Source: a virus. From it: a stretch of DNA of 42,165 bases. The stretch is from positions 1-42,165 of the IMG/VR virus record IMGVR_UViG_3300033145_002302. One strand, 5' to 3'. The translations under genes and the position numbers were made by a program. Below the pieces are notes generated by a model. That model was not told the origin of the DNA. It made no database searches and worked only from the letters and a program-made list of their open reading frames with translations. Positions within the stretch are counted from its first letter, which is position 1. Each line of letters starts with the position of its first letter. This document shows positions 1-42,165 of this stretch, piece by piece.

Positions 1-114
1 AGATATTCTTGATTCTGAGATATTGTCTCAGATGAGGACTTTTATCAATGATCCTAAAAGGAACCGGCCGCAGGCAGAAAAGGGTAAAAAGGATGATCTT
101 ATTTTTGCGCGCGC
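1..114. repeat. Terminal direct repeat (circle closure), copy 1
   Basis: These 114 bases are identical, base for base, to 42052-42165. The repeat lies inside the terL reading frame, and joining the two copies restores one uninterrupted terminase gene. This is what an assembler produces when it closes a circular or circularly permuted genome, so I read it as an assembly overlap and not a biological terminal repeat. The unit length would be 42,051 bp. Confidence 0.95.
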
Positions 115-241
115 GATAGCCGGAATGGTAAGGCTTTATTATCCATACGTTTCAAGAAGGTCAATTCAGGAAGCAAGAGATAGCTATTTATCTAAACAGA
201 GGCCCAAGGTAAATCAGGGCTATGGTTTTAAAAGAGGATAA
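1..241 (+). CDS. terL: Terminase large subunit, C-terminal end (continues from 40571-42051)
   Basis: This is the 3' part of the packaging motor gene that begins at 40571 and crosses the circle join. The frame enters at base 2 and stops at 239-241. It contains the last acidic motif of the RNase H-like nuclease domain, KKDDLIFARAIA, where the Asp pair would bind catalytic metal, followed by a basic tail. Joined to the 40571 part it gives a 573-residue protein. A TTG within this stretch is not a separate start. The gene ends at the ribosome binding site of the next gene (243), as expected in a tight late operon. Confidence 0.93.
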   Translation, partial: DILDSEILSQMRTFINDPKRNRPQAEKGKKDDLIFARAIAGMVRLYYPYVSRRSIQEARDSYLSKQRPKVNQGYGFKRG

Positions 242-242
242 C

Positions 243-479
243 ATGAGTGATAACGGAGAACCAAAAAAAGAAGTAACTAATGAACCGAAGGTTATTATAA
301 AAATTATTCTTAACCCAGACGGATCCTTTGAAATGAAGTCTGCTTTGCAGCCGCCTATGGTGAATTGGATTTTTGATAGAATAAAACAGGACATTCTAAG
401 CAGGGAAAATGAACCTAAGAAAATTATACAGGCGCCAAGCGGCGGCATAATGAATTTTGCTAGGAGGTTTAAAAAATGA
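243..479 (+). CDS. Small conserved-position phage protein between terL and portal
   Basis: A 78-residue protein of unknown function. I chose the ATG at 243 because AGAGGAT lies just upstream; an in-frame ATG at 222 lies inside terL without a good ribosome binding site. The protein is polar and charged, with a short beta-like stretch (VIIKIILNPDGSF) near residues 15-30, and has no signal peptide or membrane segment. Its stop overlaps the next start in an ATGA junction, so it is translationally coupled in the packaging/head operon. Position suggests a head-assembly role, but nothing in the sequence proves it. Confidence 0.7.
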   Translation: MSDNGEPKKEVTNEPKVIIKIILNPDGSFEMKSALQPPMVNWIFDRIKQDILSRENEPKKIIQAPSGGIMNFARRFKK

Positions 480-826
480 GCGATTTATCTAATATGCACG
501 ATATGGGCGAAGAGAGAGAACAGATGACCGTAGCAGAAGGAGGAAAAGAAACAAAGGAAAAAACAAAACATTATCCGACAACTTATGTTTCATCTGAAAA
601 GATTCCCGAGATAGAAGATTTTGAAGTTGGGGATGAAGTTGAGGTCGTTTCCGTAAATAAAATTATCGGAAAAAACATCCGTGAAAAAGGAGATAAAAAG
701 ACTACCGAGGTGACTCTCGAAATCAAAAAAATGGGAGTTATCTATAAGGGCGATAAAAAGAAACAGAGAGAGATGGGTGTTGATGGAAAAAGATTTAAGG
801 AAATGAAAGAAAAGGGAATGACATAA
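476..826 (+). CDS. Hypothetical charged head-module protein
   Basis: A 116-residue Lys/Glu-rich protein. AGGAGG at 461-466 sits well placed before the ATG, and the start overlaps the previous stop (ATGA). Residues about 40-95 look like a small beta domain (DFEVGDEVEVVSVNKI followed by TTEVTLEIKKMGV), while both ends are low-complexity and charged. Lying directly before the portal gene suggests a role in head or portal assembly, but I do not recognise the family. Confidence 0.7.
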   Translation: MSDLSNMHDMGEEREQMTVAEGGKETKEKTKHYPTTYVSSEKIPEIEDFEVGDEVEVVSVNKIIGKNIREKGDKKTTEVTLEIKKMGVIYKGDKKKQREMGVDGKRFKEMKEKGMT

Positions 827-827
827 T

Positions 828-2846
828 ATGGAAAAAGAAAAAATTGAAGTTGAGATAATAAACAGTAAAAAGATTGTTGAGAAGATTGAGGAGACGCCTT
901 TGTCCGCAACTTCATGGCTCAACCTTAATCTATCCGACGAGAAATTACAGAAGATTGCAGATAATATTCTCAATGAGATTGAGACGATAGAGACGGATAG
1001 AGGCCCTCTGGCAGAAAAGATTAAAGAATATCGTAATCAATACGATCAGATTGTCGAAGAGACCTCCATGCCATTCCCCGGGGCTTTTAATCTATGTGTT
1101 CCTCTTACGCCTAAAAATGTTGACGCGTGTGTTTCTCAGACTGAGGAAGCCTTTGAAGACGTTGATCCGAAATGGACCGTAGAGACTCCTCCTGATAAAA
1201 GCCTTATTCCTGCGAGAGATATGCAGGAGAAAATTTTAGATTATTATTCTGATACCGAAATGGAGGATCTTGAGGCATGGACTAAAATTTATCAGGACGC
1301 TTTTCTTTTGGGGACAGGTTGGTTATGTATGATTTTCAAAAGAGAATATATCAAGGTCAGGGATTTTGTAGAATATACTACAATAGAACAGTTCCGAAAA
1401 GATTATCCCGATGATTATTTAAAATACCCAAAATATCTTGAGGCACTTGCTAAAGGTGAAATGGTCAAACTTGTTGTGGAATATAAACAAGAAGTATGCC
1501 GAAGCCCCAAGCCGGAACATGCCGAGTGGGAAGATATTTATGTTCCTGTAAATACCAATGGTTTAGCAGGTATGCTCAAGGCAAGGCTTGTCGCCCGTTA
1601 TGTTCCTATGCGTTGGGAGGAGATTTATGAGAACGAGGAGAATGGAGATTATAGAAAAGGTGTTTCAGAAAAGCTGAAATATAATTTAGCTAAGGATGGA
1701 TCTTCGACAACAGAGGTTGATCCTACTTATCTTAAGAAAGTTTACGATACATTTGAGGTCATGTATTTCGTTGACATTGATAGCGATGATTTTGAGGAAA
1801 GATGTTTATTTAATATCGAGAAGAGCCATAAGTTAGGATTAAGAGATATTCGTTATCCCTATAATCATAGCAGGCCTTACGCGATTCCGTATTCCATCCA
1901 GAATACACGCAAAGGTATTTATCAACCCGGGTTGGGTGAGAAGTTACAACCGCTTAATATCGCTTTAAACGCGATCCTCAATCATGTCTTAAATTCTTCT
2001 ATGATCGCTAATGCCCTTTCGCTTAAAGTCAGGAGCGGTTCAGATGCGGTAAGGGCTATTTATGAACATCAATGGTACCCGGGCTCCATTTTAGAATTAA
2101 TGAATTTAGATGATGTCCAGCAGTTTACATTTAACACACCAAATTTAAGTTCTCTTATAAACCTCTTCGTACTTGTCGAAAGATTCGGACAGGATGTTTC
2201 AGGTTTAGTTAATTATCTTTTAGGCCAGGAAAGCGAAGAGGACCCGCAAGCGCCGGCGTCAAAGACGATCGCTTTAATGAGGAAGTCTGAAATAAAGCTT
2301 CGGCGTTATATTAAAAATTTAAAGCGTTCAAACAATGAAGCTGGCTATCAGGCATTAAGGCTGATTTATCAGTATATTCCGAAAAAGAGGATAGCAAAGA
2401 TTCTCGGAATGGAAGAAGAAACAGTTACGGAATTATTCCAGACGCCTCTTAAGGCTATAACACAAAGTTCAGGCTTTGCCATAGAGAAGATGTTTGAGAA
2501 AAGAGATAATATGGGGATGGTTCAAGGACTTTTTAAAGAACCTCTCGTTGCTAGAGATCCAAAACGCAGGGCAAGAGCATGGAGAGTTATCGCTAAAGAT
2601 TATGGATCTAACTGGGATAAGAAAATAGATCTTATTTTACCGACGGAACAGGAAATAACCGCGGAGGAAGAAAAGAAGAAAAAGGAAATTCAGGATAAAA
2701 AATCTTCTGTTGTAAAACAAACGGCCCAGAAAGTGTTAGAAGAGGGCGGCTCAGAAGAAGAGGCGCGAGAGGCAGGCTTAAAAGCAGGGAGAAATTTTGA
2801 TACCATGCTTGCGCAACAGGAACAGGAAACAAAGGAGAAAGAATGA
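828..2846 (+). CDS. Portal protein
   Basis: At 672 residues this matches the size of podoviral (P22-like) portal proteins, which form the dodecameric ring at one capsid vertex through which TerL pumps DNA. Sequence support: an N-terminal helical region, a clip/stem-like middle with the phrase PFPGAFNLCVPLTPKNVDACV near residues 83-103, a conserved-looking segment around YQPGLGEKLQPLNIALNAILNHV, and a long Glu/Lys coiled tail (residues about 610-672) that could enter the head as a barrel. It lies two small genes after terL, the usual position. There is no strong Shine-Dalgarno (AAGGGA only), and translation is probably coupled to the stop two bases upstream. The call rests on size, order and sequence style. 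Confidence 0.85.
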   Translation: MEKEKIEVEIINSKKIVEKIEETPLSATSWLNLNLSDEKLQKIADNILNEIETIETDRGPLAEKIKEYRNQYDQIVEETSMPFPGAFNLCVPLTPKNVDACVSQTEEAFEDVDPKWTVETPPDKSLIPARDMQEKILDYYSDTEMEDLEAWTKIYQDAFLLGTGWLCMIFKREYIKVRDFVEYTTIEQFRKDYPDDYLKYPKYLEALAKGEMVKLVVEYKQEVCRSPKPEHAEWEDIYVPVNTNGLAGMLKARLVARYVPMRWEEIYENEENGDYRKGVSEKLKYNLAKDGSSTTEVDPTYLKKVYDTFEVMYFVDIDSDDFEERCLFNIEKSHKLGLRDIRYPYNHSRPYAIPYSIQNTRKGIYQPGLGEKLQPLNIALNAILNHVLNSSMIANALSLKVRSGSDAVRAIYEHQWYPGSILELMNLDDVQQFTFNTPNLSSLINLFVLVERFGQDVSGLVNYLLGQESEEDPQAPASKTIALMRKSEIKLRRYIKNLKRSNNEAGYQALRLIYQYIPKKRIAKILGMEEETVTELFQTPLKAITQSSGFAIEKMFEKRDNMGMVQGLFKEPLVARDPKRRARAWRVIAKDYGSNWDKKIDLILPTEQEITAEEEKKKKEIQDKKSSVVKQTAQKVLEEGGSEEEAREAGLKAGRNFDTMLAQQEQETKEKE

Positions 2847-3196
2847 TACCAGATTTAGGAAAAATTCTCAAAGGCTATAGTCCTTTCAAGAAATTAACTG
2901 AAGAAGAAAAATCATCCTTTAAAGAAATGGAGCAATCCGTTAAAAAGGATATTAAGGAATTTTCCAAACTTGCCAAAGAGCTTTATGATGATAACCGATA
3001 TAAAAAATTAAAAATTGAATTTAAAAGGATATATGAGCAGAATTTGAAACTTATTATATTTTTTGACTGTGATGATCCAAATAAATATCTTATGAAAATG
3101 CGAGGATACCAGATACAGTTAAGGACTCTAAAGAGCATTTTTGATACGCCAGAGGGATTCATAAAATCAGATGAGGCATTAGAAAAGAAAAAATAA
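2843..3196 (+). CDS. Hypothetical helical protein after portal
   Basis: A 117-residue, Lys/Glu-rich, largely alpha-helical protein with no membrane segment or recognised motif. AAGGAG precedes the start, which overlaps the portal stop (ATGA), so the two are coupled. The following 40 bases lead into a strong terminator (3238-3276), making this the last gene of the terL-portal block. A head-completion or portal-associated role is possible by position only. Confidence 0.7.
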   Translation: MIPDLGKILKGYSPFKKLTEEEKSSFKEMEQSVKKDIKEFSKLAKELYDDNRYKKLKIEFKRIYEQNLKLIIFFDCDDPNKYLMKMRGYQIQLRTLKSIFDTPEGFIKSDEALEKKK

Positions 3197-3237
3197 ACCT
3201 TTAGCCCGATCAGCTTTAGGTACCCAATATGTAATAG

Positions 3238-3276
3238 AAGCCTTGTTCCTACCGGTAGGGGGAATAAGGCTTTTTT
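3238..3276 (+). terminator. Rho-independent terminator after the portal block
   Basis: A 12-bp stem (AAGCCTTGTTCC with GGAATAAGGCTT, one G-U pair) encloses an inner palindrome CTACCGGTAG and runs directly into TTTTTT. With the terminator at 6274-6305 it brackets the capsid block. Confidence 0.9.
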
Positions 3277-3294
3277 ATTGGGATGAAAGGAAAA

Positions 3295-3477
3295 ATGTTA
3301 ATAAGAACAAATACAAGAAAAGATATTGTCAGGCGGCAGAAGATGATTATTAACCATGTGGATAGAAAGTCCAGGACCCATGATGGGACATCGCCTGTCA
3401 TGAGATCCGTCATGAAAGATTATGAAAAAGTCTGTAGGGACGGCAAGTTACTTAAAAGCAGAGCTGTCTTAAGATAG
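3295..3477 (+). CDS. Small basic hypothetical protein
   Basis: A 60-residue, strongly basic protein (many Arg/Lys, pI clearly high). I chose the ATG at 3295, which has AAAGGA just upstream; an in-frame ATG at 3283 sits in the terminator tail with no ribosome binding site. It lies between the portal-block terminator and the scaffold gene. A nucleic-acid-binding or head-internal role would fit the charge, but no family is recognised. Confidence 0.55.
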   Translation: MLIRTNTRKDIVRRQKMIINHVDRKSRTHDGTSPVMRSVMKDYEKVCRDGKLLKSRAVLR

Positions 3478-3556
3478 ATTTCTCGGGTCCTGTTTACCCG
3501 TTAATAAACAGATGGTTCGTGCGTACCAATTAAACGCGGCGTAAAAGGAGGAAAAG
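3478..3556 (+). promoter_or_regulatory. Leader of the scaffold-capsid genes with two exclusive hairpins
   Basis: The leader before the scaffold gene contains CTGTTTA (3490-3496) complementary to TAAACAG (3505-3511). An alternative CGGGT/ACCCG hairpin (3484-3488 with 3496-3500) uses the same central bases. The two cannot form at once. AAAAGGAGG follows at about 3543-3551. This may be a translation control element or mRNA stabiliser for the capsid genes; it is a weak structural observation only. Confidence 0.3.
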
Positions 3557-4363
3557 ATGTTGACACAGCAAGAATGGGATGTTTTATCACCAGAAGAACA
3601 GACAAAAAGGCAGTCTGAAAAGCCAGCCTCTCCGGCTCCGGAGGTAAAAGAGGATGTCGTTATTATTGATGGCAAACCAAGACCGCTTAAGAATTATTTG
3701 TCTGAGATTACCAGGAAAGTAACCGAGGATGTTAGGCGTGATTTAACTCCTGCGTCTCCTCAACCTGCGGTAGAGAAAGCAACTTCGACGGATTTTACAA
3801 AACAGATTTTGCTTGATGCTGAAAGGGAGATGGAAGAAACGGGTCAGGTTGTTCCTGTTAATACTATTCTGCGCTTGATAAGTCAAGGATCTCAATATCA
3901 TATAAGAGAAGCGATGGGATCTTCAAAATCAGCTCAAAAGATGGTTAAAGAAGTCAGGAAAGAGCTGAAGAGTCAGTATAAAGACTTTGGAGAATACGAG
4001 GATGAGTTCGATGAAATCGTTGACAATATCGAACCAAAATTTGTTACCAAAGATGGCTTGAAGATTGTATTTGATTCTCTTCGTGGTAAGAGACTTGACG
4101 TTATTATCAAGAAGAAAGAAGAAGCAGCGACAAAAAAAGCAGAAGAGGAAAGAAGGATAATTGGTGATACATCCGAAGGAACTGCTGCGGCATCTAAACC
4201 AAAAAGTGTGAAGTTAACAGAAGAACAAGCAAAAGAAATGAAGGATATGGGCTTTGAAACAGAAGAGGACTATTTGGGACGTCTTGAAAAGAAACGCGCC
4301 GTCGCGAAAAAACAAGGCGCGAAGAATGTCCCTGAGACCATAGCCGAAAGGTTTGTTTTTTAA
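3557..4363 (+). CDS. Scaffolding protein (probable)
   Basis: A 268-residue, highly charged, predicted coiled-coil/helical protein: a Pro/Ala-rich N-terminal region, a DVVIIDGKPRPLKNYL segment near residues 35-50, a helical centre, and a Lys/Glu-rich stretch near residues 195-250. AAAAGGAGGAAAAG precedes the start. Tailed phages commonly place the scaffold just before the major capsid gene, and composition and length fit a scaffold that fills the prohead and leaves before DNA entry. No protease motif is visible. The call is based on composition and order. Confidence 0.7.
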   Translation: MLTQQEWDVLSPEEQTKRQSEKPASPAPEVKEDVVIIDGKPRPLKNYLSEITRKVTEDVRRDLTPASPQPAVEKATSTDFTKQILLDAEREMEETGQVVPVNTILRLISQGSQYHIREAMGSSKSAQKMVKEVRKELKSQYKDFGEYEDEFDEIVDNIEPKFVTKDGLKIVFDSLRGKRLDVIIKKKEEAATKKAEEERRIIGDTSEGTAAASKPKSVKLTEEQAKEMKDMGFETEEDYLGRLEKKRAVAKKQGAKNVPETIAERFVF

Positions 4364-4378
4364 AAACAGGAGGAACGA

Positions 4379-4855
4379 ATGGGTCAAGTCGTGAAATACG
4401 GACAGGTAGCAGGCCCAATAGTTGATGTAGAGCTTCCTATAGCCGCAAGTGAAGTTTTCAATCATTTAAGCGGGAATTTTGTTTATATTGACAGTAATAA
4501 TAGAATTGCCTTATGCCCGGCCGGAACCACGAACATTATAGGTTGGGCTTTTACCGGTGATTTTACAGCTTCGTCAACTGCTGGTCAGACGAAGGTTCCT
4601 GTCAATGTAGCAAAAGGCGCTATCTATGAGATTCGTTTAGATGCTGTGCAAACAGAGGCAGCATTGAAAGGCATGGTTGGAGAAACTTGTGATTTAATTA
4701 TTGTAAGTGAAATCCAATATGCTGATTTAGACGCATCTACGGATGATGTTTTGGAAATTATGGGTTATAGGTACTATGGTTCAGCTTTGGGAGAACAGAC
4801 TGTCTTGGTAAGGTTATATGAACCCAATATTACAGCCAAAGGTGGAGTAGTCTAA
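4379..4855 (+). CDS. Head decoration or stabilisation protein (probable)
   Basis: A 158-residue, beta-rich, Gly/Ala/Thr-rich protein with no signal peptide, preceded by AGGAGG and lying between the scaffold and major capsid genes. This is the usual place of capsid decoration proteins (lambda gpD position), and the composition (repeated short beta strands such as GNFVYIDSNNRIALCPAG) fits such a role. It is an inference from position and composition; a head-fibre role is possible too. Confidence 0.6.
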   Translation: MGQVVKYGQVAGPIVDVELPIAASEVFNHLSGNFVYIDSNNRIALCPAGTTNIIGWAFTGDFTASSTAGQTKVPVNVAKGAIYEIRLDAVQTEAALKGMVGETCDLIIVSEIQYADLDASTDDVLEIMGYRYYGSALGEQTVLVRLYEPNITAKGGVV

Positions 4856-4870
4856 AAGGAGGATTAACAA

Positions 4871-5851
4871 ATGCCTAACACTAGAGCTAATTTTGTAAAA
4901 GGTATGGTTAATGACGCCTACGACTACGCTATTGAGAAATACAATGAAAAACCAGTTGTATTTCCTGAACTCTTTGAAGTGGATAATTCTGAAGGTGCGT
5001 ATGAAGAATATACCACTGTCATAGGGCCGGGAAAGCTCAATAAGACCGCTGAAGGTGTAACCATACCAAGAACCACAGCAATAGAAGGCTTTACCGTTTA
5101 TTGCGCCAATTTCAAGTTTCCTGTTGAATTGCCTATTACCAATGAGGCAATTGATGATAACAGGAAGATCAAGAACTTCTTGAAAACTTGGTCTCAAGGT
5201 TTAGGTGAAGCGGCAAGAATGTCACAGGAAGATGAACACGCCGATATTTTTAATTATGGTGGTTTTACCGCAGGACACGACACCTTTTTAAATGATATTC
5301 CAGGTGGAGTTCTGACTACTTCCTATGGTAATCTTTGCTATGATTCAAAACCTTTCTTTACTGCAACCGGGAGTAATAGAACCGCAAAGCACGGCGGCAC
5401 TTATTATAACGGTGTCGCGACTCTTCCGTTGAATGAAACAAATATCCAAGCTCTCTTTAAACTCATCACAGTTACCAATGCTTTTGATGAAGCAGGCAAA
5501 AGAGTAGATATTATGCCAGACGTTCTTGTTTGTCAGTATGGTTCAGATAATTGGTTTACTGCAAAGAGGATTCTGGAAAGTGCCGCATCTGTTAGTGGCG
5601 CTCATTCAGGTATTCAGAACGTATGGAAGAGTAATTTAAGGTTAGTTGGTTGGTCTGCTTTAATAGATACGGATTTTTGGGCGGTTGGAGTTGCGAAAAA
5701 GGGTCTGAGGTCTTTGGGACGTTTACCTTTGACCATTGATTATTATGAAGATAAGTCTATTGATAGTCAGGTTGTCAGAGCAAAGATTCGTTTTGGCCGA
5801 GCCGTTGATAATTTCCGTTTCTGGGCAGGTGCTAACTATAGCACATCATAA
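4871..5851 (+). CDS. Major capsid protein (HK97-fold expected)
   Basis: A 326-residue protein downstream of the scaffold and decoration genes with a strong AAAAGGAGG ribosome binding site. Layout fits HK97-fold capsid proteins: a helical N-arm (residues 1-40), an extended-loop-like segment around EGFTVYCANFKFPVELPITNEA, a P-domain spine-helix region (IKNFLKTWSQGLGEAARMSQEDEHADIF, near residues 98-125), and a final beta-rich A-domain with LRLVGWSALIDTDFWAVGVAKKGL near residues 255-280. It ends just before a short gene and a strong terminator, consistent with a highly expressed capsid block. Confidence 0.85.
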   Translation: MPNTRANFVKGMVNDAYDYAIEKYNEKPVVFPELFEVDNSEGAYEEYTTVIGPGKLNKTAEGVTIPRTTAIEGFTVYCANFKFPVELPITNEAIDDNRKIKNFLKTWSQGLGEAARMSQEDEHADIFNYGGFTAGHDTFLNDIPGGVLTTSYGNLCYDSKPFFTATGSNRTAKHGGTYYNGVATLPLNETNIQALFKLITVTNAFDEAGKRVDIMPDVLVCQYGSDNWFTAKRILESAASVSGAHSGIQNVWKSNLRLVGWSALIDTDFWAVGVAKKGLRSLGRLPLTIDYYEDKSIDSQVVRAKIRFGRAVDNFRFWAGANYSTS

Positions 5852-5876
5852 ACCATAATCATAAGGAGAGAATGAT

Positions 5877-6257
5877 ATGTTTAAAAAAATAAGTATTCTC
5901 ACTTTTATGGTTATGATTGTGTTGTGCATGACCATGAAAGTATTCGCAATAGAACAGTTTAACCTTGACCAAAGAGTCCAGATGGCTGTGGTTACAAACA
6001 CAGAATCCACAGTTGTTTCAGAAATTACGGTACATAATAGGATACTCGGATACAGATTCGTCGATTCTATTGGCGGAAAAATATTTGTATTCGATACCGC
6101 TACGTCGGAAAGCACCGACAGTAATACAATCATAGTTGATGGTTGTAGAGCTGGAGATAGCACAGGTGATTGGTTTGCGTATCCGTACCAAGTTTCATCT
6201 GGAATAATCACGGTCAATGTTGGTGGAACTGGTGAGTTAATCATCTATTACGAATAG
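5877..6257 (+). CDS. Signal-peptide-bearing protein in the capsid block
   Basis: A 126-residue protein. Residues 1-24 form a good Sec signal peptide: basic n-region MFKK, hydrophobic core ILTFMVMIVLCMTM, and a VFA cleavage site before IEQFN. AAGGAG at 5863-5868 places the start at the signal peptide and not downstream. The mature part is beta-rich with many Thr/Ser/Gly (GGKIFVFDTATSESTDS), like small virion or fibre-associated proteins. It is the last gene before the terminator at 6274. Export of a protein encoded directly after the capsid gene is unexpected. I do not recognise the family. Confidence 0.75.
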   Translation: MFKKISILTFMVMIVLCMTMKVFAIEQFNLDQRVQMAVVTNTESTVVSEITVHNRILGYRFVDSIGGKIFVFDTATSESTDSNTIIVDGCRAGDSTGDWFAYPYQVSSGIITVNVGGTGELIIYYE

Positions 6258-6273
6258 GAAATAGAGGTGAGTT

Positions 6274-6305
6274 AAAAAAAGGGCAGGTTTGCCCCTGCCC
6301 TTTTT
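6274..6305 (+). terminator. Strong rho-independent terminator after the capsid block
   Basis: GGGCAGG (6281-6287) pairs with CCTGCCC (6294-6300) around a six-base loop. The stem is extended by A-U pairs and followed by TTTTT. The A-tract on the left would also let it work leftward. Confidence 0.93.
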
Positions 6306-6335
6306 CGGCATTATTATTTTATTATAAGGATTGAA

Positions 6336-6542
6336 ATGGGCATAGGATTTAAACCTACGATTGGAATTTGTGACAAATGCGGGACAGAGAAAAGTTATTT
6401 GTTTGAATATAGATCAGATTATTGGATATGTAAAGCCAATGAATGCTTCCAGGAAGAAGTTGAACGTGATTCAGGAAGGCATGTAAGAAAAAATGATAAA
6501 CTAGAAGATTATCGTAAACTTGTCGCTGGGACTGGAGGGTGA
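6336..6542 (+). CDS. Small zinc-ribbon-like protein
   Basis: A 68-residue protein with ICDKCG (Cys13 and Cys16 region) and WICKANEC further on, giving four cysteines in two CxxC/CxxxxC pairs that could hold one zinc. AAGGA precedes the ATG. Function unknown. It is one of about nine small Cys-pair proteins in this genome. Confidence 0.6.
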   Translation: MGIGFKPTIGICDKCGTEKSYLFEYRSDYWICKANECFQEEVERDSGRHVRKNDKLEDYRKLVAGTGG

Positions 6543-6544
6543 GA

Positions 6545-6766
6545 ATGAAAAGAAGAAAAAAGAAAGAAATAGTCAAGAAAGATGAAAAACCTGTTGTTGA
6601 ATCATCAAAGCCTTTTGAGACCACAGATTTTCAAATGGCTGTGAAATTAAGTAATATGGGATTTACAATTTCAGAAGCAAGGTCTCCTTTTGCAGAAAGA
6701 AAATGTAAACTTTATGTATTTGTGGAAAGTGAACAAGCGGTTAAGGAGGTGCTAAATGGCGGGTAA
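6545..6766 (+). CDS. Small hypothetical protein with Lys-rich N-terminus
   Basis: A 73-residue protein. GGAGG at 6534-6538 favours the ATG at 6545 over the in-frame GTG at 6539, which overlaps the previous stop. Residues 1-20 are almost all Lys, Arg and Glu. The remainder (KLSNMGFTISEARSPFAERK, then KLYVFVESEQAVKEVL) looks like a small alpha/beta fold. Its end overlaps the next gene. Function unknown. Confidence 0.55.
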   Translation: MKRRKKKEIVKKDEKPVVESSKPFETTDFQMAVKLSNMGFTISEARSPFAERKCKLYVFVESEQAVKEVLNGG

Positions 6767-7046
6767 CATTTTAACAACTAATCCTCTATATTTTGATACG
6801 GTAGGGTCTACTTCGGAAGTTGCTAGGGGTGTTTGGATTACGGCTATTGTTTGGGATAGCGGTTCTTCGGGAGCCGTAGACGATGGTGTTGTTTTACATG
6901 ACGCCTCAGGTGGAAATGTAGTATTTCAAGCGGAATTAGCAGTTGCGAAAGATACTATTATTTTTACTCCAGCTAAAGCGATACATGCCAAGGGCCTTTA
7001 TCTTACAACAATGGGCCATGGGACTTTATTGGTTTATTTAGCTTAA
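6756..7046 (+). CDS. Small beta-rich virion protein (probable)
   Basis: A 96-residue protein with a strong TAAGGAGGT ribosome binding site inside the end of the previous gene. It is built of short hydrophobic beta stretches and Gly/Ser turns (GVWITAIVWDSGSSGAVDD; GLYLTTMGHGTLLVYL) with no charged coil and no signal peptide, as in small phage structural proteins. Lying between the capsid and adaptor genes suggests a head decoration or connector part. No family recognised. Confidence 0.6.
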   Translation: MAGNILTTNPLYFDTVGSTSEVARGVWITAIVWDSGSSGAVDDGVVLHDASGGNVVFQAELAVAKDTIIFTPAKAIHAKGLYLTTMGHGTLLVYLA

Positions 7047-7050
7047 AGCC

Positions 7051-7347
7051 ATGATTGTAAAATACAAAAAAACCGAAACTGCTTCAGGTAGTGCTATAAG
7101 TTTTAATACTGATGATTTGCGTGGGGTATGCTATCGTATTTTTGTAAAGCCCACGACATCATCGACGACTTATGACATTACCATTACTGACGATAACAGC
7201 CTTATAATTTATTCAAAAAAAGGGATTCGTGGAACGCTTAATGATACGACAATTCAGACTATAAAAGGCATCCATACGGTTGCCTGCGCTAATGTTTCAA
7301 AAAATGAAGCGTTCAAATTCCAAATTGAATACGAGGAGATGGCTTGA
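7051..7347 (+). CDS. Small beta-rich virion protein (probable)
   Basis: A 98-residue protein with predicted beta strands throughout (CYRIFVKPTTSSTTYDITI; FKFQIEYEEMA). It starts five bases after the previous stop without a clear ribosome binding site of its own, so translation is probably coupled. Similar in size and style to the preceding gene, and perhaps its partner. Function unknown. Confidence 0.55.
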   Translation: MIVKYKKTETASGSAISFNTDDLRGVCYRIFVKPTTSSTTYDITITDDNSLIIYSKKGIRGTLNDTTIQTIKGIHTVACANVSKNEAFKFQIEYEEMA

Positions 7348-7937
7348 TGTTCTTTAGAAAAATTGTTGATAAGATTATTGATTTTGAAGTCGAGAGGCGT
7401 AAAAAAGAGGTTGAACAACGCCTTGAGATAGAAAAAGATAAACTTTGGATGGAATTGGCTACCAAACGACAGGAAGTCTATGTCTTAACAACAGAGCTTG
7501 AGACTCAAATCAAAGGAATAGAAAAGACGCGCCAGAAGGCCGAGGAAGAACAGAAAGGTCTTTGGGAACGTCTTGATATTCTAAAAGATAATCTTAATGC
7601 TAATGGTGTGATGAATAGGTTGTGGGAATGCGCTTATTCAAAGGCGATAGATGCGGTCTGGAGTATTTTAAAAAAAGAAACCATTCATTTAACTGAATTA
7701 GCTAATGAAGATGGACAAAACAAGGCCAAAGAAGAAGCCAATAAGCAATATGAAAAGAAATTAGACGACATCATCAAAAAAGATATGAGCTTAATCAATA
7801 TCCCTCTTTTATACAAATTGAAAGAAGAATCACGCCAACAATATTTAATTTTTCAGCGTTCAAAAGATAATGAAAAAGTTCAATATTTTAAAGGACAGAT
7901 TGATTTAATTGCGGAGATTCTTAATGAAAAGAAATAA
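7347..7937 (+). CDS. Coiled-coil protein in the head-tail module
   Basis: A 196-residue protein dominated by a long charged coiled coil (residues about 12-85, heptad-rich Glu/Lys/Leu), followed by a helical domain with Trp residues near 95-110. GAGGAG precedes the ATG at 7347, which overlaps the previous stop (an upstream TTG is possible). It has no signal peptide. In this position it could be a scaffold-like or tail-assembly chaperone-like protein; the role is not shown by the sequence. Confidence 0.6.
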   Translation: MFFRKIVDKIIDFEVERRKKEVEQRLEIEKDKLWMELATKRQEVYVLTTELETQIKGIEKTRQKAEEEQKGLWERLDILKDNLNANGVMNRLWECAYSKAIDAVWSILKKETIHLTELANEDGQNKAKEEANKQYEKKLDDIIKKDMSLINIPLLYKLKEESRQQYLIFQRSKDNEKVQYFKGQIDLIAEILNEKK

Positions 7938-8301
7938 TTTTTTCCTTTATAGCTTTTTGATATTGTTGTTTATCGCGCCTATAAGTTATGGACAATCATC
8001 AGATGTTTCAATAGAGCCTTTAGACAATGGCATAAAACAGACGGTTGTTCAAGTTTTAGATTCTGCGACACCTCTTCCTGCTACGGCTTTATCTGGAAGA
8101 AAATCTCTTATAGTAAAAAATCTGGATAGCACTTATACGATTTATTTAGGGGCGTCTGATGTTACGGCTGACGAGGCCTCAACTGGCGGCTATCCTTTAG
8201 GTTATTACGAGAGTTTTCAGGCGGACTTAGGGGAGAATACGATACTTTATGGAATCTCAACAAGCGTTCCTCCTAAAATTGTTATAATAGAAGCGAGGTA
8301 A
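7924..8301 (+). CDS. Signal-peptide-bearing beta-rich protein
   Basis: A 125-residue protein. Residues 1-23 form a Sec signal peptide: MKRNN, hydrophobic FFLYSFLILLFIAPI, then SYG before QSSDVS. GGAG at about 7912-7915 supports the ATG at 7924, which overlaps the end of the coiled-coil gene. The mature part is beta-rich (SGRKSLIVKNLDSTYTIYLGASDVTADEA). This type of segment resembles small surface-exposed virion proteins. Its position before the adaptor gene makes a cytoplasm-assembled virion part expected, so the signal peptide is unusual. Confidence 0.7.
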   Translation: MKRNNFFLYSFLILLFIAPISYGQSSDVSIEPLDNGIKQTVVQVLDSATPLPATALSGRKSLIVKNLDSTYTIYLGASDVTADEASTGGYPLGYYESFQADLGENTILYGISTSVPPKIVIIEAR

Positions 8302-8303
8302 TT

Positions 8304-9023
8304 ATGACGCAAACTCAATTATTAAAAATGTGCCGTCTTTCCGTGCCGGAGATAGATAGCATTGATGTTATTGAAGATGATGACCTTTTACTTTTTCTTA
8401 ATTTAGGCTGCAAAGAGTTCATAAAAGTTACAGATGCTCTTCCTACGTCAATAACATTTAATTTGATTGAAGACTTAACAACCTACCCGCTTTCAACCTA
8501 TGTTACTAGTTTTGGTAAGATAAGAAAAGAAGGATTATGGCTATATAACTCGGAAAATACAAAATGGGATCAACTGGATTCCACAACAGTCTCTTATCTT
8601 AATAAACATTATGCAAGCTGGATGAACACAAGGTCTCAATTACCACAAAGATTTTCTATAGACGGTGATGATTTAACCTTGCATCCAAAAGCCAGTTCGA
8701 CTTATGCCGGTGATAATTATCTAAAGCTGTTTTTCTTTAAACGCTCCTTGGATATGTCGGATGGTTCTCATTATCCCTTTTCAGGATCTACTACGGAATA
8801 TCCGCATTTAGCGGACTATGAAGATGTTCCGGTTGAATATGTGCGTTATAAAGTTAAACAGATGCTTAAGAAGAATGCAGACGCTGAAGAAGCTAAGACA
8901 ACCTTTTACCTGAAAAGCGCTGACGCAAAGCAAAAACTACAATATAGGCCGGATTTGATTCCAGAAGTAAGAGCGCATGGTGCAGGTAATCTTTTATTTC
9001 ATAAGGAGGCTTTCAAACGCTGA
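8304..9023 (+). CDS. Head-to-tail adaptor (connector) protein
   Basis: A 239-residue protein in the place of the podoviral adaptor that links the portal to the tail hub. It begins with a helical segment (LLKMCRLSVPEIDSIDVIED, with LLLFLNLGCKEFIKVTDALP), has a beta-rich middle containing PQRFSIDGDDLTLHPKASST, and ends with helices carrying VEYVRYKVKQMLKKNADAEEA. This helix-beta-helix order is seen in phage adaptor-type proteins. It overlaps the hub gene by one base (TGATG). The assignment rests on gene order and this layout. Confidence 0.65.
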   Translation: MTQTQLLKMCRLSVPEIDSIDVIEDDDLLLFLNLGCKEFIKVTDALPTSITFNLIEDLTTYPLSTYVTSFGKIRKEGLWLYNSENTKWDQLDSTTVSYLNKHYASWMNTRSQLPQRFSIDGDDLTLHPKASSTYAGDNYLKLFFFKRSLDMSDGSHYPFSGSTTEYPHLADYEDVPVEYVRYKVKQMLKKNADAEEAKTTFYLKSADAKQKLQYRPDLIPEVRAHGAGNLLFHKEAFKR

Positions 9024-11383
9024 TGGTTACTTCTCTTCGCAACGCAACAGAAGTTACGGTATCAATTGATAATTTTAAGACCTTGGCCAGAAAGACTAAG
9101 GGAGAACTTCTTGATCCAAGTATAGGCCATGAGGGGCAAAATATTCGTTTTAATGAAGAATATGGTTCATTTGAAAAACGCCTGTCAAGATCAAGGTATT
9201 TTGGTATGTCTTCCATTGGTTCATCAAGAATACCTTTTTCATACCGTTATTATAAAAATTCTGATTCCACAAAGAAACTTATTGTTGCTTATGATACTAC
9301 TTTAAAAATTGGAGATGATGCTGTAGGAACCTTTACTAATATTAAAACTGGTCTTACTGCCGGTCTTAGGTGGATAGGAATAACTTTTAAAGACCTTTGG
9401 TATGGCATTAATGGAACAGATACCGCGCAGGTTTATGATGGAACTAACGTCGAGGATATGGGCGTTCCCACTGGAACCACTCCGACGTTTAATGCTTTTT
9501 CTGGGACAGGACTTACAGGGAACTATTATTACAAAGTAAGTAATTTTATAGACGGTTATCAGGAAGGTAACGCTTCTGTTGCTTCAACAGTTATAGCCCC
9601 GTCTAACCAGGGCGTTAAATTAAATATTCCTGTTTCAACTAATACCCGGGTTACTAAACGCTGGCTTTACAGGACAGAGGCAGGTGGTTCTATATATTAT
9701 TTTTGTAAAGAAATTGATAATAATACGGATACTACGGTTACGGATAATGTCGCAGACGGTTCTTTAGATACTGCTATTACCGCTCCTACGGACCATGGGT
9801 CTCCGGGCGCGTATAAGTATATGGCATTACATAAGTCAAGGGTTTTTAAATTCCGAAATTCAACATTTCAGTCAAGAGTAATCTATTCGGATATACGTTC
9901 TGGAACATCTTATCCCGATGTCTTTCCCGCACTTAATTATTTCGATATTTTGAGGGATAATGGCGAAGAAGGAACAGTCATCATAGAGGATAATTTTGGT
10001 CAACTTATTTGCATGAAACCTTCCGCAGTAGTCAAGATTAACACGGATACTGACGATCCTGTAGGATGGTCTGGTTATACTCATGTATTATCAATGAATG
10101 GATGTATAGCCCCTCACTCTATAGCTAAGACTCCAATAGGGATTATTTATTTAACGAGATATGCTGAGAGAAAAAAGATTCTTATGGTGTGGACTGGTTC
10201 AAGAGCCGAACCTATCTTTCAAGAACTTGAACCCATTTTATCTGCTATTTTAGAATCAAGAGTAAGCGAAATAACAGGACACTATCATAATGGTTCATAT
10301 CATTTATCTTATACAGAGCCAACTACAGGTAACAGTTTTAATGATAGAGTCCTTATTATAGATTTATTCTCTGGTTCCTGGGTTATTGATAAGAAGAATG
10401 TAGATTCTTTTTGTAGCTGGAATAATAAAAATGATGACGGCCAGCTTTATACAAGCACATCTGATCTTACTGGTTTTGTTTATAGAGAAGATACCCTGAT
10501 TCAGGATTTGCAAATTAAACTGAAATCTGATTTTGATTTAGGGACCATAACTTCTAATCTTACTTCAGGAGGATCAGAACAATCTCCTACCTTAAGCCTT
10601 AATTCAGGCGTCTTAGATGATGTAGGGGCTAAAGTAGTTTCGACCGTTACAGATACCGTATCTGATTTAACAGGGGATCAAGAAACAGTTTCACCGTCTG
10701 GCTTATACACTTCTCCTGTTTTAGAAGTAAATGCAACTCAGCTTAAATATGTTTTTTGGAATGCCTCAGTTGGTTCTCATGGAACTATTTATTTTTTTAT
10801 TAGGACCTCAGATACTGTAGCAGGGATAGCAACCGCTACATGGCATGGTCCTTTTGCTTCTTCAGGGGACGATTTATCAGCGATAGCCGGCAGAAGATAC
10901 CTTCAATATAAGGCAAGATTAAGTATTTTAGGAGATTACGTCAGTAATTATGGTGATGTTGTTTTATCCAGAGGAGCAACCCCTAATGATTATGTGTTTA
11001 AGATAAGCTTGGGCCTTGGGACACTTGCTGAATCTTCTATCGAGATGATTCATACTTCTCATTGGCTTGATTTTGGATGGGTTAATCCTATTTTTAAAAG
11101 GCTAAAGAAAAATTTTCATCAGGTAAGGATAGATTTTGAGCGTACTGAAGAAAGCGGGAATTTGACTTTTGGGTATTATCTTGATGGTTCTTCGACGAGA
11201 ACAGATAAGGTTTTTTCATTTGCCACATACGCTTCCAGAGGTTATGTGATTTATCAATTTCCAATAGCAACTTTTGCCAATAGAATAAAATACCGTTTTT
11301 ATCATAATGACGATGCCGAAAGTTTAAAAATTAAAGCTTTGCATTTTACCTTCACCATAGAACCCAGAGGCGAAACTTTTTGA
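9023..11383 (+). CDS. Tail hub/nozzle beta-propeller protein
   Basis: A 786-residue, strongly beta-rich protein that follows the adaptor. Repeated blade-like stretches (KDLWYGINGTDTAQVYDGTNVED; EDNFGQLICMKPSAVVKINTD; GIIYLTRYAERKKILMVWTG) and an ALHKSRVFKFRN stretch near residue 273 are typical of podoviral tail-hub proteins (P22 gp10-like/T7 gp12-like role) that close the portal channel after packaging. Residues about 490-786 form a second beta domain. No signal peptide. This gene is the main evidence for a short-tailed virion; family identity is inferred from layout. Confidence 0.7.
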   Translation: MVTSLRNATEVTVSIDNFKTLARKTKGELLDPSIGHEGQNIRFNEEYGSFEKRLSRSRYFGMSSIGSSRIPFSYRYYKNSDSTKKLIVAYDTTLKIGDDAVGTFTNIKTGLTAGLRWIGITFKDLWYGINGTDTAQVYDGTNVEDMGVPTGTTPTFNAFSGTGLTGNYYYKVSNFIDGYQEGNASVASTVIAPSNQGVKLNIPVSTNTRVTKRWLYRTEAGGSIYYFCKEIDNNTDTTVTDNVADGSLDTAITAPTDHGSPGAYKYMALHKSRVFKFRNSTFQSRVIYSDIRSGTSYPDVFPALNYFDILRDNGEEGTVIIEDNFGQLICMKPSAVVKINTDTDDPVGWSGYTHVLSMNGCIAPHSIAKTPIGIIYLTRYAERKKILMVWTGSRAEPIFQELEPILSAILESRVSEITGHYHNGSYHLSYTEPTTGNSFNDRVLIIDLFSGSWVIDKKNVDSFCSWNNKNDDGQLYTSTSDLTGFVYREDTLIQDLQIKLKSDFDLGTITSNLTSGGSEQSPTLSLNSGVLDDVGAKVVSTVTDTVSDLTGDQETVSPSGLYTSPVLEVNATQLKYVFWNASVGSHGTIYFFIRTSDTVAGIATATWHGPFASSGDDLSAIAGRRYLQYKARLSILGDYVSNYGDVVLSRGATPNDYVFKISLGLGTLAESSIEMIHTSHWLDFGWVNPIFKRLKKNFHQVRIDFERTEESGNLTFGYYLDGSSTRTDKVFSFATYASRGYVIYQFPIATFANRIKYRFYHNDDAESLKIKALHFTFTIEPRGETF

Positions 11384-11395
11384 TAAGGAGATCCT

Positions 11396-12109
11396 ATGAA
11401 AAGATTAGTTTTTATTTTAATGTTGTTTTTCCCTACTTTAGTTTTTGCTAATTGGAATAGTGCAACAGATATGCAATCTAAAACAGTCAGCGCCGCTTTC
11501 ACACAAACGCAAGATAGTCTTAAGGCGCTTGACGGTACATCCGGGAGCGGGCCGACAACTGTTCATACTAAGACATCTTTTGAAATCGAAGGAGCTACAG
11601 TAGACGCTTACGAACAAACTTTCCAAACAACAGATCCGACAGCAGACAGAGTGATTATTTTTCCTGACGATAGTTTAGCGCAAGGTGATATTATTTATGG
11701 CTCAGCCGCAAATACTTTGGGGTATTTATCAGCACCTTCGGCTATTTCTTCGCAGTTTCTTCAAACTCAAACCAGTCTTGGGAACCCAAGATGGGCTTAT
11801 ACGAGCAGTTGGATTAATTTTAGTGGGGTAGAGGTTCATTCAATCTTTGGTAGTGTTAATGTTGTATCCGTCACCGACAATGGAGCAGGTGATTATACTA
11901 TAACTTGGGATAAAGATTTTGCTAATGCCAATTATGTCGTTGTTGGTGCAGGAAGAAGGATAAGCGGAGCATCTAAACATACGGCTCTTTTAGCTGTTAA
12001 AAAAGGGACTACCCCGCAAATAGGAAGTGTTAATATCGTTTTTTTAAGTGAAAGTGATGATCCCATTGATCCTGAAATCTGCATGGTTATTGGAATAGGG
12101 GATTATTAA
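11396..12109 (+). CDS. Tail-fibre-like protein with Sec signal peptide
   Basis: A 237-residue protein. Residues 1-18 form a clear signal peptide (MKRLVFILMLFFPTLVFA, then NWNS), placed directly behind AAGGAGAT. The body has tail-fibre character: the linker phrase IFPDDSLAQGDIIYGSAANTLGYL, common in phage fibres and their tips, followed by a compact C-terminal beta domain (VTDNGAGDYTITWDKDFANANYVVVGAGRR) that looks like a receptor-binding tip. It follows the tail hub gene. A fibre synthesised with a cleavable export signal is odd for a tailed phage. Confidence 0.75.
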   Translation: MKRLVFILMLFFPTLVFANWNSATDMQSKTVSAAFTQTQDSLKALDGTSGSGPTTVHTKTSFEIEGATVDAYEQTFQTTDPTADRVIIFPDDSLAQGDIIYGSAANTLGYLSAPSAISSQFLQTQTSLGNPRWAYTSSWINFSGVEVHSIFGSVNVVSVTDNGAGDYTITWDKDFANANYVVVGAGRRISGASKHTALLAVKKGTTPQIGSVNIVFLSESDDPIDPEICMVIGIGDY

Positions 12110-12126
12110 GAATAAGGAGGAATAAA

Positions 12127-12564
12127 ATGAAAAGACTTTTTTTAATAGCAATTCTGTTGTTTTCTATGGTTAGGTTTTCTTATGCTATAAAAGTTCGCGT
12201 AGTCTATAAACCTGATAAATCTATATCAGTTATTTATCCAGTACCAGGTTCAAGAAAACCCGGTGAAACCGAAGCACAATGGCTTCAAAGAGTCTTTGAT
12301 GAAACGATGAGTGGTGAATTATCGAATCTTCCCTATGATGATATGGATGATTCTCAATTACCAGCTACAAGGATAGACAGAGACGCATGGGAAGGTGAAA
12401 AAGGTAGGCCAATTGAACTTAATTCAGAAAAGACAAAAAGAACTAAAGATGAAAAATTATTGGAAAAAGAAGTCGAGAGACAAGGAAAAGAAGAAAACAT
12501 TAAACAGAAATTAAATTTAACAAACGAAGACTTTGAAAATTTACGGGAAGCACTAATTTTATGA
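12127..12564 (+). CDS. Exported charged protein of the tail module
   Basis: A 145-residue protein. Signal peptide at residues 1-20 (MKRLFLIAILLFSMVRFSYA) behind AAGGAGG. The mature part begins with a short beta region (IKVRVVYKPDKSISVIYPVPG), then a GETEAQWLQRVFDETM helix, and ends in a Lys/Glu-rich coiled tail. The start of the mature region resembles small phage proteins found between fibre genes, perhaps a fibre chaperone or attachment factor. I cannot name the function. Its stop overlaps the next start (ATGA). Confidence 0.65.
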   Translation: MKRLFLIAILLFSMVRFSYAIKVRVVYKPDKSISVIYPVPGSRKPGETEAQWLQRVFDETMSGELSNLPYDDMDDSQLPATRIDRDAWEGEKGRPIELNSEKTKRTKDEKLLEKEVERQGKEENIKQKLNLTNEDFENLREALIL

Positions 12565-12788
12565 TACAGAATTTCATTAATTTATTTAAAGAAGATACCC
12601 AACATAATGACCAGCATCGTAAATTGTTTAATTTTTCCCAAGGCGTTATTGATAAAACTTTTACCACGGCTCCGACATTAGATGAAATACCGGTCGGATA
12701 TATAGCGAAATATAAAAGTGGTTCTACAAGAAGATTGTATTATAACATGGATGGCGTTTTAACTTATTTTGCTTTGACCAATGCTTAA
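12561..12788 (+). CDS. Small fibre-associated protein
   Basis: A 75-residue protein, coupled to the previous gene by an ATGA overlap. Residues 38-75 (TAPTLDEIPVGYIAKYKSGSTRRLYYNMDGVLTYF) follow a pattern common in phage fibre and baseplate-like short proteins: a descriptor of allowed values followed by a G-x-x-R-R-L-Y-Y-N beta hairpin. No signal peptide. Probable structural role near the fibres. Confidence 0.55.
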   Translation: MIQNFINLFKEDTQHNDQHRKLFNFSQGVIDKTFTTAPTLDEIPVGYIAKYKSGSTRRLYYNMDGVLTYFALTNA

Positions 12789-12791
12789 ACT

Positions 12792-13145
12792 ATGGATACT
12801 TTAATTGATGTGATGGCTGAATTAGATGCACGGGATGAATATTTTAAAAAGATGTACGAAAAAGATAGATTGTTCATTTTTTTAAACGATGACAGCCAGG
12901 TCAGAGGCTTTATAAGTTATTTTATAAGTGATAATCCGAGAACAAGAACCGATATATGGTCTTTGCCAGACGATAACCCTCAAGGTAAATACATCTGTCT
13001 TGATAGATTAGTAACAGATAAACAGGGCGGTGTCAGAGATAATAAGAGGTCGTTTTTTAACTTTATAAAATTAAAACATCCTAATAAACAGATTATGTGG
13101 CATAGCAGACGAGGTAATCATGAAATATTCCCTAAAAATTCTTAG
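12792..13145 (+). CDS. Hypothetical protein, possibly GNAT-like
   Basis: A 117-residue alpha/beta protein. An acidic helix at the start (LIDVMAELDARDEYFKKMY) is followed by FIFLNDDSQVRGFISYFISD, which resembles the beta2-beta4 part of GNAT acyltransferases, then YICLDRLVTDKQGG and a final HPNKQIMWHSRRGN. Phages often carry such short GNAT-like proteins next to ejection-protein genes. The CoA-binding motif (R/Q-x-x-G-x-G/A) is not evident, so activity is doubtful. There is no clear ribosome binding site; the previous stop lies three bases upstream. It overlaps the next gene by 26 bases. Confidence 0.5.
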   Translation: MDTLIDVMAELDARDEYFKKMYEKDRLFIFLNDDSQVRGFISYFISDNPRTRTDIWSLPDDNPQGKYICLDRLVTDKQGGVRDNKRSFFNFIKLKHPNKQIMWHSRRGNHEIFPKNS

Positions 13146-14346
13146 TAGTAAAGATTTCGATAAGGTCGCAAATCGATACCCTAAAAAGCAACAAGACAGG
13201 ATTTTAAATTCTTGGGGGTTTGCTGACAAAAAAAGAAACTTAGCTTTTGTTAGAAGCAGAAGGAGAATAGGAGACGTGGCTCCTGTGGCCATGCACGAAA
13301 TTATGGAACTTTTGGCGACTGTCTCTCCACATGACGAAGATGGGATAAGAACTAAAGGCAAAGAACCTAAGGCGCCTGAAATCAAATATGCTACTGCTCC
13401 TGAATATGGAACTCAGATGGAATTATTTAAGAAGTATCAAGAGCCTTATTTAGAGAGTCAGGAAAAATTATATAGCGAGATTTTTGAACCTACAACAAGA
13501 CAAATAGGCGGATTGTTGCAGGCTGATTTGACAGAACCTTTTCAATTAGATGAAAATGTTTGGACGGATATTTGGCAACGAGCAAGAGAAAGAACTTTAG
13601 GAGAATTTGAACCTATTGAAAGGAGAACGACTCAAAGATTAGCTGGAAAAGGAGCATTAGATACAAGCGGACAGGCTTTAAAAGCTTTTCAGGATATAGA
13701 CTTGTCTAAAGCGAAGTCTATTGAAGATTTAGCGGTAGATCAGGCTATTGCTGAATGGACCGAAAAAAAATCAGCTAAACAACAGAGCTATTCAAATATT
13801 TTTAATTATTTAGGTGCAACACCTTCTTTTAATATACCCATGCCTCAAGCTCAACCTTACATTCAACCAGGGGAAGAGGGAGAATTAAATGTTGGACAAC
13901 AGATAGGTTCATGGTTTGCCCCACCTTATGCGGATACACTACGAGGTCAAGGATATAATGTTTCAGCTCCTTCAACAACAGATACAGCGCAAATGGCAAT
14001 GATGGCCGCCATGATGATGTGTTTGCCTAAAGATACTTTTATCGAGCTAGATGAAGGATATAAAAAAGTTCAGGATTTAAGAATTGGTGATAAGGTAAAG
14101 GGTGGAACAGTCATAGCTATAAATTCAGAAAAAATAGACACCACTCACAAATTTTATAAATTCACATTCAAGAAAGGTGTAGTCATAGCGAGTTTAGGTC
14201 ATCCATTCTATGATACTGCTATAGATATAAAGGAAACGGATCTGACAGGCGACAAGACTTATGACATTTTAACCGACAGCAAATTTTATTATATCAACGG
14301 TGTTAAGGTTGCTTCTACGCTTGATGTAAAGAGAGGAGGTAGGTGA
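13120..14346 (+). CDS. Putative ejection protein with C-terminal Hint (intein-like) domain
   Basis: A 408-residue protein behind GAGGTAAT. Residues 1-75 form a small domain ending in APVAMHEIMELL. Residues 95-285 are helical, Gln/Glu-rich and virion-like. A Met/Ala stretch (MAMMAAMMM) then leads into Cys301, which opens a Hint domain: block A CLPKDTFIELDEG, the KVQDLRIGDKV strand, and block B SLGHPFYD with His361 (the T-x-x-H position, here S-x-x-H). The end (FYYINGVKVASTLDV) resembles intein block F, but no His-Asn and no following nucleophile exist, so cleavage and not splicing is the expected chemistry. It is the first of three genes that look like internal virion proteins. Confidence 0.75.
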   Translation: MKYSLKILSSKDFDKVANRYPKKQQDRILNSWGFADKKRNLAFVRSRRRIGDVAPVAMHEIMELLATVSPHDEDGIRTKGKEPKAPEIKYATAPEYGTQMELFKKYQEPYLESQEKLYSEIFEPTTRQIGGLLQADLTEPFQLDENVWTDIWQRARERTLGEFEPIERRTTQRLAGKGALDTSGQALKAFQDIDLSKAKSIEDLAVDQAIAEWTEKKSAKQQSYSNIFNYLGATPSFNIPMPQAQPYIQPGEEGELNVGQQIGSWFAPPYADTLRGQGYNVSAPSTTDTAQMAMMAAMMMCLPKDTFIELDEGYKKVQDLRIGDKVKGGTVIAINSEKIDTTHKFYKFTFKKGVVIASLGHPFYDTAIDIKETDLTGDKTYDILTDSKFYYINGVKVASTLDVKRGGR

Positions 14347-15170
14347 TGCCTATTAATGTTGGTTATCAGCCTATACCGAGACCTGGGGCTATTGATTTAG
14401 CCTCTATAGATCAAAGACAAAGAGCATTGCAACAACAAAAACAACAGCAACAGAGTGCGGATTGGCAAAGAGTTATGCAAGTTTTCCAGACTCTTATGAC
14501 GGAAAAAAAACAAAAGGAACAACAGGAAAAAATGCTCCAGAATTTAGGAGTTGTTTCTGAGGTTCCTGAAAAAGCGACTTTTACTCCTGAAGTTTTAAGT
14601 AAATATCAAAATGCAATGCAGATGTTTTCTCCAGGGGCGCAGGAGCAATTGAAGGGTTTCGCTCGAGAAGGAGTGCAATATCCGACGGGAAGAACAAGAA
14701 CGCAATATGATTTTGGTAAAGTGCCGCCTGGAATGGAGTTTATGATGGGTGGGATGAAGTTTAAAGGTCAACAGCCAAGTTTATTTCAAAACTTAACCAT
14801 GACGCCAGAAGGAGAACCAGCGCTTAATGTTGGTGGAAGCATTATTCCAATTAGCAAATTAACTAAGACTGGATTTTCTGTAGCAAAAGAACAAGATAAT
14901 TTAAAATTATGGAAACAGGCAGAAAATGAAGTTGTAACAGCTTTAGGTGGTGCGTCAATGGTTGGATTAGATGAAGAATCAAGATCACAATATTATCCCG
15001 CTATTTACAATAGATATACGCAGTTAAAAGAACAATTTGGCAAAGGAAAAATTCCTGCTACAAATATAGAACAAAAATCTCCCTACAAGGAATATCCAGA
15101 TGCCTTTCTTGAGAATGGAGTTTGGAAGGTAATTCGTAACGGTAAAAAATATAAAATAGAAGGAGACTAA
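14346..15170 (+). CDS. Gln-rich internal virion protein (putative)
   Basis: A 274-residue protein. AGGAGGT at 14333-14339 supports the ATG at 14346, which overlaps the previous stop. Residues about 25-65 are a Gln/Lys-rich coiled coil. A Gly/Met-rich segment (GKVPPGMEFMMGGMKFKGQ, near 125-145) follows, and the C-terminus is a small basic domain (YPDAFLENGVWKVIRNGKKYKIEG). Composition and location between the Hint protein and the 1085-residue protein suggest an ejected internal virion protein. No catalytic motif seen. Confidence 0.6.
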   Translation: MPINVGYQPIPRPGAIDLASIDQRQRALQQQKQQQQSADWQRVMQVFQTLMTEKKQKEQQEKMLQNLGVVSEVPEKATFTPEVLSKYQNAMQMFSPGAQEQLKGFAREGVQYPTGRTRTQYDFGKVPPGMEFMMGGMKFKGQQPSLFQNLTMTPEGEPALNVGGSIIPISKLTKTGFSVAKEQDNLKLWKQAENEVVTALGGASMVGLDEESRSQYYPAIYNRYTQLKEQFGKGKIPATNIEQKSPYKEYPDAFLENGVWKVIRNGKKYKIEGD

Positions 15171-18100
15171 ATGGCACGGTTAGTTTTAGACGAAGCTCCT
15201 TCTAAAAAACCTCAACTTGTTTTAGATGAACCTAAAGCAAGGCCTAGTTTTTTCCCTTCCCTTTGGCAAGAAAGTCTCGTTAAACCCGTGAAAAGTTTTT
15301 ATGGTGGAACTCTAAAGGCTTCTGCGGCTTTTGCAGATACACTAGACTTCTATGCCGATAAAGTTATGAATAAAATCGGCCTACCGCAAGCAACTAAGGG
15401 CGGTATTATTGAATATTTAAGAGATAACTGGCAATATTATGGCGATAAATTCCAAAAAGAAGGCGTAAGCAACAAACTCATAAAAGAAGTCTATTCTGGT
15501 CTTGGCAAGGCATTTTTTGATGTTCCTGTTAAATACATGGGGCCGGGAAAACTTTTAGGACCGGCTACTCTTCCTACTGTCGGAGCCATTGAAGGTTTCA
15601 GAGAAGGCGGTGTAAAAGGAGCGGCCGGAGGTGCTGCAAGCGGGGCATTGTATGGGGGTGTTTTACGGGGATTGGGAAAGCTACCTACTCCTTTAAAGAT
15701 TCCTACTGCTTTTGGAATAGGGGCCGGTACAACTCCCGGTGGTTTAGAAGAGAAGGTTGCAAGTGGAGCAATCTTAGCAGGATTAACGGCTGGTAAAGGT
15801 CCTTCTGCAAAACAATTTAAAGAAACACAATTAAAGTATTCGCCTCTCGGGAAAGCTTATCAAAAACTTCTTCCTTTTGAAAGACGAGAAAGTGCATATC
15901 AGAATTTTGTTAATCGTTTTCAATCCATAGAGAATACAGTTAAGAAAGCAAAGGAATTGGGCTTTAAGATCAAGCCCGGTGAAAATCCTGCGATTCGCGC
16001 TAGGACTTATTTAGGCATGGGTAACAAAGTCAGAACGACTTTAGAAAATAAAACCTATCGTATTACCCCAGAAGGCAAAATTGAAATTACTGGTGAAGGT
16101 TTAAAGCCAATATTGGATTTTTATGATAAAGCAAGTCCTGTTAAAAATAGAGTTTTGAGAGGTAGGGAATTAAAAAGTTATCTTGTTTCTCGTCGAACGA
16201 TTGAAGACCTACAGCGCCCTAAAGGAGAATTTACCCAGAAACAGATAGTCACTCCGCAACAAGTAACAACAGCAAAAAATACTTTGGCGAATCTTAACAA
16301 AAAATATAAAGGTAATGTTCAACATTTAGAACAGGCTGCACAACGTTTTTATGGTTATCAAAAAAGAGTGCTTCATCTTTTAGTCGATAGCGGCAATTTA
16401 TCACAAGAACAGTATAATACGATTCTTTCTAAGAACCCTAATTATGTTCCTTTCGACAGAGTTATTGAAGGGGTGGAGCTTGCCGGAACACTTGTCAGCA
16501 AAAGGAGATTTACGGGGGCGCGCGCGCCTATTAAGCGTATCAGAGGTTCAGAATTAGAAATCCAGAGTCCGATTGAGAATATGGTTAAAAATACTTACAA
16601 GATTATGGATGTAGCTGAAAGAAATACTGTTGCAAAAGGAGTAGCTCAATTAGGTAAGGTTCTACCTGAAGATATATCTCCATTAAAAATAAGAATGCAA
16701 CCAATTAAGGTTACGAAGGGGGAGGCAGGAGAAGCTAAAACTATCTTTAGGCCTTCTCAGTTTAAACCCAAGGGCAATGTTATAGAATATTTTGAAAATG
16801 GCAAACGTCAATATATAGAGGTAACACCTAATCTTCATCAAGCCATGACAGGCTTAAATGAGACTTCTAGCAGTCTTATGGTTAAGATGTTGTCTAAACC
16901 AGCTCATTGGCTTCGTGTAGGTGCGACAATTACGCCAGAGTTTATGATTAGGAACCCTATAAGAGATCAATATACGGCTTTAATGCAAACGAGCTTTGGT
17001 TTTAGACCATTCCTTGATCCGGCTGGAGCTTTAGCAGACATATTAGGAAAAAGTGAAGCATATCAAAATTGGTTTCGTTCTGGTGGGTCTTATTCTGGTT
17101 TTGTAGAATTAAACAGGCCGAGATTAACTCAAGCGGTAAAAGAACTCCAACGGCGTCCGAATCTTTTAAAAAAACTTAATATTATTACGACTGCGCAAGA
17201 TGCCAGTCAGTTATTTGAACAAGCAACTCGACTAGGCGTTTATAAAGCCGGAATTAAGAAAGGATTAACGCCAGTTGAGGCAGGATTTCAAAGCCGAGAA
17301 GCAACAGTAGATTTTGCGCGAAGAGGCGCAAAAACAAAAGATGTCAATGCTGTTATCGCATTTTTCAATGCTGGCATACAAGGAACAGATAAATCTATTA
17401 GGACGGCCATGGCAGACCCCGCGGGTTTTGCCGCAAAAGGGATTGCTTCTATAACGATTCCTTCTTTGTTGCTTTACATTAAAAATCGTAATGATCCAGA
17501 TTTTAAAGAGATTCCTCGATGGCAAAGAGATTTGTTCTGGGTAACAAAAGTAGGAGAAACTTATGCAAGGATTCCAAAGCCTTTTCTTTATGGACAGGTT
17601 TTTGGCTCTGTTCTTGAAAGGTTTTTAGAATATTTAGATACTCAAGACCCACAGGCGTTTAAACAGATTGAGAAATCACTATATGATGCCTTATCTCCTG
17701 TCCCGGGCGATCCTATGAGTGGATTGCTTCCTACTGCTATAAAGCCATTGATCGAAAATACGACTAATTGGAACTTCTTTTTAGAAAGAAATATTGTTCC
17801 CAAAGGTAAGGAGAGATTATTGCCTCAAGAACAATTTGGGCGCTATACATCAGAAACAGCAAAAGCAATGGGAAAGTTGATAAAACAATCTCCTAAGAAA
17901 ATTGAAAACTTAATACAGGGTTATTTTGGCGGGACTGGTCGATACGCTTTAGAAGGCGGGGACATGCTCATAAATTCTATTAAGAAAGCGACTGGCCAGC
18001 CTATTGAACCAGGAAGACCTAAAGAATTGGCTGATATTCCCTTAGTCAAAGGTTTTGTTACAAGGCCAGTCATAGGAGGACAAGCTGAAAGCATCCAGCA

Positions 18101-18428
18101 ATTTTATAACAATAGAGAACAGATTAATCAGGCCTATACTACTTATAAGAAATTGTTGAAAGATGGGAGAAAAGAAGAAGCAGGGCAAATAAAAAGTCAA
18201 TATCCGACTTTTCAATATGCTCCTGTTTTAAATTCCTATGCGGATATTTTTTCAAAATATAATAAGCGTATTGATAGTATTGTTCAATCCAGTGTATTCA
18301 ATGAGAAACAAAAAAGACGAATGATTGCAGATTTAGATAAAAAAAAGGTAGAATTAGCACAAAAGGCAAATAAATTAATCCAGAGAACTTTAAACAAGAA
18401 AAAACCAAGGTTGGTTTTAGATGAATAA
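15171..18428 (+). CDS. Large internal virion (ejection) protein, LPD38-like
   Basis: A 1085-residue protein, the largest in the genome, with AAGGAG before the start. Residues 1-25 carry two copies of LVLDE (RLVLDEAPSKKPQLVLDEP) and the last five residues are LVLDE again. Residues about 130-215 are Gly/Ala-rich and mildly hydrophobic, possibly membrane-interacting. Residues about 575-800 (EFMIRNPIRDQYTALMQTSF; EATVDFARRGAKTKDVNAVI; FFNAGIQGTDKSIRTAMADP; RWQRDLFWV) resemble the LPD38 domain of phage polyvalent proteins as I remember it. Such proteins are ejected with the DNA in podoviruses. No lytic transglycosylase motif seen. Confidence 0.7.
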   Translation: MARLVLDEAPSKKPQLVLDEPKARPSFFPSLWQESLVKPVKSFYGGTLKASAAFADTLDFYADKVMNKIGLPQATKGGIIEYLRDNWQYYGDKFQKEGVSNKLIKEVYSGLGKAFFDVPVKYMGPGKLLGPATLPTVGAIEGFREGGVKGAAGGAASGALYGGVLRGLGKLPTPLKIPTAFGIGAGTTPGGLEEKVASGAILAGLTAGKGPSAKQFKETQLKYSPLGKAYQKLLPFERRESAYQNFVNRFQSIENTVKKAKELGFKIKPGENPAIRARTYLGMGNKVRTTLENKTYRITPEGKIEITGEGLKPILDFYDKASPVKNRVLRGRELKSYLVSRRTIEDLQRPKGEFTQKQIVTPQQVTTAKNTLANLNKKYKGNVQHLEQAAQRFYGYQKRVLHLLVDSGNLSQEQYNTILSKNPNYVPFDRVIEGVELAGTLVSKRRFTGARAPIKRIRGSELEIQSPIENMVKNTYKIMDVAERNTVAKGVAQLGKVLPEDISPLKIRMQPIKVTKGEAGEAKTIFRPSQFKPKGNVIEYFENGKRQYIEVTPNLHQAMTGLNETSSSLMVKMLSKPAHWLRVGATITPEFMIRNPIRDQYTALMQTSFGFRPFLDPAGALADILGKSEAYQNWFRSGGSYSGFVELNRPRLTQAVKELQRRPNLLKKLNIITTAQDASQLFEQATRLGVYKAGIKKGLTPVEAGFQSREATVDFARRGAKTKDVNAVIAFFNAGIQGTDKSIRTAMADPAGFAAKGIASITIPSLLLYIKNRNDPDFKEIPRWQRDLFWVTKVGETYARIPKPFLYGQVFGSVLERFLEYLDTQDPQAFKQIEKSLYDALSPVPGDPMSGLLPTAIKPLIENTTNWNFFLERNIVPKGKERLLPQEQFGRYTSETAKAMGKLIKQSPKKIENLIQGYFGGTGRYALEGGDMLINSIKKATGQPIEPGRPKELADIPLVKGFVTRPVIGGQAESIQQFYNNREQINQAYTTYKKLLKDGRKEEAGQIKSQYPTFQYAPVLNSYADIFSKYNKRIDSIVQSSVFNEKQKRRMIADLDKKKVELAQKANKLIQRTLNKKKPRLVLDE

Positions 18429-20547
18429 AAAACTATTGACGTTAAAGTTTTTATTAATTTTTTTATTGGTTCCCTCAATTTGCTATGCCGGACGATTGGC
18501 AAGTGAAAGCCAGAATGGCGCCGTAGAAGGAACAGCTGTCAAATCTACAGGTGAAGGTGGGGGAACAAAATATCTTCGAGAAGATGGAGATGGCACTTCT
18601 TCATGGCAAACCCCCGCGGGTTCAGGTGACGTTACCTCTGTCGGAGATTGCACAGGTGGCGCTTGTTTTGATGGCACCTCTGATGGTGGTACTCATTTTG
18701 ATTTCTACGATGCGCAAGGTCGGACAAGGGTTATAGGAGGCGATACTGCTGGAGAGGTTACTTTAACACTTCCTATTACGACGGGCAATATGTGGTCAGA
18801 TGCTTTGACAGATATTATTAACGACACCCATATAGATTGGGGAACAGGAGCAAATCAAGTAAGTGCGGTAGATGTTCCAATAGCAGACTCAGGCAGTTAT
18901 TATACTGGCACGGAGGTAGAGACTGCGTTGCAAGAAGTAGGAGAAGCTGCTGCTGCGCACAGTATGAATGGATTTGAAAGTCGGAGCGATAGTACACTAG
19001 CTTGGGATAATGGTACTCGAACTCTGACGCTTGCTTCTACAAGCACAACCTACTATTGGATTGAAGGAATAAGATATTCATTTTCATCTGGAGCAGACGA
19101 AACGATAGCTATATCTGATGCTACAGGATTGCATTTAATATATATAGACAGTACACCAGCTTTACAGGAAATTGTTAATCCAAGCGAAGCACAAGTTGAT
19201 GATGCCATTCTAAATAAGTGTTTGGTAGCGACGATTTATTATAATACTACCGTATCTTATGACGTTGGTTACATTGTCGCAGACGAGCGGCACGGGACAG
19301 TAATGTCTCCACAGACACACCACTGGTTACATGATAATATGGGAGCAATGTATAAAGAGGGGTTTGCAATAAGTGCTTATACATTGAATACGGCAACAGA
19401 TGCCGCTGTATCTTATGACCTCTCGGATGGTGAGTATTATGATGAAGATATTGAACATGATATAGATAACGGAACAGCCAGTAATCAGTATGAACAGGTA
19501 TTACAAGGTGATGCAGAATTACCAGTTATATTCAAACTCACTGATGGAACATGGGTAGAGCAGGCCGCTAGCACTCTCCCTTATATTGTAGACGGAAGCA
19601 AGGACTTACAGTATATGGATACCGATAACACTTGGACGCAAACAACACTTGGCTCATCCAAATTCATGTTGATGTGGGTTGTGGCAACTAACGACTGGCA
19701 ATACCCAGTTAAAGCTGTTCAGGGAAGCCAAGAATATAATACTAAAGCGTTAGCACAGGCTGGTGCCGAAACAGAAATCATTGACTGGGGATCGTTACCC
19801 TCAGCAGAGTTTATAGTTATGTATCAGCTAATTATACAGCAAGCCAATGGCACTAACGTTAACGGCAAGATTATAGAGGTTATAGATTACAGGTTCTCAT
19901 CTATCACTGGTTCATCAGCAACCACACAAGACCACGGAAGTTTGAGCGGCCTATCGGACGATGACCATCCGCAGTATGCTCTTATAGCGGGAGATGTTTA
20001 TACAGGCACTCATGATTTTGGAGGGGCGACTTCCATAGAGGTCGTTAATGCTGCTGGAGATTTATCTTTAGACGCTGAAGGAGAAATAGGTGTTGATTCA
20101 GCTCAAAAACAACTTGGTGTATATGATGGCATTGAAGTAGCAATTCCTTTAAGGCATATTATTCAAGGTCAACTTGGCACAGGTGACTTTGACTCTGATC
20201 CCGATGTATTTATTTTAAGCCTCCACGCTGACACTTATCCTGACGGCATAGTCATTACTGCTTGGGAAGTTGATTGTAATGAGGCAGATCCCGATACTGA
20301 ACTCAACGCTAACCTTTATTTTTGCGATAGTAGAGGATCAGGAGCTTTCCCTGGGGCAAGTGCAACTTTGATTGATGTCTTAGACACAACGACTGGAAAT
20401 TCGAGTGAAGCTGATATGAGCAATTCAGACTTGACTAATGGAATTATCGCAACAGGTAAGGAGCTTTACATCACTATAGACGCTGATCCAACGTCTGATA
20501 CGACGTTGTTTAGGATTAAGATACATTTTTTTATTCCTGAGTCCTAA
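18421..20547 (+). CDS. Tail fibre with Sec signal peptide
   Basis: A 708-residue protein. Residues 1-23 are a signal peptide (MNKKLLTLKFLLIFLLVPSICYA, then GRLAS). The next 600 residues are Gly/Asp/Thr/Ser-rich beta structure. Near residue 500 lies TTQDHGSLSGLSDDDHPQYALIAG, the D-H-x-x-L-x-G-L-x-D-D-D-H-P-Q-Y motif that is a hallmark of phage tail fibres. The C-terminal ~130 residues form a compact beta tip. The ATG lies inside the terminal LVLDE codons of the upstream gene with AAGG about 10 bases before. Because the fibre motif is unmistakable, the leading signal peptide is strong evidence of exported fibre proteins. Confidence 0.88.
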   Translation: MNKKLLTLKFLLIFLLVPSICYAGRLASESQNGAVEGTAVKSTGEGGGTKYLREDGDGTSSWQTPAGSGDVTSVGDCTGGACFDGTSDGGTHFDFYDAQGRTRVIGGDTAGEVTLTLPITTGNMWSDALTDIINDTHIDWGTGANQVSAVDVPIADSGSYYTGTEVETALQEVGEAAAAHSMNGFESRSDSTLAWDNGTRTLTLASTSTTYYWIEGIRYSFSSGADETIAISDATGLHLIYIDSTPALQEIVNPSEAQVDDAILNKCLVATIYYNTTVSYDVGYIVADERHGTVMSPQTHHWLHDNMGAMYKEGFAISAYTLNTATDAAVSYDLSDGEYYDEDIEHDIDNGTASNQYEQVLQGDAELPVIFKLTDGTWVEQAASTLPYIVDGSKDLQYMDTDNTWTQTTLGSSKFMLMWVVATNDWQYPVKAVQGSQEYNTKALAQAGAETEIIDWGSLPSAEFIVMYQLIIQQANGTNVNGKIIEVIDYRFSSITGSSATTQDHGSLSGLSDDDHPQYALIAGDVYTGTHDFGGATSIEVVNAAGDLSLDAEGEIGVDSAQKQLGVYDGIEVAIPLRHIIQGQLGTGDFDSDPDVFILSLHADTYPDGIVITAWEVDCNEADPDTELNANLYFCDSRGSGAFPGASATLIDVLDTTTGNSSEADMSNSDLTNGIIATGKELYITIDADPTSDTTLFRIKIHFFIPES

Positions 20548-20947
20548 TCTTTTTTAGAAAGGCGTGTAATTTAAAATGAGCAGAACGGTTAGGAAGCAAC
20601 ATAAGATTGTTAATTTTATTATTCTTAGGGTTATTATCAATATGATGAACTATCTCAGATTTTTTAAGATAACGCTCAATGTGCTTTTCCATAACAAGGC
20701 GGTGCTTAGCAACATAACCTTTTATTGCATGAGGATGATAATGTTTAAGAATAAGAATATATTTTTTATCATTAGTTTTACCACCTTTCCAAAGAGGATG
20801 CTTGAAACCTTTTTGGAATCCAAGTTTAGGATTAATTCTATAAAGTTTCTTTCGAGATTTACTAATTCGTTTTTTGTGTTGAGGAGTAGCTTTATAGCCT
20901 TTTTTAAAACCACCTTTTGTTCCGTCTTTATTAAATCCTTTAGGCAT
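20531..20947 (-). CDS. HNH homing endonuclease, antisense insertion in the fibre region
   Basis: A 138-residue protein on the opposite strand to the late operon. The N-terminal half is basic with NUMOD3-like DNA-binding repeats (GGFKKGYKATPQHKKRISKS; FKHPLWKGG). The HNH nuclease core is HRLVMEKHIERYLKKSEIVH followed by HIDNNPKNNKINNLMLLP and SAHFKLH, containing His-His and Asn ligands as in phage HNH enzymes. It has AAGGAG before the ATG and its own consensus promoter (20974-21001). Its 3' end overlaps the fibre gene by 17 bases. It is a selfish element that cuts a site in DNA and copies itself in. Confidence 0.9.
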   Translation of the reverse strand: MPKGFNKDGTKGGFKKGYKATPQHKKRISKSRKKLYRINPKLGFQKGFKHPLWKGGKTNDKKYILILKHYHPHAIKGYVAKHRLVMEKHIERYLKKSEIVHHIDNNPKNNKINNLMLLPNRSAHFKLHAFLKKIRTQE

Positions 20948-20973
20948 AATGTTTATCTCCTTTCTAATACATT

Positions 20974-21001
20974 ATTATATCACAGGTATGTTAATTGTCA
21001 A
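20974..21001 (-). promoter_or_regulatory. Sigma70-type promoter for the HNH gene
   Basis: On the minus strand TTGACA (21001-20996), a 16-bp spacer and TATAAT (20979-20974), both perfect consensus hexamers. It reads only into the leftward HNH gene (start 20947), so the homing gene brings its own expression signal. Confidence 0.85.
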
Positions 21002-21012
21002 TAGGAGGTTTT

Positions 21013-21612
21013 ATGAAAGTTTTGATTTTGTGTTTCGTTTTATTAATGGCAAGCCCTTGTATGGTTCAAGCTGCAACCATCCAAACCGCACGGGGAGAGA
21101 TTATTGTTCAGGATGGAGAGGTTTTAAAACGTAATACAATGAGAGATGGGCAGATTGTCGGATTGAAAGATGTTGTATTCAATGGATGGAACTTTGCTCG
21201 ACCGAGTCAACCCCATAGTGAAATTTTTGTGAATTGTGAAAATTTAACTTTTTATCAATGTAATCTTACCAATGTTGAAATTCCGGCAGATTCAACAGTA
21301 ATTGATTGTCTAACAATTCATCGTAAAGAATATAACGAACACGGTAAAAGATATATTGAAATTCAATGCGGCGATAATAAAACTAGAACTTATGAAGTTG
21401 ACACAGAAATTGATTTAGTGGATGAGGATCTGATGGACATTGGTATTGAAGATTTATCTCCTCAACTAAAACAATCCATTGTAGAACATTATGTTTTAAA
21501 TGGTAAACCCACCATAAGTCAAGATGGCGAAGAATTAATATTAATTAATACAGAGGAAACCCCAAATGAAATTGGACAAGGTTATAGGCATATTAGTCGT
21601 TTTATTAATTAG
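21013..21612 (+). CDS. Exported tail-associated protein
   Basis: A 199-residue protein. AGGAGG at 21003-21008 fixes the ATG at 21013. Residues 1-20 are a signal peptide (MKVLILCFVLLMASPCMVQA). The centre (LKDVVFNGWNFARPSQPHSE followed by FVNCENLTFYQCNLTNVEIP) has a short-repeat beta pattern like a pentapeptide or beta-helix rung, often seen in phage fibre-network proteins; the end is acidic. It lies between the fibre and the spike, after the HNH insertion. Function unknown, possibly a spike cofactor. Confidence 0.7.
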   Translation: MKVLILCFVLLMASPCMVQAATIQTARGEIIVQDGEVLKRNTMRDGQIVGLKDVVFNGWNFARPSQPHSEIFVNCENLTFYQCNLTNVEIPADSTVIDCLTIHRKEYNEHGKRYIEIQCGDNKTRTYEVDTEIDLVDEDLMDIGIEDLSPQLKQSIVEHYVLNGKPTISQDGEELILINTEETPNEIGQGYRHISRFIN

Positions 21613-23080
21613 TTATACTGCATTTCCAATTATTACTAATTATTCAGGCTTTAAAATTGATTGGAGCTTTGCGGCAACAGTAGTAACTAATTATACGTGG
21701 ACAGAAAGATATGTTGATAATACTCTTTCCACAGATTTAAAAGCCGAAGGCACAGCAACTGGTGGCGGAAATGACTACATACTCTTGGAAGCTGGATCTG
21801 ATGGTTCTGATGATACCTATAATAATTATGGAGTCATGATTACGGGTGGTACGGGATATACGGCAGGAGCAAGACAAAGTAGAAGAATTATTGATTACGA
21901 CGCCACTGGTAATGGTAATGGAGAACTTTACGCACAGGTTGAATCTAATTGGGGAACTAACCCTGATGCTACTTCAACTTACGAAATTACCGTTGGCTCC
22001 GATTCCAATAATGGTGTAGCTGCTGGTCTTTATGGTGGAACCAACGGCGCATGGCGACAAATTCAACACGCCGTAGATACCGCTACGGCAGGTATGAGAA
22101 GCAATGTTTTATCGGGTCGTGAATATGATATAGCTGATGATATAAATCTTGATACCAACGATGGAACTTCAGATGATCCTATCGGATTATGGGGTTATAC
22201 TTCAACAATTGGTGACGGTGGAAAAGCCATCATTGATGGAACAAGTACAGCTTTGTATGTCTTGAGACATTCTAACGGTGCAGACCGTATGTTTATTCGA
22301 GATTTTGAATGGAAAAATGCTACAACTTATGTATATTGGGCAGATGGTTCTGGAACAGATGACACTATCTTATGGCAAAACTTAGTATCAGCTTCGGGAG
22401 GAGATGGTATTAATATTGCCGCTGGAGCTGGTCAATTTATTTATTATAACGAAATTACGGGTTGTACTAATCAGGGTATTGATGGGGCAGGATCGGGTGC
22501 TTTATATATGTGGAATTATATCCATGATATTACTGATATTGGTGTGGAAAATCCTTGGATTTTTATGCACAATATTGTTGATACAACGACAGGAGAATCG
22601 AATTTATCATGTGTTGATGAAAATATTATTATGTATAATTTATTGTACAATGCTTCAGGAGCCGGAGATCATAATATTGACTTAGGCTCAACGGCGGAAA
22701 GAAGTCAAATTATCAATAATATTATGCATACGGCAAACGATCATAATGCACACATGGCTGCAGGAAGCAATGTTTGGATTTATGGTTATAATGTTACATT
22801 TAATGCTGGAAATGGGACAGAAGAAGATTGGCTAGTCGTAATGAATATTGATGGTTTTCAAACAGGAGATCCCGATTTAGTTGATCCTGCCAATGCAACC
22901 CCAGCAAACAACGACTTTAATTTAGGAAGTTCAACAACGATTGATGATGATGGATTCCCTGATAGTTTTCCAGGGATTTCTAATACGGATGGTCATATGG
23001 AAATGGGAGCAACACCTTATGAAGAAACAGGTGGTGGCGTAGGCGGCGGCGGTCGTCGAGCAGGATGGTCTATTCAATGA
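21566..23080 (+). CDS. Right-handed beta-helix tail spike with signal peptide
   Basis: A 504-residue protein overlapping the previous gene by 47 bases, with GAGG upstream. Residues 1-20 are hydrophobic (MKLDKVIGILVVLLISYTAF), a signal peptide or anchor. From about residue 190 the chain shows rungs typical of a parallel beta-helix (pectate-lyase-like): AIIDGTSTALYVLRHSNGAD, MFIRDFEWKNATTYVYW, YYNEITGCTNQGIDGAGSG, IYGYNVTFNAG, as in polysaccharide-degrading tailspikes. The protein ends GGGVGGGGRRAGWSIQ, a Gly-rich tail. Catalytic residues cannot be assigned by eye. Probably binds or cleaves host surface glycans. Confidence 0.75.
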   Translation: MKLDKVIGILVVLLISYTAFPIITNYSGFKIDWSFAATVVTNYTWTERYVDNTLSTDLKAEGTATGGGNDYILLEAGSDGSDDTYNNYGVMITGGTGYTAGARQSRRIIDYDATGNGNGELYAQVESNWGTNPDATSTYEITVGSDSNNGVAAGLYGGTNGAWRQIQHAVDTATAGMRSNVLSGREYDIADDINLDTNDGTSDDPIGLWGYTSTIGDGGKAIIDGTSTALYVLRHSNGADRMFIRDFEWKNATTYVYWADGSGTDDTILWQNLVSASGGDGINIAAGAGQFIYYNEITGCTNQGIDGAGSGALYMWNYIHDITDIGVENPWIFMHNIVDTTTGESNLSCVDENIIMYNLLYNASGAGDHNIDLGSTAERSQIINNIMHTANDHNAHMAAGSNVWIYGYNVTFNAGNGTEEDWLVVMNIDGFQTGDPDLVDPANATPANNDFNLGSSTTIDDDGFPDSFPGISNTDGHMEMGATPYEETGGGVGGGGRRAGWSIQ

Positions 23081-23178
23081 AAAAGAAACGCACCCTAAGA
23101 GAAGCCTTGATGATTGAGAAAGAGAAGAATAGGAAGGCGAAGGCATTGGCGGAAAGAATAGTGAGGGTTCTGAAATGA
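23077..23178 (+). CDS. 33-residue basic miniprotein
   Basis: This short gene fits exactly between neighbours with ATGA overlaps at both ends (spike stop and next start), which supports it being translated. Product MKKKRTLREALMIEKEKNRK, then a short helical remainder: highly charged, one amphipathic helix. Function unknown. Confidence 0.45.
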   Translation: MKKKRTLREALMIEKEKNRKAKALAERIVRVLK

Positions 23179-23402
23179 ATGGTGATAAGACCAGAACGAT
23201 CGTCAAGATGGAGTGGATCAAAGATTCTAAATATTATTTGATGCAGTCTCCGACTGACATTGCCATTCAAGAAATTCCTGAAGACGACAATAAATTGATG
23301 AGGTTTTTGAGTTGCCTATTTGTTTTGCTGAAGTTTAAGAACATCAATAAAGTTAGACCGCAAAAATACCGCATAACGATCGAACATCTGGGAGAGGCCT
23401 GA
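23175..23402 (+). CDS. Hypothetical protein of the lysis-proximal cluster
   Basis: A 75-residue protein coupled by ATGA overlap to the preceding miniprotein and by one base to the next gene. It has a weakly hydrophobic centre (LMRFLSCLFVLLKFK, near residues 41-55) that could be a membrane-proximal helix. No family recognised. Confidence 0.5.
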   Translation: MNGDKTRTIVKMEWIKDSKYYLMQSPTDIAIQEIPEDDNKLMRFLSCLFVLLKFKNINKVRPQKYRITIEHLGEA

Positions 23403-23650
23403 TGGAACACGTCTGCGAACAAGCCCAAGCGATCGGCTGCTTACAGGGTAAATGGAGAATCTTTGAAGCACACATCAAGGACGGTAAGGCATGGCGCGGG
23501 GCTATCGTTGGCATTGTTTTTGCTATCGTTGTTCAAGCAGTCTCTTTTGCTTCTATGTGGGGAAGCCTCAATACTAAGGTAGAATATCACGAAAGAATGC
23601 TGAACAAATTAGATCGCTTAACACAACTTTTGGAAAAAAATGGAAAATGA
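23402..23650 (+). CDS. Holin-like/XhlA-type single-span membrane protein
   Basis: An 82-residue protein. A polar N-terminal part (MEHVCEQAQAIGCLQGKWRI), one transmembrane segment (AIVGIVFAIVVQAVSFASMW, near residues 34-53) and a C-terminal coiled helix (VEYHERMLNKLDRLTQLLEK). Coiled helix plus a single span is the layout of XhlA-type lysis-associated proteins, although the order is different. It sits after the spike and before a putative peptidase, fitting a lysis cassette. Confidence 0.6.
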   Translation: MEHVCEQAQAIGCLQGKWRIFEAHIKDGKAWRGAIVGIVFAIVVQAVSFASMWGSLNTKVEYHERMLNKLDRLTQLLEKNGK

Positions 23651-23807
23651 TAAAAAATATATTAAGGTAGACGCTGTGAAGTATCGAAAGGCACTCCACG
23701 ACATAACAAGATTAAAAACTATAGTGGATGAGCTTTCTACTGCTTTTTGCACAAGATTAGAGAATATAAGAATAGAATTGCTAGGATCTATAAAAAACGG
23801 TGAGTAG
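23640..23807 (+). CDS. 55-residue helical miniprotein
   Basis: An open frame overlapping the holin-like gene by 11 bases and ending immediately before the ATG of the next gene. The product (start MENDKKYIKVDAVKYRKALH) is predicted all-helical and charged. The tight packing supports it as real; function unknown. Confidence 0.45.
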   Translation: MENDKKYIKVDAVKYRKALHDITRLKTIVDELSTAFCTRLENIRIELLGSIKNGE

Positions 23808-24002
23808 ATGATTGTCAACTGTCTTATATCAAGAGAATCAATGTTGAGAATCTTTACTCTCATTAATTTCTTGATGATGCTGATAGGATATGCCGTAGTG
23901 ATTCTTTGCGCTAATATTGTGATAAGAGAATCATGGGATTGGTGGAGAAGCCGAAGGTTTCAGGAAAAGAGGAAAAAATGGCTAAACAAGCATTCTCGTT
24001 AG
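23808..24002 (+). CDS. Small single-span membrane protein
   Basis: A 64-residue protein with one transmembrane helix (LINFLMMLIGYAVVILCANI, near residues 18-38) followed by a strongly basic Trp/Arg tail (WDWWRSRRFQEKRKKW). This inside-positive pattern predicts a membrane protein with a cytoplasmic C-terminus. It begins directly after the previous stop; an internal ATG at 23841 is an alternative start. With the neighbouring genes it could belong to a holin/antiholin set. Confidence 0.5.
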   Translation: MIVNCLISRESMLRIFTLINFLMMLIGYAVVILCANIVIRESWDWWRSRRFQEKRKKWLNKHSR

Positions 24003-24505
24003 ATTTATTACGTTCAGGATTTTTTATCCTTTTTCGTCATGAAAAGGGATTGTTTGGCAATCTCATTGTCAAAGCCCAAAAAAGAGCTGGGTTTTCTAAT
24101 GAAGATTCTCAATATACTCATATAGCCGTTATTGGTGTGCCGCCCTATATTATTGATGTCGTCCCACCACGTATCAAGATTGTCAATGTTCTTGAAAAAT
24201 ATGCTGGTAGGCATGCACGTATTATGTGCTATAGGAATAGTAATTATGAACAGACACGTGTTGATGTCGCTTGGTGGGCTACTACACATACAAATCTTTC
24301 TTATGATAAGCGAGGAGTATTGAATTTTATCTTTTTTTGGATTAAACAACGTGTCTCTCATTGGTTTTGTTCTGAAAATGGAGCTTGGGCTTTACAGAAA
24401 AAACATCCAAAGGCACAAGGAGAACTATTACCAGATAAAACTATGCCAGCGCACTTTTTTAATCCTAAATATTTTTCCTTAAAATGGGAAGGAGTGCTAG
24501 AATGA
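23978..24505 (+). CDS. Permuted NlpC/P60 (YiiX-like) peptidase
   Basis: A 175-residue protein. AGAGGA fixes the ATG at 23978. The fold pattern fits circularly permuted papain-like hydrolases (YiiX/YebB type): His48 in QYTHIAVIG, then IIDVVPPRIKIVNV and ARIMCYRN, and a late Cys131 in HWFCSENGAW, with the His-before-Cys order that marks the permuted family. Members act on peptidoglycan peptides or other amide bonds. Beside the holin-like gene it could be a late cell-wall hydrolase, second to the M15 enzyme at 37656. No signal peptide. Activity not proven. Confidence 0.65.
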   Translation: MAKQAFSLDLLRSGFFILFRHEKGLFGNLIVKAQKRAGFSNEDSQYTHIAVIGVPPYIIDVVPPRIKIVNVLEKYAGRHARIMCYRNSNYEQTRVDVAWWATTHTNLSYDKRGVLNFIFFWIKQRVSHWFCSENGAWALQKKHPKAQGELLPDKTMPAHFFNPKYFSLKWEGVLE

Positions 24506-24678
24506 GTAAACCTTTTTCTAAGAAAGAGCTTGAAAAGCTTCAAAGCGAAGTCATGAAAGAGCTTTCTAGGGAGCTTATGAAGGTCGCTTTAAGTGCCATG
24601 AAAAGCCATGCGAAAACAATTCAAAAAAAAGGTTTCTTAATCCAGAGGATTATCAGGAGACTAAAGCGAAAGAAATAA
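24502..24678 (+). CDS. 58-residue basic helical protein
   Basis: The ATG at 24502 overlaps the preceding stop (ATGA) and has GGAAGGAG upstream. The product is a Lys/Arg-rich amphipathic helical protein without membrane span or cysteines. Probably coupled to the peptidase gene; function unknown. Confidence 0.55.
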   Translation: MSKPFSKKELEKLQSEVMKELSRELMKVALSAMKSHAKTIQKKGFLIQRIIRRLKRKK

Positions 24679-24691
24679 ATTAAAAGTGAAA

Positions 24692-26125
24692 ATGAAAAAA
24701 TGGCATTATGTCTTAGCATTGGCCTTAGTTTGTTTTTTAGTTTATTTTAATTCCCTTCAAGGCACTTTTGTTACCCACGATGACCTCTCAATCCTTAATA
24801 ACCCTTCCTTGACTTCTTTTAATTCTCCGTCTTTCGATATACCCACATTGCTTTACAAAAGTGCCTATAAAATAGGCGGATGGAATCCCGTTCCTTTTCA
24901 CGCTATCAATATTATTTTCCATATAGTTAATACTATCTTGGTGTTTATCTTTCTGAGTTTATTCTTTAAGGAAAGATCGAGCTTTTTAGGCGCCTTGTTA
25001 TTTGCTGTCCATCCTATTCATACAGAAGCTGTAACTTGGATTTCAGGAATATCTTATTTAATCCTTGGTTTTTTTATCTTTGCCTCATACCTGCTTTATC
25101 ATAAGGCCGTAACAGGGAAGCTGAAAGTAAGTTATTATATTTTGTCTTTAACGATGTTTCTTTATGGGATGATCTACCTTAACAAAGGTTTTTATATGGT
25201 TTTCCCGTTCTTGCTATTATTGTCGGATTGGTATTTTAATAGAACTCGAATGAAGAATTTCTTTTTGCGTCTTCCATATTTTGCCATCGTCGTCGCTGCT
25301 TTTATATTTTTCTTTTCAGCTTTAGAAAAGAAGGTCACAGGCAATACTTTCAATGTAGCTCTTAATTGGATGAATAAAGCAGATACCCCTTTTGCCCTTC
25401 TTGTTTATGAGGCTCAATGGAAAAATCTTTGGGCGTATATTTCGTATTCGATAATTAATAATTTTCGTCTGTTGATACATCCTGTTAATTTGACTTTTTA
25501 TCATGAACCAGTTTTAATTTTTATACAAGCAATTCTCCAATATCTTGATAAGATTTATTTCATCTTCTTAGGTTTGTTTATTTTTGCGTTCAAAAAACGA
25601 TTTATAAGAATTACCTTGTTTATAATAGCATTTTATTTATTATTTCTTATTCCGACATTTTTGCCAAGAGAGATAGCAATAGGTTCTATTGTTGCCGAAA
25701 GATACCTTTATGTCCCCTCTATCGTTTTAAGTTTTTGTGTTTGTGCTTTCTTTGATCGTATCTCAAAGGGAAGGATGTTCTTTTTAATTGCTTTTTCTAT
25801 TTTGTTATTTCTATGTTCCTTGTTGACTATACGAAGGAATTTGGATTATAAATCATTTTTTAATTATTGGAAAATCACGGTTGAAAATTCTCCTAAGAGC
25901 CATAGGGCGCATAATGATTTAGGACTTGCTTATATAAAGGCCAAAGGCGATTATGCTAAGGCAGTAAAAGAATTTACTCGCGCGATACATTTAGATCCGA
26001 CATTCAGCCTGGGGATCTATAATCTTAAGAAGGCATTAAAAAAGCAAGGGAAAGACCTTCTTATGATGAAATATGACAGGCAAAAGAGAAGGTGGACTTT
26101 TTATGTATCTGGGAAGAAGCCTTGA
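24692..26125 (+). CDS. TMTC-type GT-C membrane glycosyltransferase with a short TPR tail
   Basis: A protein of about 477 residues (GTG at 24686 is an alternative start; no Shine-Dalgarno at either) with some 10-11 transmembrane helices. It matches the TMTC/O-mannosyltransferase-like GT-C layout: an Asp-Asp pair in the first outer loop (THDDLSILNNP), HAINIIFHIVNTILVFIFLS, then the family phrase AVHPIHTEAVTWISGISYLI. AERYLYVPSIVLSFCVCAFF follows later, and residues about 405-455 form a TPR (HNDLGLAYIKAKGDYAKAVK). Such enzymes use lipid-linked sugars on the outer face of the membrane to glycosylate exported proteins. Most relatives have several TPRs; here only one or two remain. It is the last late gene and very likely host-derived. 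Confidence 0.82.
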   Translation: MKKWHYVLALALVCFLVYFNSLQGTFVTHDDLSILNNPSLTSFNSPSFDIPTLLYKSAYKIGGWNPVPFHAINIIFHIVNTILVFIFLSLFFKERSSFLGALLFAVHPIHTEAVTWISGISYLILGFFIFASYLLYHKAVTGKLKVSYYILSLTMFLYGMIYLNKGFYMVFPFLLLLSDWYFNRTRMKNFFLRLPYFAIVVAAFIFFFSALEKKVTGNTFNVALNWMNKADTPFALLVYEAQWKNLWAYISYSIINNFRLLIHPVNLTFYHEPVLIFIQAILQYLDKIYFIFLGLFIFAFKKRFIRITLFIIAFYLLFLIPTFLPREIAIGSIVAERYLYVPSIVLSFCVCAFFDRISKGRMFFLIAFSILLFLCSLLTIRRNLDYKSFFNYWKITVENSPKSHRAHNDLGLAYIKAKGDYAKAVKEFTRAIHLDPTFSLGIYNLKKALKKQGKDLLMMKYDRQKRRWTFYVSGKKP

Positions 26126-26138
26126 GGTTAAATAAAAC

Positions 26139-26167
26139 TTGACATACCTTTGTATATATGTTATTTT
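26139..26167 (+). promoter_or_regulatory. Sigma70-type promoter of the early rightward unit
   Basis: TTGACA (26139-26144), 17-bp spacer, TATTTT (26162-26167). The only start codon close by (26173) is 5 bases after the -10, so the transcript would begin at or on the ATG. It heads the early/replication unit after the late operon ends. Confidence 0.8.
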
Positions 26168-26172
26168 GAATC

Positions 26173-26313
26173 ATGAAGAAGAGAGCTAAAAGATACACAG
26201 TCCAAGTATCGTCGGAAACAGTAAGAAGATTGGCTATCTTGAAAAAGAATGTAGGAATAACATCAAAGTTTTTAGTTGATAGTTTAGTAGAAAAATATTT
26301 TAAAGAGAGGTAG
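26173..26313 (+). CDS. Ribbon-helix-helix regulator, leaderless
   Basis: A 46-residue protein with the ribbon-helix-helix (CopG/Arc-like) layout: a beta strand KRYTVQVSSETV, helix 1 RRLAILKKNVG, and helix 2 TSKFLVDSLVEKYFK. These dimers bind DNA operators through the strand. It has no Shine-Dalgarno, and the -10 hexamer ends 5 bases before the ATG, so it is probably translated from a leaderless mRNA. Heading the early unit, it is the likely early regulator or autorepressor. A second RHH protein heads the leftward unit (38868). Confidence 0.7.
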   Translation: MKKRAKRYTVQVSSETVRRLAILKKNVGITSKFLVDSLVEKYFKER

Positions 26314-26322
26314 TAATGTTCT

Positions 26323-26452
26323 CCTGGGTAACAAAGCAATCAAACCAAATTAACCTTAACTCCCGAAAGAGTAACTGCAGAGCAAACTGCGGTCTTTTTG
26401 TGTCTAGCTACATGGAGGCATCCCTACCCAGGGGCGGGAGTTTTATTTTTTT
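26323..26452 (+). ncRNA. Structured leader/ncRNA with pseudoknot layout and U-run, copy 1
   Basis: Between the RHH gene and the gene at 26466. Strand A CCTGGGTA (26323-26330) is perfectly complementary to TACCCAGG (26425-26432). Strand B AACTCCCG (26358-26365) is perfectly complementary to CGGGAGTT (26435-26442), which runs into a U-rich tail. A5'-B5'-A3'-B3' is a pseudoknot order. Inner hairpins: AAAGA...TCTTT enclosing GCAG/CTGC (26366-26397), and TGTCT/AGGCA. B:B' plus the U-run is a terminator, so the element could be an attenuator for the downstream gene or the 3' part of a small RNA. The same layout recurs at 31466. Confidence 0.6.
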
Positions 26453-26465
26453 ATAGGAGGATATA

Positions 26466-26699
26466 ATGAAAACATTAGGCAAGACTACGTTTGATAAGAT
26501 TAAGGTTGGAGAGGTATTTACTTATGTTAGTGGGAAGAATTGTTGGTGTGTTTTTTTCAAAGAGACCCAAAATAACGTTTACTTTTTGGCATATGATTGG
26601 GATTGTTTTGCAGAAATACTTGAGAGGATTAAATTCTTTCCAGAAGAAAAAGTCTACCGTCTCCCAAAATCAGTTCAACGATTATGGATTGAGGAATAA
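26466..26699 (+). CDS. Early hypothetical protein (beta-barrel-like)
   Basis: A 77-residue protein behind ATAGGAGGATATA, only 13 bases after the U-run of the structured RNA. The chain (FDKIKVGEVFTYVSGKNCWC, then FFKETQNNVYFLAYDWDCF) resembles small SH3-like or ASCH-like beta barrels with start phrase LGKTTFDKIKVGEVF, seen in phage early genes. Function unknown. It may be controlled by the upstream RNA structure. Confidence 0.6.
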   Translation: MKTLGKTTFDKIKVGEVFTYVSGKNCWCVFFKETQNNVYFLAYDWDCFAEILERIKFFPEEKVYRLPKSVQRLWIEE

Positions 26700-26700
26700 T

Positions 26701-27186
26701 ATGCCTACAGGAATTTACAAACGAAAGAAAAGAAATGGATTTTTCTCAATATGTTGTAACTGCTCAAAACAAATATATCTAATGCTCTCTCGACAGACAA
26801 AAACAAATTTTTGTTCTAATGAATGTAAAAACATCTACTGGGCGAAACACAGACAATTAAGAAATGGTAAATATCACGCTATCCATAAATGGCTTATAAA
26901 ATATTTTGGTAAAGCAAATAGATGTGAAAATCCACTTTGCGACAAAACAAGAATAAAATATCATTATGCTTTATTAAAAGGCAAAAAACATAAGCATAAA
27001 AGAAAAAACTATATTATGTTATGTACCCGATGCCACTTTAATTATGATATTACTATTGAAAAAAGAAAACGAGCCGCAGATAAATTACGAGGTAGAAAAT
27101 TAACTGAAAAGCATAAACAAGCTATATCAAAAGGTTGCAAAGGTATTCATATTGGCAACAAACACGCCTGTAAGGAGAAAATATAA
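26701..27186 (+). CDS. HNH homing-type endonuclease
   Basis: A 161-residue protein. GAGGAAT lies before the ATG. Residues 15-45 form a zinc-knuckle (FSICCNCSKQIYL; FCSNECKNIYW). Residues 58-115 contain the HNH part: HAIHKWLIKYFGKANRCENP, LCDKT, KYHYALLKGKKH, then YIMLCTRCHFNYD. The C-terminus (RGRKLTEKHKQAISKGCKG) is a NUMOD3-like DNA-binding tail. Starts one base after the previous stop and ends overlapping the next ATG, so it has become part of the early operon. Confidence 0.82.
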   Translation: MPTGIYKRKKRNGFFSICCNCSKQIYLMLSRQTKTNFCSNECKNIYWAKHRQLRNGKYHAIHKWLIKYFGKANRCENPLCDKTRIKYHYALLKGKKHKHKRKNYIMLCTRCHFNYDITIEKRKRAADKLRGRKLTEKHKQAISKGCKGIHIGNKHACKEKI

Positions 27187-27548
27187 TGCTAATAGAAAAC
27201 CAAGTTTGTTCTTTAAGTCTGAGTAAACAGCTTAAATTGGCCGGTTATCCGCAAGAAGGAATGTGGAAATGGGCAAAGTATTCATTAGAAGACGCTCCTG
27301 AACATTGGGAGCTTGAACTTTGTTCATCTGGTTTAATGACGGTGGATTGTATTGCTCCCACGGTTGCAGAGTTAGGAGAGAGATTGCCAATAAATTATTG
27401 TTCATTAAGTAGTAATGATGTGGGTTGGTCTTGTGGGATAGCAGACGAATTAAAAAGTGGTCAATTTATACCTATACAACATGACAAATTTGAAGCCAAC
27501 GCAAGAGCTAAGGCATGGCTCTATCTTAAAAAAGAAGGTAAGTTATGA
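27186..27548 (+). CDS. Conserved phage/plasmid-type hypothetical protein
   Basis: A 120-residue protein starting on the last base of the HNH stop codon. The opening (CSLSLSKQLKLAGYPQEGMW, near residues 8-27) and the ending (DKFEANARAKAWLYLKK) follow a pattern familiar from hypothetical proteins of many phages and Bacteroidetes-type mobile elements, function unknown. No catalytic motif is visible. Its stop overlaps the next gene (ATGA). Confidence 0.65.
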   Translation: MLIENQVCSLSLSKQLKLAGYPQEGMWKWAKYSLEDAPEHWELELCSSGLMTVDCIAPTVAELGERLPINYCSLSSNDVGWSCGIADELKSGQFIPIQHDKFEANARAKAWLYLKKEGKL

Positions 27549-27667
27549 AGAAACCAAAACCCAACACTTCAAAAAAACGCACAAGCCTTAAGTGGTGCAT
27601 TTGTGGTTTCAAGAGACATGGCAGAAAACACGTTGAAGGCGAGCATCATAATAAGGAGAAGAAGTGA
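27545..27667 (+). CDS. 40-residue zinc-knuckle-like miniprotein
   Basis: ATGA overlap with the upstream gene and a shared base with the next ATG. The product has a basic N-terminal tail and a CICGFKRHGRKHVEGEHH segment whose Cys and His residues could bind zinc. Too short for family assignment. Confidence 0.45.
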   Translation: MKKPKPNTSKKRTSLKWCICGFKRHGRKHVEGEHHNKEKK

Positions 27668-27960
27668 TGTCACATACGCCAACACCGTGGAAAGCAGAAG
27701 AAAATAGGGTTTTTCAAATAAAACATCCTACATTTAGAATTGCAATCTGCACTAGCAATAGTGCTGATTATCTTGAAGAAAAGGCCAACGCCGAGTTTAT
27801 CGTCCGTGCCTGTAATAACCATGATGAGTTATTAGAGGCGTTAAAAGAATCTCAGATAGCTTTATATGATGCAATGCACGCTGGACATTTATCACGATCT
27901 TATGGGGGAAAAGTAATGGATAAAATCGAACAGGCTATTGCCAAAGTAGAAGGGAAATGA
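27667..27960 (+). CDS. Conserved phage protein (TPxPW...NAEFIVRACNNHDELL family)
   Basis: A 97-residue protein. AAGGAG upstream; ATG at 27667 chosen over an in-frame GTG at 27664. It carries the phage-wide pattern HTPTPWKAEENRVFQI near the start and KANAEFIVRACNNHDELLEA near residues 40-60, ending in a helical tail. Members are very common in phages but functionally unknown. The gene at 37337-37654 (minus strand) is a second, more distant member in this genome. Confidence 0.75.
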   Translation: MSHTPTPWKAEENRVFQIKHPTFRIAICTSNSADYLEEKANAEFIVRACNNHDELLEALKESQIALYDAMHAGHLSRSYGGKVMDKIEQAIAKVEGK

Positions 27961-27961
27961 T

Positions 27962-28135
27962 ATGGAAATGACTTGTTACGTCTGTAATCAGAAGATAAAG
28001 ATAAATCCTTTTTATGTAGGGAAAGGTCTTTATCGGCACCCCTCAAAATGCGCACCATTGAGCGAGAATTGGAAAAGATTTAAACAAGGGAACGTAAAAC
28101 TTAATTCACAAAAGGAATTTTCCTATGCGGTGTAG
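27962..28135 (+). CDS. Small zinc-finger-like protein
   Basis: A 57-residue protein with CYVC near residues 5-8 and HPSKC near residues 26-30, a possible CCHC zinc site. It overlaps the start of the exonuclease gene by 11 bases and so is probably coupled to it. Function unknown. Confidence 0.5.
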   Translation: MEMTCYVCNQKIKINPFYVGKGLYRHPSKCAPLSENWKRFKQGNVKLNSQKEFSYAV

Positions 28136-29234
28136 CGCCCTTCCTTTAGCGTCAAAGTGCCGAGGATCATATAAACTCACTCAAGGTTATGGATCTATAC
28201 ATTCTAGGCTCGGCCAGGCATTTCATGAGGCCGCGAGAGCCAAGGTTCTTAATGAACCTTTCGATCGAGAGAGCCTTTGTACGAGATATGCCCTAACTGA
28301 TGACGAGTTAAAGTCAATTGACTTTGGGATTTATAATCTCATCATAAAGATCCCAGAAGGCGCCATAGTCTTAGCAGACGACGCGCAATTATTAGGGCTT
28401 GATGGAAAGCTCTCAGGGACGCCAGATTTGGCGATCTATCATAAAAAGATTTTAACGATTACGGATTGGAAAAGCGGATGGGGAGACGTTGAGGATCCAG
28501 AGACAAACAATCAGACGATCGGATATGCTGCTCTTGTAATCGAGACTTTAGCTAAGCAGGGCATTACTGATATTGAAAGGATTCAAATACTTATCGTCCA
28601 ACCCAAACTCAATCAAGTGAAATCGTTTATCATTACACCAAAACAGCTTAAAGCAAGAGTCAAAGATTTGCGACAGATTATAGATGAAGCAGAAAAAGGA
28701 AAGGAGGACTTTATAACAGGACCTTGGTGTATGTCTTGTTTTAAAAACATGAATTGTCCAGCGTTTGCCGGACAAGTTAAGACCTTGGCAACATTCATTG
28801 AACCCGGGGAACAATCATTATCTATAGATGTTGAAAAGGCTTTAAAGATTCTACTTCCGATTTCAAAGGCATGTGCGACAGTTAGTAGAAAGATTGACGT
28901 TTTGGCAAAGGCGTGGGTTGATAACAATGGTCCGCTTGACCTTGGAGGAGATCACAGCTATGTTAAAGTGATTGACGAGAAAGAAGAAATAAACGTAAAA
29001 GAAACCTTTGAAACTCTAAAAGAATATTTTAGAGAAAATGAAATATGGAGCGTAATGTCTGCGAGCATGACAGAAATTAAGAATCTCGCAAGAAAAGTAA
29101 AGAGAGGGTTGTCAACGATTGTCAAGAATAGGATGATTGAGACCGGAGCCCTTACAACTAAACCAGCCGTATCATATCGAATAATAAAGGGAGGTAGAAA
29201 TGATGGATCAAAAGAAAGCGGGAGTAGTAAGTAA
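28125..29234 (+). CDS. PD-(D/E)XK exonuclease with Fe-S cysteines (RecB/Cas4-like, DUF2800 type)
   Basis: A 369-residue protein. Nuclease motifs: His34 in GQAFHEAARA, Asp101 in SGTPDLAIYH, Asp114-x-Lys116 in TITDWKSGWG, and NNQTIGYAAL (the Q-x-x-x-Y motif). Four cysteines that could hold an Fe-S cluster: Cys12 (or Cys3) at the N-terminus and Cys202, Cys205 and Cys211 in CMSCFKNMNC. This is the Cas4/AddB arrangement seen in many phage recombination exonucleases. It would resect double-strand ends for the annealing protein encoded next, forming a phage recombination pair. AAGGAATTT lies upstream of the ATG. Confidence 0.85.
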   Translation: MRCSALPLASKCRGSYKLTQGYGSIHSRLGQAFHEAARAKVLNEPFDRESLCTRYALTDDELKSIDFGIYNLIIKIPEGAIVLADDAQLLGLDGKLSGTPDLAIYHKKILTITDWKSGWGDVEDPETNNQTIGYAALVIETLAKQGITDIERIQILIVQPKLNQVKSFIITPKQLKARVKDLRQIIDEAEKGKEDFITGPWCMSCFKNMNCPAFAGQVKTLATFIEPGEQSLSIDVEKALKILLPISKACATVSRKIDVLAKAWVDNNGPLDLGGDHSYVKVIDEKEEINVKETFETLKEYFRENEIWSVMSASMTEIKNLARKVKRGLSTIVKNRMIETGALTTKPAVSYRIIKGGRNDGSKESGSSK

Positions 29235-30138
29235 GGATCAGGAAAAAGCGCTTGATGTAATTAAAAAAAGAGGGGCTTTAGAGAAGTTGGCAGATCGGCT
29301 TGATTTATCACCGACGAAGTTGATGGAAACGCTCAAAGCAACGGCATTTAAGGATTGTAAGGAAGACGCACAATTTATCGCGGCTGTTGTCGTCGCAAAC
29401 ACCTATGGACTTAATCCTCTTCTAAGAGAAATGACTGCGTTTCCTGGGAAGGCCGGCGGAGTTGTTCCTGTGGTGATGATTGATGGTTGGATTAGCCTCG
29501 TTAATAGACACCCTAAATACAATGGCGTCGAACTTATAGAGAATATGTTGCCAGAGGATCAGACAAATAAATCTGGGACAAGTCTCGAGAGCGTGACGGC
29601 AAAGTTTTATCTTAAAAGCACCGATCATCCTGTAATTGTAACCGAGTATATGGATGAGTGTTTTGATGGATCTAAGGGACCTTGGAAGCAATGGCCGCGC
29701 CGGATGCTTAGACACAAGGCTTATATTCAAGGTGCGCGTGTTGCTTTTGGATTTTCTGGCATCTATGACGAAGATGAGAAAGACAGAATCCTTGCAGGGC
29801 AAGCCGTTGACGTTGTCTCTGATCCTGTGATTGGCCTTAAGCATGATAAAAATAAAACACCTGTACCACCGACTACTCAACCGCCCGTTGATGTTAAGCC
29901 GAGTGATCCTCAACCTACTGATGATATGGCGCTTTATGGCGACCCAGCGAGATTTGGCGACCAGAAGGTAGAGGCCGAAAAGTATCTCAAGGCCATCAAG
30001 GGGTATCGGGAAAAAATGGGTGAGGAGAAATTTGCCAAAGTTCTCGAGGCACATGGCATGTGGCTTATTGCGGATATAAGCGGATTACCTGACTTGGTAG
30101 TGATTGGCGCAGCATTGCTTACAGAGACGAAGAAATAA
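29200..30138 (+). CDS. bet: Bet/RecT-type single-strand annealing recombinase
   Basis: A 312-residue protein. GGAGGT precedes the ATG. The Bet/RecT core is clear: LMETLKATAFK near residue 45, then ANTYGLNPLLREMTAFPGKA, VPVVMIDGWISLVNRHPKYN, and WPRRMLRHKAYIQGARVAFG. A Pro/Asp-rich linker (residues about 215-245) leads to a small C-terminal helical domain that probably contacts ssb or the exonuclease. It anneals complementary single strands left by the partner exonuclease, which overlaps it by 35 bases. Confidence 0.9.
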   Translation: MMDQKKAGVVSKDQEKALDVIKKRGALEKLADRLDLSPTKLMETLKATAFKDCKEDAQFIAAVVVANTYGLNPLLREMTAFPGKAGGVVPVVMIDGWISLVNRHPKYNGVELIENMLPEDQTNKSGTSLESVTAKFYLKSTDHPVIVTEYMDECFDGSKGPWKQWPRRMLRHKAYIQGARVAFGFSGIYDEDEKDRILAGQAVDVVSDPVIGLKHDKNKTPVPPTTQPPVDVKPSDPQPTDDMALYGDPARFGDQKVEAEKYLKAIKGYREKMGEEKFAKVLEAHGMWLIADISGLPDLVVIGAALLTETKK

Positions 30139-30144
30139 AAACTT

Positions 30145-30246
30145 AGGGTGGTGGCGAAATTGGCAGACGCACTTTGGAGGCATATCCTAGGCAATTGGTG
30201 AAGAGCCATAAACTATGCCGTGTAGGTTCAAATCCTACCCACCCTT
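30145..30246 (+). tRNA. Class II tRNA-like gene (Leu type) with abnormal central region
   Basis: Clear tRNA parts: acceptor AGGGTGG (30145-30151) pairs fully with CCACCCT (30239-30245), T8-G9, a D-arm GCG...CGC with AATTGGCAGA as in tRNA-Leu, and a T-arm GTAGG-TTCAAAT-CCTAC (30222-30238). No CCA is encoded. But 51 bases lie between the D-stem and T-stem (30171-30221), far more than a normal anticodon plus variable arm, and I cannot fit a proper 5-bp anticodon stem with a 7-base loop; the nearest is TTGGA/TCCTA with a mismatch. The anticodon is therefore unassigned. It may be a modified, decayed or intron-bearing tRNA. Confidence 0.6.
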
Positions 30247-30276
30247 CTATTTAAACTAAAGTTTGAAGGTGATTTT

Positions 30277-30969
30277 ATGATGACTAAAAAATATATCAAA
30301 GAACACAAAGAAGAAATCAGGGCCTACCATAAACAATATCATCTGAAGTATAAAGAAAAACATAATCTCCGCTCGAAACTCTATCGGGAAAGTCATCAGG
30401 AAGAATATAAGTTATATAAGGCGATATGGCGTAAGAAAAATCAAAAAAGGCTTAAGGAAAAAGATCAAAAATACTATCAGAGCCACAAAGAGAAAATATC
30501 TTTTTATCAAAATCAATGGCGAAAAAAGAACAAGGATTACCTAAAAAAATATTTTAAAGAATATCACCACTCCAATAAAAAAGAGATTCTTATTAAAAAT
30601 AGGGCGTATTGGAAAACCAATAGAGAAGAAGTTTTAGAGAAGCATCGTCTTTGGAGGAAAACTCCAAAAGGGAAATTATGTGATAAAGTGTATCGCATCA
30701 ACCGACGAGCGAAATCAAAAGGATTGACTATTGCGCTTATCCAACTTGTCTATGAAGATAACATTAAGAGATATGGCACGTTAACCTGCTATCTTTGTCT
30801 TCTTCCTATTCCTTTCGGGAAGGATCACCTCGAACACAAGACGCCGCTTTCCCGAGGAGGAAATAATAAATATAGAAACTTAGCGGTTGCGTGTGAGACG
30901 TGTAATTGCAAAAAGAACAGAAAAACCGAAGTAGAATATAGGAAAGAGATAAATGTCAAACTATCATAA
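30277..30969 (+). CDS. HNH endonuclease with tandem Tyr/Trp basic repeats
   Basis: A 230-residue protein. AAGGTGA upstream. Residues 1-135 are made of imperfect basic repeats of about 17-20 residues containing Y-x-x-x-(Y/W)-R/K (for example KAIWRKKNQKRLKEKDQKYY; NQWRKKNKDYLKKYFKEYH), likely DNA-binding. Residues 160-220 form a zinc-type HNH nuclease: CYLC, then DHLEHKTPLSRGGNNKYRNL and ACETCNCKKN. Directly after the tRNA-like gene. A homing or nicking role is likely. Confidence 0.85.
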   Translation: MMTKKYIKEHKEEIRAYHKQYHLKYKEKHNLRSKLYRESHQEEYKLYKAIWRKKNQKRLKEKDQKYYQSHKEKISFYQNQWRKKNKDYLKKYFKEYHHSNKKEILIKNRAYWKTNREEVLEKHRLWRKTPKGKLCDKVYRINRRAKSKGLTIALIQLVYEDNIKRYGTLTCYLCLLPIPFGKDHLEHKTPLSRGGNNKYRNLAVACETCNCKKNRKTEVEYRKEINVKLS

Positions 30970-31165
30970 AAATCTTGAGGTGATCGCCCAAGGAAGCGGG
31001 AGCGCTCAGGAAAGAATTTCACATGATGATTGCCCTATTTGTAATTCCAAAGAGGACGTAGAACCAGAAGATTTAAGATGTCCTTTTTGTAAGATAATCA
31101 TCACAAAAGACGGCGAGACTTGTGCTGAGTGTTTGTCCGAAAACGAGGATGGAACGATCCAATGA
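30953..31165 (+). CDS. Zinc-ribbon protein with three CxxC pairs
   Basis: A 70-residue protein overlapping the HNH gene by 17 bases. CPIC, CPFC and CAEC occur at about residues 27, 43 and 57, so one full zinc ribbon plus a spare pair. No other features. Coupled by ATGA to the next gene. Confidence 0.6.
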   Translation: MSNYHKNLEVIAQGSGSAQERISHDDCPICNSKEDVEPEDLRCPFCKIIITKDGETCAECLSENEDGTIQ

Positions 31166-31392
31166 TAAGCCAAACAGATCAAATTATTGCGTATCTTAAA
31201 ACAGGAAGAACTTTGACTCGCCTTCAAGGACTTCAACTTTTTCAGACTATTGCTTTGAATAGCCGGATGTCGGAGATTAGAAGGCGCGGAGCAAAGGAAG
31301 GTTTTAGGATCAAGACAGAGACAATAACTACAGACAAAGGAAAGCATGTTGCTGAATATAGGCTTATTAAAGATGGAGAATTGGGGTATTAA
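31162..31392 (+). CDS. Helix-turn-helix protein (HTH_39-like)
   Basis: A 76-residue protein starting at the ATG overlapping the previous stop. Residues 4-40 (QTDQIIAYLKTGRTLTRLQG followed by IALNSRMSEIRRRG) show the phage HTH_39 pattern: a helix, the turn around LTRLQGLQLF, and a recognition helix SRMSEIRRRG. The C-terminal strand (HVAEYRLI) completes a winged fold. It is probably a transcription or replication regulator, placed just before a strong promoter (31428). Confidence 0.7.
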   Translation: MISQTDQIIAYLKTGRTLTRLQGLQLFQTIALNSRMSEIRRRGAKEGFRIKTETITTDKGKHVAEYRLIKDGELGY

Positions 31393-31427
31393 TACGCCTT
31401 AAACATAAGAGGTTTTTTTGAAATTAG

Positions 31428-31456
31428 TTGACAAAGAAATAAGGTGGGTGTAAAAT
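31428..31456 (+). promoter_or_regulatory. Sigma70-type promoter before the replication genes
   Basis: TTGACA (31428-31433), 17-bp spacer, TAAAAT (31451-31456). Transcription should start near 31463, directly at the 5' strand of the structured RNA (31465-31571). It drives the initiator/loader genes. Confidence 0.85.
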
Positions 31457-31464
31457 GATTGCAA

Positions 31465-31571
31465 TCTAAGAGGCACAAGTGCTATTTTTTTATCCAAACA
31501 AACGGCAGTTAGTAGGGTTGATGCAAATCTCGCATTTGCGTCTCTTAGGTTCCCGAACGCTGCCTTTTTTT
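31465..31571 (+). ncRNA. Structured leader/ncRNA with pseudoknot layout and U-run, copy 2
   Basis: It begins at the predicted transcript start. Strand A CTAAGAG (31466-31472, extendable by wobble pairs) is complementary to CTCTTAG (31542-31548). Strand B GGCAG (31504-31508) is complementary to CTGCC (31560-31564), followed by seven T. Between them a 9-bp hairpin GATGCAAAT-CTCGC-ATTTGCGTC (31520-31542) shares its last two bases with A'. A small GCAC-AA-GTGC hairpin with a T-run (31473-31490) lies near the 5' end. The order A-B-hairpin-A'-B'-U-run matches the copy at 26323 although the sequences differ. Possible attenuator for the initiator gene at 31586. Confidence 0.6.
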
Positions 31572-31585
31572 ATTGGGAGAGTGAT

Positions 31586-32359
31586 ATGATGTCGGATTGG
31601 AGAAAATTATATGGAAAGATTTGTGAAAACCAAGAATTAGGAGAATGTTCAATAGGAGCCAATCTTTTATTTGAGCGAATTTTGCTAAAAACTGATGATG
31701 AAGGAAGGTTTTATGCTAACCCAAATCTTATCAACAAACTCATCTTCACAAGTAGGCAAGACATAAAAGACAGCCAAATTAAGAAATGGCTCGAAGAATT
31801 AGTAGTCAAAGGCCTCATAAGGTTCTACGAAGTAAATGACAAAAAATATCTCTTTTTCCTTAACTTCCATAAACACCAACAGTTACGTAAAGATATTAGA
31901 CCTAAAATCTTTTTCCCTGAGCCTCTCGTTACGGATACGAAACGTCCCGTTACGTCTATGGAGGAATCCGTTGTATTAGAGGAGAGGAGAGTAGAGGAGA
32001 AGAGAAGAGATAGAGAGGAGAGTAGAGTAGAGATAGAAGAGATCGTTTCTGATTTAAACCTCGTTCTTGGAACTTCCTACAAATCCACTACAAAACAAAC
32101 CAAAGATTTTATCCAGGCTCGCCTAAAAGAAGGTTTTACCATAGAGAACTTTAAAGAGGTTCATCGTAAAATGCTTATGTGTTGGGGGGCGGATTCAAAG
32201 ATGGTTCAATATCTGAGGCCCCAAACTCTTTACTCGCCTAAATTTGAAAGCTATCTGAATCAGAAGAAGGCCCAGACTAAATTAACCGAGGCCGGTATTC
32301 ATGCTTTCCTTGTAGGGCAAGAGTGGTTAAAGAATAAAGAGGCTAAAGAAAATGCTTAA
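31586..32359 (+). CDS. Replication initiator (DnaD-like N-terminus, Phg_2220_C-like C-terminus)
   Basis: A 257-residue protein. GGGAGAG precedes the ATG. Residues 1-100 form a winged-helix domain of the phage replisome-organiser type (DDEGRFYANPNLINKLIFTS; IKKWLEELVVKGLIRFYEVN). Residues 150-235 match the phage Phg_2220_C C-terminal domain (DLNLVLGTSYKSTTKQTKDF; YLRPQTLYSPKFESYLNQ). The linker is encoded by a GA-rich repeat tract (31978-32042) and by CGTTACG repeats, which could be the origin. It should bind the origin and recruit the loader encoded next. Confidence 0.8.
   Translation: MMSDWRKLYGKICENQELGECSIGANLLFERILLKTDDEGRFYANPNLINKLIFTSRQDIKDSQIKKWLEELVVKGLIRFYEVNDKKYLFFLNFHKHQQLRKDIRPKIFFPEPLVTDTKRPVTSMEESVVLEERRVEEKRRDREESRVEIEEIVSDLNLVLGTSYKSTTKQTKDFIQARLKEGFTIENFKEVHRKMLMCWGADSKMVQYLRPQTLYSPKFESYLNQKKAQTKLTEAGIHAFLVGQEWLKNKEAKENA
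31927..32042 (+). other. Candidate replication origin inside the initiator gene
   Basis: Two CGTTACG words lie 21 bp apart (31927-31933 and 31948-31954), with another GTTACG at 31882. They are followed by an almost pure purine tract of GAGGAGA/GTAGAG repeats (31978-32042) that encodes the interdomain linker. Initiator genes of lambda-type and similar phages often hold the iterons and the easily melted element in exactly this linker. Inference from layout; no binding data. Confidence 0.45.
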
Positions 32360-32900
32360 TAAAAATGAGTTTCTCAATATAATGATAGGTTTGTGTGATT
32401 TGTTTAATAAAAAACCAAGCGAATACATTATTGATTTATATTATGAGATTTTTAAAGACTTTTCATTAGATGTGGTAAAAACGGGATTTACTCTCTGTAT
32501 CAAAAGTCATAAGTATAATACTCTTCCCAAGCCGGCCGAGATTTTGGAATTTCTTATTGAATCCAAAGAGGATAAAATGCTCAAGGCTTGGATGCAGGTT
32601 AATGAGGCCATAGAGAAGGGTGGTTATTATACAACGGTTGAATTTAAAGATAAGGTTATTCATCATGTCATAGCAGAGCTTGGTGGTTGGCAATGGCTTT
32701 GTTCTCAAAGAAAAGAAAATATGCCTTTTATTGAAAAAAGATTTTATGCTTTATATCAAGTTTTTAAGAAGAGATTGCCTGGCGAAACTCCAAAATTAGT
32801 TGGATTCATTGAGGCTAAAAATTCCGCCAAGGGATATTTTAAAGAAATCCCAGAAATCTTAAAGATAGGTTTTGAAGATCAATTAGTTATTGGTGTGTGA
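32352..32900 (+). CDS. Helicase-loader-like replication protein
   Basis: A 182-residue helical protein overlapping the initiator gene by 8 bases. The N-terminal 75 residues (LFNKKPSEYIIDLYYEIFKD; VVKTGFTLCIKSHKYNTLPK followed by PAEILEFL) match the layout of G39P/DnaP-type loader-inhibitors, with the phrase F/L-P-x-P-A-E-I-L typical of that family. The remainder (GGWQWLCSQRKENMPFIEKR) is seen in phage loader proteins. Expected to bring the host replicative helicase to the initiator-bound origin. Confidence 0.65.
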   Translation: MLNKNEFLNIMIGLCDLFNKKPSEYIIDLYYEIFKDFSLDVVKTGFTLCIKSHKYNTLPKPAEILEFLIESKEDKMLKAWMQVNEAIEKGGYYTTVEFKDKVIHHVIAELGGWQWLCSQRKENMPFIEKRFYALYQVFKKRLPGETPKLVGFIEAKNSAKGYFKEIPEILKIGFEDQLVIGV

Positions 32901-32911
32901 GTCGAAAAATT

Positions 32912-33303
32912 TAACCGTGTGGACGGAACAAAAAGGAGGAAAGGGAATGAGAAGAACGCTTCTGTTAGTTGTGGCAATAATGTTTGTATGCGGTCTTTTG
33001 TGTATGCCTGTGTTCGCTGAAGGTACTGGCTATGCGATTTACGAAACACCACATGAGGGACTAACACAGTTCATGAACGAACAGAAATTCATGCTACACA
33101 AGCACGATGCTCCTGAGAGAGAAAACCCTATGGGTGCAGGGGTTGATCTAATTTTGTATGAGTTTCAAAATACAAAATGGTTGAACGAAATAAAAGTAGA
33201 AGCAAGGCACGACTTTAGAAATAATGAAACAAGCGTGTTCGCAGTAATAGAAATACCGATCAATAAGTTATTTCAAAAGTAAAGAGTTCTTTCCACACGG
33301 TTA
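32912..33303. repeat. 12-bp inverted repeats flanking one signal-peptide gene
   Basis: TAACCGTGTGGA (32912-32923) is the exact reverse complement of TCCACACGGTTA (33292-33303), and similarity continues outward and inward with mismatches (inner GGAAC versus AGAAC). The pair encloses exactly one gene with its ribosome binding site. It could be the ends of a small mobile cassette, or a large hairpin controlling that mRNA. Confidence 0.55.
32947..33282 (+). CDS. Exported protein in an inverted-repeat cassette
   Basis: A 111-residue protein with a strong AGGAGGA ribosome binding site. Residues 1-24 are a signal peptide (MRRTLLLVVAIMFVCGLLCM, then PVFA before EGTGYA). The mature part starts with YAIYETPHEGLTQFMNEQKF, has a helical middle, and ends in a beta segment EIKVEARHDFRNNETSVFAV. 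Flanked by inverted repeats. An exported protein made early in infection suggests a moron, perhaps superinfection exclusion or periplasmic modulation. No family recognised. Confidence 0.65.
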   Translation: MRRTLLLVVAIMFVCGLLCMPVFAEGTGYAIYETPHEGLTQFMNEQKFMLHKHDAPERENPMGAGVDLILYEFQNTKWLNEIKVEARHDFRNNETSVFAVIEIPINKLFQK

Positions 33304-33324
33304 TTTGTTATAAGGAGATAAGCT

Positions 33325-33480
33325 ATGAATAAATTCGAGATGATAGAAAAATTAGAAAAGATGGGGTATAAAGTTACTTCAACTATTTGTAGATGTCCTA
33401 CTCCTATACAAGATGAATTTATACCATATCATTGCCGTTCTTGTTCTCTTCCTATTATACCTATGAAAATTAAAAAATAA
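33325..33480 (+). CDS. Small zinc-finger-like protein
   Basis: A 51-residue protein behind TAAGGAGATA. Residues 20-42 hold CRCP and HCRSC (potential zinc ligands) and the chain ends PIIPMKIKK. One of many Cys-rich miniproteins here. Function unknown. Confidence 0.55.
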   Translation: MNKFEMIEKLEKMGYKVTSTICRCPTPIQDEFIPYHCRSCSLPIIPMKIKK

Positions 33481-33503
33481 GAAATATCTAAAATAATAAA
33501 GAC

Positions 33504-33638
33504 ATGCCAAAAGGTAATTATAAGAGGAAAAATAACAGAAAGAAACCAGAGATCAAAACAACCTTAGGTCATGGAATGTGGGGCAAGGGCAGGGCCTATA
33601 GTAAAGAGGTTATCGCGAGACAGCTTAAAGGGGAATAG
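33504..33638 (+). CDS. 44-residue basic miniprotein
   Basis: The open frame encodes MPKGNYKRKNNRKKPEIKTT, then GHGMWGKGRAYSKEVIARQL: very basic N-terminus, Gly-rich middle. It lies between two ribosome-bound genes, but its own ribosome binding site is weak. Possibly a nucleic-acid-binding early protein. Confidence 0.45.
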   Translation: MPKGNYKRKNNRKKPEIKTTLGHGMWGKGRAYSKEVIARQLKGE

Positions 33639-33647
33639 GAGGTATTC

Positions 33648-33896
33648 ATGAGTGAGAGTATAAGAGATAAAGTCAAGGATGTTATTGCGGCAACACTCGG
33701 CGTTAATTTAGAAAGAATCGTTGATGAGGCTAATATTTTTTCGGATTTTTATTGCGACGAATTTGATCTTGTTGAATTAACAGTAGAGCTTGAAGAAGCA
33801 TTTAAGATAGAGATTTCTGATGACGAAATGGATGCCATCCAAGACGTTAAGGCGCTTGTCGAGTATGTAGAGAAAAAATTAGTAGATAAGGGCTGA
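33648..33896 (+). CDS. Acyl-carrier-protein-like protein lacking the phosphopantetheine serine
   Basis: An 82-residue protein, the typical ACP length, behind TAGGAGGT. It aligns throughout with ACP: helix I VKDVIAATLGV, loop ERIVDEANIFSDFY, helix II, and IEISDDEMDAIQDVKALVEYV at the end. But where ACPs have D-S-L-D-T-V-E-L the sequence is CDEFDLVELTVELEEAF, with Glu38 in the place of the Ser that carries the 4'-phosphopantetheine. It therefore cannot be charged in the usual way. It might act as an ACP mimic that binds ACP-using host enzymes or proteins such as SpoT, MukB or LpxA. That part is inference. Confidence 0.8.
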   Translation: MSESIRDKVKDVIAATLGVNLERIVDEANIFSDFYCDEFDLVELTVELEEAFKIEISDDEMDAIQDVKALVEYVEKKLVDKG

Positions 33897-33909
33897 AAGG
33901 GAGGATGAA

Positions 33910-34113
33910 ATGAGGGAAAAATTATTTAAATCTGGAGACGTTGCTTTACACAAAGCATCAGAAGAGAGAGTGGTACTTCTTGTTGATCAATTCGAACCAC
34001 AGGGTTATGGAATATTAGATAGAAGACTATACGCCTGTCGCCATTATAATAAAAAAACAGGATTGTATTCAAAAGGAGAATTCTTTGTTTTTGAATTAGA
34101 GGTAGAACCATGA
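33910..34113 (+). CDS. Small beta-rich early protein
   Basis: A 67-residue protein behind AGGGAGGATGAA. FKSGDVALHKASEERVVLLV and GEFFVFELEVEP flank an RRLYACRHYNKKTG hairpin, so probably an SH3-like beta barrel of the kind seen in small phage early proteins. Function unknown. Coupled to the next gene by ATGA. Confidence 0.55.
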   Translation: MREKLFKSGDVALHKASEERVVLLVDQFEPQGYGILDRRLYACRHYNKKTGLYSKGEFFVFELEVEP

Positions 34114-34364
34114 AAAAACAGAGCGAGATAGAGAAGCTAATTGATAAAAATTTTTATCTTGATAGAAAATTATTCATTGACGACCTCTACTCCGCCATTA
34201 TAAAAAAGATGCCGAAGAAACAAATGTGTAGGAATTGTGGAACTACAGACGACGATGACCACGCAATCTCTTGTAATCCTTATCAAAGGGGAGAAATTAG
34301 ACATCATAATAAATGTCGTCAACTCTGTCTCACCGCAATAAACAAGTTGTTTGGGAAGGAATAA
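34110..34364 (+). CDS. Small zinc-binding-type protein
   Basis: An 84-residue protein, ATGA-coupled to the previous gene. A helical N-terminus, then CRNCGTTDDDDHAISCNP and HHNKCRQLC, which give two CxxC-like pairs plus His ligands in the C-terminal half. Function unknown. Confidence 0.55.
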   Translation: MKKQSEIEKLIDKNFYLDRKLFIDDLYSAIIKKMPKKQMCRNCGTTDDDDHAISCNPYQRGEIRHHNKCRQLCLTAINKLFGKE

Positions 34365-34366
34365 AT

Positions 34367-34738
34367 ATGAAAAATTACGGAAAAGAAGTAATAATTGATT
34401 TGCACAATTGTAGTCTTGAGAATTTTAATCGTAAGGGAATCACAAAATTTTTTGAGTCGCTCTGTAAAGAGATAGATATGCAGAGAGAAGATTTACATTT
34501 TTGGGATGATCTGGGTATACCAAAAAAAGAAAAAGAAACTGAACCACATCTTGTTGGGACGTCTGCGATACAATTTATTAAGACAAGCAACATTACTATA
34601 CACACTCTTGATATTCTTAAAAGAGTTTATCTAAATGTATTCTCTTGCAAAAGCTTTGATCTTCAAGTGGTAGTAGATTGTTGTGTTAAATATTTTAAAG
34701 GGAATATTGTAAATTTTCAGGAGATAAAAAGAATATGA
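34367..34738 (+). CDS. S-adenosylmethionine decarboxylase-like protein
   Basis: A 123-residue protein, the length of bacterial class 1b AdoMet decarboxylase, behind GAAGGAA. In KTSNITIHTLDILKRVYLNV followed by FSCK, Ser74, His79 and Cys94 have the same spacing (5 and 15) as the T. maritima enzyme residues Ser63, His68 and Cys83, where Ser becomes the pyruvoyl group. Residues 38-63 carry DMQREDLHFWDDLGIPKKEK, typical of the phage branch of this family. The enzyme makes decarboxylated AdoMet for spermidine synthesis. The residue before Ser is Thr and not Glu, so processing is uncertain. No spermidine synthase is seen, so it would feed host polyamine synthesis. Confidence 0.75.
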   Translation: MKNYGKEVIIDLHNCSLENFNRKGITKFFESLCKEIDMQREDLHFWDDLGIPKKEKETEPHLVGTSAIQFIKTSNITIHTLDILKRVYLNVFSCKSFDLQVVVDCCVKYFKGNIVNFQEIKRI

Positions 34739-35199
34739 AGTCATTAGAAATCAAATATGCTTTATTATCATATTTCCGTTTTAAACGTCAATGGCTTTGT
34801 GCTACTGAAGTCTGTCTTAGTGATGTATTGGTTATAGCCGGAAACCAAATTATTGAAGTTGAGGTTAAGGTTAATAAATATGATTTATGGAAAGGTGAAG
34901 CTAAGAAATTAAAACACAAACCTCCAGTAGGACTGCCGCCTTGGTGGCTTAATCATAATCCTAACAAGTTTTATATTTGCGTACCTGAAGAGTTGCTTGA
35001 AGAAGCTAAAAAATGGGTATCCGAAACAAATAATAAATATGGAATTATTCTTTACGTTCATCGTCATAAAGTTCAGATTATTAAAAAAGCTCAAAAACTT
35101 CACAATAATTATAGTCTTCATTTAGAAGAATCACTCATGAAACGAGTTTGTTCTGAAAACATAGGTTTGATCGAGAAGATTTTGGAGGAGGAGAAATGA
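34735..35199 (+). CDS. PD-(D/E)XK-type nuclease (MmcB-like)
   Basis: A 154-residue protein, ATGA-coupled to the previous gene. SDVLVIAGNQIIEVEVKVNK (near residues 29-48) fits the D...E-x-K core of the PD-(D/E)XK fold, and PNKFYICVPEEL (near residues 80-91) fits its second strand-helix. This pattern is found in MmcB-type and other phage DNA-repair nucleases. The substrate cannot be named. Confidence 0.65.
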   Translation: MKSLEIKYALLSYFRFKRQWLCATEVCLSDVLVIAGNQIIEVEVKVNKYDLWKGEAKKLKHKPPVGLPPWWLNHNPNKFYICVPEELLEEAKKWVSETNNKYGIILYVHRHKVQIIKKAQKLHNNYSLHLEESLMKRVCSENIGLIEKILEEEK

Positions 35200-35387
35200 A
35201 AGTGAAATTAGAGGAAAATAACAATATCGTTTTTATTGCAGAAACCAAAGAAGATAATGAAACATTAGAAAAAATGTGGGTTATTAGACATCATCTATTT
35301 GTTTGTAAATATTTAGGTGTTCGTAGAAAAAAACAAATTGCAATCCTGACTCCTTCTGTTCAAAAATTTAAGCTCAAAGGGTTATAA
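35196..35387 (+). CDS. Small hypothetical protein
   Basis: A 63-residue protein behind GGAGGAGAAATG, overlapping the nuclease stop (ATGA). A charged alpha/beta chain (NNIVFIAETKEDNETLEKMW; KQIAILTPSVQKFKLKGL) with no motif. Function unknown. Confidence 0.5.
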   Translation: MKVKLEENNNIVFIAETKEDNETLEKMWVIRHHLFVCKYLGVRRKKQIAILTPSVQKFKLKGL

Positions 35388-35402
35388 ATTAAGGGGTGAT
35401 TC

Positions 35403-35942
35403 ATGACTAAGGCAGAAGCAATACAGATATTAGATGGATTACGAAAATATGGTTCTACTCAAGGAGCTTTAACACATAAGGGCATTGAAGCAGTTAGATT
35501 AGCCATTCAATCCCTTCAGCAGAAAGAGGTTGGATGTAAATGTAAATGTCATTCCTATCCGCAACACGGTAGTTTGCAAGATGCTCTTGATGGTCTTCAC
35601 TATCTTGAGAAACAATACCGAGAATTGCAGTTACAGAAACCACAGCTTGAGGAGTTGGATGAGGAAAGGATAGAGAGTATTTGTATTAGGGAATTATGGC
35701 ATCCAGATTTATTTGATGATTTGAAATTTCATCCTGCTGACATGACTGCTCGTAAGGCTTTAAGAGCAACAGCAAACATAATAACCAAAGCCATCTGCAA
35801 TCGCTTCGGCACTCGTAAGTTGGATGTGGAGAAGGTATATCGAAAATTATTAAGATTTTTTGGACCTGTTTTACCTGTCCCTATACACTTAAAAGATTTA
35901 GCCCAAGCCATAGTAGAAGCACATGAGAAAGGGAAGATATGA
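35403..35942 (+). CDS. Hypothetical early protein with Cys-rich patch
   Basis: A 179-residue protein behind GGGGTGATTC. Helical N-terminal segment, then GCKCKCHSYPQHG (near residues 44-56), a possible zinc site with a common phage phrase, and a helical C-terminus (LRATANIITKAICNRFGTRK). This combination of a short CKCKC patch and helical scaffold recurs in phage proteins with unknown function. Overlaps the next start (ATGA). Confidence 0.55.
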   Translation: MTKAEAIQILDGLRKYGSTQGALTHKGIEAVRLAIQSLQQKEVGCKCKCHSYPQHGSLQDALDGLHYLEKQYRELQLQKPQLEELDEERIESICIRELWHPDLFDDLKFHPADMTARKALRATANIITKAICNRFGTRKLDVEKVYRKLLRFFGPVLPVPIHLKDLAQAIVEAHEKGKI

Positions 35943-36337
35943 ATCATCAAGAACAGCGACTTCAAATACAGTTGGCCACATGGCTCGATCTTCAGGGGAT
36001 CCTTCATTGTGCTTCATTGGGCGGGGTGCCTATGCGTAATGCAAGGATTGGTGGCATTATGAAGGCTAAGGGTTACAGAAAAGGATTCCCGGACCACCAG
36101 ATCCTAGAGGCGCGCGGCGGTTGGCATGGGATGTTCATTGAGCTCAAGGTCGAAAATACTAAAAAGAATGAGGCTCAGGACCGTTGGCGTAAGGATCTTA
36201 TTGACCGCAGGTATTATGCGATTAAGGTTCCCGGGAAATTTGATTTTTGGCAGGCGCGCGCATTCATTGAAAAAGAGATAACGGATTATCTTGAAGGGAG
36301 GAAAGTTTATGAGCATACAATATCACATGATATTTGA
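35939..36337 (+). CDS. VRR-NUC domain nuclease
   Basis: A 132-residue protein, the size of a standalone phage VRR-NUC. PD-(D/E)XK residues are visible: Glu in HQEQRLQIQLATWL, RKGFPDHQILEARGG (Asp), then GMFIELKVENTKKNEAQDRW (Glu-x-Lys). Phage VRR-NUC enzymes cut branched DNA such as Holliday junctions or process recombination intermediates. It probably acts with the exonuclease/annealing pair before packaging. Confidence 0.88.
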   Translation: MNHQEQRLQIQLATWLDLQGILHCASLGGVPMRNARIGGIMKAKGYRKGFPDHQILEARGGWHGMFIELKVENTKKNEAQDRWRKDLIDRRYYAIKVPGKFDFWQARAFIEKEITDYLEGRKVYEHTISHDI

Positions 36338-36578
36338 ACCTTCGGAGATATTAATATTGAAACAGGCGGTAAGTGATCCGGCATCGTTGAAATCAGGGCT
36401 GTTGTATTTGAGCTATGTGATCTTTATAGCGGCAGGCTTTGTTTGGATAGAAAATAAAATGTTAGAGGAAGAATATAAGCGCGACCATGTAAAATGGTGG
36501 ACAAAATTTATTAGAGAGCAGATGAAATTTAAAAAAAGGAGTTGTTATGAAAATAAAGAAGAAAAAACGCAAACATAA
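36309..36578 (+). CDS. Small single-span membrane protein
   Basis: An 89-residue protein. GGGAGGAAAG supports the ATG at 36309. One transmembrane helix (GLLYLSYVIFIAAGFVWIEN, near residues 36-55) lies between a polar N-terminus and a basic C-terminal tail (WWTKFIREQMKFKKR). Unknown function. Early membrane proteins of phages are often superinfection-exclusion factors, but nothing specific is seen. Confidence 0.55.
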   Translation: MSIQYHMIFEPSEILILKQAVSDPASLKSGLLYLSYVIFIAAGFVWIENKMLEEEYKRDHVKWWTKFIREQMKFKKRSCYENKEEKTQT

Positions 36579-36696
36579 ACACGACATCATTTGGGAGGAC
36601 CCTTGTAGTGCTTGTGGGAATCAAGAAGGAGTTTGTTTTGAGTGTTGTAAGGATTTTTGCCGTATTGGATCTAATGGAAAAATAGAAGAGGCTTAA
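36547..36696 (+). CDS. Small zinc-binding-type protein
   Basis: A 49-residue protein with AAGGAG at 36535-36540 and a start inside the previous gene. Basic N-terminus (MKIKKKKRKHKHD), then CSACG and CFECC-x3-C, enough cysteines for one or two zinc ions. Function unknown. Confidence 0.55.
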   Translation: MKIKKKKRKHKHDIIWEDPCSACGNQEGVCFECCKDFCRIGSNGKIEEA

Positions 36697-36697
36697 A

Positions 36698-36988
36698 ATG
36701 AAAATTCCAAATCAAATCAAAATAGGCGGCCACAAGATCAAGATTAGAAGAGTCAGATGTGATAAAGAAAAAAACATGGGGTCTTTTGACAATTGGTTCC
36801 GATCAATTAATTTGAATATTGATGATATTAACGAAGATTCCTTAGCGGAGACTTTTTTGCACGAACTCTTTGAAGCCATCAATAGTCTTTATAATCTTAG
36901 TTGCGATCATAAGAATATAACTGTTCTTAGCGAGGTTTTGTTTGCTGTGATCCGGGATAACCATTTGAGGTTTGATATTAACAAATAA
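36698..36988 (+). CDS. Zincin-like (M78/ImmA-type) small protein with HExxE
   Basis: A 96-residue protein starting two bases after the previous stop. KIPNQIKIGGHKIKIRRVRC opens the fold, and SLAETFLHELFEAINSLYNL holds the metalloprotease-like helix, with HELFE where HExxH would be; His in CDHKNITVLSE could be a further ligand. Phages commonly encode such small zincin-like proteins. The His-to-Glu change casts doubt on proteolysis, though many phage members share it. Confidence 0.65.
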   Translation: MKIPNQIKIGGHKIKIRRVRCDKEKNMGSFDNWFRSINLNIDDINEDSLAETFLHELFEAINSLYNLSCDHKNITVLSEVLFAVIRDNHLRFDINK

Positions 36989-37005
36989 GTCAGATAGGCC
37001 TCCTT

Positions 37006-37218
37006 ATGCTAATGTTTAAAAAAGAAACGAAGGTCCGTTCTATTACCGTTTTATGTCTTTGGTGCAAGCAAAAAAAGCGCAGGCGCATAATAGGGCGGGG
37101 CCATGAAGAAGGAGCAAATCGAGTTAAATTTTGCTCAGTAAAATGTCAGGTCGCAAATAATTTGAACATTCAATCCATGAAACGAAAAGCCATGGCGCGC
37201 CATTCCAAGCTATCATAA
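37006..37218 (+). CDS. Zinc-finger-like basic protein, last gene of the rightward early unit
   Basis: A 70-residue protein. LCLWCKQKKRRRIIG and FCSVKCQVANN provide two Cys pairs around an Arg-rich loop, like a FCS-type zinc finger. The ribosome binding site is weak (an ATG at 37012 is also possible). Its 3' end overlaps the convergent gene by six bases, marking the meeting point of the rightward and leftward units. Confidence 0.5.
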   Translation: MLMFKKETKVRSITVLCLWCKQKKRRRIIGRGHEEGANRVKFCSVKCQVANNLNIQSMKRKAMARHSKLS

Positions 37219-37320
37219 CCAACCTTTCAATATGCGGATTGCTTCCCTCAGATCGCTGTTGGGCTCTCTGTTCTCCACGTATTTAATTAACCTTATCGCG
37301 CATTTGATTATCTCTCTCAT
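37213..37320 (-). CDS. 35-residue helical miniprotein (end of leftward unit)
   Basis: Minus-strand frame with AGGGGG upstream. The product MREIIKCAIRLIKYVENREP, then a short helical end, is two amphipathic helices. Last gene of the leftward unit, converging on the rightward unit. Confidence 0.5.
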   Translation of the reverse strand: MREIIKCAIRLIKYVENREPNSDLREAIRILKGWL

Positions 37321-37336
37321 CTTAACCCCCTTATGG

Positions 37337-37654
37337 CTATTTTCCTTTTGCTTTAGCGATTAGAGACTTTACGCCTTTTTCGCAATGTTCACATAACTCA
37401 CTATCTGAACACTCTAATACACACTCTAATTCTTCTATCAACTCAGTCTTTAGAGCCTTGAGTTTCTTATTCTCTTCATACATGGTTGGAGCAGAGGCTA
37501 TGAGGTTGGCGTTGGCTTCGGGGTGTCCTTTTCTTATATTGTGGTTAATATGGCAAACAATGTCAAAGGCTATGCCTATTTTTTTATGTGGAATAGTGAT
37601 TGCTAGTGAACCCAATGTTTCGGTAACTTCCCACGGTCCTTTTGTATATGACAT
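37337..37654 (-). CDS. Conserved phage protein (TKGPW...NANLIASAP family)
   Basis: A 105-residue protein behind GGGAGGTTTAAG. It opens SYTKGPWEVTETLGSLAI, has EANANLIASAPTMYEENKKL in the middle, and ends with a Cys-rich helix (ECVLECSDSELCEHCEKG). This is the widespread phage family whose other member in this genome is at 27667-27960. Function unknown. Part of the leftward unit beside the endolysin-type gene. Confidence 0.75.
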   Translation of the reverse strand: MSYTKGPWEVTETLGSLAITIPHKKIGIAFDIVCHINHNIRKGHPEANANLIASAPTMYEENKKLKALKTELIEELECVLECSDSELCEHCEKGVKSLIAKAKGK

Positions 37655-37655
37655 C

Positions 37656-38111
37656 TTAAACCTCCCTCACATCTACATGCACCCATGATTTATAGATTTT
37701 GACAAACCCGAACGTCTTACGCGCGCGCTCAGCCACTTCTTTAGGCGTAATGCCCTTGATTTTAATATCAGCGGCCTTGCCAGTCATGTGTTGGCTCTTG
37801 CGCGCGCCGCCTACAGCTTCATTGTGTAACTCACACCTATAGCCGGAAGTTATGGAAACAGCCTGGCCAAAATAACGCCTTAGCTCTTCCAATAGTTCTA
37901 TGAGCTTCTTATCAACCTTGACTTCGCCACAATGTTTACAGGCGAACTCAGACTCTTTGAAATGCTCTGATAGAGGCTCCGCGGAGGCATGACAGACACA
38001 GCACAGCAATATGATGAGGCTGACGATGATGGCTGGCAATGAATATTCATACCACATCTTTTTAATTAGCTTATCTTCTGTTTCTCTTTGTAGCTTGATG
38101 AGGTCAAACAT
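37656..38111 (-). CDS. M15-family peptidase, putative membrane-anchored endolysin
   Basis: A 151-residue protein behind AAAGGAAA. Residues 24-43 are one hydrophobic helix (LPAIIVSLIILLCCVCHASA), a signal or signal-arrest-release anchor. The catalytic part is a peptidase M15_3/VanY-like domain: ITSGYRCELHNEAVGG, SQHMTGKAADIKI with His108 and Asp115, and SWVHVDVRE with His145, the three zinc ligands. It should cut D-Ala-containing cross-links of peptidoglycan. The membrane helix would let it reach the periplasm through Sec, explaining why holin is not strictly needed. Confidence 0.85.
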   Translation of the reverse strand: MFDLIKLQRETEDKLIKKMWYEYSLPAIIVSLIILLCCVCHASAEPLSEHFKESEFACKHCGEVKVDKKLIELLEELRRYFGQAVSITSGYRCELHNEAVGGARKSQHMTGKAADIKIKGITPKEVAERARKTFGFVKIYKSWVHVDVREV

Positions 38112-38135
38112 CTAAATTTCCTTTCTGTAGAAGAT

Positions 38136-38555
38136 TTACGCCCAAGTTTTCGCTGTTTCATATTCCGGCATATCTGAAACAATGTCACAAGCCCAGCTAT
38201 GCGCAACGTCTTCCATGAGTTTATATAAAACGCTTTGATTGCAATCTCCCTCTGAGCATTGATAGATCCAGCATTCTAACGCTTTGAAGGCCGCTATCTT
38301 TGGATAATTGCCTTCTAACTGAAATTTAAAATTGAGGGGCCTGAATTGATCCGCGGAATTGTCGTCATAGCGCTGGTTGACCGCACGGATGTTTAAACTA
38401 AACATGGCCCAACCTAGTTTTGTTCTGCCTTCTAAGGTTTCTAAGTCATAGCCAGCCTCAGATAGTTTTCTTTTAAGCCAGCTTCCGTCTCGATCATAAG
38501 CTAGTCCTGTTATTACGATGTTGATCGTTTTATCTTCTACTATAAAAGCGCTCAT
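38136..38555 (-). CDS. Widespread conserved phage protein of unknown function
   Basis: A 139-residue protein. AAGGAGG fixes the start at 38555. It has the pattern of a hypothetical protein common to phages and cyanobacteria: SAFIVEDKTINIVITGLAY, LNIRAVNQRYDD, FKALECWIYQCSEGD, LYKLMEDVAHSWACDIVSDM, then PEYETAKTW. Function unknown in all cases I know of. A promoter (38572-38599) lies just upstream. Confidence 0.8.
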   Translation of the reverse strand: MSAFIVEDKTINIVITGLAYDRDGSWLKRKLSEAGYDLETLEGRTKLGWAMFSLNIRAVNQRYDDNSADQFRPLNFKFQLEGNYPKIAAFKALECWIYQCSEGDCNQSVLYKLMEDVAHSWACDIVSDMPEYETAKTWA

Positions 38556-38571
38556 TTTTAACCTCCTTGTT

Positions 38572-38599
38572 ATTATACATTGTAACACCATGCGGACAA
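38572..38599 (-). promoter_or_regulatory. Minus-strand promoter for the conserved protein/endolysin genes
   Basis: TTGTCC (38599-38594), 16-bp spacer, perfect TATAAT (38577-38572) on the minus strand, 16 bases before the ATG at 38555 with AAGGAGG in between. This leaves a normal leader. Confidence 0.65.
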
Positions 38600-38605
38600 A
38601 AAAAA

Positions 38606-38728
38606 TCAAGCTGTTTTTCTTTTACTCTTTTTATCAATACGTAGGACCTGATTGCAATAAGCACATGATAAAATTCTACGATCTTTATACTCATCCATTC
38701 TGCAGCGTATGTGTAAACACTTACTCAT
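38606..38728 (-). CDS. 40-residue zinc-knuckle miniprotein
   Basis: Minus-strand frame behind GGAGGTGG, overlapping the RHH gene by four bases. The product (start MSKCLHIRCRMDEYKDRRIL, then CAYCNQVL) has two Cys pairs. Unknown function. Confidence 0.5.
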   Translation of the reverse strand: MSKCLHIRCRMDEYKDRRILSCAYCNQVLRIDKKSKRKTA

Positions 38729-38868
38729 CCCAAACCACCTCCTCCATGTTTTTTCCATAACCAGATTAAAAAATTCGCGACAGAGCGATCCATCCGGCGC
38801 GCGTCCTTCTCCAGCCGTTCTTTATCTTCCGTCGTGATCCTGAAAGTTATGGTAGCGTCTTTATTCAT
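38725..38868 (-). CDS. Ribbon-helix-helix regulator, leaderless
   Basis: A 47-residue protein: strand ATITFRITTED, helix KERLEKDARRMDR, helix SVANFLIWLWKKHG, the RHH layout. The ATG at 38868 lies 10 bases after the -10 hexamer with no Shine-Dalgarno. Heads the leftward unit and faces the promoter of the late unit across the 38908-38997 region, so it is a good candidate operator-binding switch. A counterpart is at 26173. Confidence 0.7.
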   Translation of the reverse strand: MNKDATITFRITTEDKERLEKDARRMDRSVANFLIWLWKKHGGGGLG

Positions 38869-38878
38869 CTTGATTACA

Positions 38879-38907
38879 AGTTTACTACAATGTCTTGCAT
38901 TTGTCAA
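38879..38907 (-). promoter_or_regulatory. Minus-strand promoter heading the leftward unit
   Basis: TTGACA (38907-38902), 17-bp spacer, TAAACT (38884-38879) on the minus strand. The ATG at 38868 is 10 bases downstream of the -10, so the leader would be at most a few bases. It overlaps nothing else and diverges from the promoter at 38960. Confidence 0.75.
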
Positions 38908-38997
38908 GTAAAAAGATTAAAATAATTTCACATTGCTTTATCACACCCAAAAAAAACGCTTGACAGGTGTAGTGGTTGTATTGGTATAATAGTCTTT
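38908..38997. promoter_or_regulatory. Divergent control region between leftward and late units
   Basis: Ninety bases separate two opposed promoters, with A/T-rich tracts (TTAAAATAATTTCA; AAAAAAAAC) that could bind a regulator. No clear palindromic operator was seen by eye. Both neighbouring first genes lack a Shine-Dalgarno, so both may be leaderless. Confidence 0.5.
38960..38990 (+). promoter_or_regulatory. Promoter of the late rightward unit (extended -10)
   Basis: TTGACA (38960-38965), 19-bp spacer, TTGGTATAAT ending at 38990, a perfect -10 with the extended TG-n motif. Only seven bases separate the -10 from the ATG at 38998, so the transcript would start at the initiation codon. Confidence 0.8.
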
Positions 38998-39237
38998 ATG
39001 AAGTTTAAGAACTTATATTTATCAGAGTATAAGCCGGTCAAGTCTCTCTTAAGCATATCTTCCGCCAACAAGTGCCTTTTCTCCTTTATCATCTTAATAT
39101 TGATCTCTCACTTTCTCTCATATCGTGCGGCCCTGGTGGGTTTGAGCCTTTTCTTATCTTCGGCTGCCTATCTATCAATAGTCTTCGCCTTAATCTTAAA
39201 AATAAATAAAATAAAAAAGGATCCGGATGAAGTTTAA
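38998..39237 (+). CDS. Small two-span membrane protein, leaderless
   Basis: A 79-residue protein with two hydrophobic helices (CLFSFIILILISHFLSYRAA and VGLSLFLSSAAYLSIVFALI) and a basic C-terminus. No Shine-Dalgarno; the -10 ends seven bases before the ATG. First gene of the late unit, so it could be a holin/antiholin or a membrane regulator of late expression. It overlaps the next small gene. Confidence 0.6.
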   Translation: MKFKNLYLSEYKPVKSLLSISSANKCLFSFIILILISHFLSYRAALVGLSLFLSSAAYLSIVFALILKINKIKKDPDEV

Positions 39238-39397
39238 AGCTATTATCAAAGACATCAAGATCAAGAACACAGACACCGATAGTTCGCTGAAGATGCTGGT
39301 TGAGATAAACAATACCAAAAACAATATTGATCTTAATTATCTTAATAGTCTTAATTTAAAGCTTGTTGACATATATCTCGACGAGGCCAAGACATGA
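39227..39397 (+). CDS. 56-residue hypothetical protein before terS
   Basis: Starts inside the previous gene (AAAAAAGGATCCGG upstream) and ends in an ATGA overlap with terS. Product MKFKAIIKDIKIKNTDTDSS, then a short alpha/beta chain. Tight packing supports translation; unknown function. Confidence 0.5.
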   Translation: MKFKAIIKDIKIKNTDTDSSLKMLVEINNTKNNIDLNYLNSLNLKLVDIYLDEAKT

Positions 39398-39906
39398 GAC
39401 GAGGACGATCAAAATATCCTTTGGAGTTAATAGAAAAAGACTTTTGTTATAAGCGTATGCGGTTTATAGATATAACGAAAAAGTATGGCATAAGCGGAGA
39501 GATGTGTAATTATTATTCTAAGAAATTAGGTTGGCGGAAAAAGCGTGATGATTATCTGAATGGGTTAGCAAGCGCTATTCATACACAGCAAGCCAAAGAG
39601 GTTAAGGCTGAGCACGAAGAGAGTTTTGATTTAGTAAAAGCACTCGAGAAGTTGCTTGAATTGAAACTTACACTTGAAACAAAGGTGATGTTTGGAAGTT
39701 TGACAGATGATAACAAAAAATCAGTCATGCACCTCATAAATAAGTCAAAAGATGGCGTCGGAGACCTCACTAAGACAATACAATTGCTTAAAGGCTTGCC
39801 AACAGACAATGTTAAACTTACGGATGAGGAAAGCCAAAGCAGGCGCAACAGGCTTATGAATATGGCGCGCTCTACAACCAAGGAACTTGTTGCTTCTACG
39901 AACTAG
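39394..39906 (+). CDS. terS: Terminase small subunit (putative)
   Basis: A 170-residue protein behind GAGG, ATGA-coupled upstream. The N-terminal helix-turn-helix (YPLELIEKDFCYKRMRFIDI, then YGISGEMCNYYSKKLGWRKK) is typical of small terminases that recognise the pac/cos site. A central coiled-coil (LVKALEKLLELKLTLETKVM) would mediate oligomerisation. TerL lies about 660 bases downstream, separated by a lipoprotein and a miniprotein. The call is based on domain order and position. Confidence 0.7.
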   Translation: MRRGRSKYPLELIEKDFCYKRMRFIDITKKYGISGEMCNYYSKKLGWRKKRDDYLNGLASAIHTQQAKEVKAEHEESFDLVKALEKLLELKLTLETKVMFGSLTDDNKKSVMHLINKSKDGVGDLTKTIQLLKGLPTDNVKLTDEESQSRRNRLMNMARSTTKELVASTN

Positions 39907-40275
39907 ATCCTAAGGCACAAGATATTGTGGTTTGGCACCGGCACGCAAAGGCAGGAAAGCAGAAATGTGCCATAACTCATTAGTAGATAAAAAGATGGGA
40001 AAAACAACCAAGTTAACATAATGATTAAATGCGGAACTTGCAGAGGAGAAGGGTATCAAAAAGGCGCTTTTCGTGATGAGGTCGTCAAAACACACCCCCG
40101 GCGATCTGTAATAGATACCCTACACAAGAATTCGCACCATTTTTCAAACTTTTGGTTCGAGGCCCGAGATGGATCATAAATGGTGTTCTTTCTCTGATTT
40201 TTGTATCACTTGCGGCCTATCAAAAGAAAGATATGTCTCTTTAAACAAAATAGTTAGATTTTCAAGGGTGGTATT
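39907..40275 (+). other. Gap of about 370 bases with weak small frames
   Basis: No clear gene. One frame from 40021 to 40179 (52 residues, starting MIKCGTCRGEGYQKG) has a CxxC pair but no ribosome binding site. Another from 40169 overlaps the lipoprotein gene and also lacks one. No strong terminator or promoter was seen by eye. Because terS and the terminase usually lie together, part of a cos/pac recognition site could be located here; no direct evidence. Confidence 0.4.
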
Positions 40276-40461
40276 ATGTTCTATCAAAAGTTCTTTAGGC
40301 TTATATTTCTTATAACTCTTTTATTCACAGTAGGTTGTAGCCATCAGCACATAATTGATTTTGAAGCGCATGAAGATTATTATAAAAGAAATTCGATTAA
40401 TTATGAACAAGTTGTTCCTAAACCACGAACAATTTACTGGTGGGAGAATAAATCACCATGA
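40276..40461 (+). CDS. Lipoprotein (possible o-spanin or exclusion protein)
   Basis: A 61-residue protein behind AAGGGTGG. A basic n-region (MFYQKFFR), hydrophobic core (LIFLITLLFT) and a lipobox VGC at residues 20-22, so it should be lipidated at Cys22 and anchored to the outer face of the inner membrane or in the outer membrane. The remaining 39 residues are polar (HQHIIDFEAHEDYYKRNSIN). Small phage lipoproteins are typically o-spanins or superinfection-exclusion factors; no i-spanin partner is obvious nearby. Confidence 0.7.
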   Translation: MFYQKFFRLIFLITLLFTVGCSHQHIIDFEAHEDYYKRNSINYEQVVPKPRTIYWWENKSP

Positions 40462-40568
40462 AGTGCTTAGTTTGCTCTAAACCATTAAAACAGAATAACT
40501 TAGATCAAGTAGTTAAATACTGTTCTAAGCTTTGCAGGTTAAGAAGGCATAATAGGCGTAAAGGTTAA
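40458..40568 (+). CDS. 36-residue zinc-finger miniprotein
   Basis: ATGA overlap with the lipoprotein stop. The product MKCLVCSKPLKQNNLDQVVK followed by YCSKLCRLRRHNRRKG has CxxC and CxxxC pairs with a basic tail, like FCS-type fingers. Ends two bases before terL. Probably translated; function unknown. Confidence 0.5.
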   Translation: MKCLVCSKPLKQNNLDQVVKYCSKLCRLRRHNRRKG

Positions 40569-40570
40569 CA

Positions 40571-42165
40571 ATGACCCAAGCTACCGTTGAAAATTACACA
40601 GATAAGGATATATTGATTGATGAGGCCCTTCTTGTCCAAGAGAATCCTATTCGGCTTGTAGAGTATGAATTTCTCACCATTAAGACCAAATCCGAGCAAA
40701 TGATTAAATTGAAGCTCAATTCTGTTCAGCAAATCATCATAGCCTTGATAAAACACTTCAAGGAACAAAATAAGCCCATAAGGCTCCTAATTCTCAAAGC
40801 TAGGCAAATGGGGGTATCTACCCTTGTCCAGGCCTTATTCTACGCTCTAACCTCACAGAAGAGCGGAATTAACGCCCTTGTGGTGGCGGATGACATCAAA
40901 GGATCGAACTATATCTTTGAAATGCAGAAGCTCTTCCATGAGTACCTGGATAATCATCTTAAGCCTAAGATCAAGCATTCAAACGAAAAGAAGCTGGAAT
41001 TTGCCAGGATCCATTCTCAGGTCTTGATTGATACGGCCGAGAATACGAATGTAGGGAGGAAGTTTACTATTCAATACGCGCATTTGTCTGAGGCCGCCTA
41101 TTTTCCCGACCTAGATAAGATCATGCTTGGGCTCTCTCAGTCTGTGCCTAACTCTCAAAACACCATGATCGTTCTTGAATCTACCGCTAATGGTGTGGGA
41201 AATGCTTTCTATAACCGCTGGTGTGAGGCCAAAGAAGGAAAAAGCGACTGGAAGGCCATATTTATTCCCTGGTTCGAGCTGCCGGAATATACTATGTTAC
41301 TTGAGAACGACACGCTTTATCCGATTGATAACTTAAAAAGCAATAAAGTCAAGTTCTTAGAAAGTGAAAAGAAGCTCAGGGAGAAGTTTAATCTTACGGA
41401 GGAACAGCTTAACTGGAGACGTTGGTGCATTATAAATAACTGCAACGGTGAGGTTGATAAGTTCGCGCAGGAGTATCCTTCAACTGATATAGAGGCCTTC
41501 ATAATGAGCGGGGCGTTGTTTTTTGATAGGGAGGCCATTTTAAAGCAGGAGGATAAGGCTGAAGAAATTAATAAAAAAGGCTATCCAAGGACCGGGAACA
41601 TAGTCCTTCTTGAGGGGAAATATCTCTTCCGGGAAACCGAAGAGGGTCCTTTCAGGGTCTATGCTTATCCCGATCGGGACGACCAGTATGTCATAGGGGC
41701 GGACGCGGCAGAAGGCCTAGAGCATGGGGATGACTCCGCGGCCTGTGTTTTAAGTAAAAAAACAAACAAGACCGTATGCGTTTTTAATGGGAAAAGTGAT
41801 ACCGATGAATTTGGTGAAGATTTAATAAAGGTCGCTAAATTTTACAACATGGCCATGGTAGCCCCTGAGAATAAGGGTTATGGAACGGCCGTTTGCAAAT
41901 ATGTCTATAAAAACTATGGGAATATTTTCCGTAAAATCAGGGATAATACCGGCAAGATGGATGTCACGGATGAATTGGGTTGGAATACCAATATTGCCAC
42001 CCGGCCGCAGATGCTCGCGCAATTCCGTGAGGAACTGAGAGAGGATGCCACAGATATTCTTGATTCTGAGATATTGTCTCAGATGAGGACTTTTATCAAT
42101 GATCCTAAAAGGAACCGGCCGCAGGCAGAAAAGGGTAAAAAGGATGATCTTATTTTTGCGCGCGC
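40571..42165 (+). CDS. terL: Terminase large subunit, N-terminal and central part (continues at base 1)
   Basis: The ATPase-nuclease motor that packages DNA; this frame runs off the window end and continues at 1-241 (573 residues total, in frame after circle closure). Walker A-like ILKARQMGVSTLV near residue 75 (R-Q-x-G-x-S/T, the terminase form). Walker B with catalytic Glu in IQYAHLSEAAYFP near residues 175-180. Nuclease motif I VIGADAAEGLEHGDDSA (Asp) and motif II APENKGYG (Glu) follow, with the last Asp motif in the 1-241 part. All motor and nuclease residues are intact. AAAGG precedes the ATG. Confidence 0.95.
   Translation, partial: MTQATVENYTDKDILIDEALLVQENPIRLVEYEFLTIKTKSEQMIKLKLNSVQQIIIALIKHFKEQNKPIRLLILKARQMGVSTLVQALFYALTSQKSGINALVVADDIKGSNYIFEMQKLFHEYLDNHLKPKIKHSNEKKLEFARIHSQVLIDTAENTNVGRKFTIQYAHLSEAAYFPDLDKIMLGLSQSVPNSQNTMIVLESTANGVGNAFYNRWCEAKEGKSDWKAIFIPWFELPEYTMLLENDTLYPIDNLKSNKVKFLESEKKLREKFNLTEEQLNWRRWCIINNCNGEVDKFAQEYPSTDIEAFIMSGALFFDREAILKQEDKAEEINKKGYPRTGNIVLLEGKYLFRETEEGPFRVYAYPDRDDQYVIGADAAEGLEHGDDSAACVLSKKTNKTVCVFNGKSDTDEFGEDLIKVAKFYNMAMVAPENKGYGTAVCKYVYKNYGNIFRKIRDNTGKMDVTDELGWNTNIATRPQMLAQFREELREDATDILDSEILSQMRTFINDPKRNRPQAEKGKKDDLIFAR
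42052..42165. repeat. Terminal direct repeat (circle closure), copy 2
   Basis: Identical to bases 1-114. Removing one copy joins both terL parts in frame and gives a closed unit of 42,051 bp. Confidence 0.95.

Follow-up and report, generated by a model that had tools for sequence, protein, structure and literature searches.

A group of uncultured podovirus-like phages with predicted Sec signal peptides on outer virion proteins

Tailed phages are generally described as assembling wholly in the cytoplasm. The closest counterparts of the locus described here are the tail machines of T7 and P22 (nozzles gp12 and gp10, respectively), which share with it the order of portal, scaffold, capsid, adaptor, nozzle, internal proteins, and fibre; the P22 gp10 label is PHROG head closure Hc3, which is also matched by the nozzle of our phage. 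They differ in that the virion genes of T7 and P22 carried no signal peptides in our scan, whereas here such peptides are predicted on fibres, decorations, and one clade's nozzle. Sec-signalled virion proteins and assembly at the envelope are known from pIII and pVIII of the filamentous (Ff) phages (PMC4823517), but those phages have no capsid to fill and are extruded without lysis, whereas ours is a tailed phage that has a portal and a capsid and packages DNA. Phage late genes that use the host Sec pathway also include Lom, spanins, and SAR and Sec-dependent endolysins (a Sec-type phage endolysin is described in PMC8951688), yet the envelope is their target and they do not belong to the virion. 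Small genes directly behind fibre genes encode the chaperones T4 gp38, Mu Tfa, and V22 gp27 (PMC7289586); in our case, however, both the fibre and its small partner are signal-tagged, as if the helper must follow across the membrane. A host peptidase (OpdA) also removes the N-terminal leader of a virion protein, P22 gp7 (NC_002371 annotation), although gp7 is an internal ejection protein whose leader is not a Sec signal and which is not exported. An earlier sequence-only reading of our locus had stated that no system of this kind is described; our literature searches, which cannot prove absence, are consistent with this.

The window analysed here is the whole 42,165-nt viral stretch (positions 1-42,165 of IMG/VR record IMGVR_UViG_3300033145_002302), and the interval of interest spans 5877-23080. 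Portal, major capsid, and nozzle genes follow the podovirus-type order (phrog_156, phrog_371, and phrog_8040), and the genes described individually between 828 and 23080 lie on the + strand. No signal peptide was predicted on the portal (828..2846; phrog_156, E 3.7e-4; signal score -5.1), the major capsid protein (4871..5851; phrog_371, E 2.7e-5, and Pfam Mu-like_gpT; score -4.2), the adaptor-position gene upstream of the nozzle (8304..9023; score -4.24; syntenic in L001 and L142-L145), the tail nozzle homologue (9023..11383; phrog_8040 head closure Hc3, E 1.1e-10), or a large internal or ejection-type protein (15171..18428; phrog_9854, E 4.5e-119). The last of these was used as the anchor for finding relatives (63-67% identity in L001, L006, and L007). 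Queries of IMG/VR with the window nozzle and portal found no relatives, INPHARED queries with the nozzle, the 12127 product, and the N-terminal part of the L007 fibre found nothing, and a scan of genome contigs matched nothing but one distant locus in a Clostridia MAG (25%). AlphaFold on the nozzle alignment gave a mean pLDDT of 39.6.

Signal peptides were predicted with a scorer calibrated on E. coli K-12 (the phages' host may differ), for which a threshold of 4.4 passed 21 of 23 exported proteins and no cytosolic protein (top cytosolic score 3.0). The scorer also passes some membrane proteins and lipoproteins and a few transmembrane segments; the hydrophobic cores of the window signals are 8-16 residues long, which is signal-peptide length and unlike transmembrane anchors. 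The sequence-only reading had assigned Sec-type N-termini to seven genes, and this was confirmed for all seven ORFs of the late virion operon at the coordinates it had given, with scores of 4.68-6.54 (gene 21013 is an ATG start within a TTG ORF opening at 20995). A basic n-region, a core of 8-16 residues, and small residues at -3/-1, as expected for Sec and signal peptidase I, are clear in six of the seven and partial in 21566; the A-x-A-like site claimed for six of them holds. The further claim of a strong Shine-Dalgarno before most of the genes was borne out at 5877, 11396, 12127, and 21013, with moderate sites at 7924 and 21566 and a weak one at 18421 that overlaps the stop of the upstream gene. 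None of the seven proteins had a Pfam or PHROG match to a known moron or superinfection-exclusion family. Outside the interval, the window also encodes a protein with an ordinary signal peptide at 32947-33282 and a lipoprotein at 40276.

Directly behind the capsid gene lies a small protein, possibly a head decoration (5877..6257; score 5.94; AAGGAG Shine-Dalgarno), with a predicted 24-aa signal peptide (5877-5948; MFKKISILTFMVMIVLCMTMKVFA/IEQ, the slash marking the best-scoring cut here and below). Its N-terminal peptide is predicted to be IEQFNLDQR if cleaved and VFAIEQFNLDQR if uncleaved, and signal-bearing genes occupy the same slot in L146, L147, L150, and L152. A second small virion-module protein (7924..8301; score 5.12; 23-aa signal at 7924-7992, MKRNNFFLYSFLILLFIAPISYG/QSS) matches phrog_30212, of unknown function, with its mature part (E 7.7e-5). 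The tail-fibre-like protein at 11396..12109 (score 6.54; 18-aa signal at 11396-11449, MKRLVFILMLFFPTLVFA/NWN) matches phrog_11355, tail fiber, over residues 123-208 (E 3.8e-7). It is followed by a small partner-like protein with a charged C-terminal half (12127..12564; score 5.93; 20-aa signal at 12127-12186, MKRLFLIAILLFSMVRFSYA/IKV), which had no PHROG match and thus no sequence match to a known chaperone family (Tfa, gp38, and gp27 types). A small signal-bearing gene behind a signal-bearing fibre gene also occurs in L001, L007, L144, and L145; homology of 12127 with the L001 partner (L001_7559) was proposed from position and rejected, as BLASTP gave no match and only the position is in common.

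The product of 18421..20547 (score 6.49; 23-aa signal at 18421-18489, MNKKLLTLKFLLIFLLVPSICYA/GRL) carries the fibre motif DHGSLSGLSDDDHPQY at 19930-19977. To call it surely a fibre, as the sequence-only reading did, is too strong from DDDHPQY alone, but 11396 has its tail-fibre domain and the 18421 product has signal-bearing homologues in three other phages, which share its C-terminal ~180 aa (L007_14124, 58%; L145_2331, 55%; L150_16388, 34%). The predicted exported protein of 199 aa at 21013..21612 (score 6.29; AGGAGG Shine-Dalgarno; 20-aa signal at 21013-21072, MKVLILCFVLLMASPCMVQA/ATI) precedes a 504-aa protein, likely a fibre or beta-helix (21566..23080), which has the lowest score of the seven (4.68). 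The cleavage site of the latter is unconvincing and its best-scoring cut (MKLDKVIGILVVLLISYTA/FPI) uncertain; its N-terminus may be a signal anchor rather than a cleaved signal peptide. The last large fibre-region gene of L007 (15727) has a clean signal peptide and a NosD/beta-helix Pfam match, and there is no sequence match between it and 21566.

Among virion-module genes, 7/25 passed the scorer in the window compared with 1/106 in six control phages (T7, lambda, P22, HTVC010P, Lederberg, and Pascal), the single control gene being lambda lom. Fisher p values against the controls were 3e-5 for the window and 4e-10 for the group, and are indicative only, as relatedness among the phages makes their genes non-independent. 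No signal peptide was found in 70 IMG/VR fibre ORFs that share the DDDHPQY hallmark, and two of 44 spurious ORFs in the window passed. When N-termini were randomised according to the composition of each protein, 0-19 of 2000 trials passed, and for six of the seven proteins shuffling the first 30 residues gave a score as high as the real one in 0-8 of 2000 trials. On these trials we rejected chance as the source of the hydrophobic N-termini.

Eight related IMG/VR contigs also have signal-bearing genes in their virion regions (9/9 of the group with the window included); the L006 contig starts inside the operon, and its other half contains four signal-bearing virion genes. By our scorer, Sec signals were absent from the adaptor, portal, capsid, scaffold, and ejection genes of the group's operons, with L146_3516 as the sole capsid gene that passes, by a leader of a different kind. 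Signal peptides were predicted on all five nozzle homologues of L001, L142, L143, L144, and L145 (scores 5.4-7.4), to which the window nozzle is 28-31% identical. These nozzles keep the signal while their identity drops to 40%, and the signals themselves share only 3-8 identical residues pairwise, which is expected if properties and not sequence are selected. In the L001 nozzle, homology to signal-less nozzles opens at residues 26-35 and the predicted cut falls after residue 23, with no start codon near the mature N-terminus for a cytoplasmic form. Similarly, residue 21-22 of the L001 partner aligns with residue 2-3 of signal-less proteins of Vibrio vB_CoeS_P1 and Aeromonas 2L372D (predicted cut after 19), and the adjacent L001 fibre matches, C-terminally, the fibre beside those proteins; two neighbours would thus have gained signals relative to a signal-less cassette. 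The L001 partner otherwise matches only hypothetical proteins beside fibre or tail genes and no known chaperone family. The L001 fibre has a signal without a clear start, with an antisense HNH gene at that place; the homologous L145_11766 shows a Shine-Dalgarno and a clean signal. L145_647 corresponds to phrog_28213 from residue 19 onward (profile position 5). Taken together, the sequences show predicted signal peptides, limited to the outer virion parts, placed precisely before otherwise ordinary phage proteins.

On balance, we lean towards virion assembly in two compartments in this uncultured podovirus-like group, and we infer from the sequences that the signals would serve export and be cleaved, that the products would form part of the particle, and at what time and place they would be added. 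Portal, scaffold, major capsid, adaptor, and ejection proteins would be made and assembled in the cytoplasm, where the head would be filled with DNA. The outer parts (fibres, small fibre partners, decoration-type proteins from genes behind the capsid gene, and one clade's nozzle) would be made with Sec signals, exported via SecYEG, and processed by signal peptidase I. They would fold or trimerise once in the periplasm and would meet filled heads at the breach of the inner membrane in lysis or at heads docked there. The nozzles of known podoviruses seal the portal once packaging in the cytoplasm is complete (T7 structure, PMC6702177), so an exported nozzle would need some further way to reach the head. 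Predicted signal peptides on tail parts would argue against cytoplasmic tail-to-head assembly for this group. Cysteine counts (0.81 vs 0.55 per 100 residues) gave no strong sign of disulfide-dependent folding and do not support disulfide-driven export. If outer parts, even the nozzle that closes the head, are made beyond the inner membrane, these phages would call for a rethinking of how assembly is ordered, how DNA is retained, and what lysis does, their fibres would be open to modification outside the cytoplasm (disulfides, glycosylation), and signal peptides could point to virion genes in unculturable phages. Sec-tagged virion parts are directly testable by reporter fusions and by N-terminal peptides in metaproteomes.

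The tagged proteins of the window could instead be exported without being virion parts, as fibre-like lectins, adhesins, or depolymerases that reside in the periplasm or at the surface of infected cells and act in superinfection exclusion, masking, or coat digestion. Phages are known to export surface proteins, among them lambda Lom, which also passes our scorer; virion-family matches are weak or lacking for six of the window's seven proteins, and L001_14689 and L145_17251 are predicted short exported proteins beyond the tail operon. Because the window nozzle is untagged, the virion role of the window's tagged proteins rests on the fibre-domain match, the fibre motif, synteny, and the relatives. 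We nevertheless consider non-virion export unlikely, given that the tagged genes sit in a head-tail operon amid essential virion genes, that the L001 fibre and partner are the counterpart of a tailed-phage fibre cassette, and that the nozzle, with no known surface role, is tagged in five relatives. We know of no use of a tail nozzle outside the virion, which makes secreted by-products unlikely for the group. The sequence-only reading had set particle-joining, at the envelope or after lysis, beside shielding or exclusion at the host surface; the former is now better supported, mainly by the five tagged nozzles, and the latter may still apply to individual window proteins.

That the segments do not serve export, and resemble signals by convergence while acting as hydrophobic docking peptides in the particle or inserting into the host membrane at infection, appears quite improbable. 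Virion proteins often dock by N-terminal peptides, and a second type of leader occurs on scaffold, capsid, and adaptor in some relatives; however, all three signal-peptide regions are present with small residues at -1/-3, the shuffles above seldom reach the scores, the segments were added to nozzles that elsewhere lack them, and the pattern is kept while the homologues' sequences diverge strongly, unlike in a docking peptide. It is very improbable that the signals only target ribosomes or nascent chains to the inner membrane, with assembly on its cytoplasmic face and incomplete translocation or dual location. The anchor-like 21566 and membrane-type leaders on scaffold and/or capsid in L006, L007/L146, and L147 would fit such targeting, as would the prepilin peptidase encoded in two of these records, an enzyme that acts in pili on the cytoplasmic face, but such leaders and the peptidase were not found in the window, where good cleavage sites and short cores in six of seven signals are typical of full translocation. 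An artefact of wrong starts, chance hydrophobic N-termini, or chimeric assembly could draw on the weak Shine-Dalgarno at 18421, the near-threshold score of 21566, and the spurious ORFs that pass, and is close to negligible against the same pattern in nine separate contigs, good Shine-Dalgarno sites at most starts, and far lower chance rates.

The second leader kind, found on scaffold and capsid proteins (and the adaptor) of some relatives, is prepilin-like. The combination of E5 and a hydrophobic stretch expected after the cleaved G of a pilin was not found, the residues there not being pilin-like; by sequence, the leaders are prepilin-leader-like and the proteins are not pilins. As a more tentative extension of two-compartment assembly, which we regard as possible but rather doubtful, the lineage would assemble its virion across the inner membrane, with outer parts and one clade's nozzle exported by Sec, capsid and scaffold tied to the membrane in other members by prepilin-like leaders cut by a phage A24 peptidase, and head and tail joining at the membrane, or through it, either ahead of lysis or in its course. 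Prepilin peptidases (A24) are encoded in the L007 and L006 records (PF01478 at 59 and 47 bits), and both keep the two catalytic Asp motifs (FDIK/FTDIK and GGGD/CGGD).

The seven ORFs of the window starting at 5877, 7924, 11396, 12127, 18421, 21013 and 21566 were checked in the sequence and are real, with N-termini as the sequence-only reading had described. Its proposal that all begin with Sec signal peptides stood: six have a convincing cleavage site, and the product of 21566 has no clear site and may be a signal anchor. We scored N-termini with a purpose-written scorer (n-region charge, hydrophobic core and -3/-1 residues) calibrated on E. coli K-12 genes, with a pass set at 4.4 or above, a value that some E. 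coli K-12 membrane proteins also reach. In calibration, 21/23 exported K-12 proteins passed and no cytosolic protein did (highest 3.0). The seven ORFs scored 4.68 to 6.54, with hydrophobic cores of 8 to 16 residues. Using the same scorer and gene caller, 7/25 virion-module genes passed in the window, compared with 1/106 across six control phages, the single case being lambda lom, which encodes a known outer-membrane protein. None of 70 IMG/VR fibre ORFs with complete 5' ends and the GL....DDDHPQY hallmark passed at the chosen start; signal peptides are therefore rare on fibres and do not go with this motif as such. We regard the pattern of signal peptides on virion-module genes, as a feature of sequence, as close to certain.

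IMG/VR classes the record as linear (42,165 bases; 38% GC), and we read it as a tailed phage of podovirus-like type. Its operon includes the portal (828-2846; phrog_156), scaffold (3557-4363) and adaptor (8304-9023), the latter two assigned by position, the major capsid (4871-5851; phrog_371, Mu-like_gpT), the tail nozzle (9023-11383; phrog_8040 head closure Hc3, also the label of P22 gp10) and a large protein of internal or ejection type (15171-18428; phrog_9854). The fibre genes follow the latter, with replication genes (PD-(D/E)XK nuclease, RecT) downstream. In these operons of the window and its relatives, Sec signal peptides are absent from portal and scaffold as well as from the adaptor and the ejection-type proteins. 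The capsid gene L146_3516 and some hydrophobic proteins of internal or membrane type (e.g., L145_13515) do pass the scorer, but for other reasons. The split between signal-bearing and other proteins is that between the outside and inside of the particle.

Related IMG/VR contigs were recovered with the 15171 protein (L001, L006 and L007; 63-67% identity) and with two nozzles as queries (L142-L145 and L147), and every relative found has signal-bearing genes in its virion region. By our count, with transmembrane-like matches set aside, these number three in L001 (plus a fibre with an unclear start), four in the L006 record, six in the L007 record, one in L142, four in L143, three in L144 (one lipoprotein-type), nine in the L145 record and three in the L147 record. 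The Manatee Spring podovirus MW202898, whose internal protein is related, has a single fibre-type gene with a signal.

The strongest evidence comes from outside the window, from the nozzles of L001 and L142-L145 (28-31% identity to the window nozzle; 40-63% to that of L001 within the group). Each of the five has a good signal peptide at its N-terminus and is encoded directly downstream of an adaptor gene that lacks one. The signals have diverged (3-8 identical residues pairwise), the mature proteins align immediately from DFSKGLNS..., and homology to the untagged nozzles of the window, Microcystis phage MaAM05 and L007 begins just past the cleavage site. We know of no use of a nozzle outside the virion. 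As its own nozzle is untagged, the window represents a milder state, in which fibres and decoration-type proteins are tagged. In T7, the tail assembles on the portal after packaging and seals it (PMC6702177).

Among the fibres, the last 180 residues of the window 18421 product are common to fibres of three other members, and all four bear signals. The L001 partner, a small protein encoded at 7559-7918 after the fibre, has matches in Vibrio phage vB_CoeS_P1 and Aeromonas phage 2L372D; these begin at L001 residue 21-22 and at residue 2-3 of the proteins matched, so that the signal peptide forms a precise N-terminal addition. In both phages the partner-type gene likewise comes after a gene for a fibre or tail protein, and the C-terminal part of that protein matches the L001 fibre that precedes the partner. 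In several members an antisense HNH-type gene is the immediate upstream neighbour of a gene with a signal peptide (window 20531-20947 and L001 6199-6780, both minus strand; a remnant at L007 5653-5850). In L001 it hides the start of the fibre's signal peptide; the L145 homologue of that fibre has a clean signal and Shine-Dalgarno, and thus adjoining genes both gained signals. Such paired gain is what one would predict if a helper had to go where its fibre goes. Fibre helpers encoded downstream of fibres are already known (PMC7289586); we found no chaperone-family match for the partners here.

Tailed phages are known to export proteins that are not virion parts, and filamentous phages to make coat proteins with signals. 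For a DNA-packaging tailed phage, we found no account of Sec signals on fibres, decorations or a nozzle in the open-access literature searched. We favour, as moderately likely, a two-compartment assembly: heads would form and be filled with DNA in the cytoplasm, outer parts would undergo export, cleavage and periplasmic folding, and opening of the inner membrane would let them join. We infer that the tagged proteins are exported in their actual host, are cleaved and are present in virions, as well as when and where they join. In extracts, particles can acquire P22 tailspikes or T4 tail fibres, and the P22 portal can receive tail parts in vitro, so joining at a late stage is conceivable. The weakest point is how an exported nozzle would reach the portal and how DNA would be retained until then. 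Alternatively, the exported proteins might serve an envelope role, the N-termini might be hydrophobic docking peptides, or virions might assemble at the membrane, on its cytoplasmic side.

A second leader and a peptidase in relatives hint at a broader link between assembly and membrane, which we treat as a lead and not a result; neither was found in the window, nor the peptidase in the L145 record. This leader is a helix, hydrophobic or amphipathic, with D/N/S-x-x-G at its end, and is carried by at least one protein out of scaffold, capsid, adaptor, an internal protein and a single fibre (L150, part of the L006 record, 11130-13397; L006 364-5778; L146, part of the L007 record, 3516-4847; L147 2995-5183; L001 8263-9000). 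Examples, with a slash at the cut, are MWWKLLWSIILDQRG/EEPG (scaffold) and MLEHLKKFFLAILLDIRG/WDTE (capsid). The phrog_334 capsid profile match begins only past the leader, which is thus also an added prefix. Peptidase_A24 (prepilin peptidase) genes with both catalytic Asp motifs lie inside the virion gene region (L007 4882-5259; L150 10246-10611). The leader ends are similar to those of Flp prepilin leaders (..FLKDESG/), but pilin features are missing after the cut.

Several further genes were observed. Related short signal-bearing proteins after the fibre region (L001 14689-15093; L145 17251-17667; ..LSITDLVKKIPNLKQG..) are possibly a small phage outer-membrane protein. An endolysin-like protein that starts with a signal or signal-anchor segment (L006 12930-13448) suggests Sec-exported lysis in one relative. 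The C-terminal part (CLPKDTFIELDEGYKKVQDLRIGDKV..LGHPFYDT) of an internal virion protein (window 13120-14346) looks like a domain of Hint/intein type, with no Pfam match found. Window 24686-26125 encodes a polytopic membrane protein with C-terminal TPR matches, in our own reading resembling GT-C mannosyltransferases, and L007 411-1568 has a weak Wzy_C (O-antigen ligase) match; enzymes of these types work at the periplasmic face, where exported fibres could be their substrates. The window also encodes another exported-type protein in the replication region (32947-33282; predicted cut MRRTLLLVVAIMFVCGLLCMPVFA/EGT) and, close to its end, a small lipoprotein (40276-40461).
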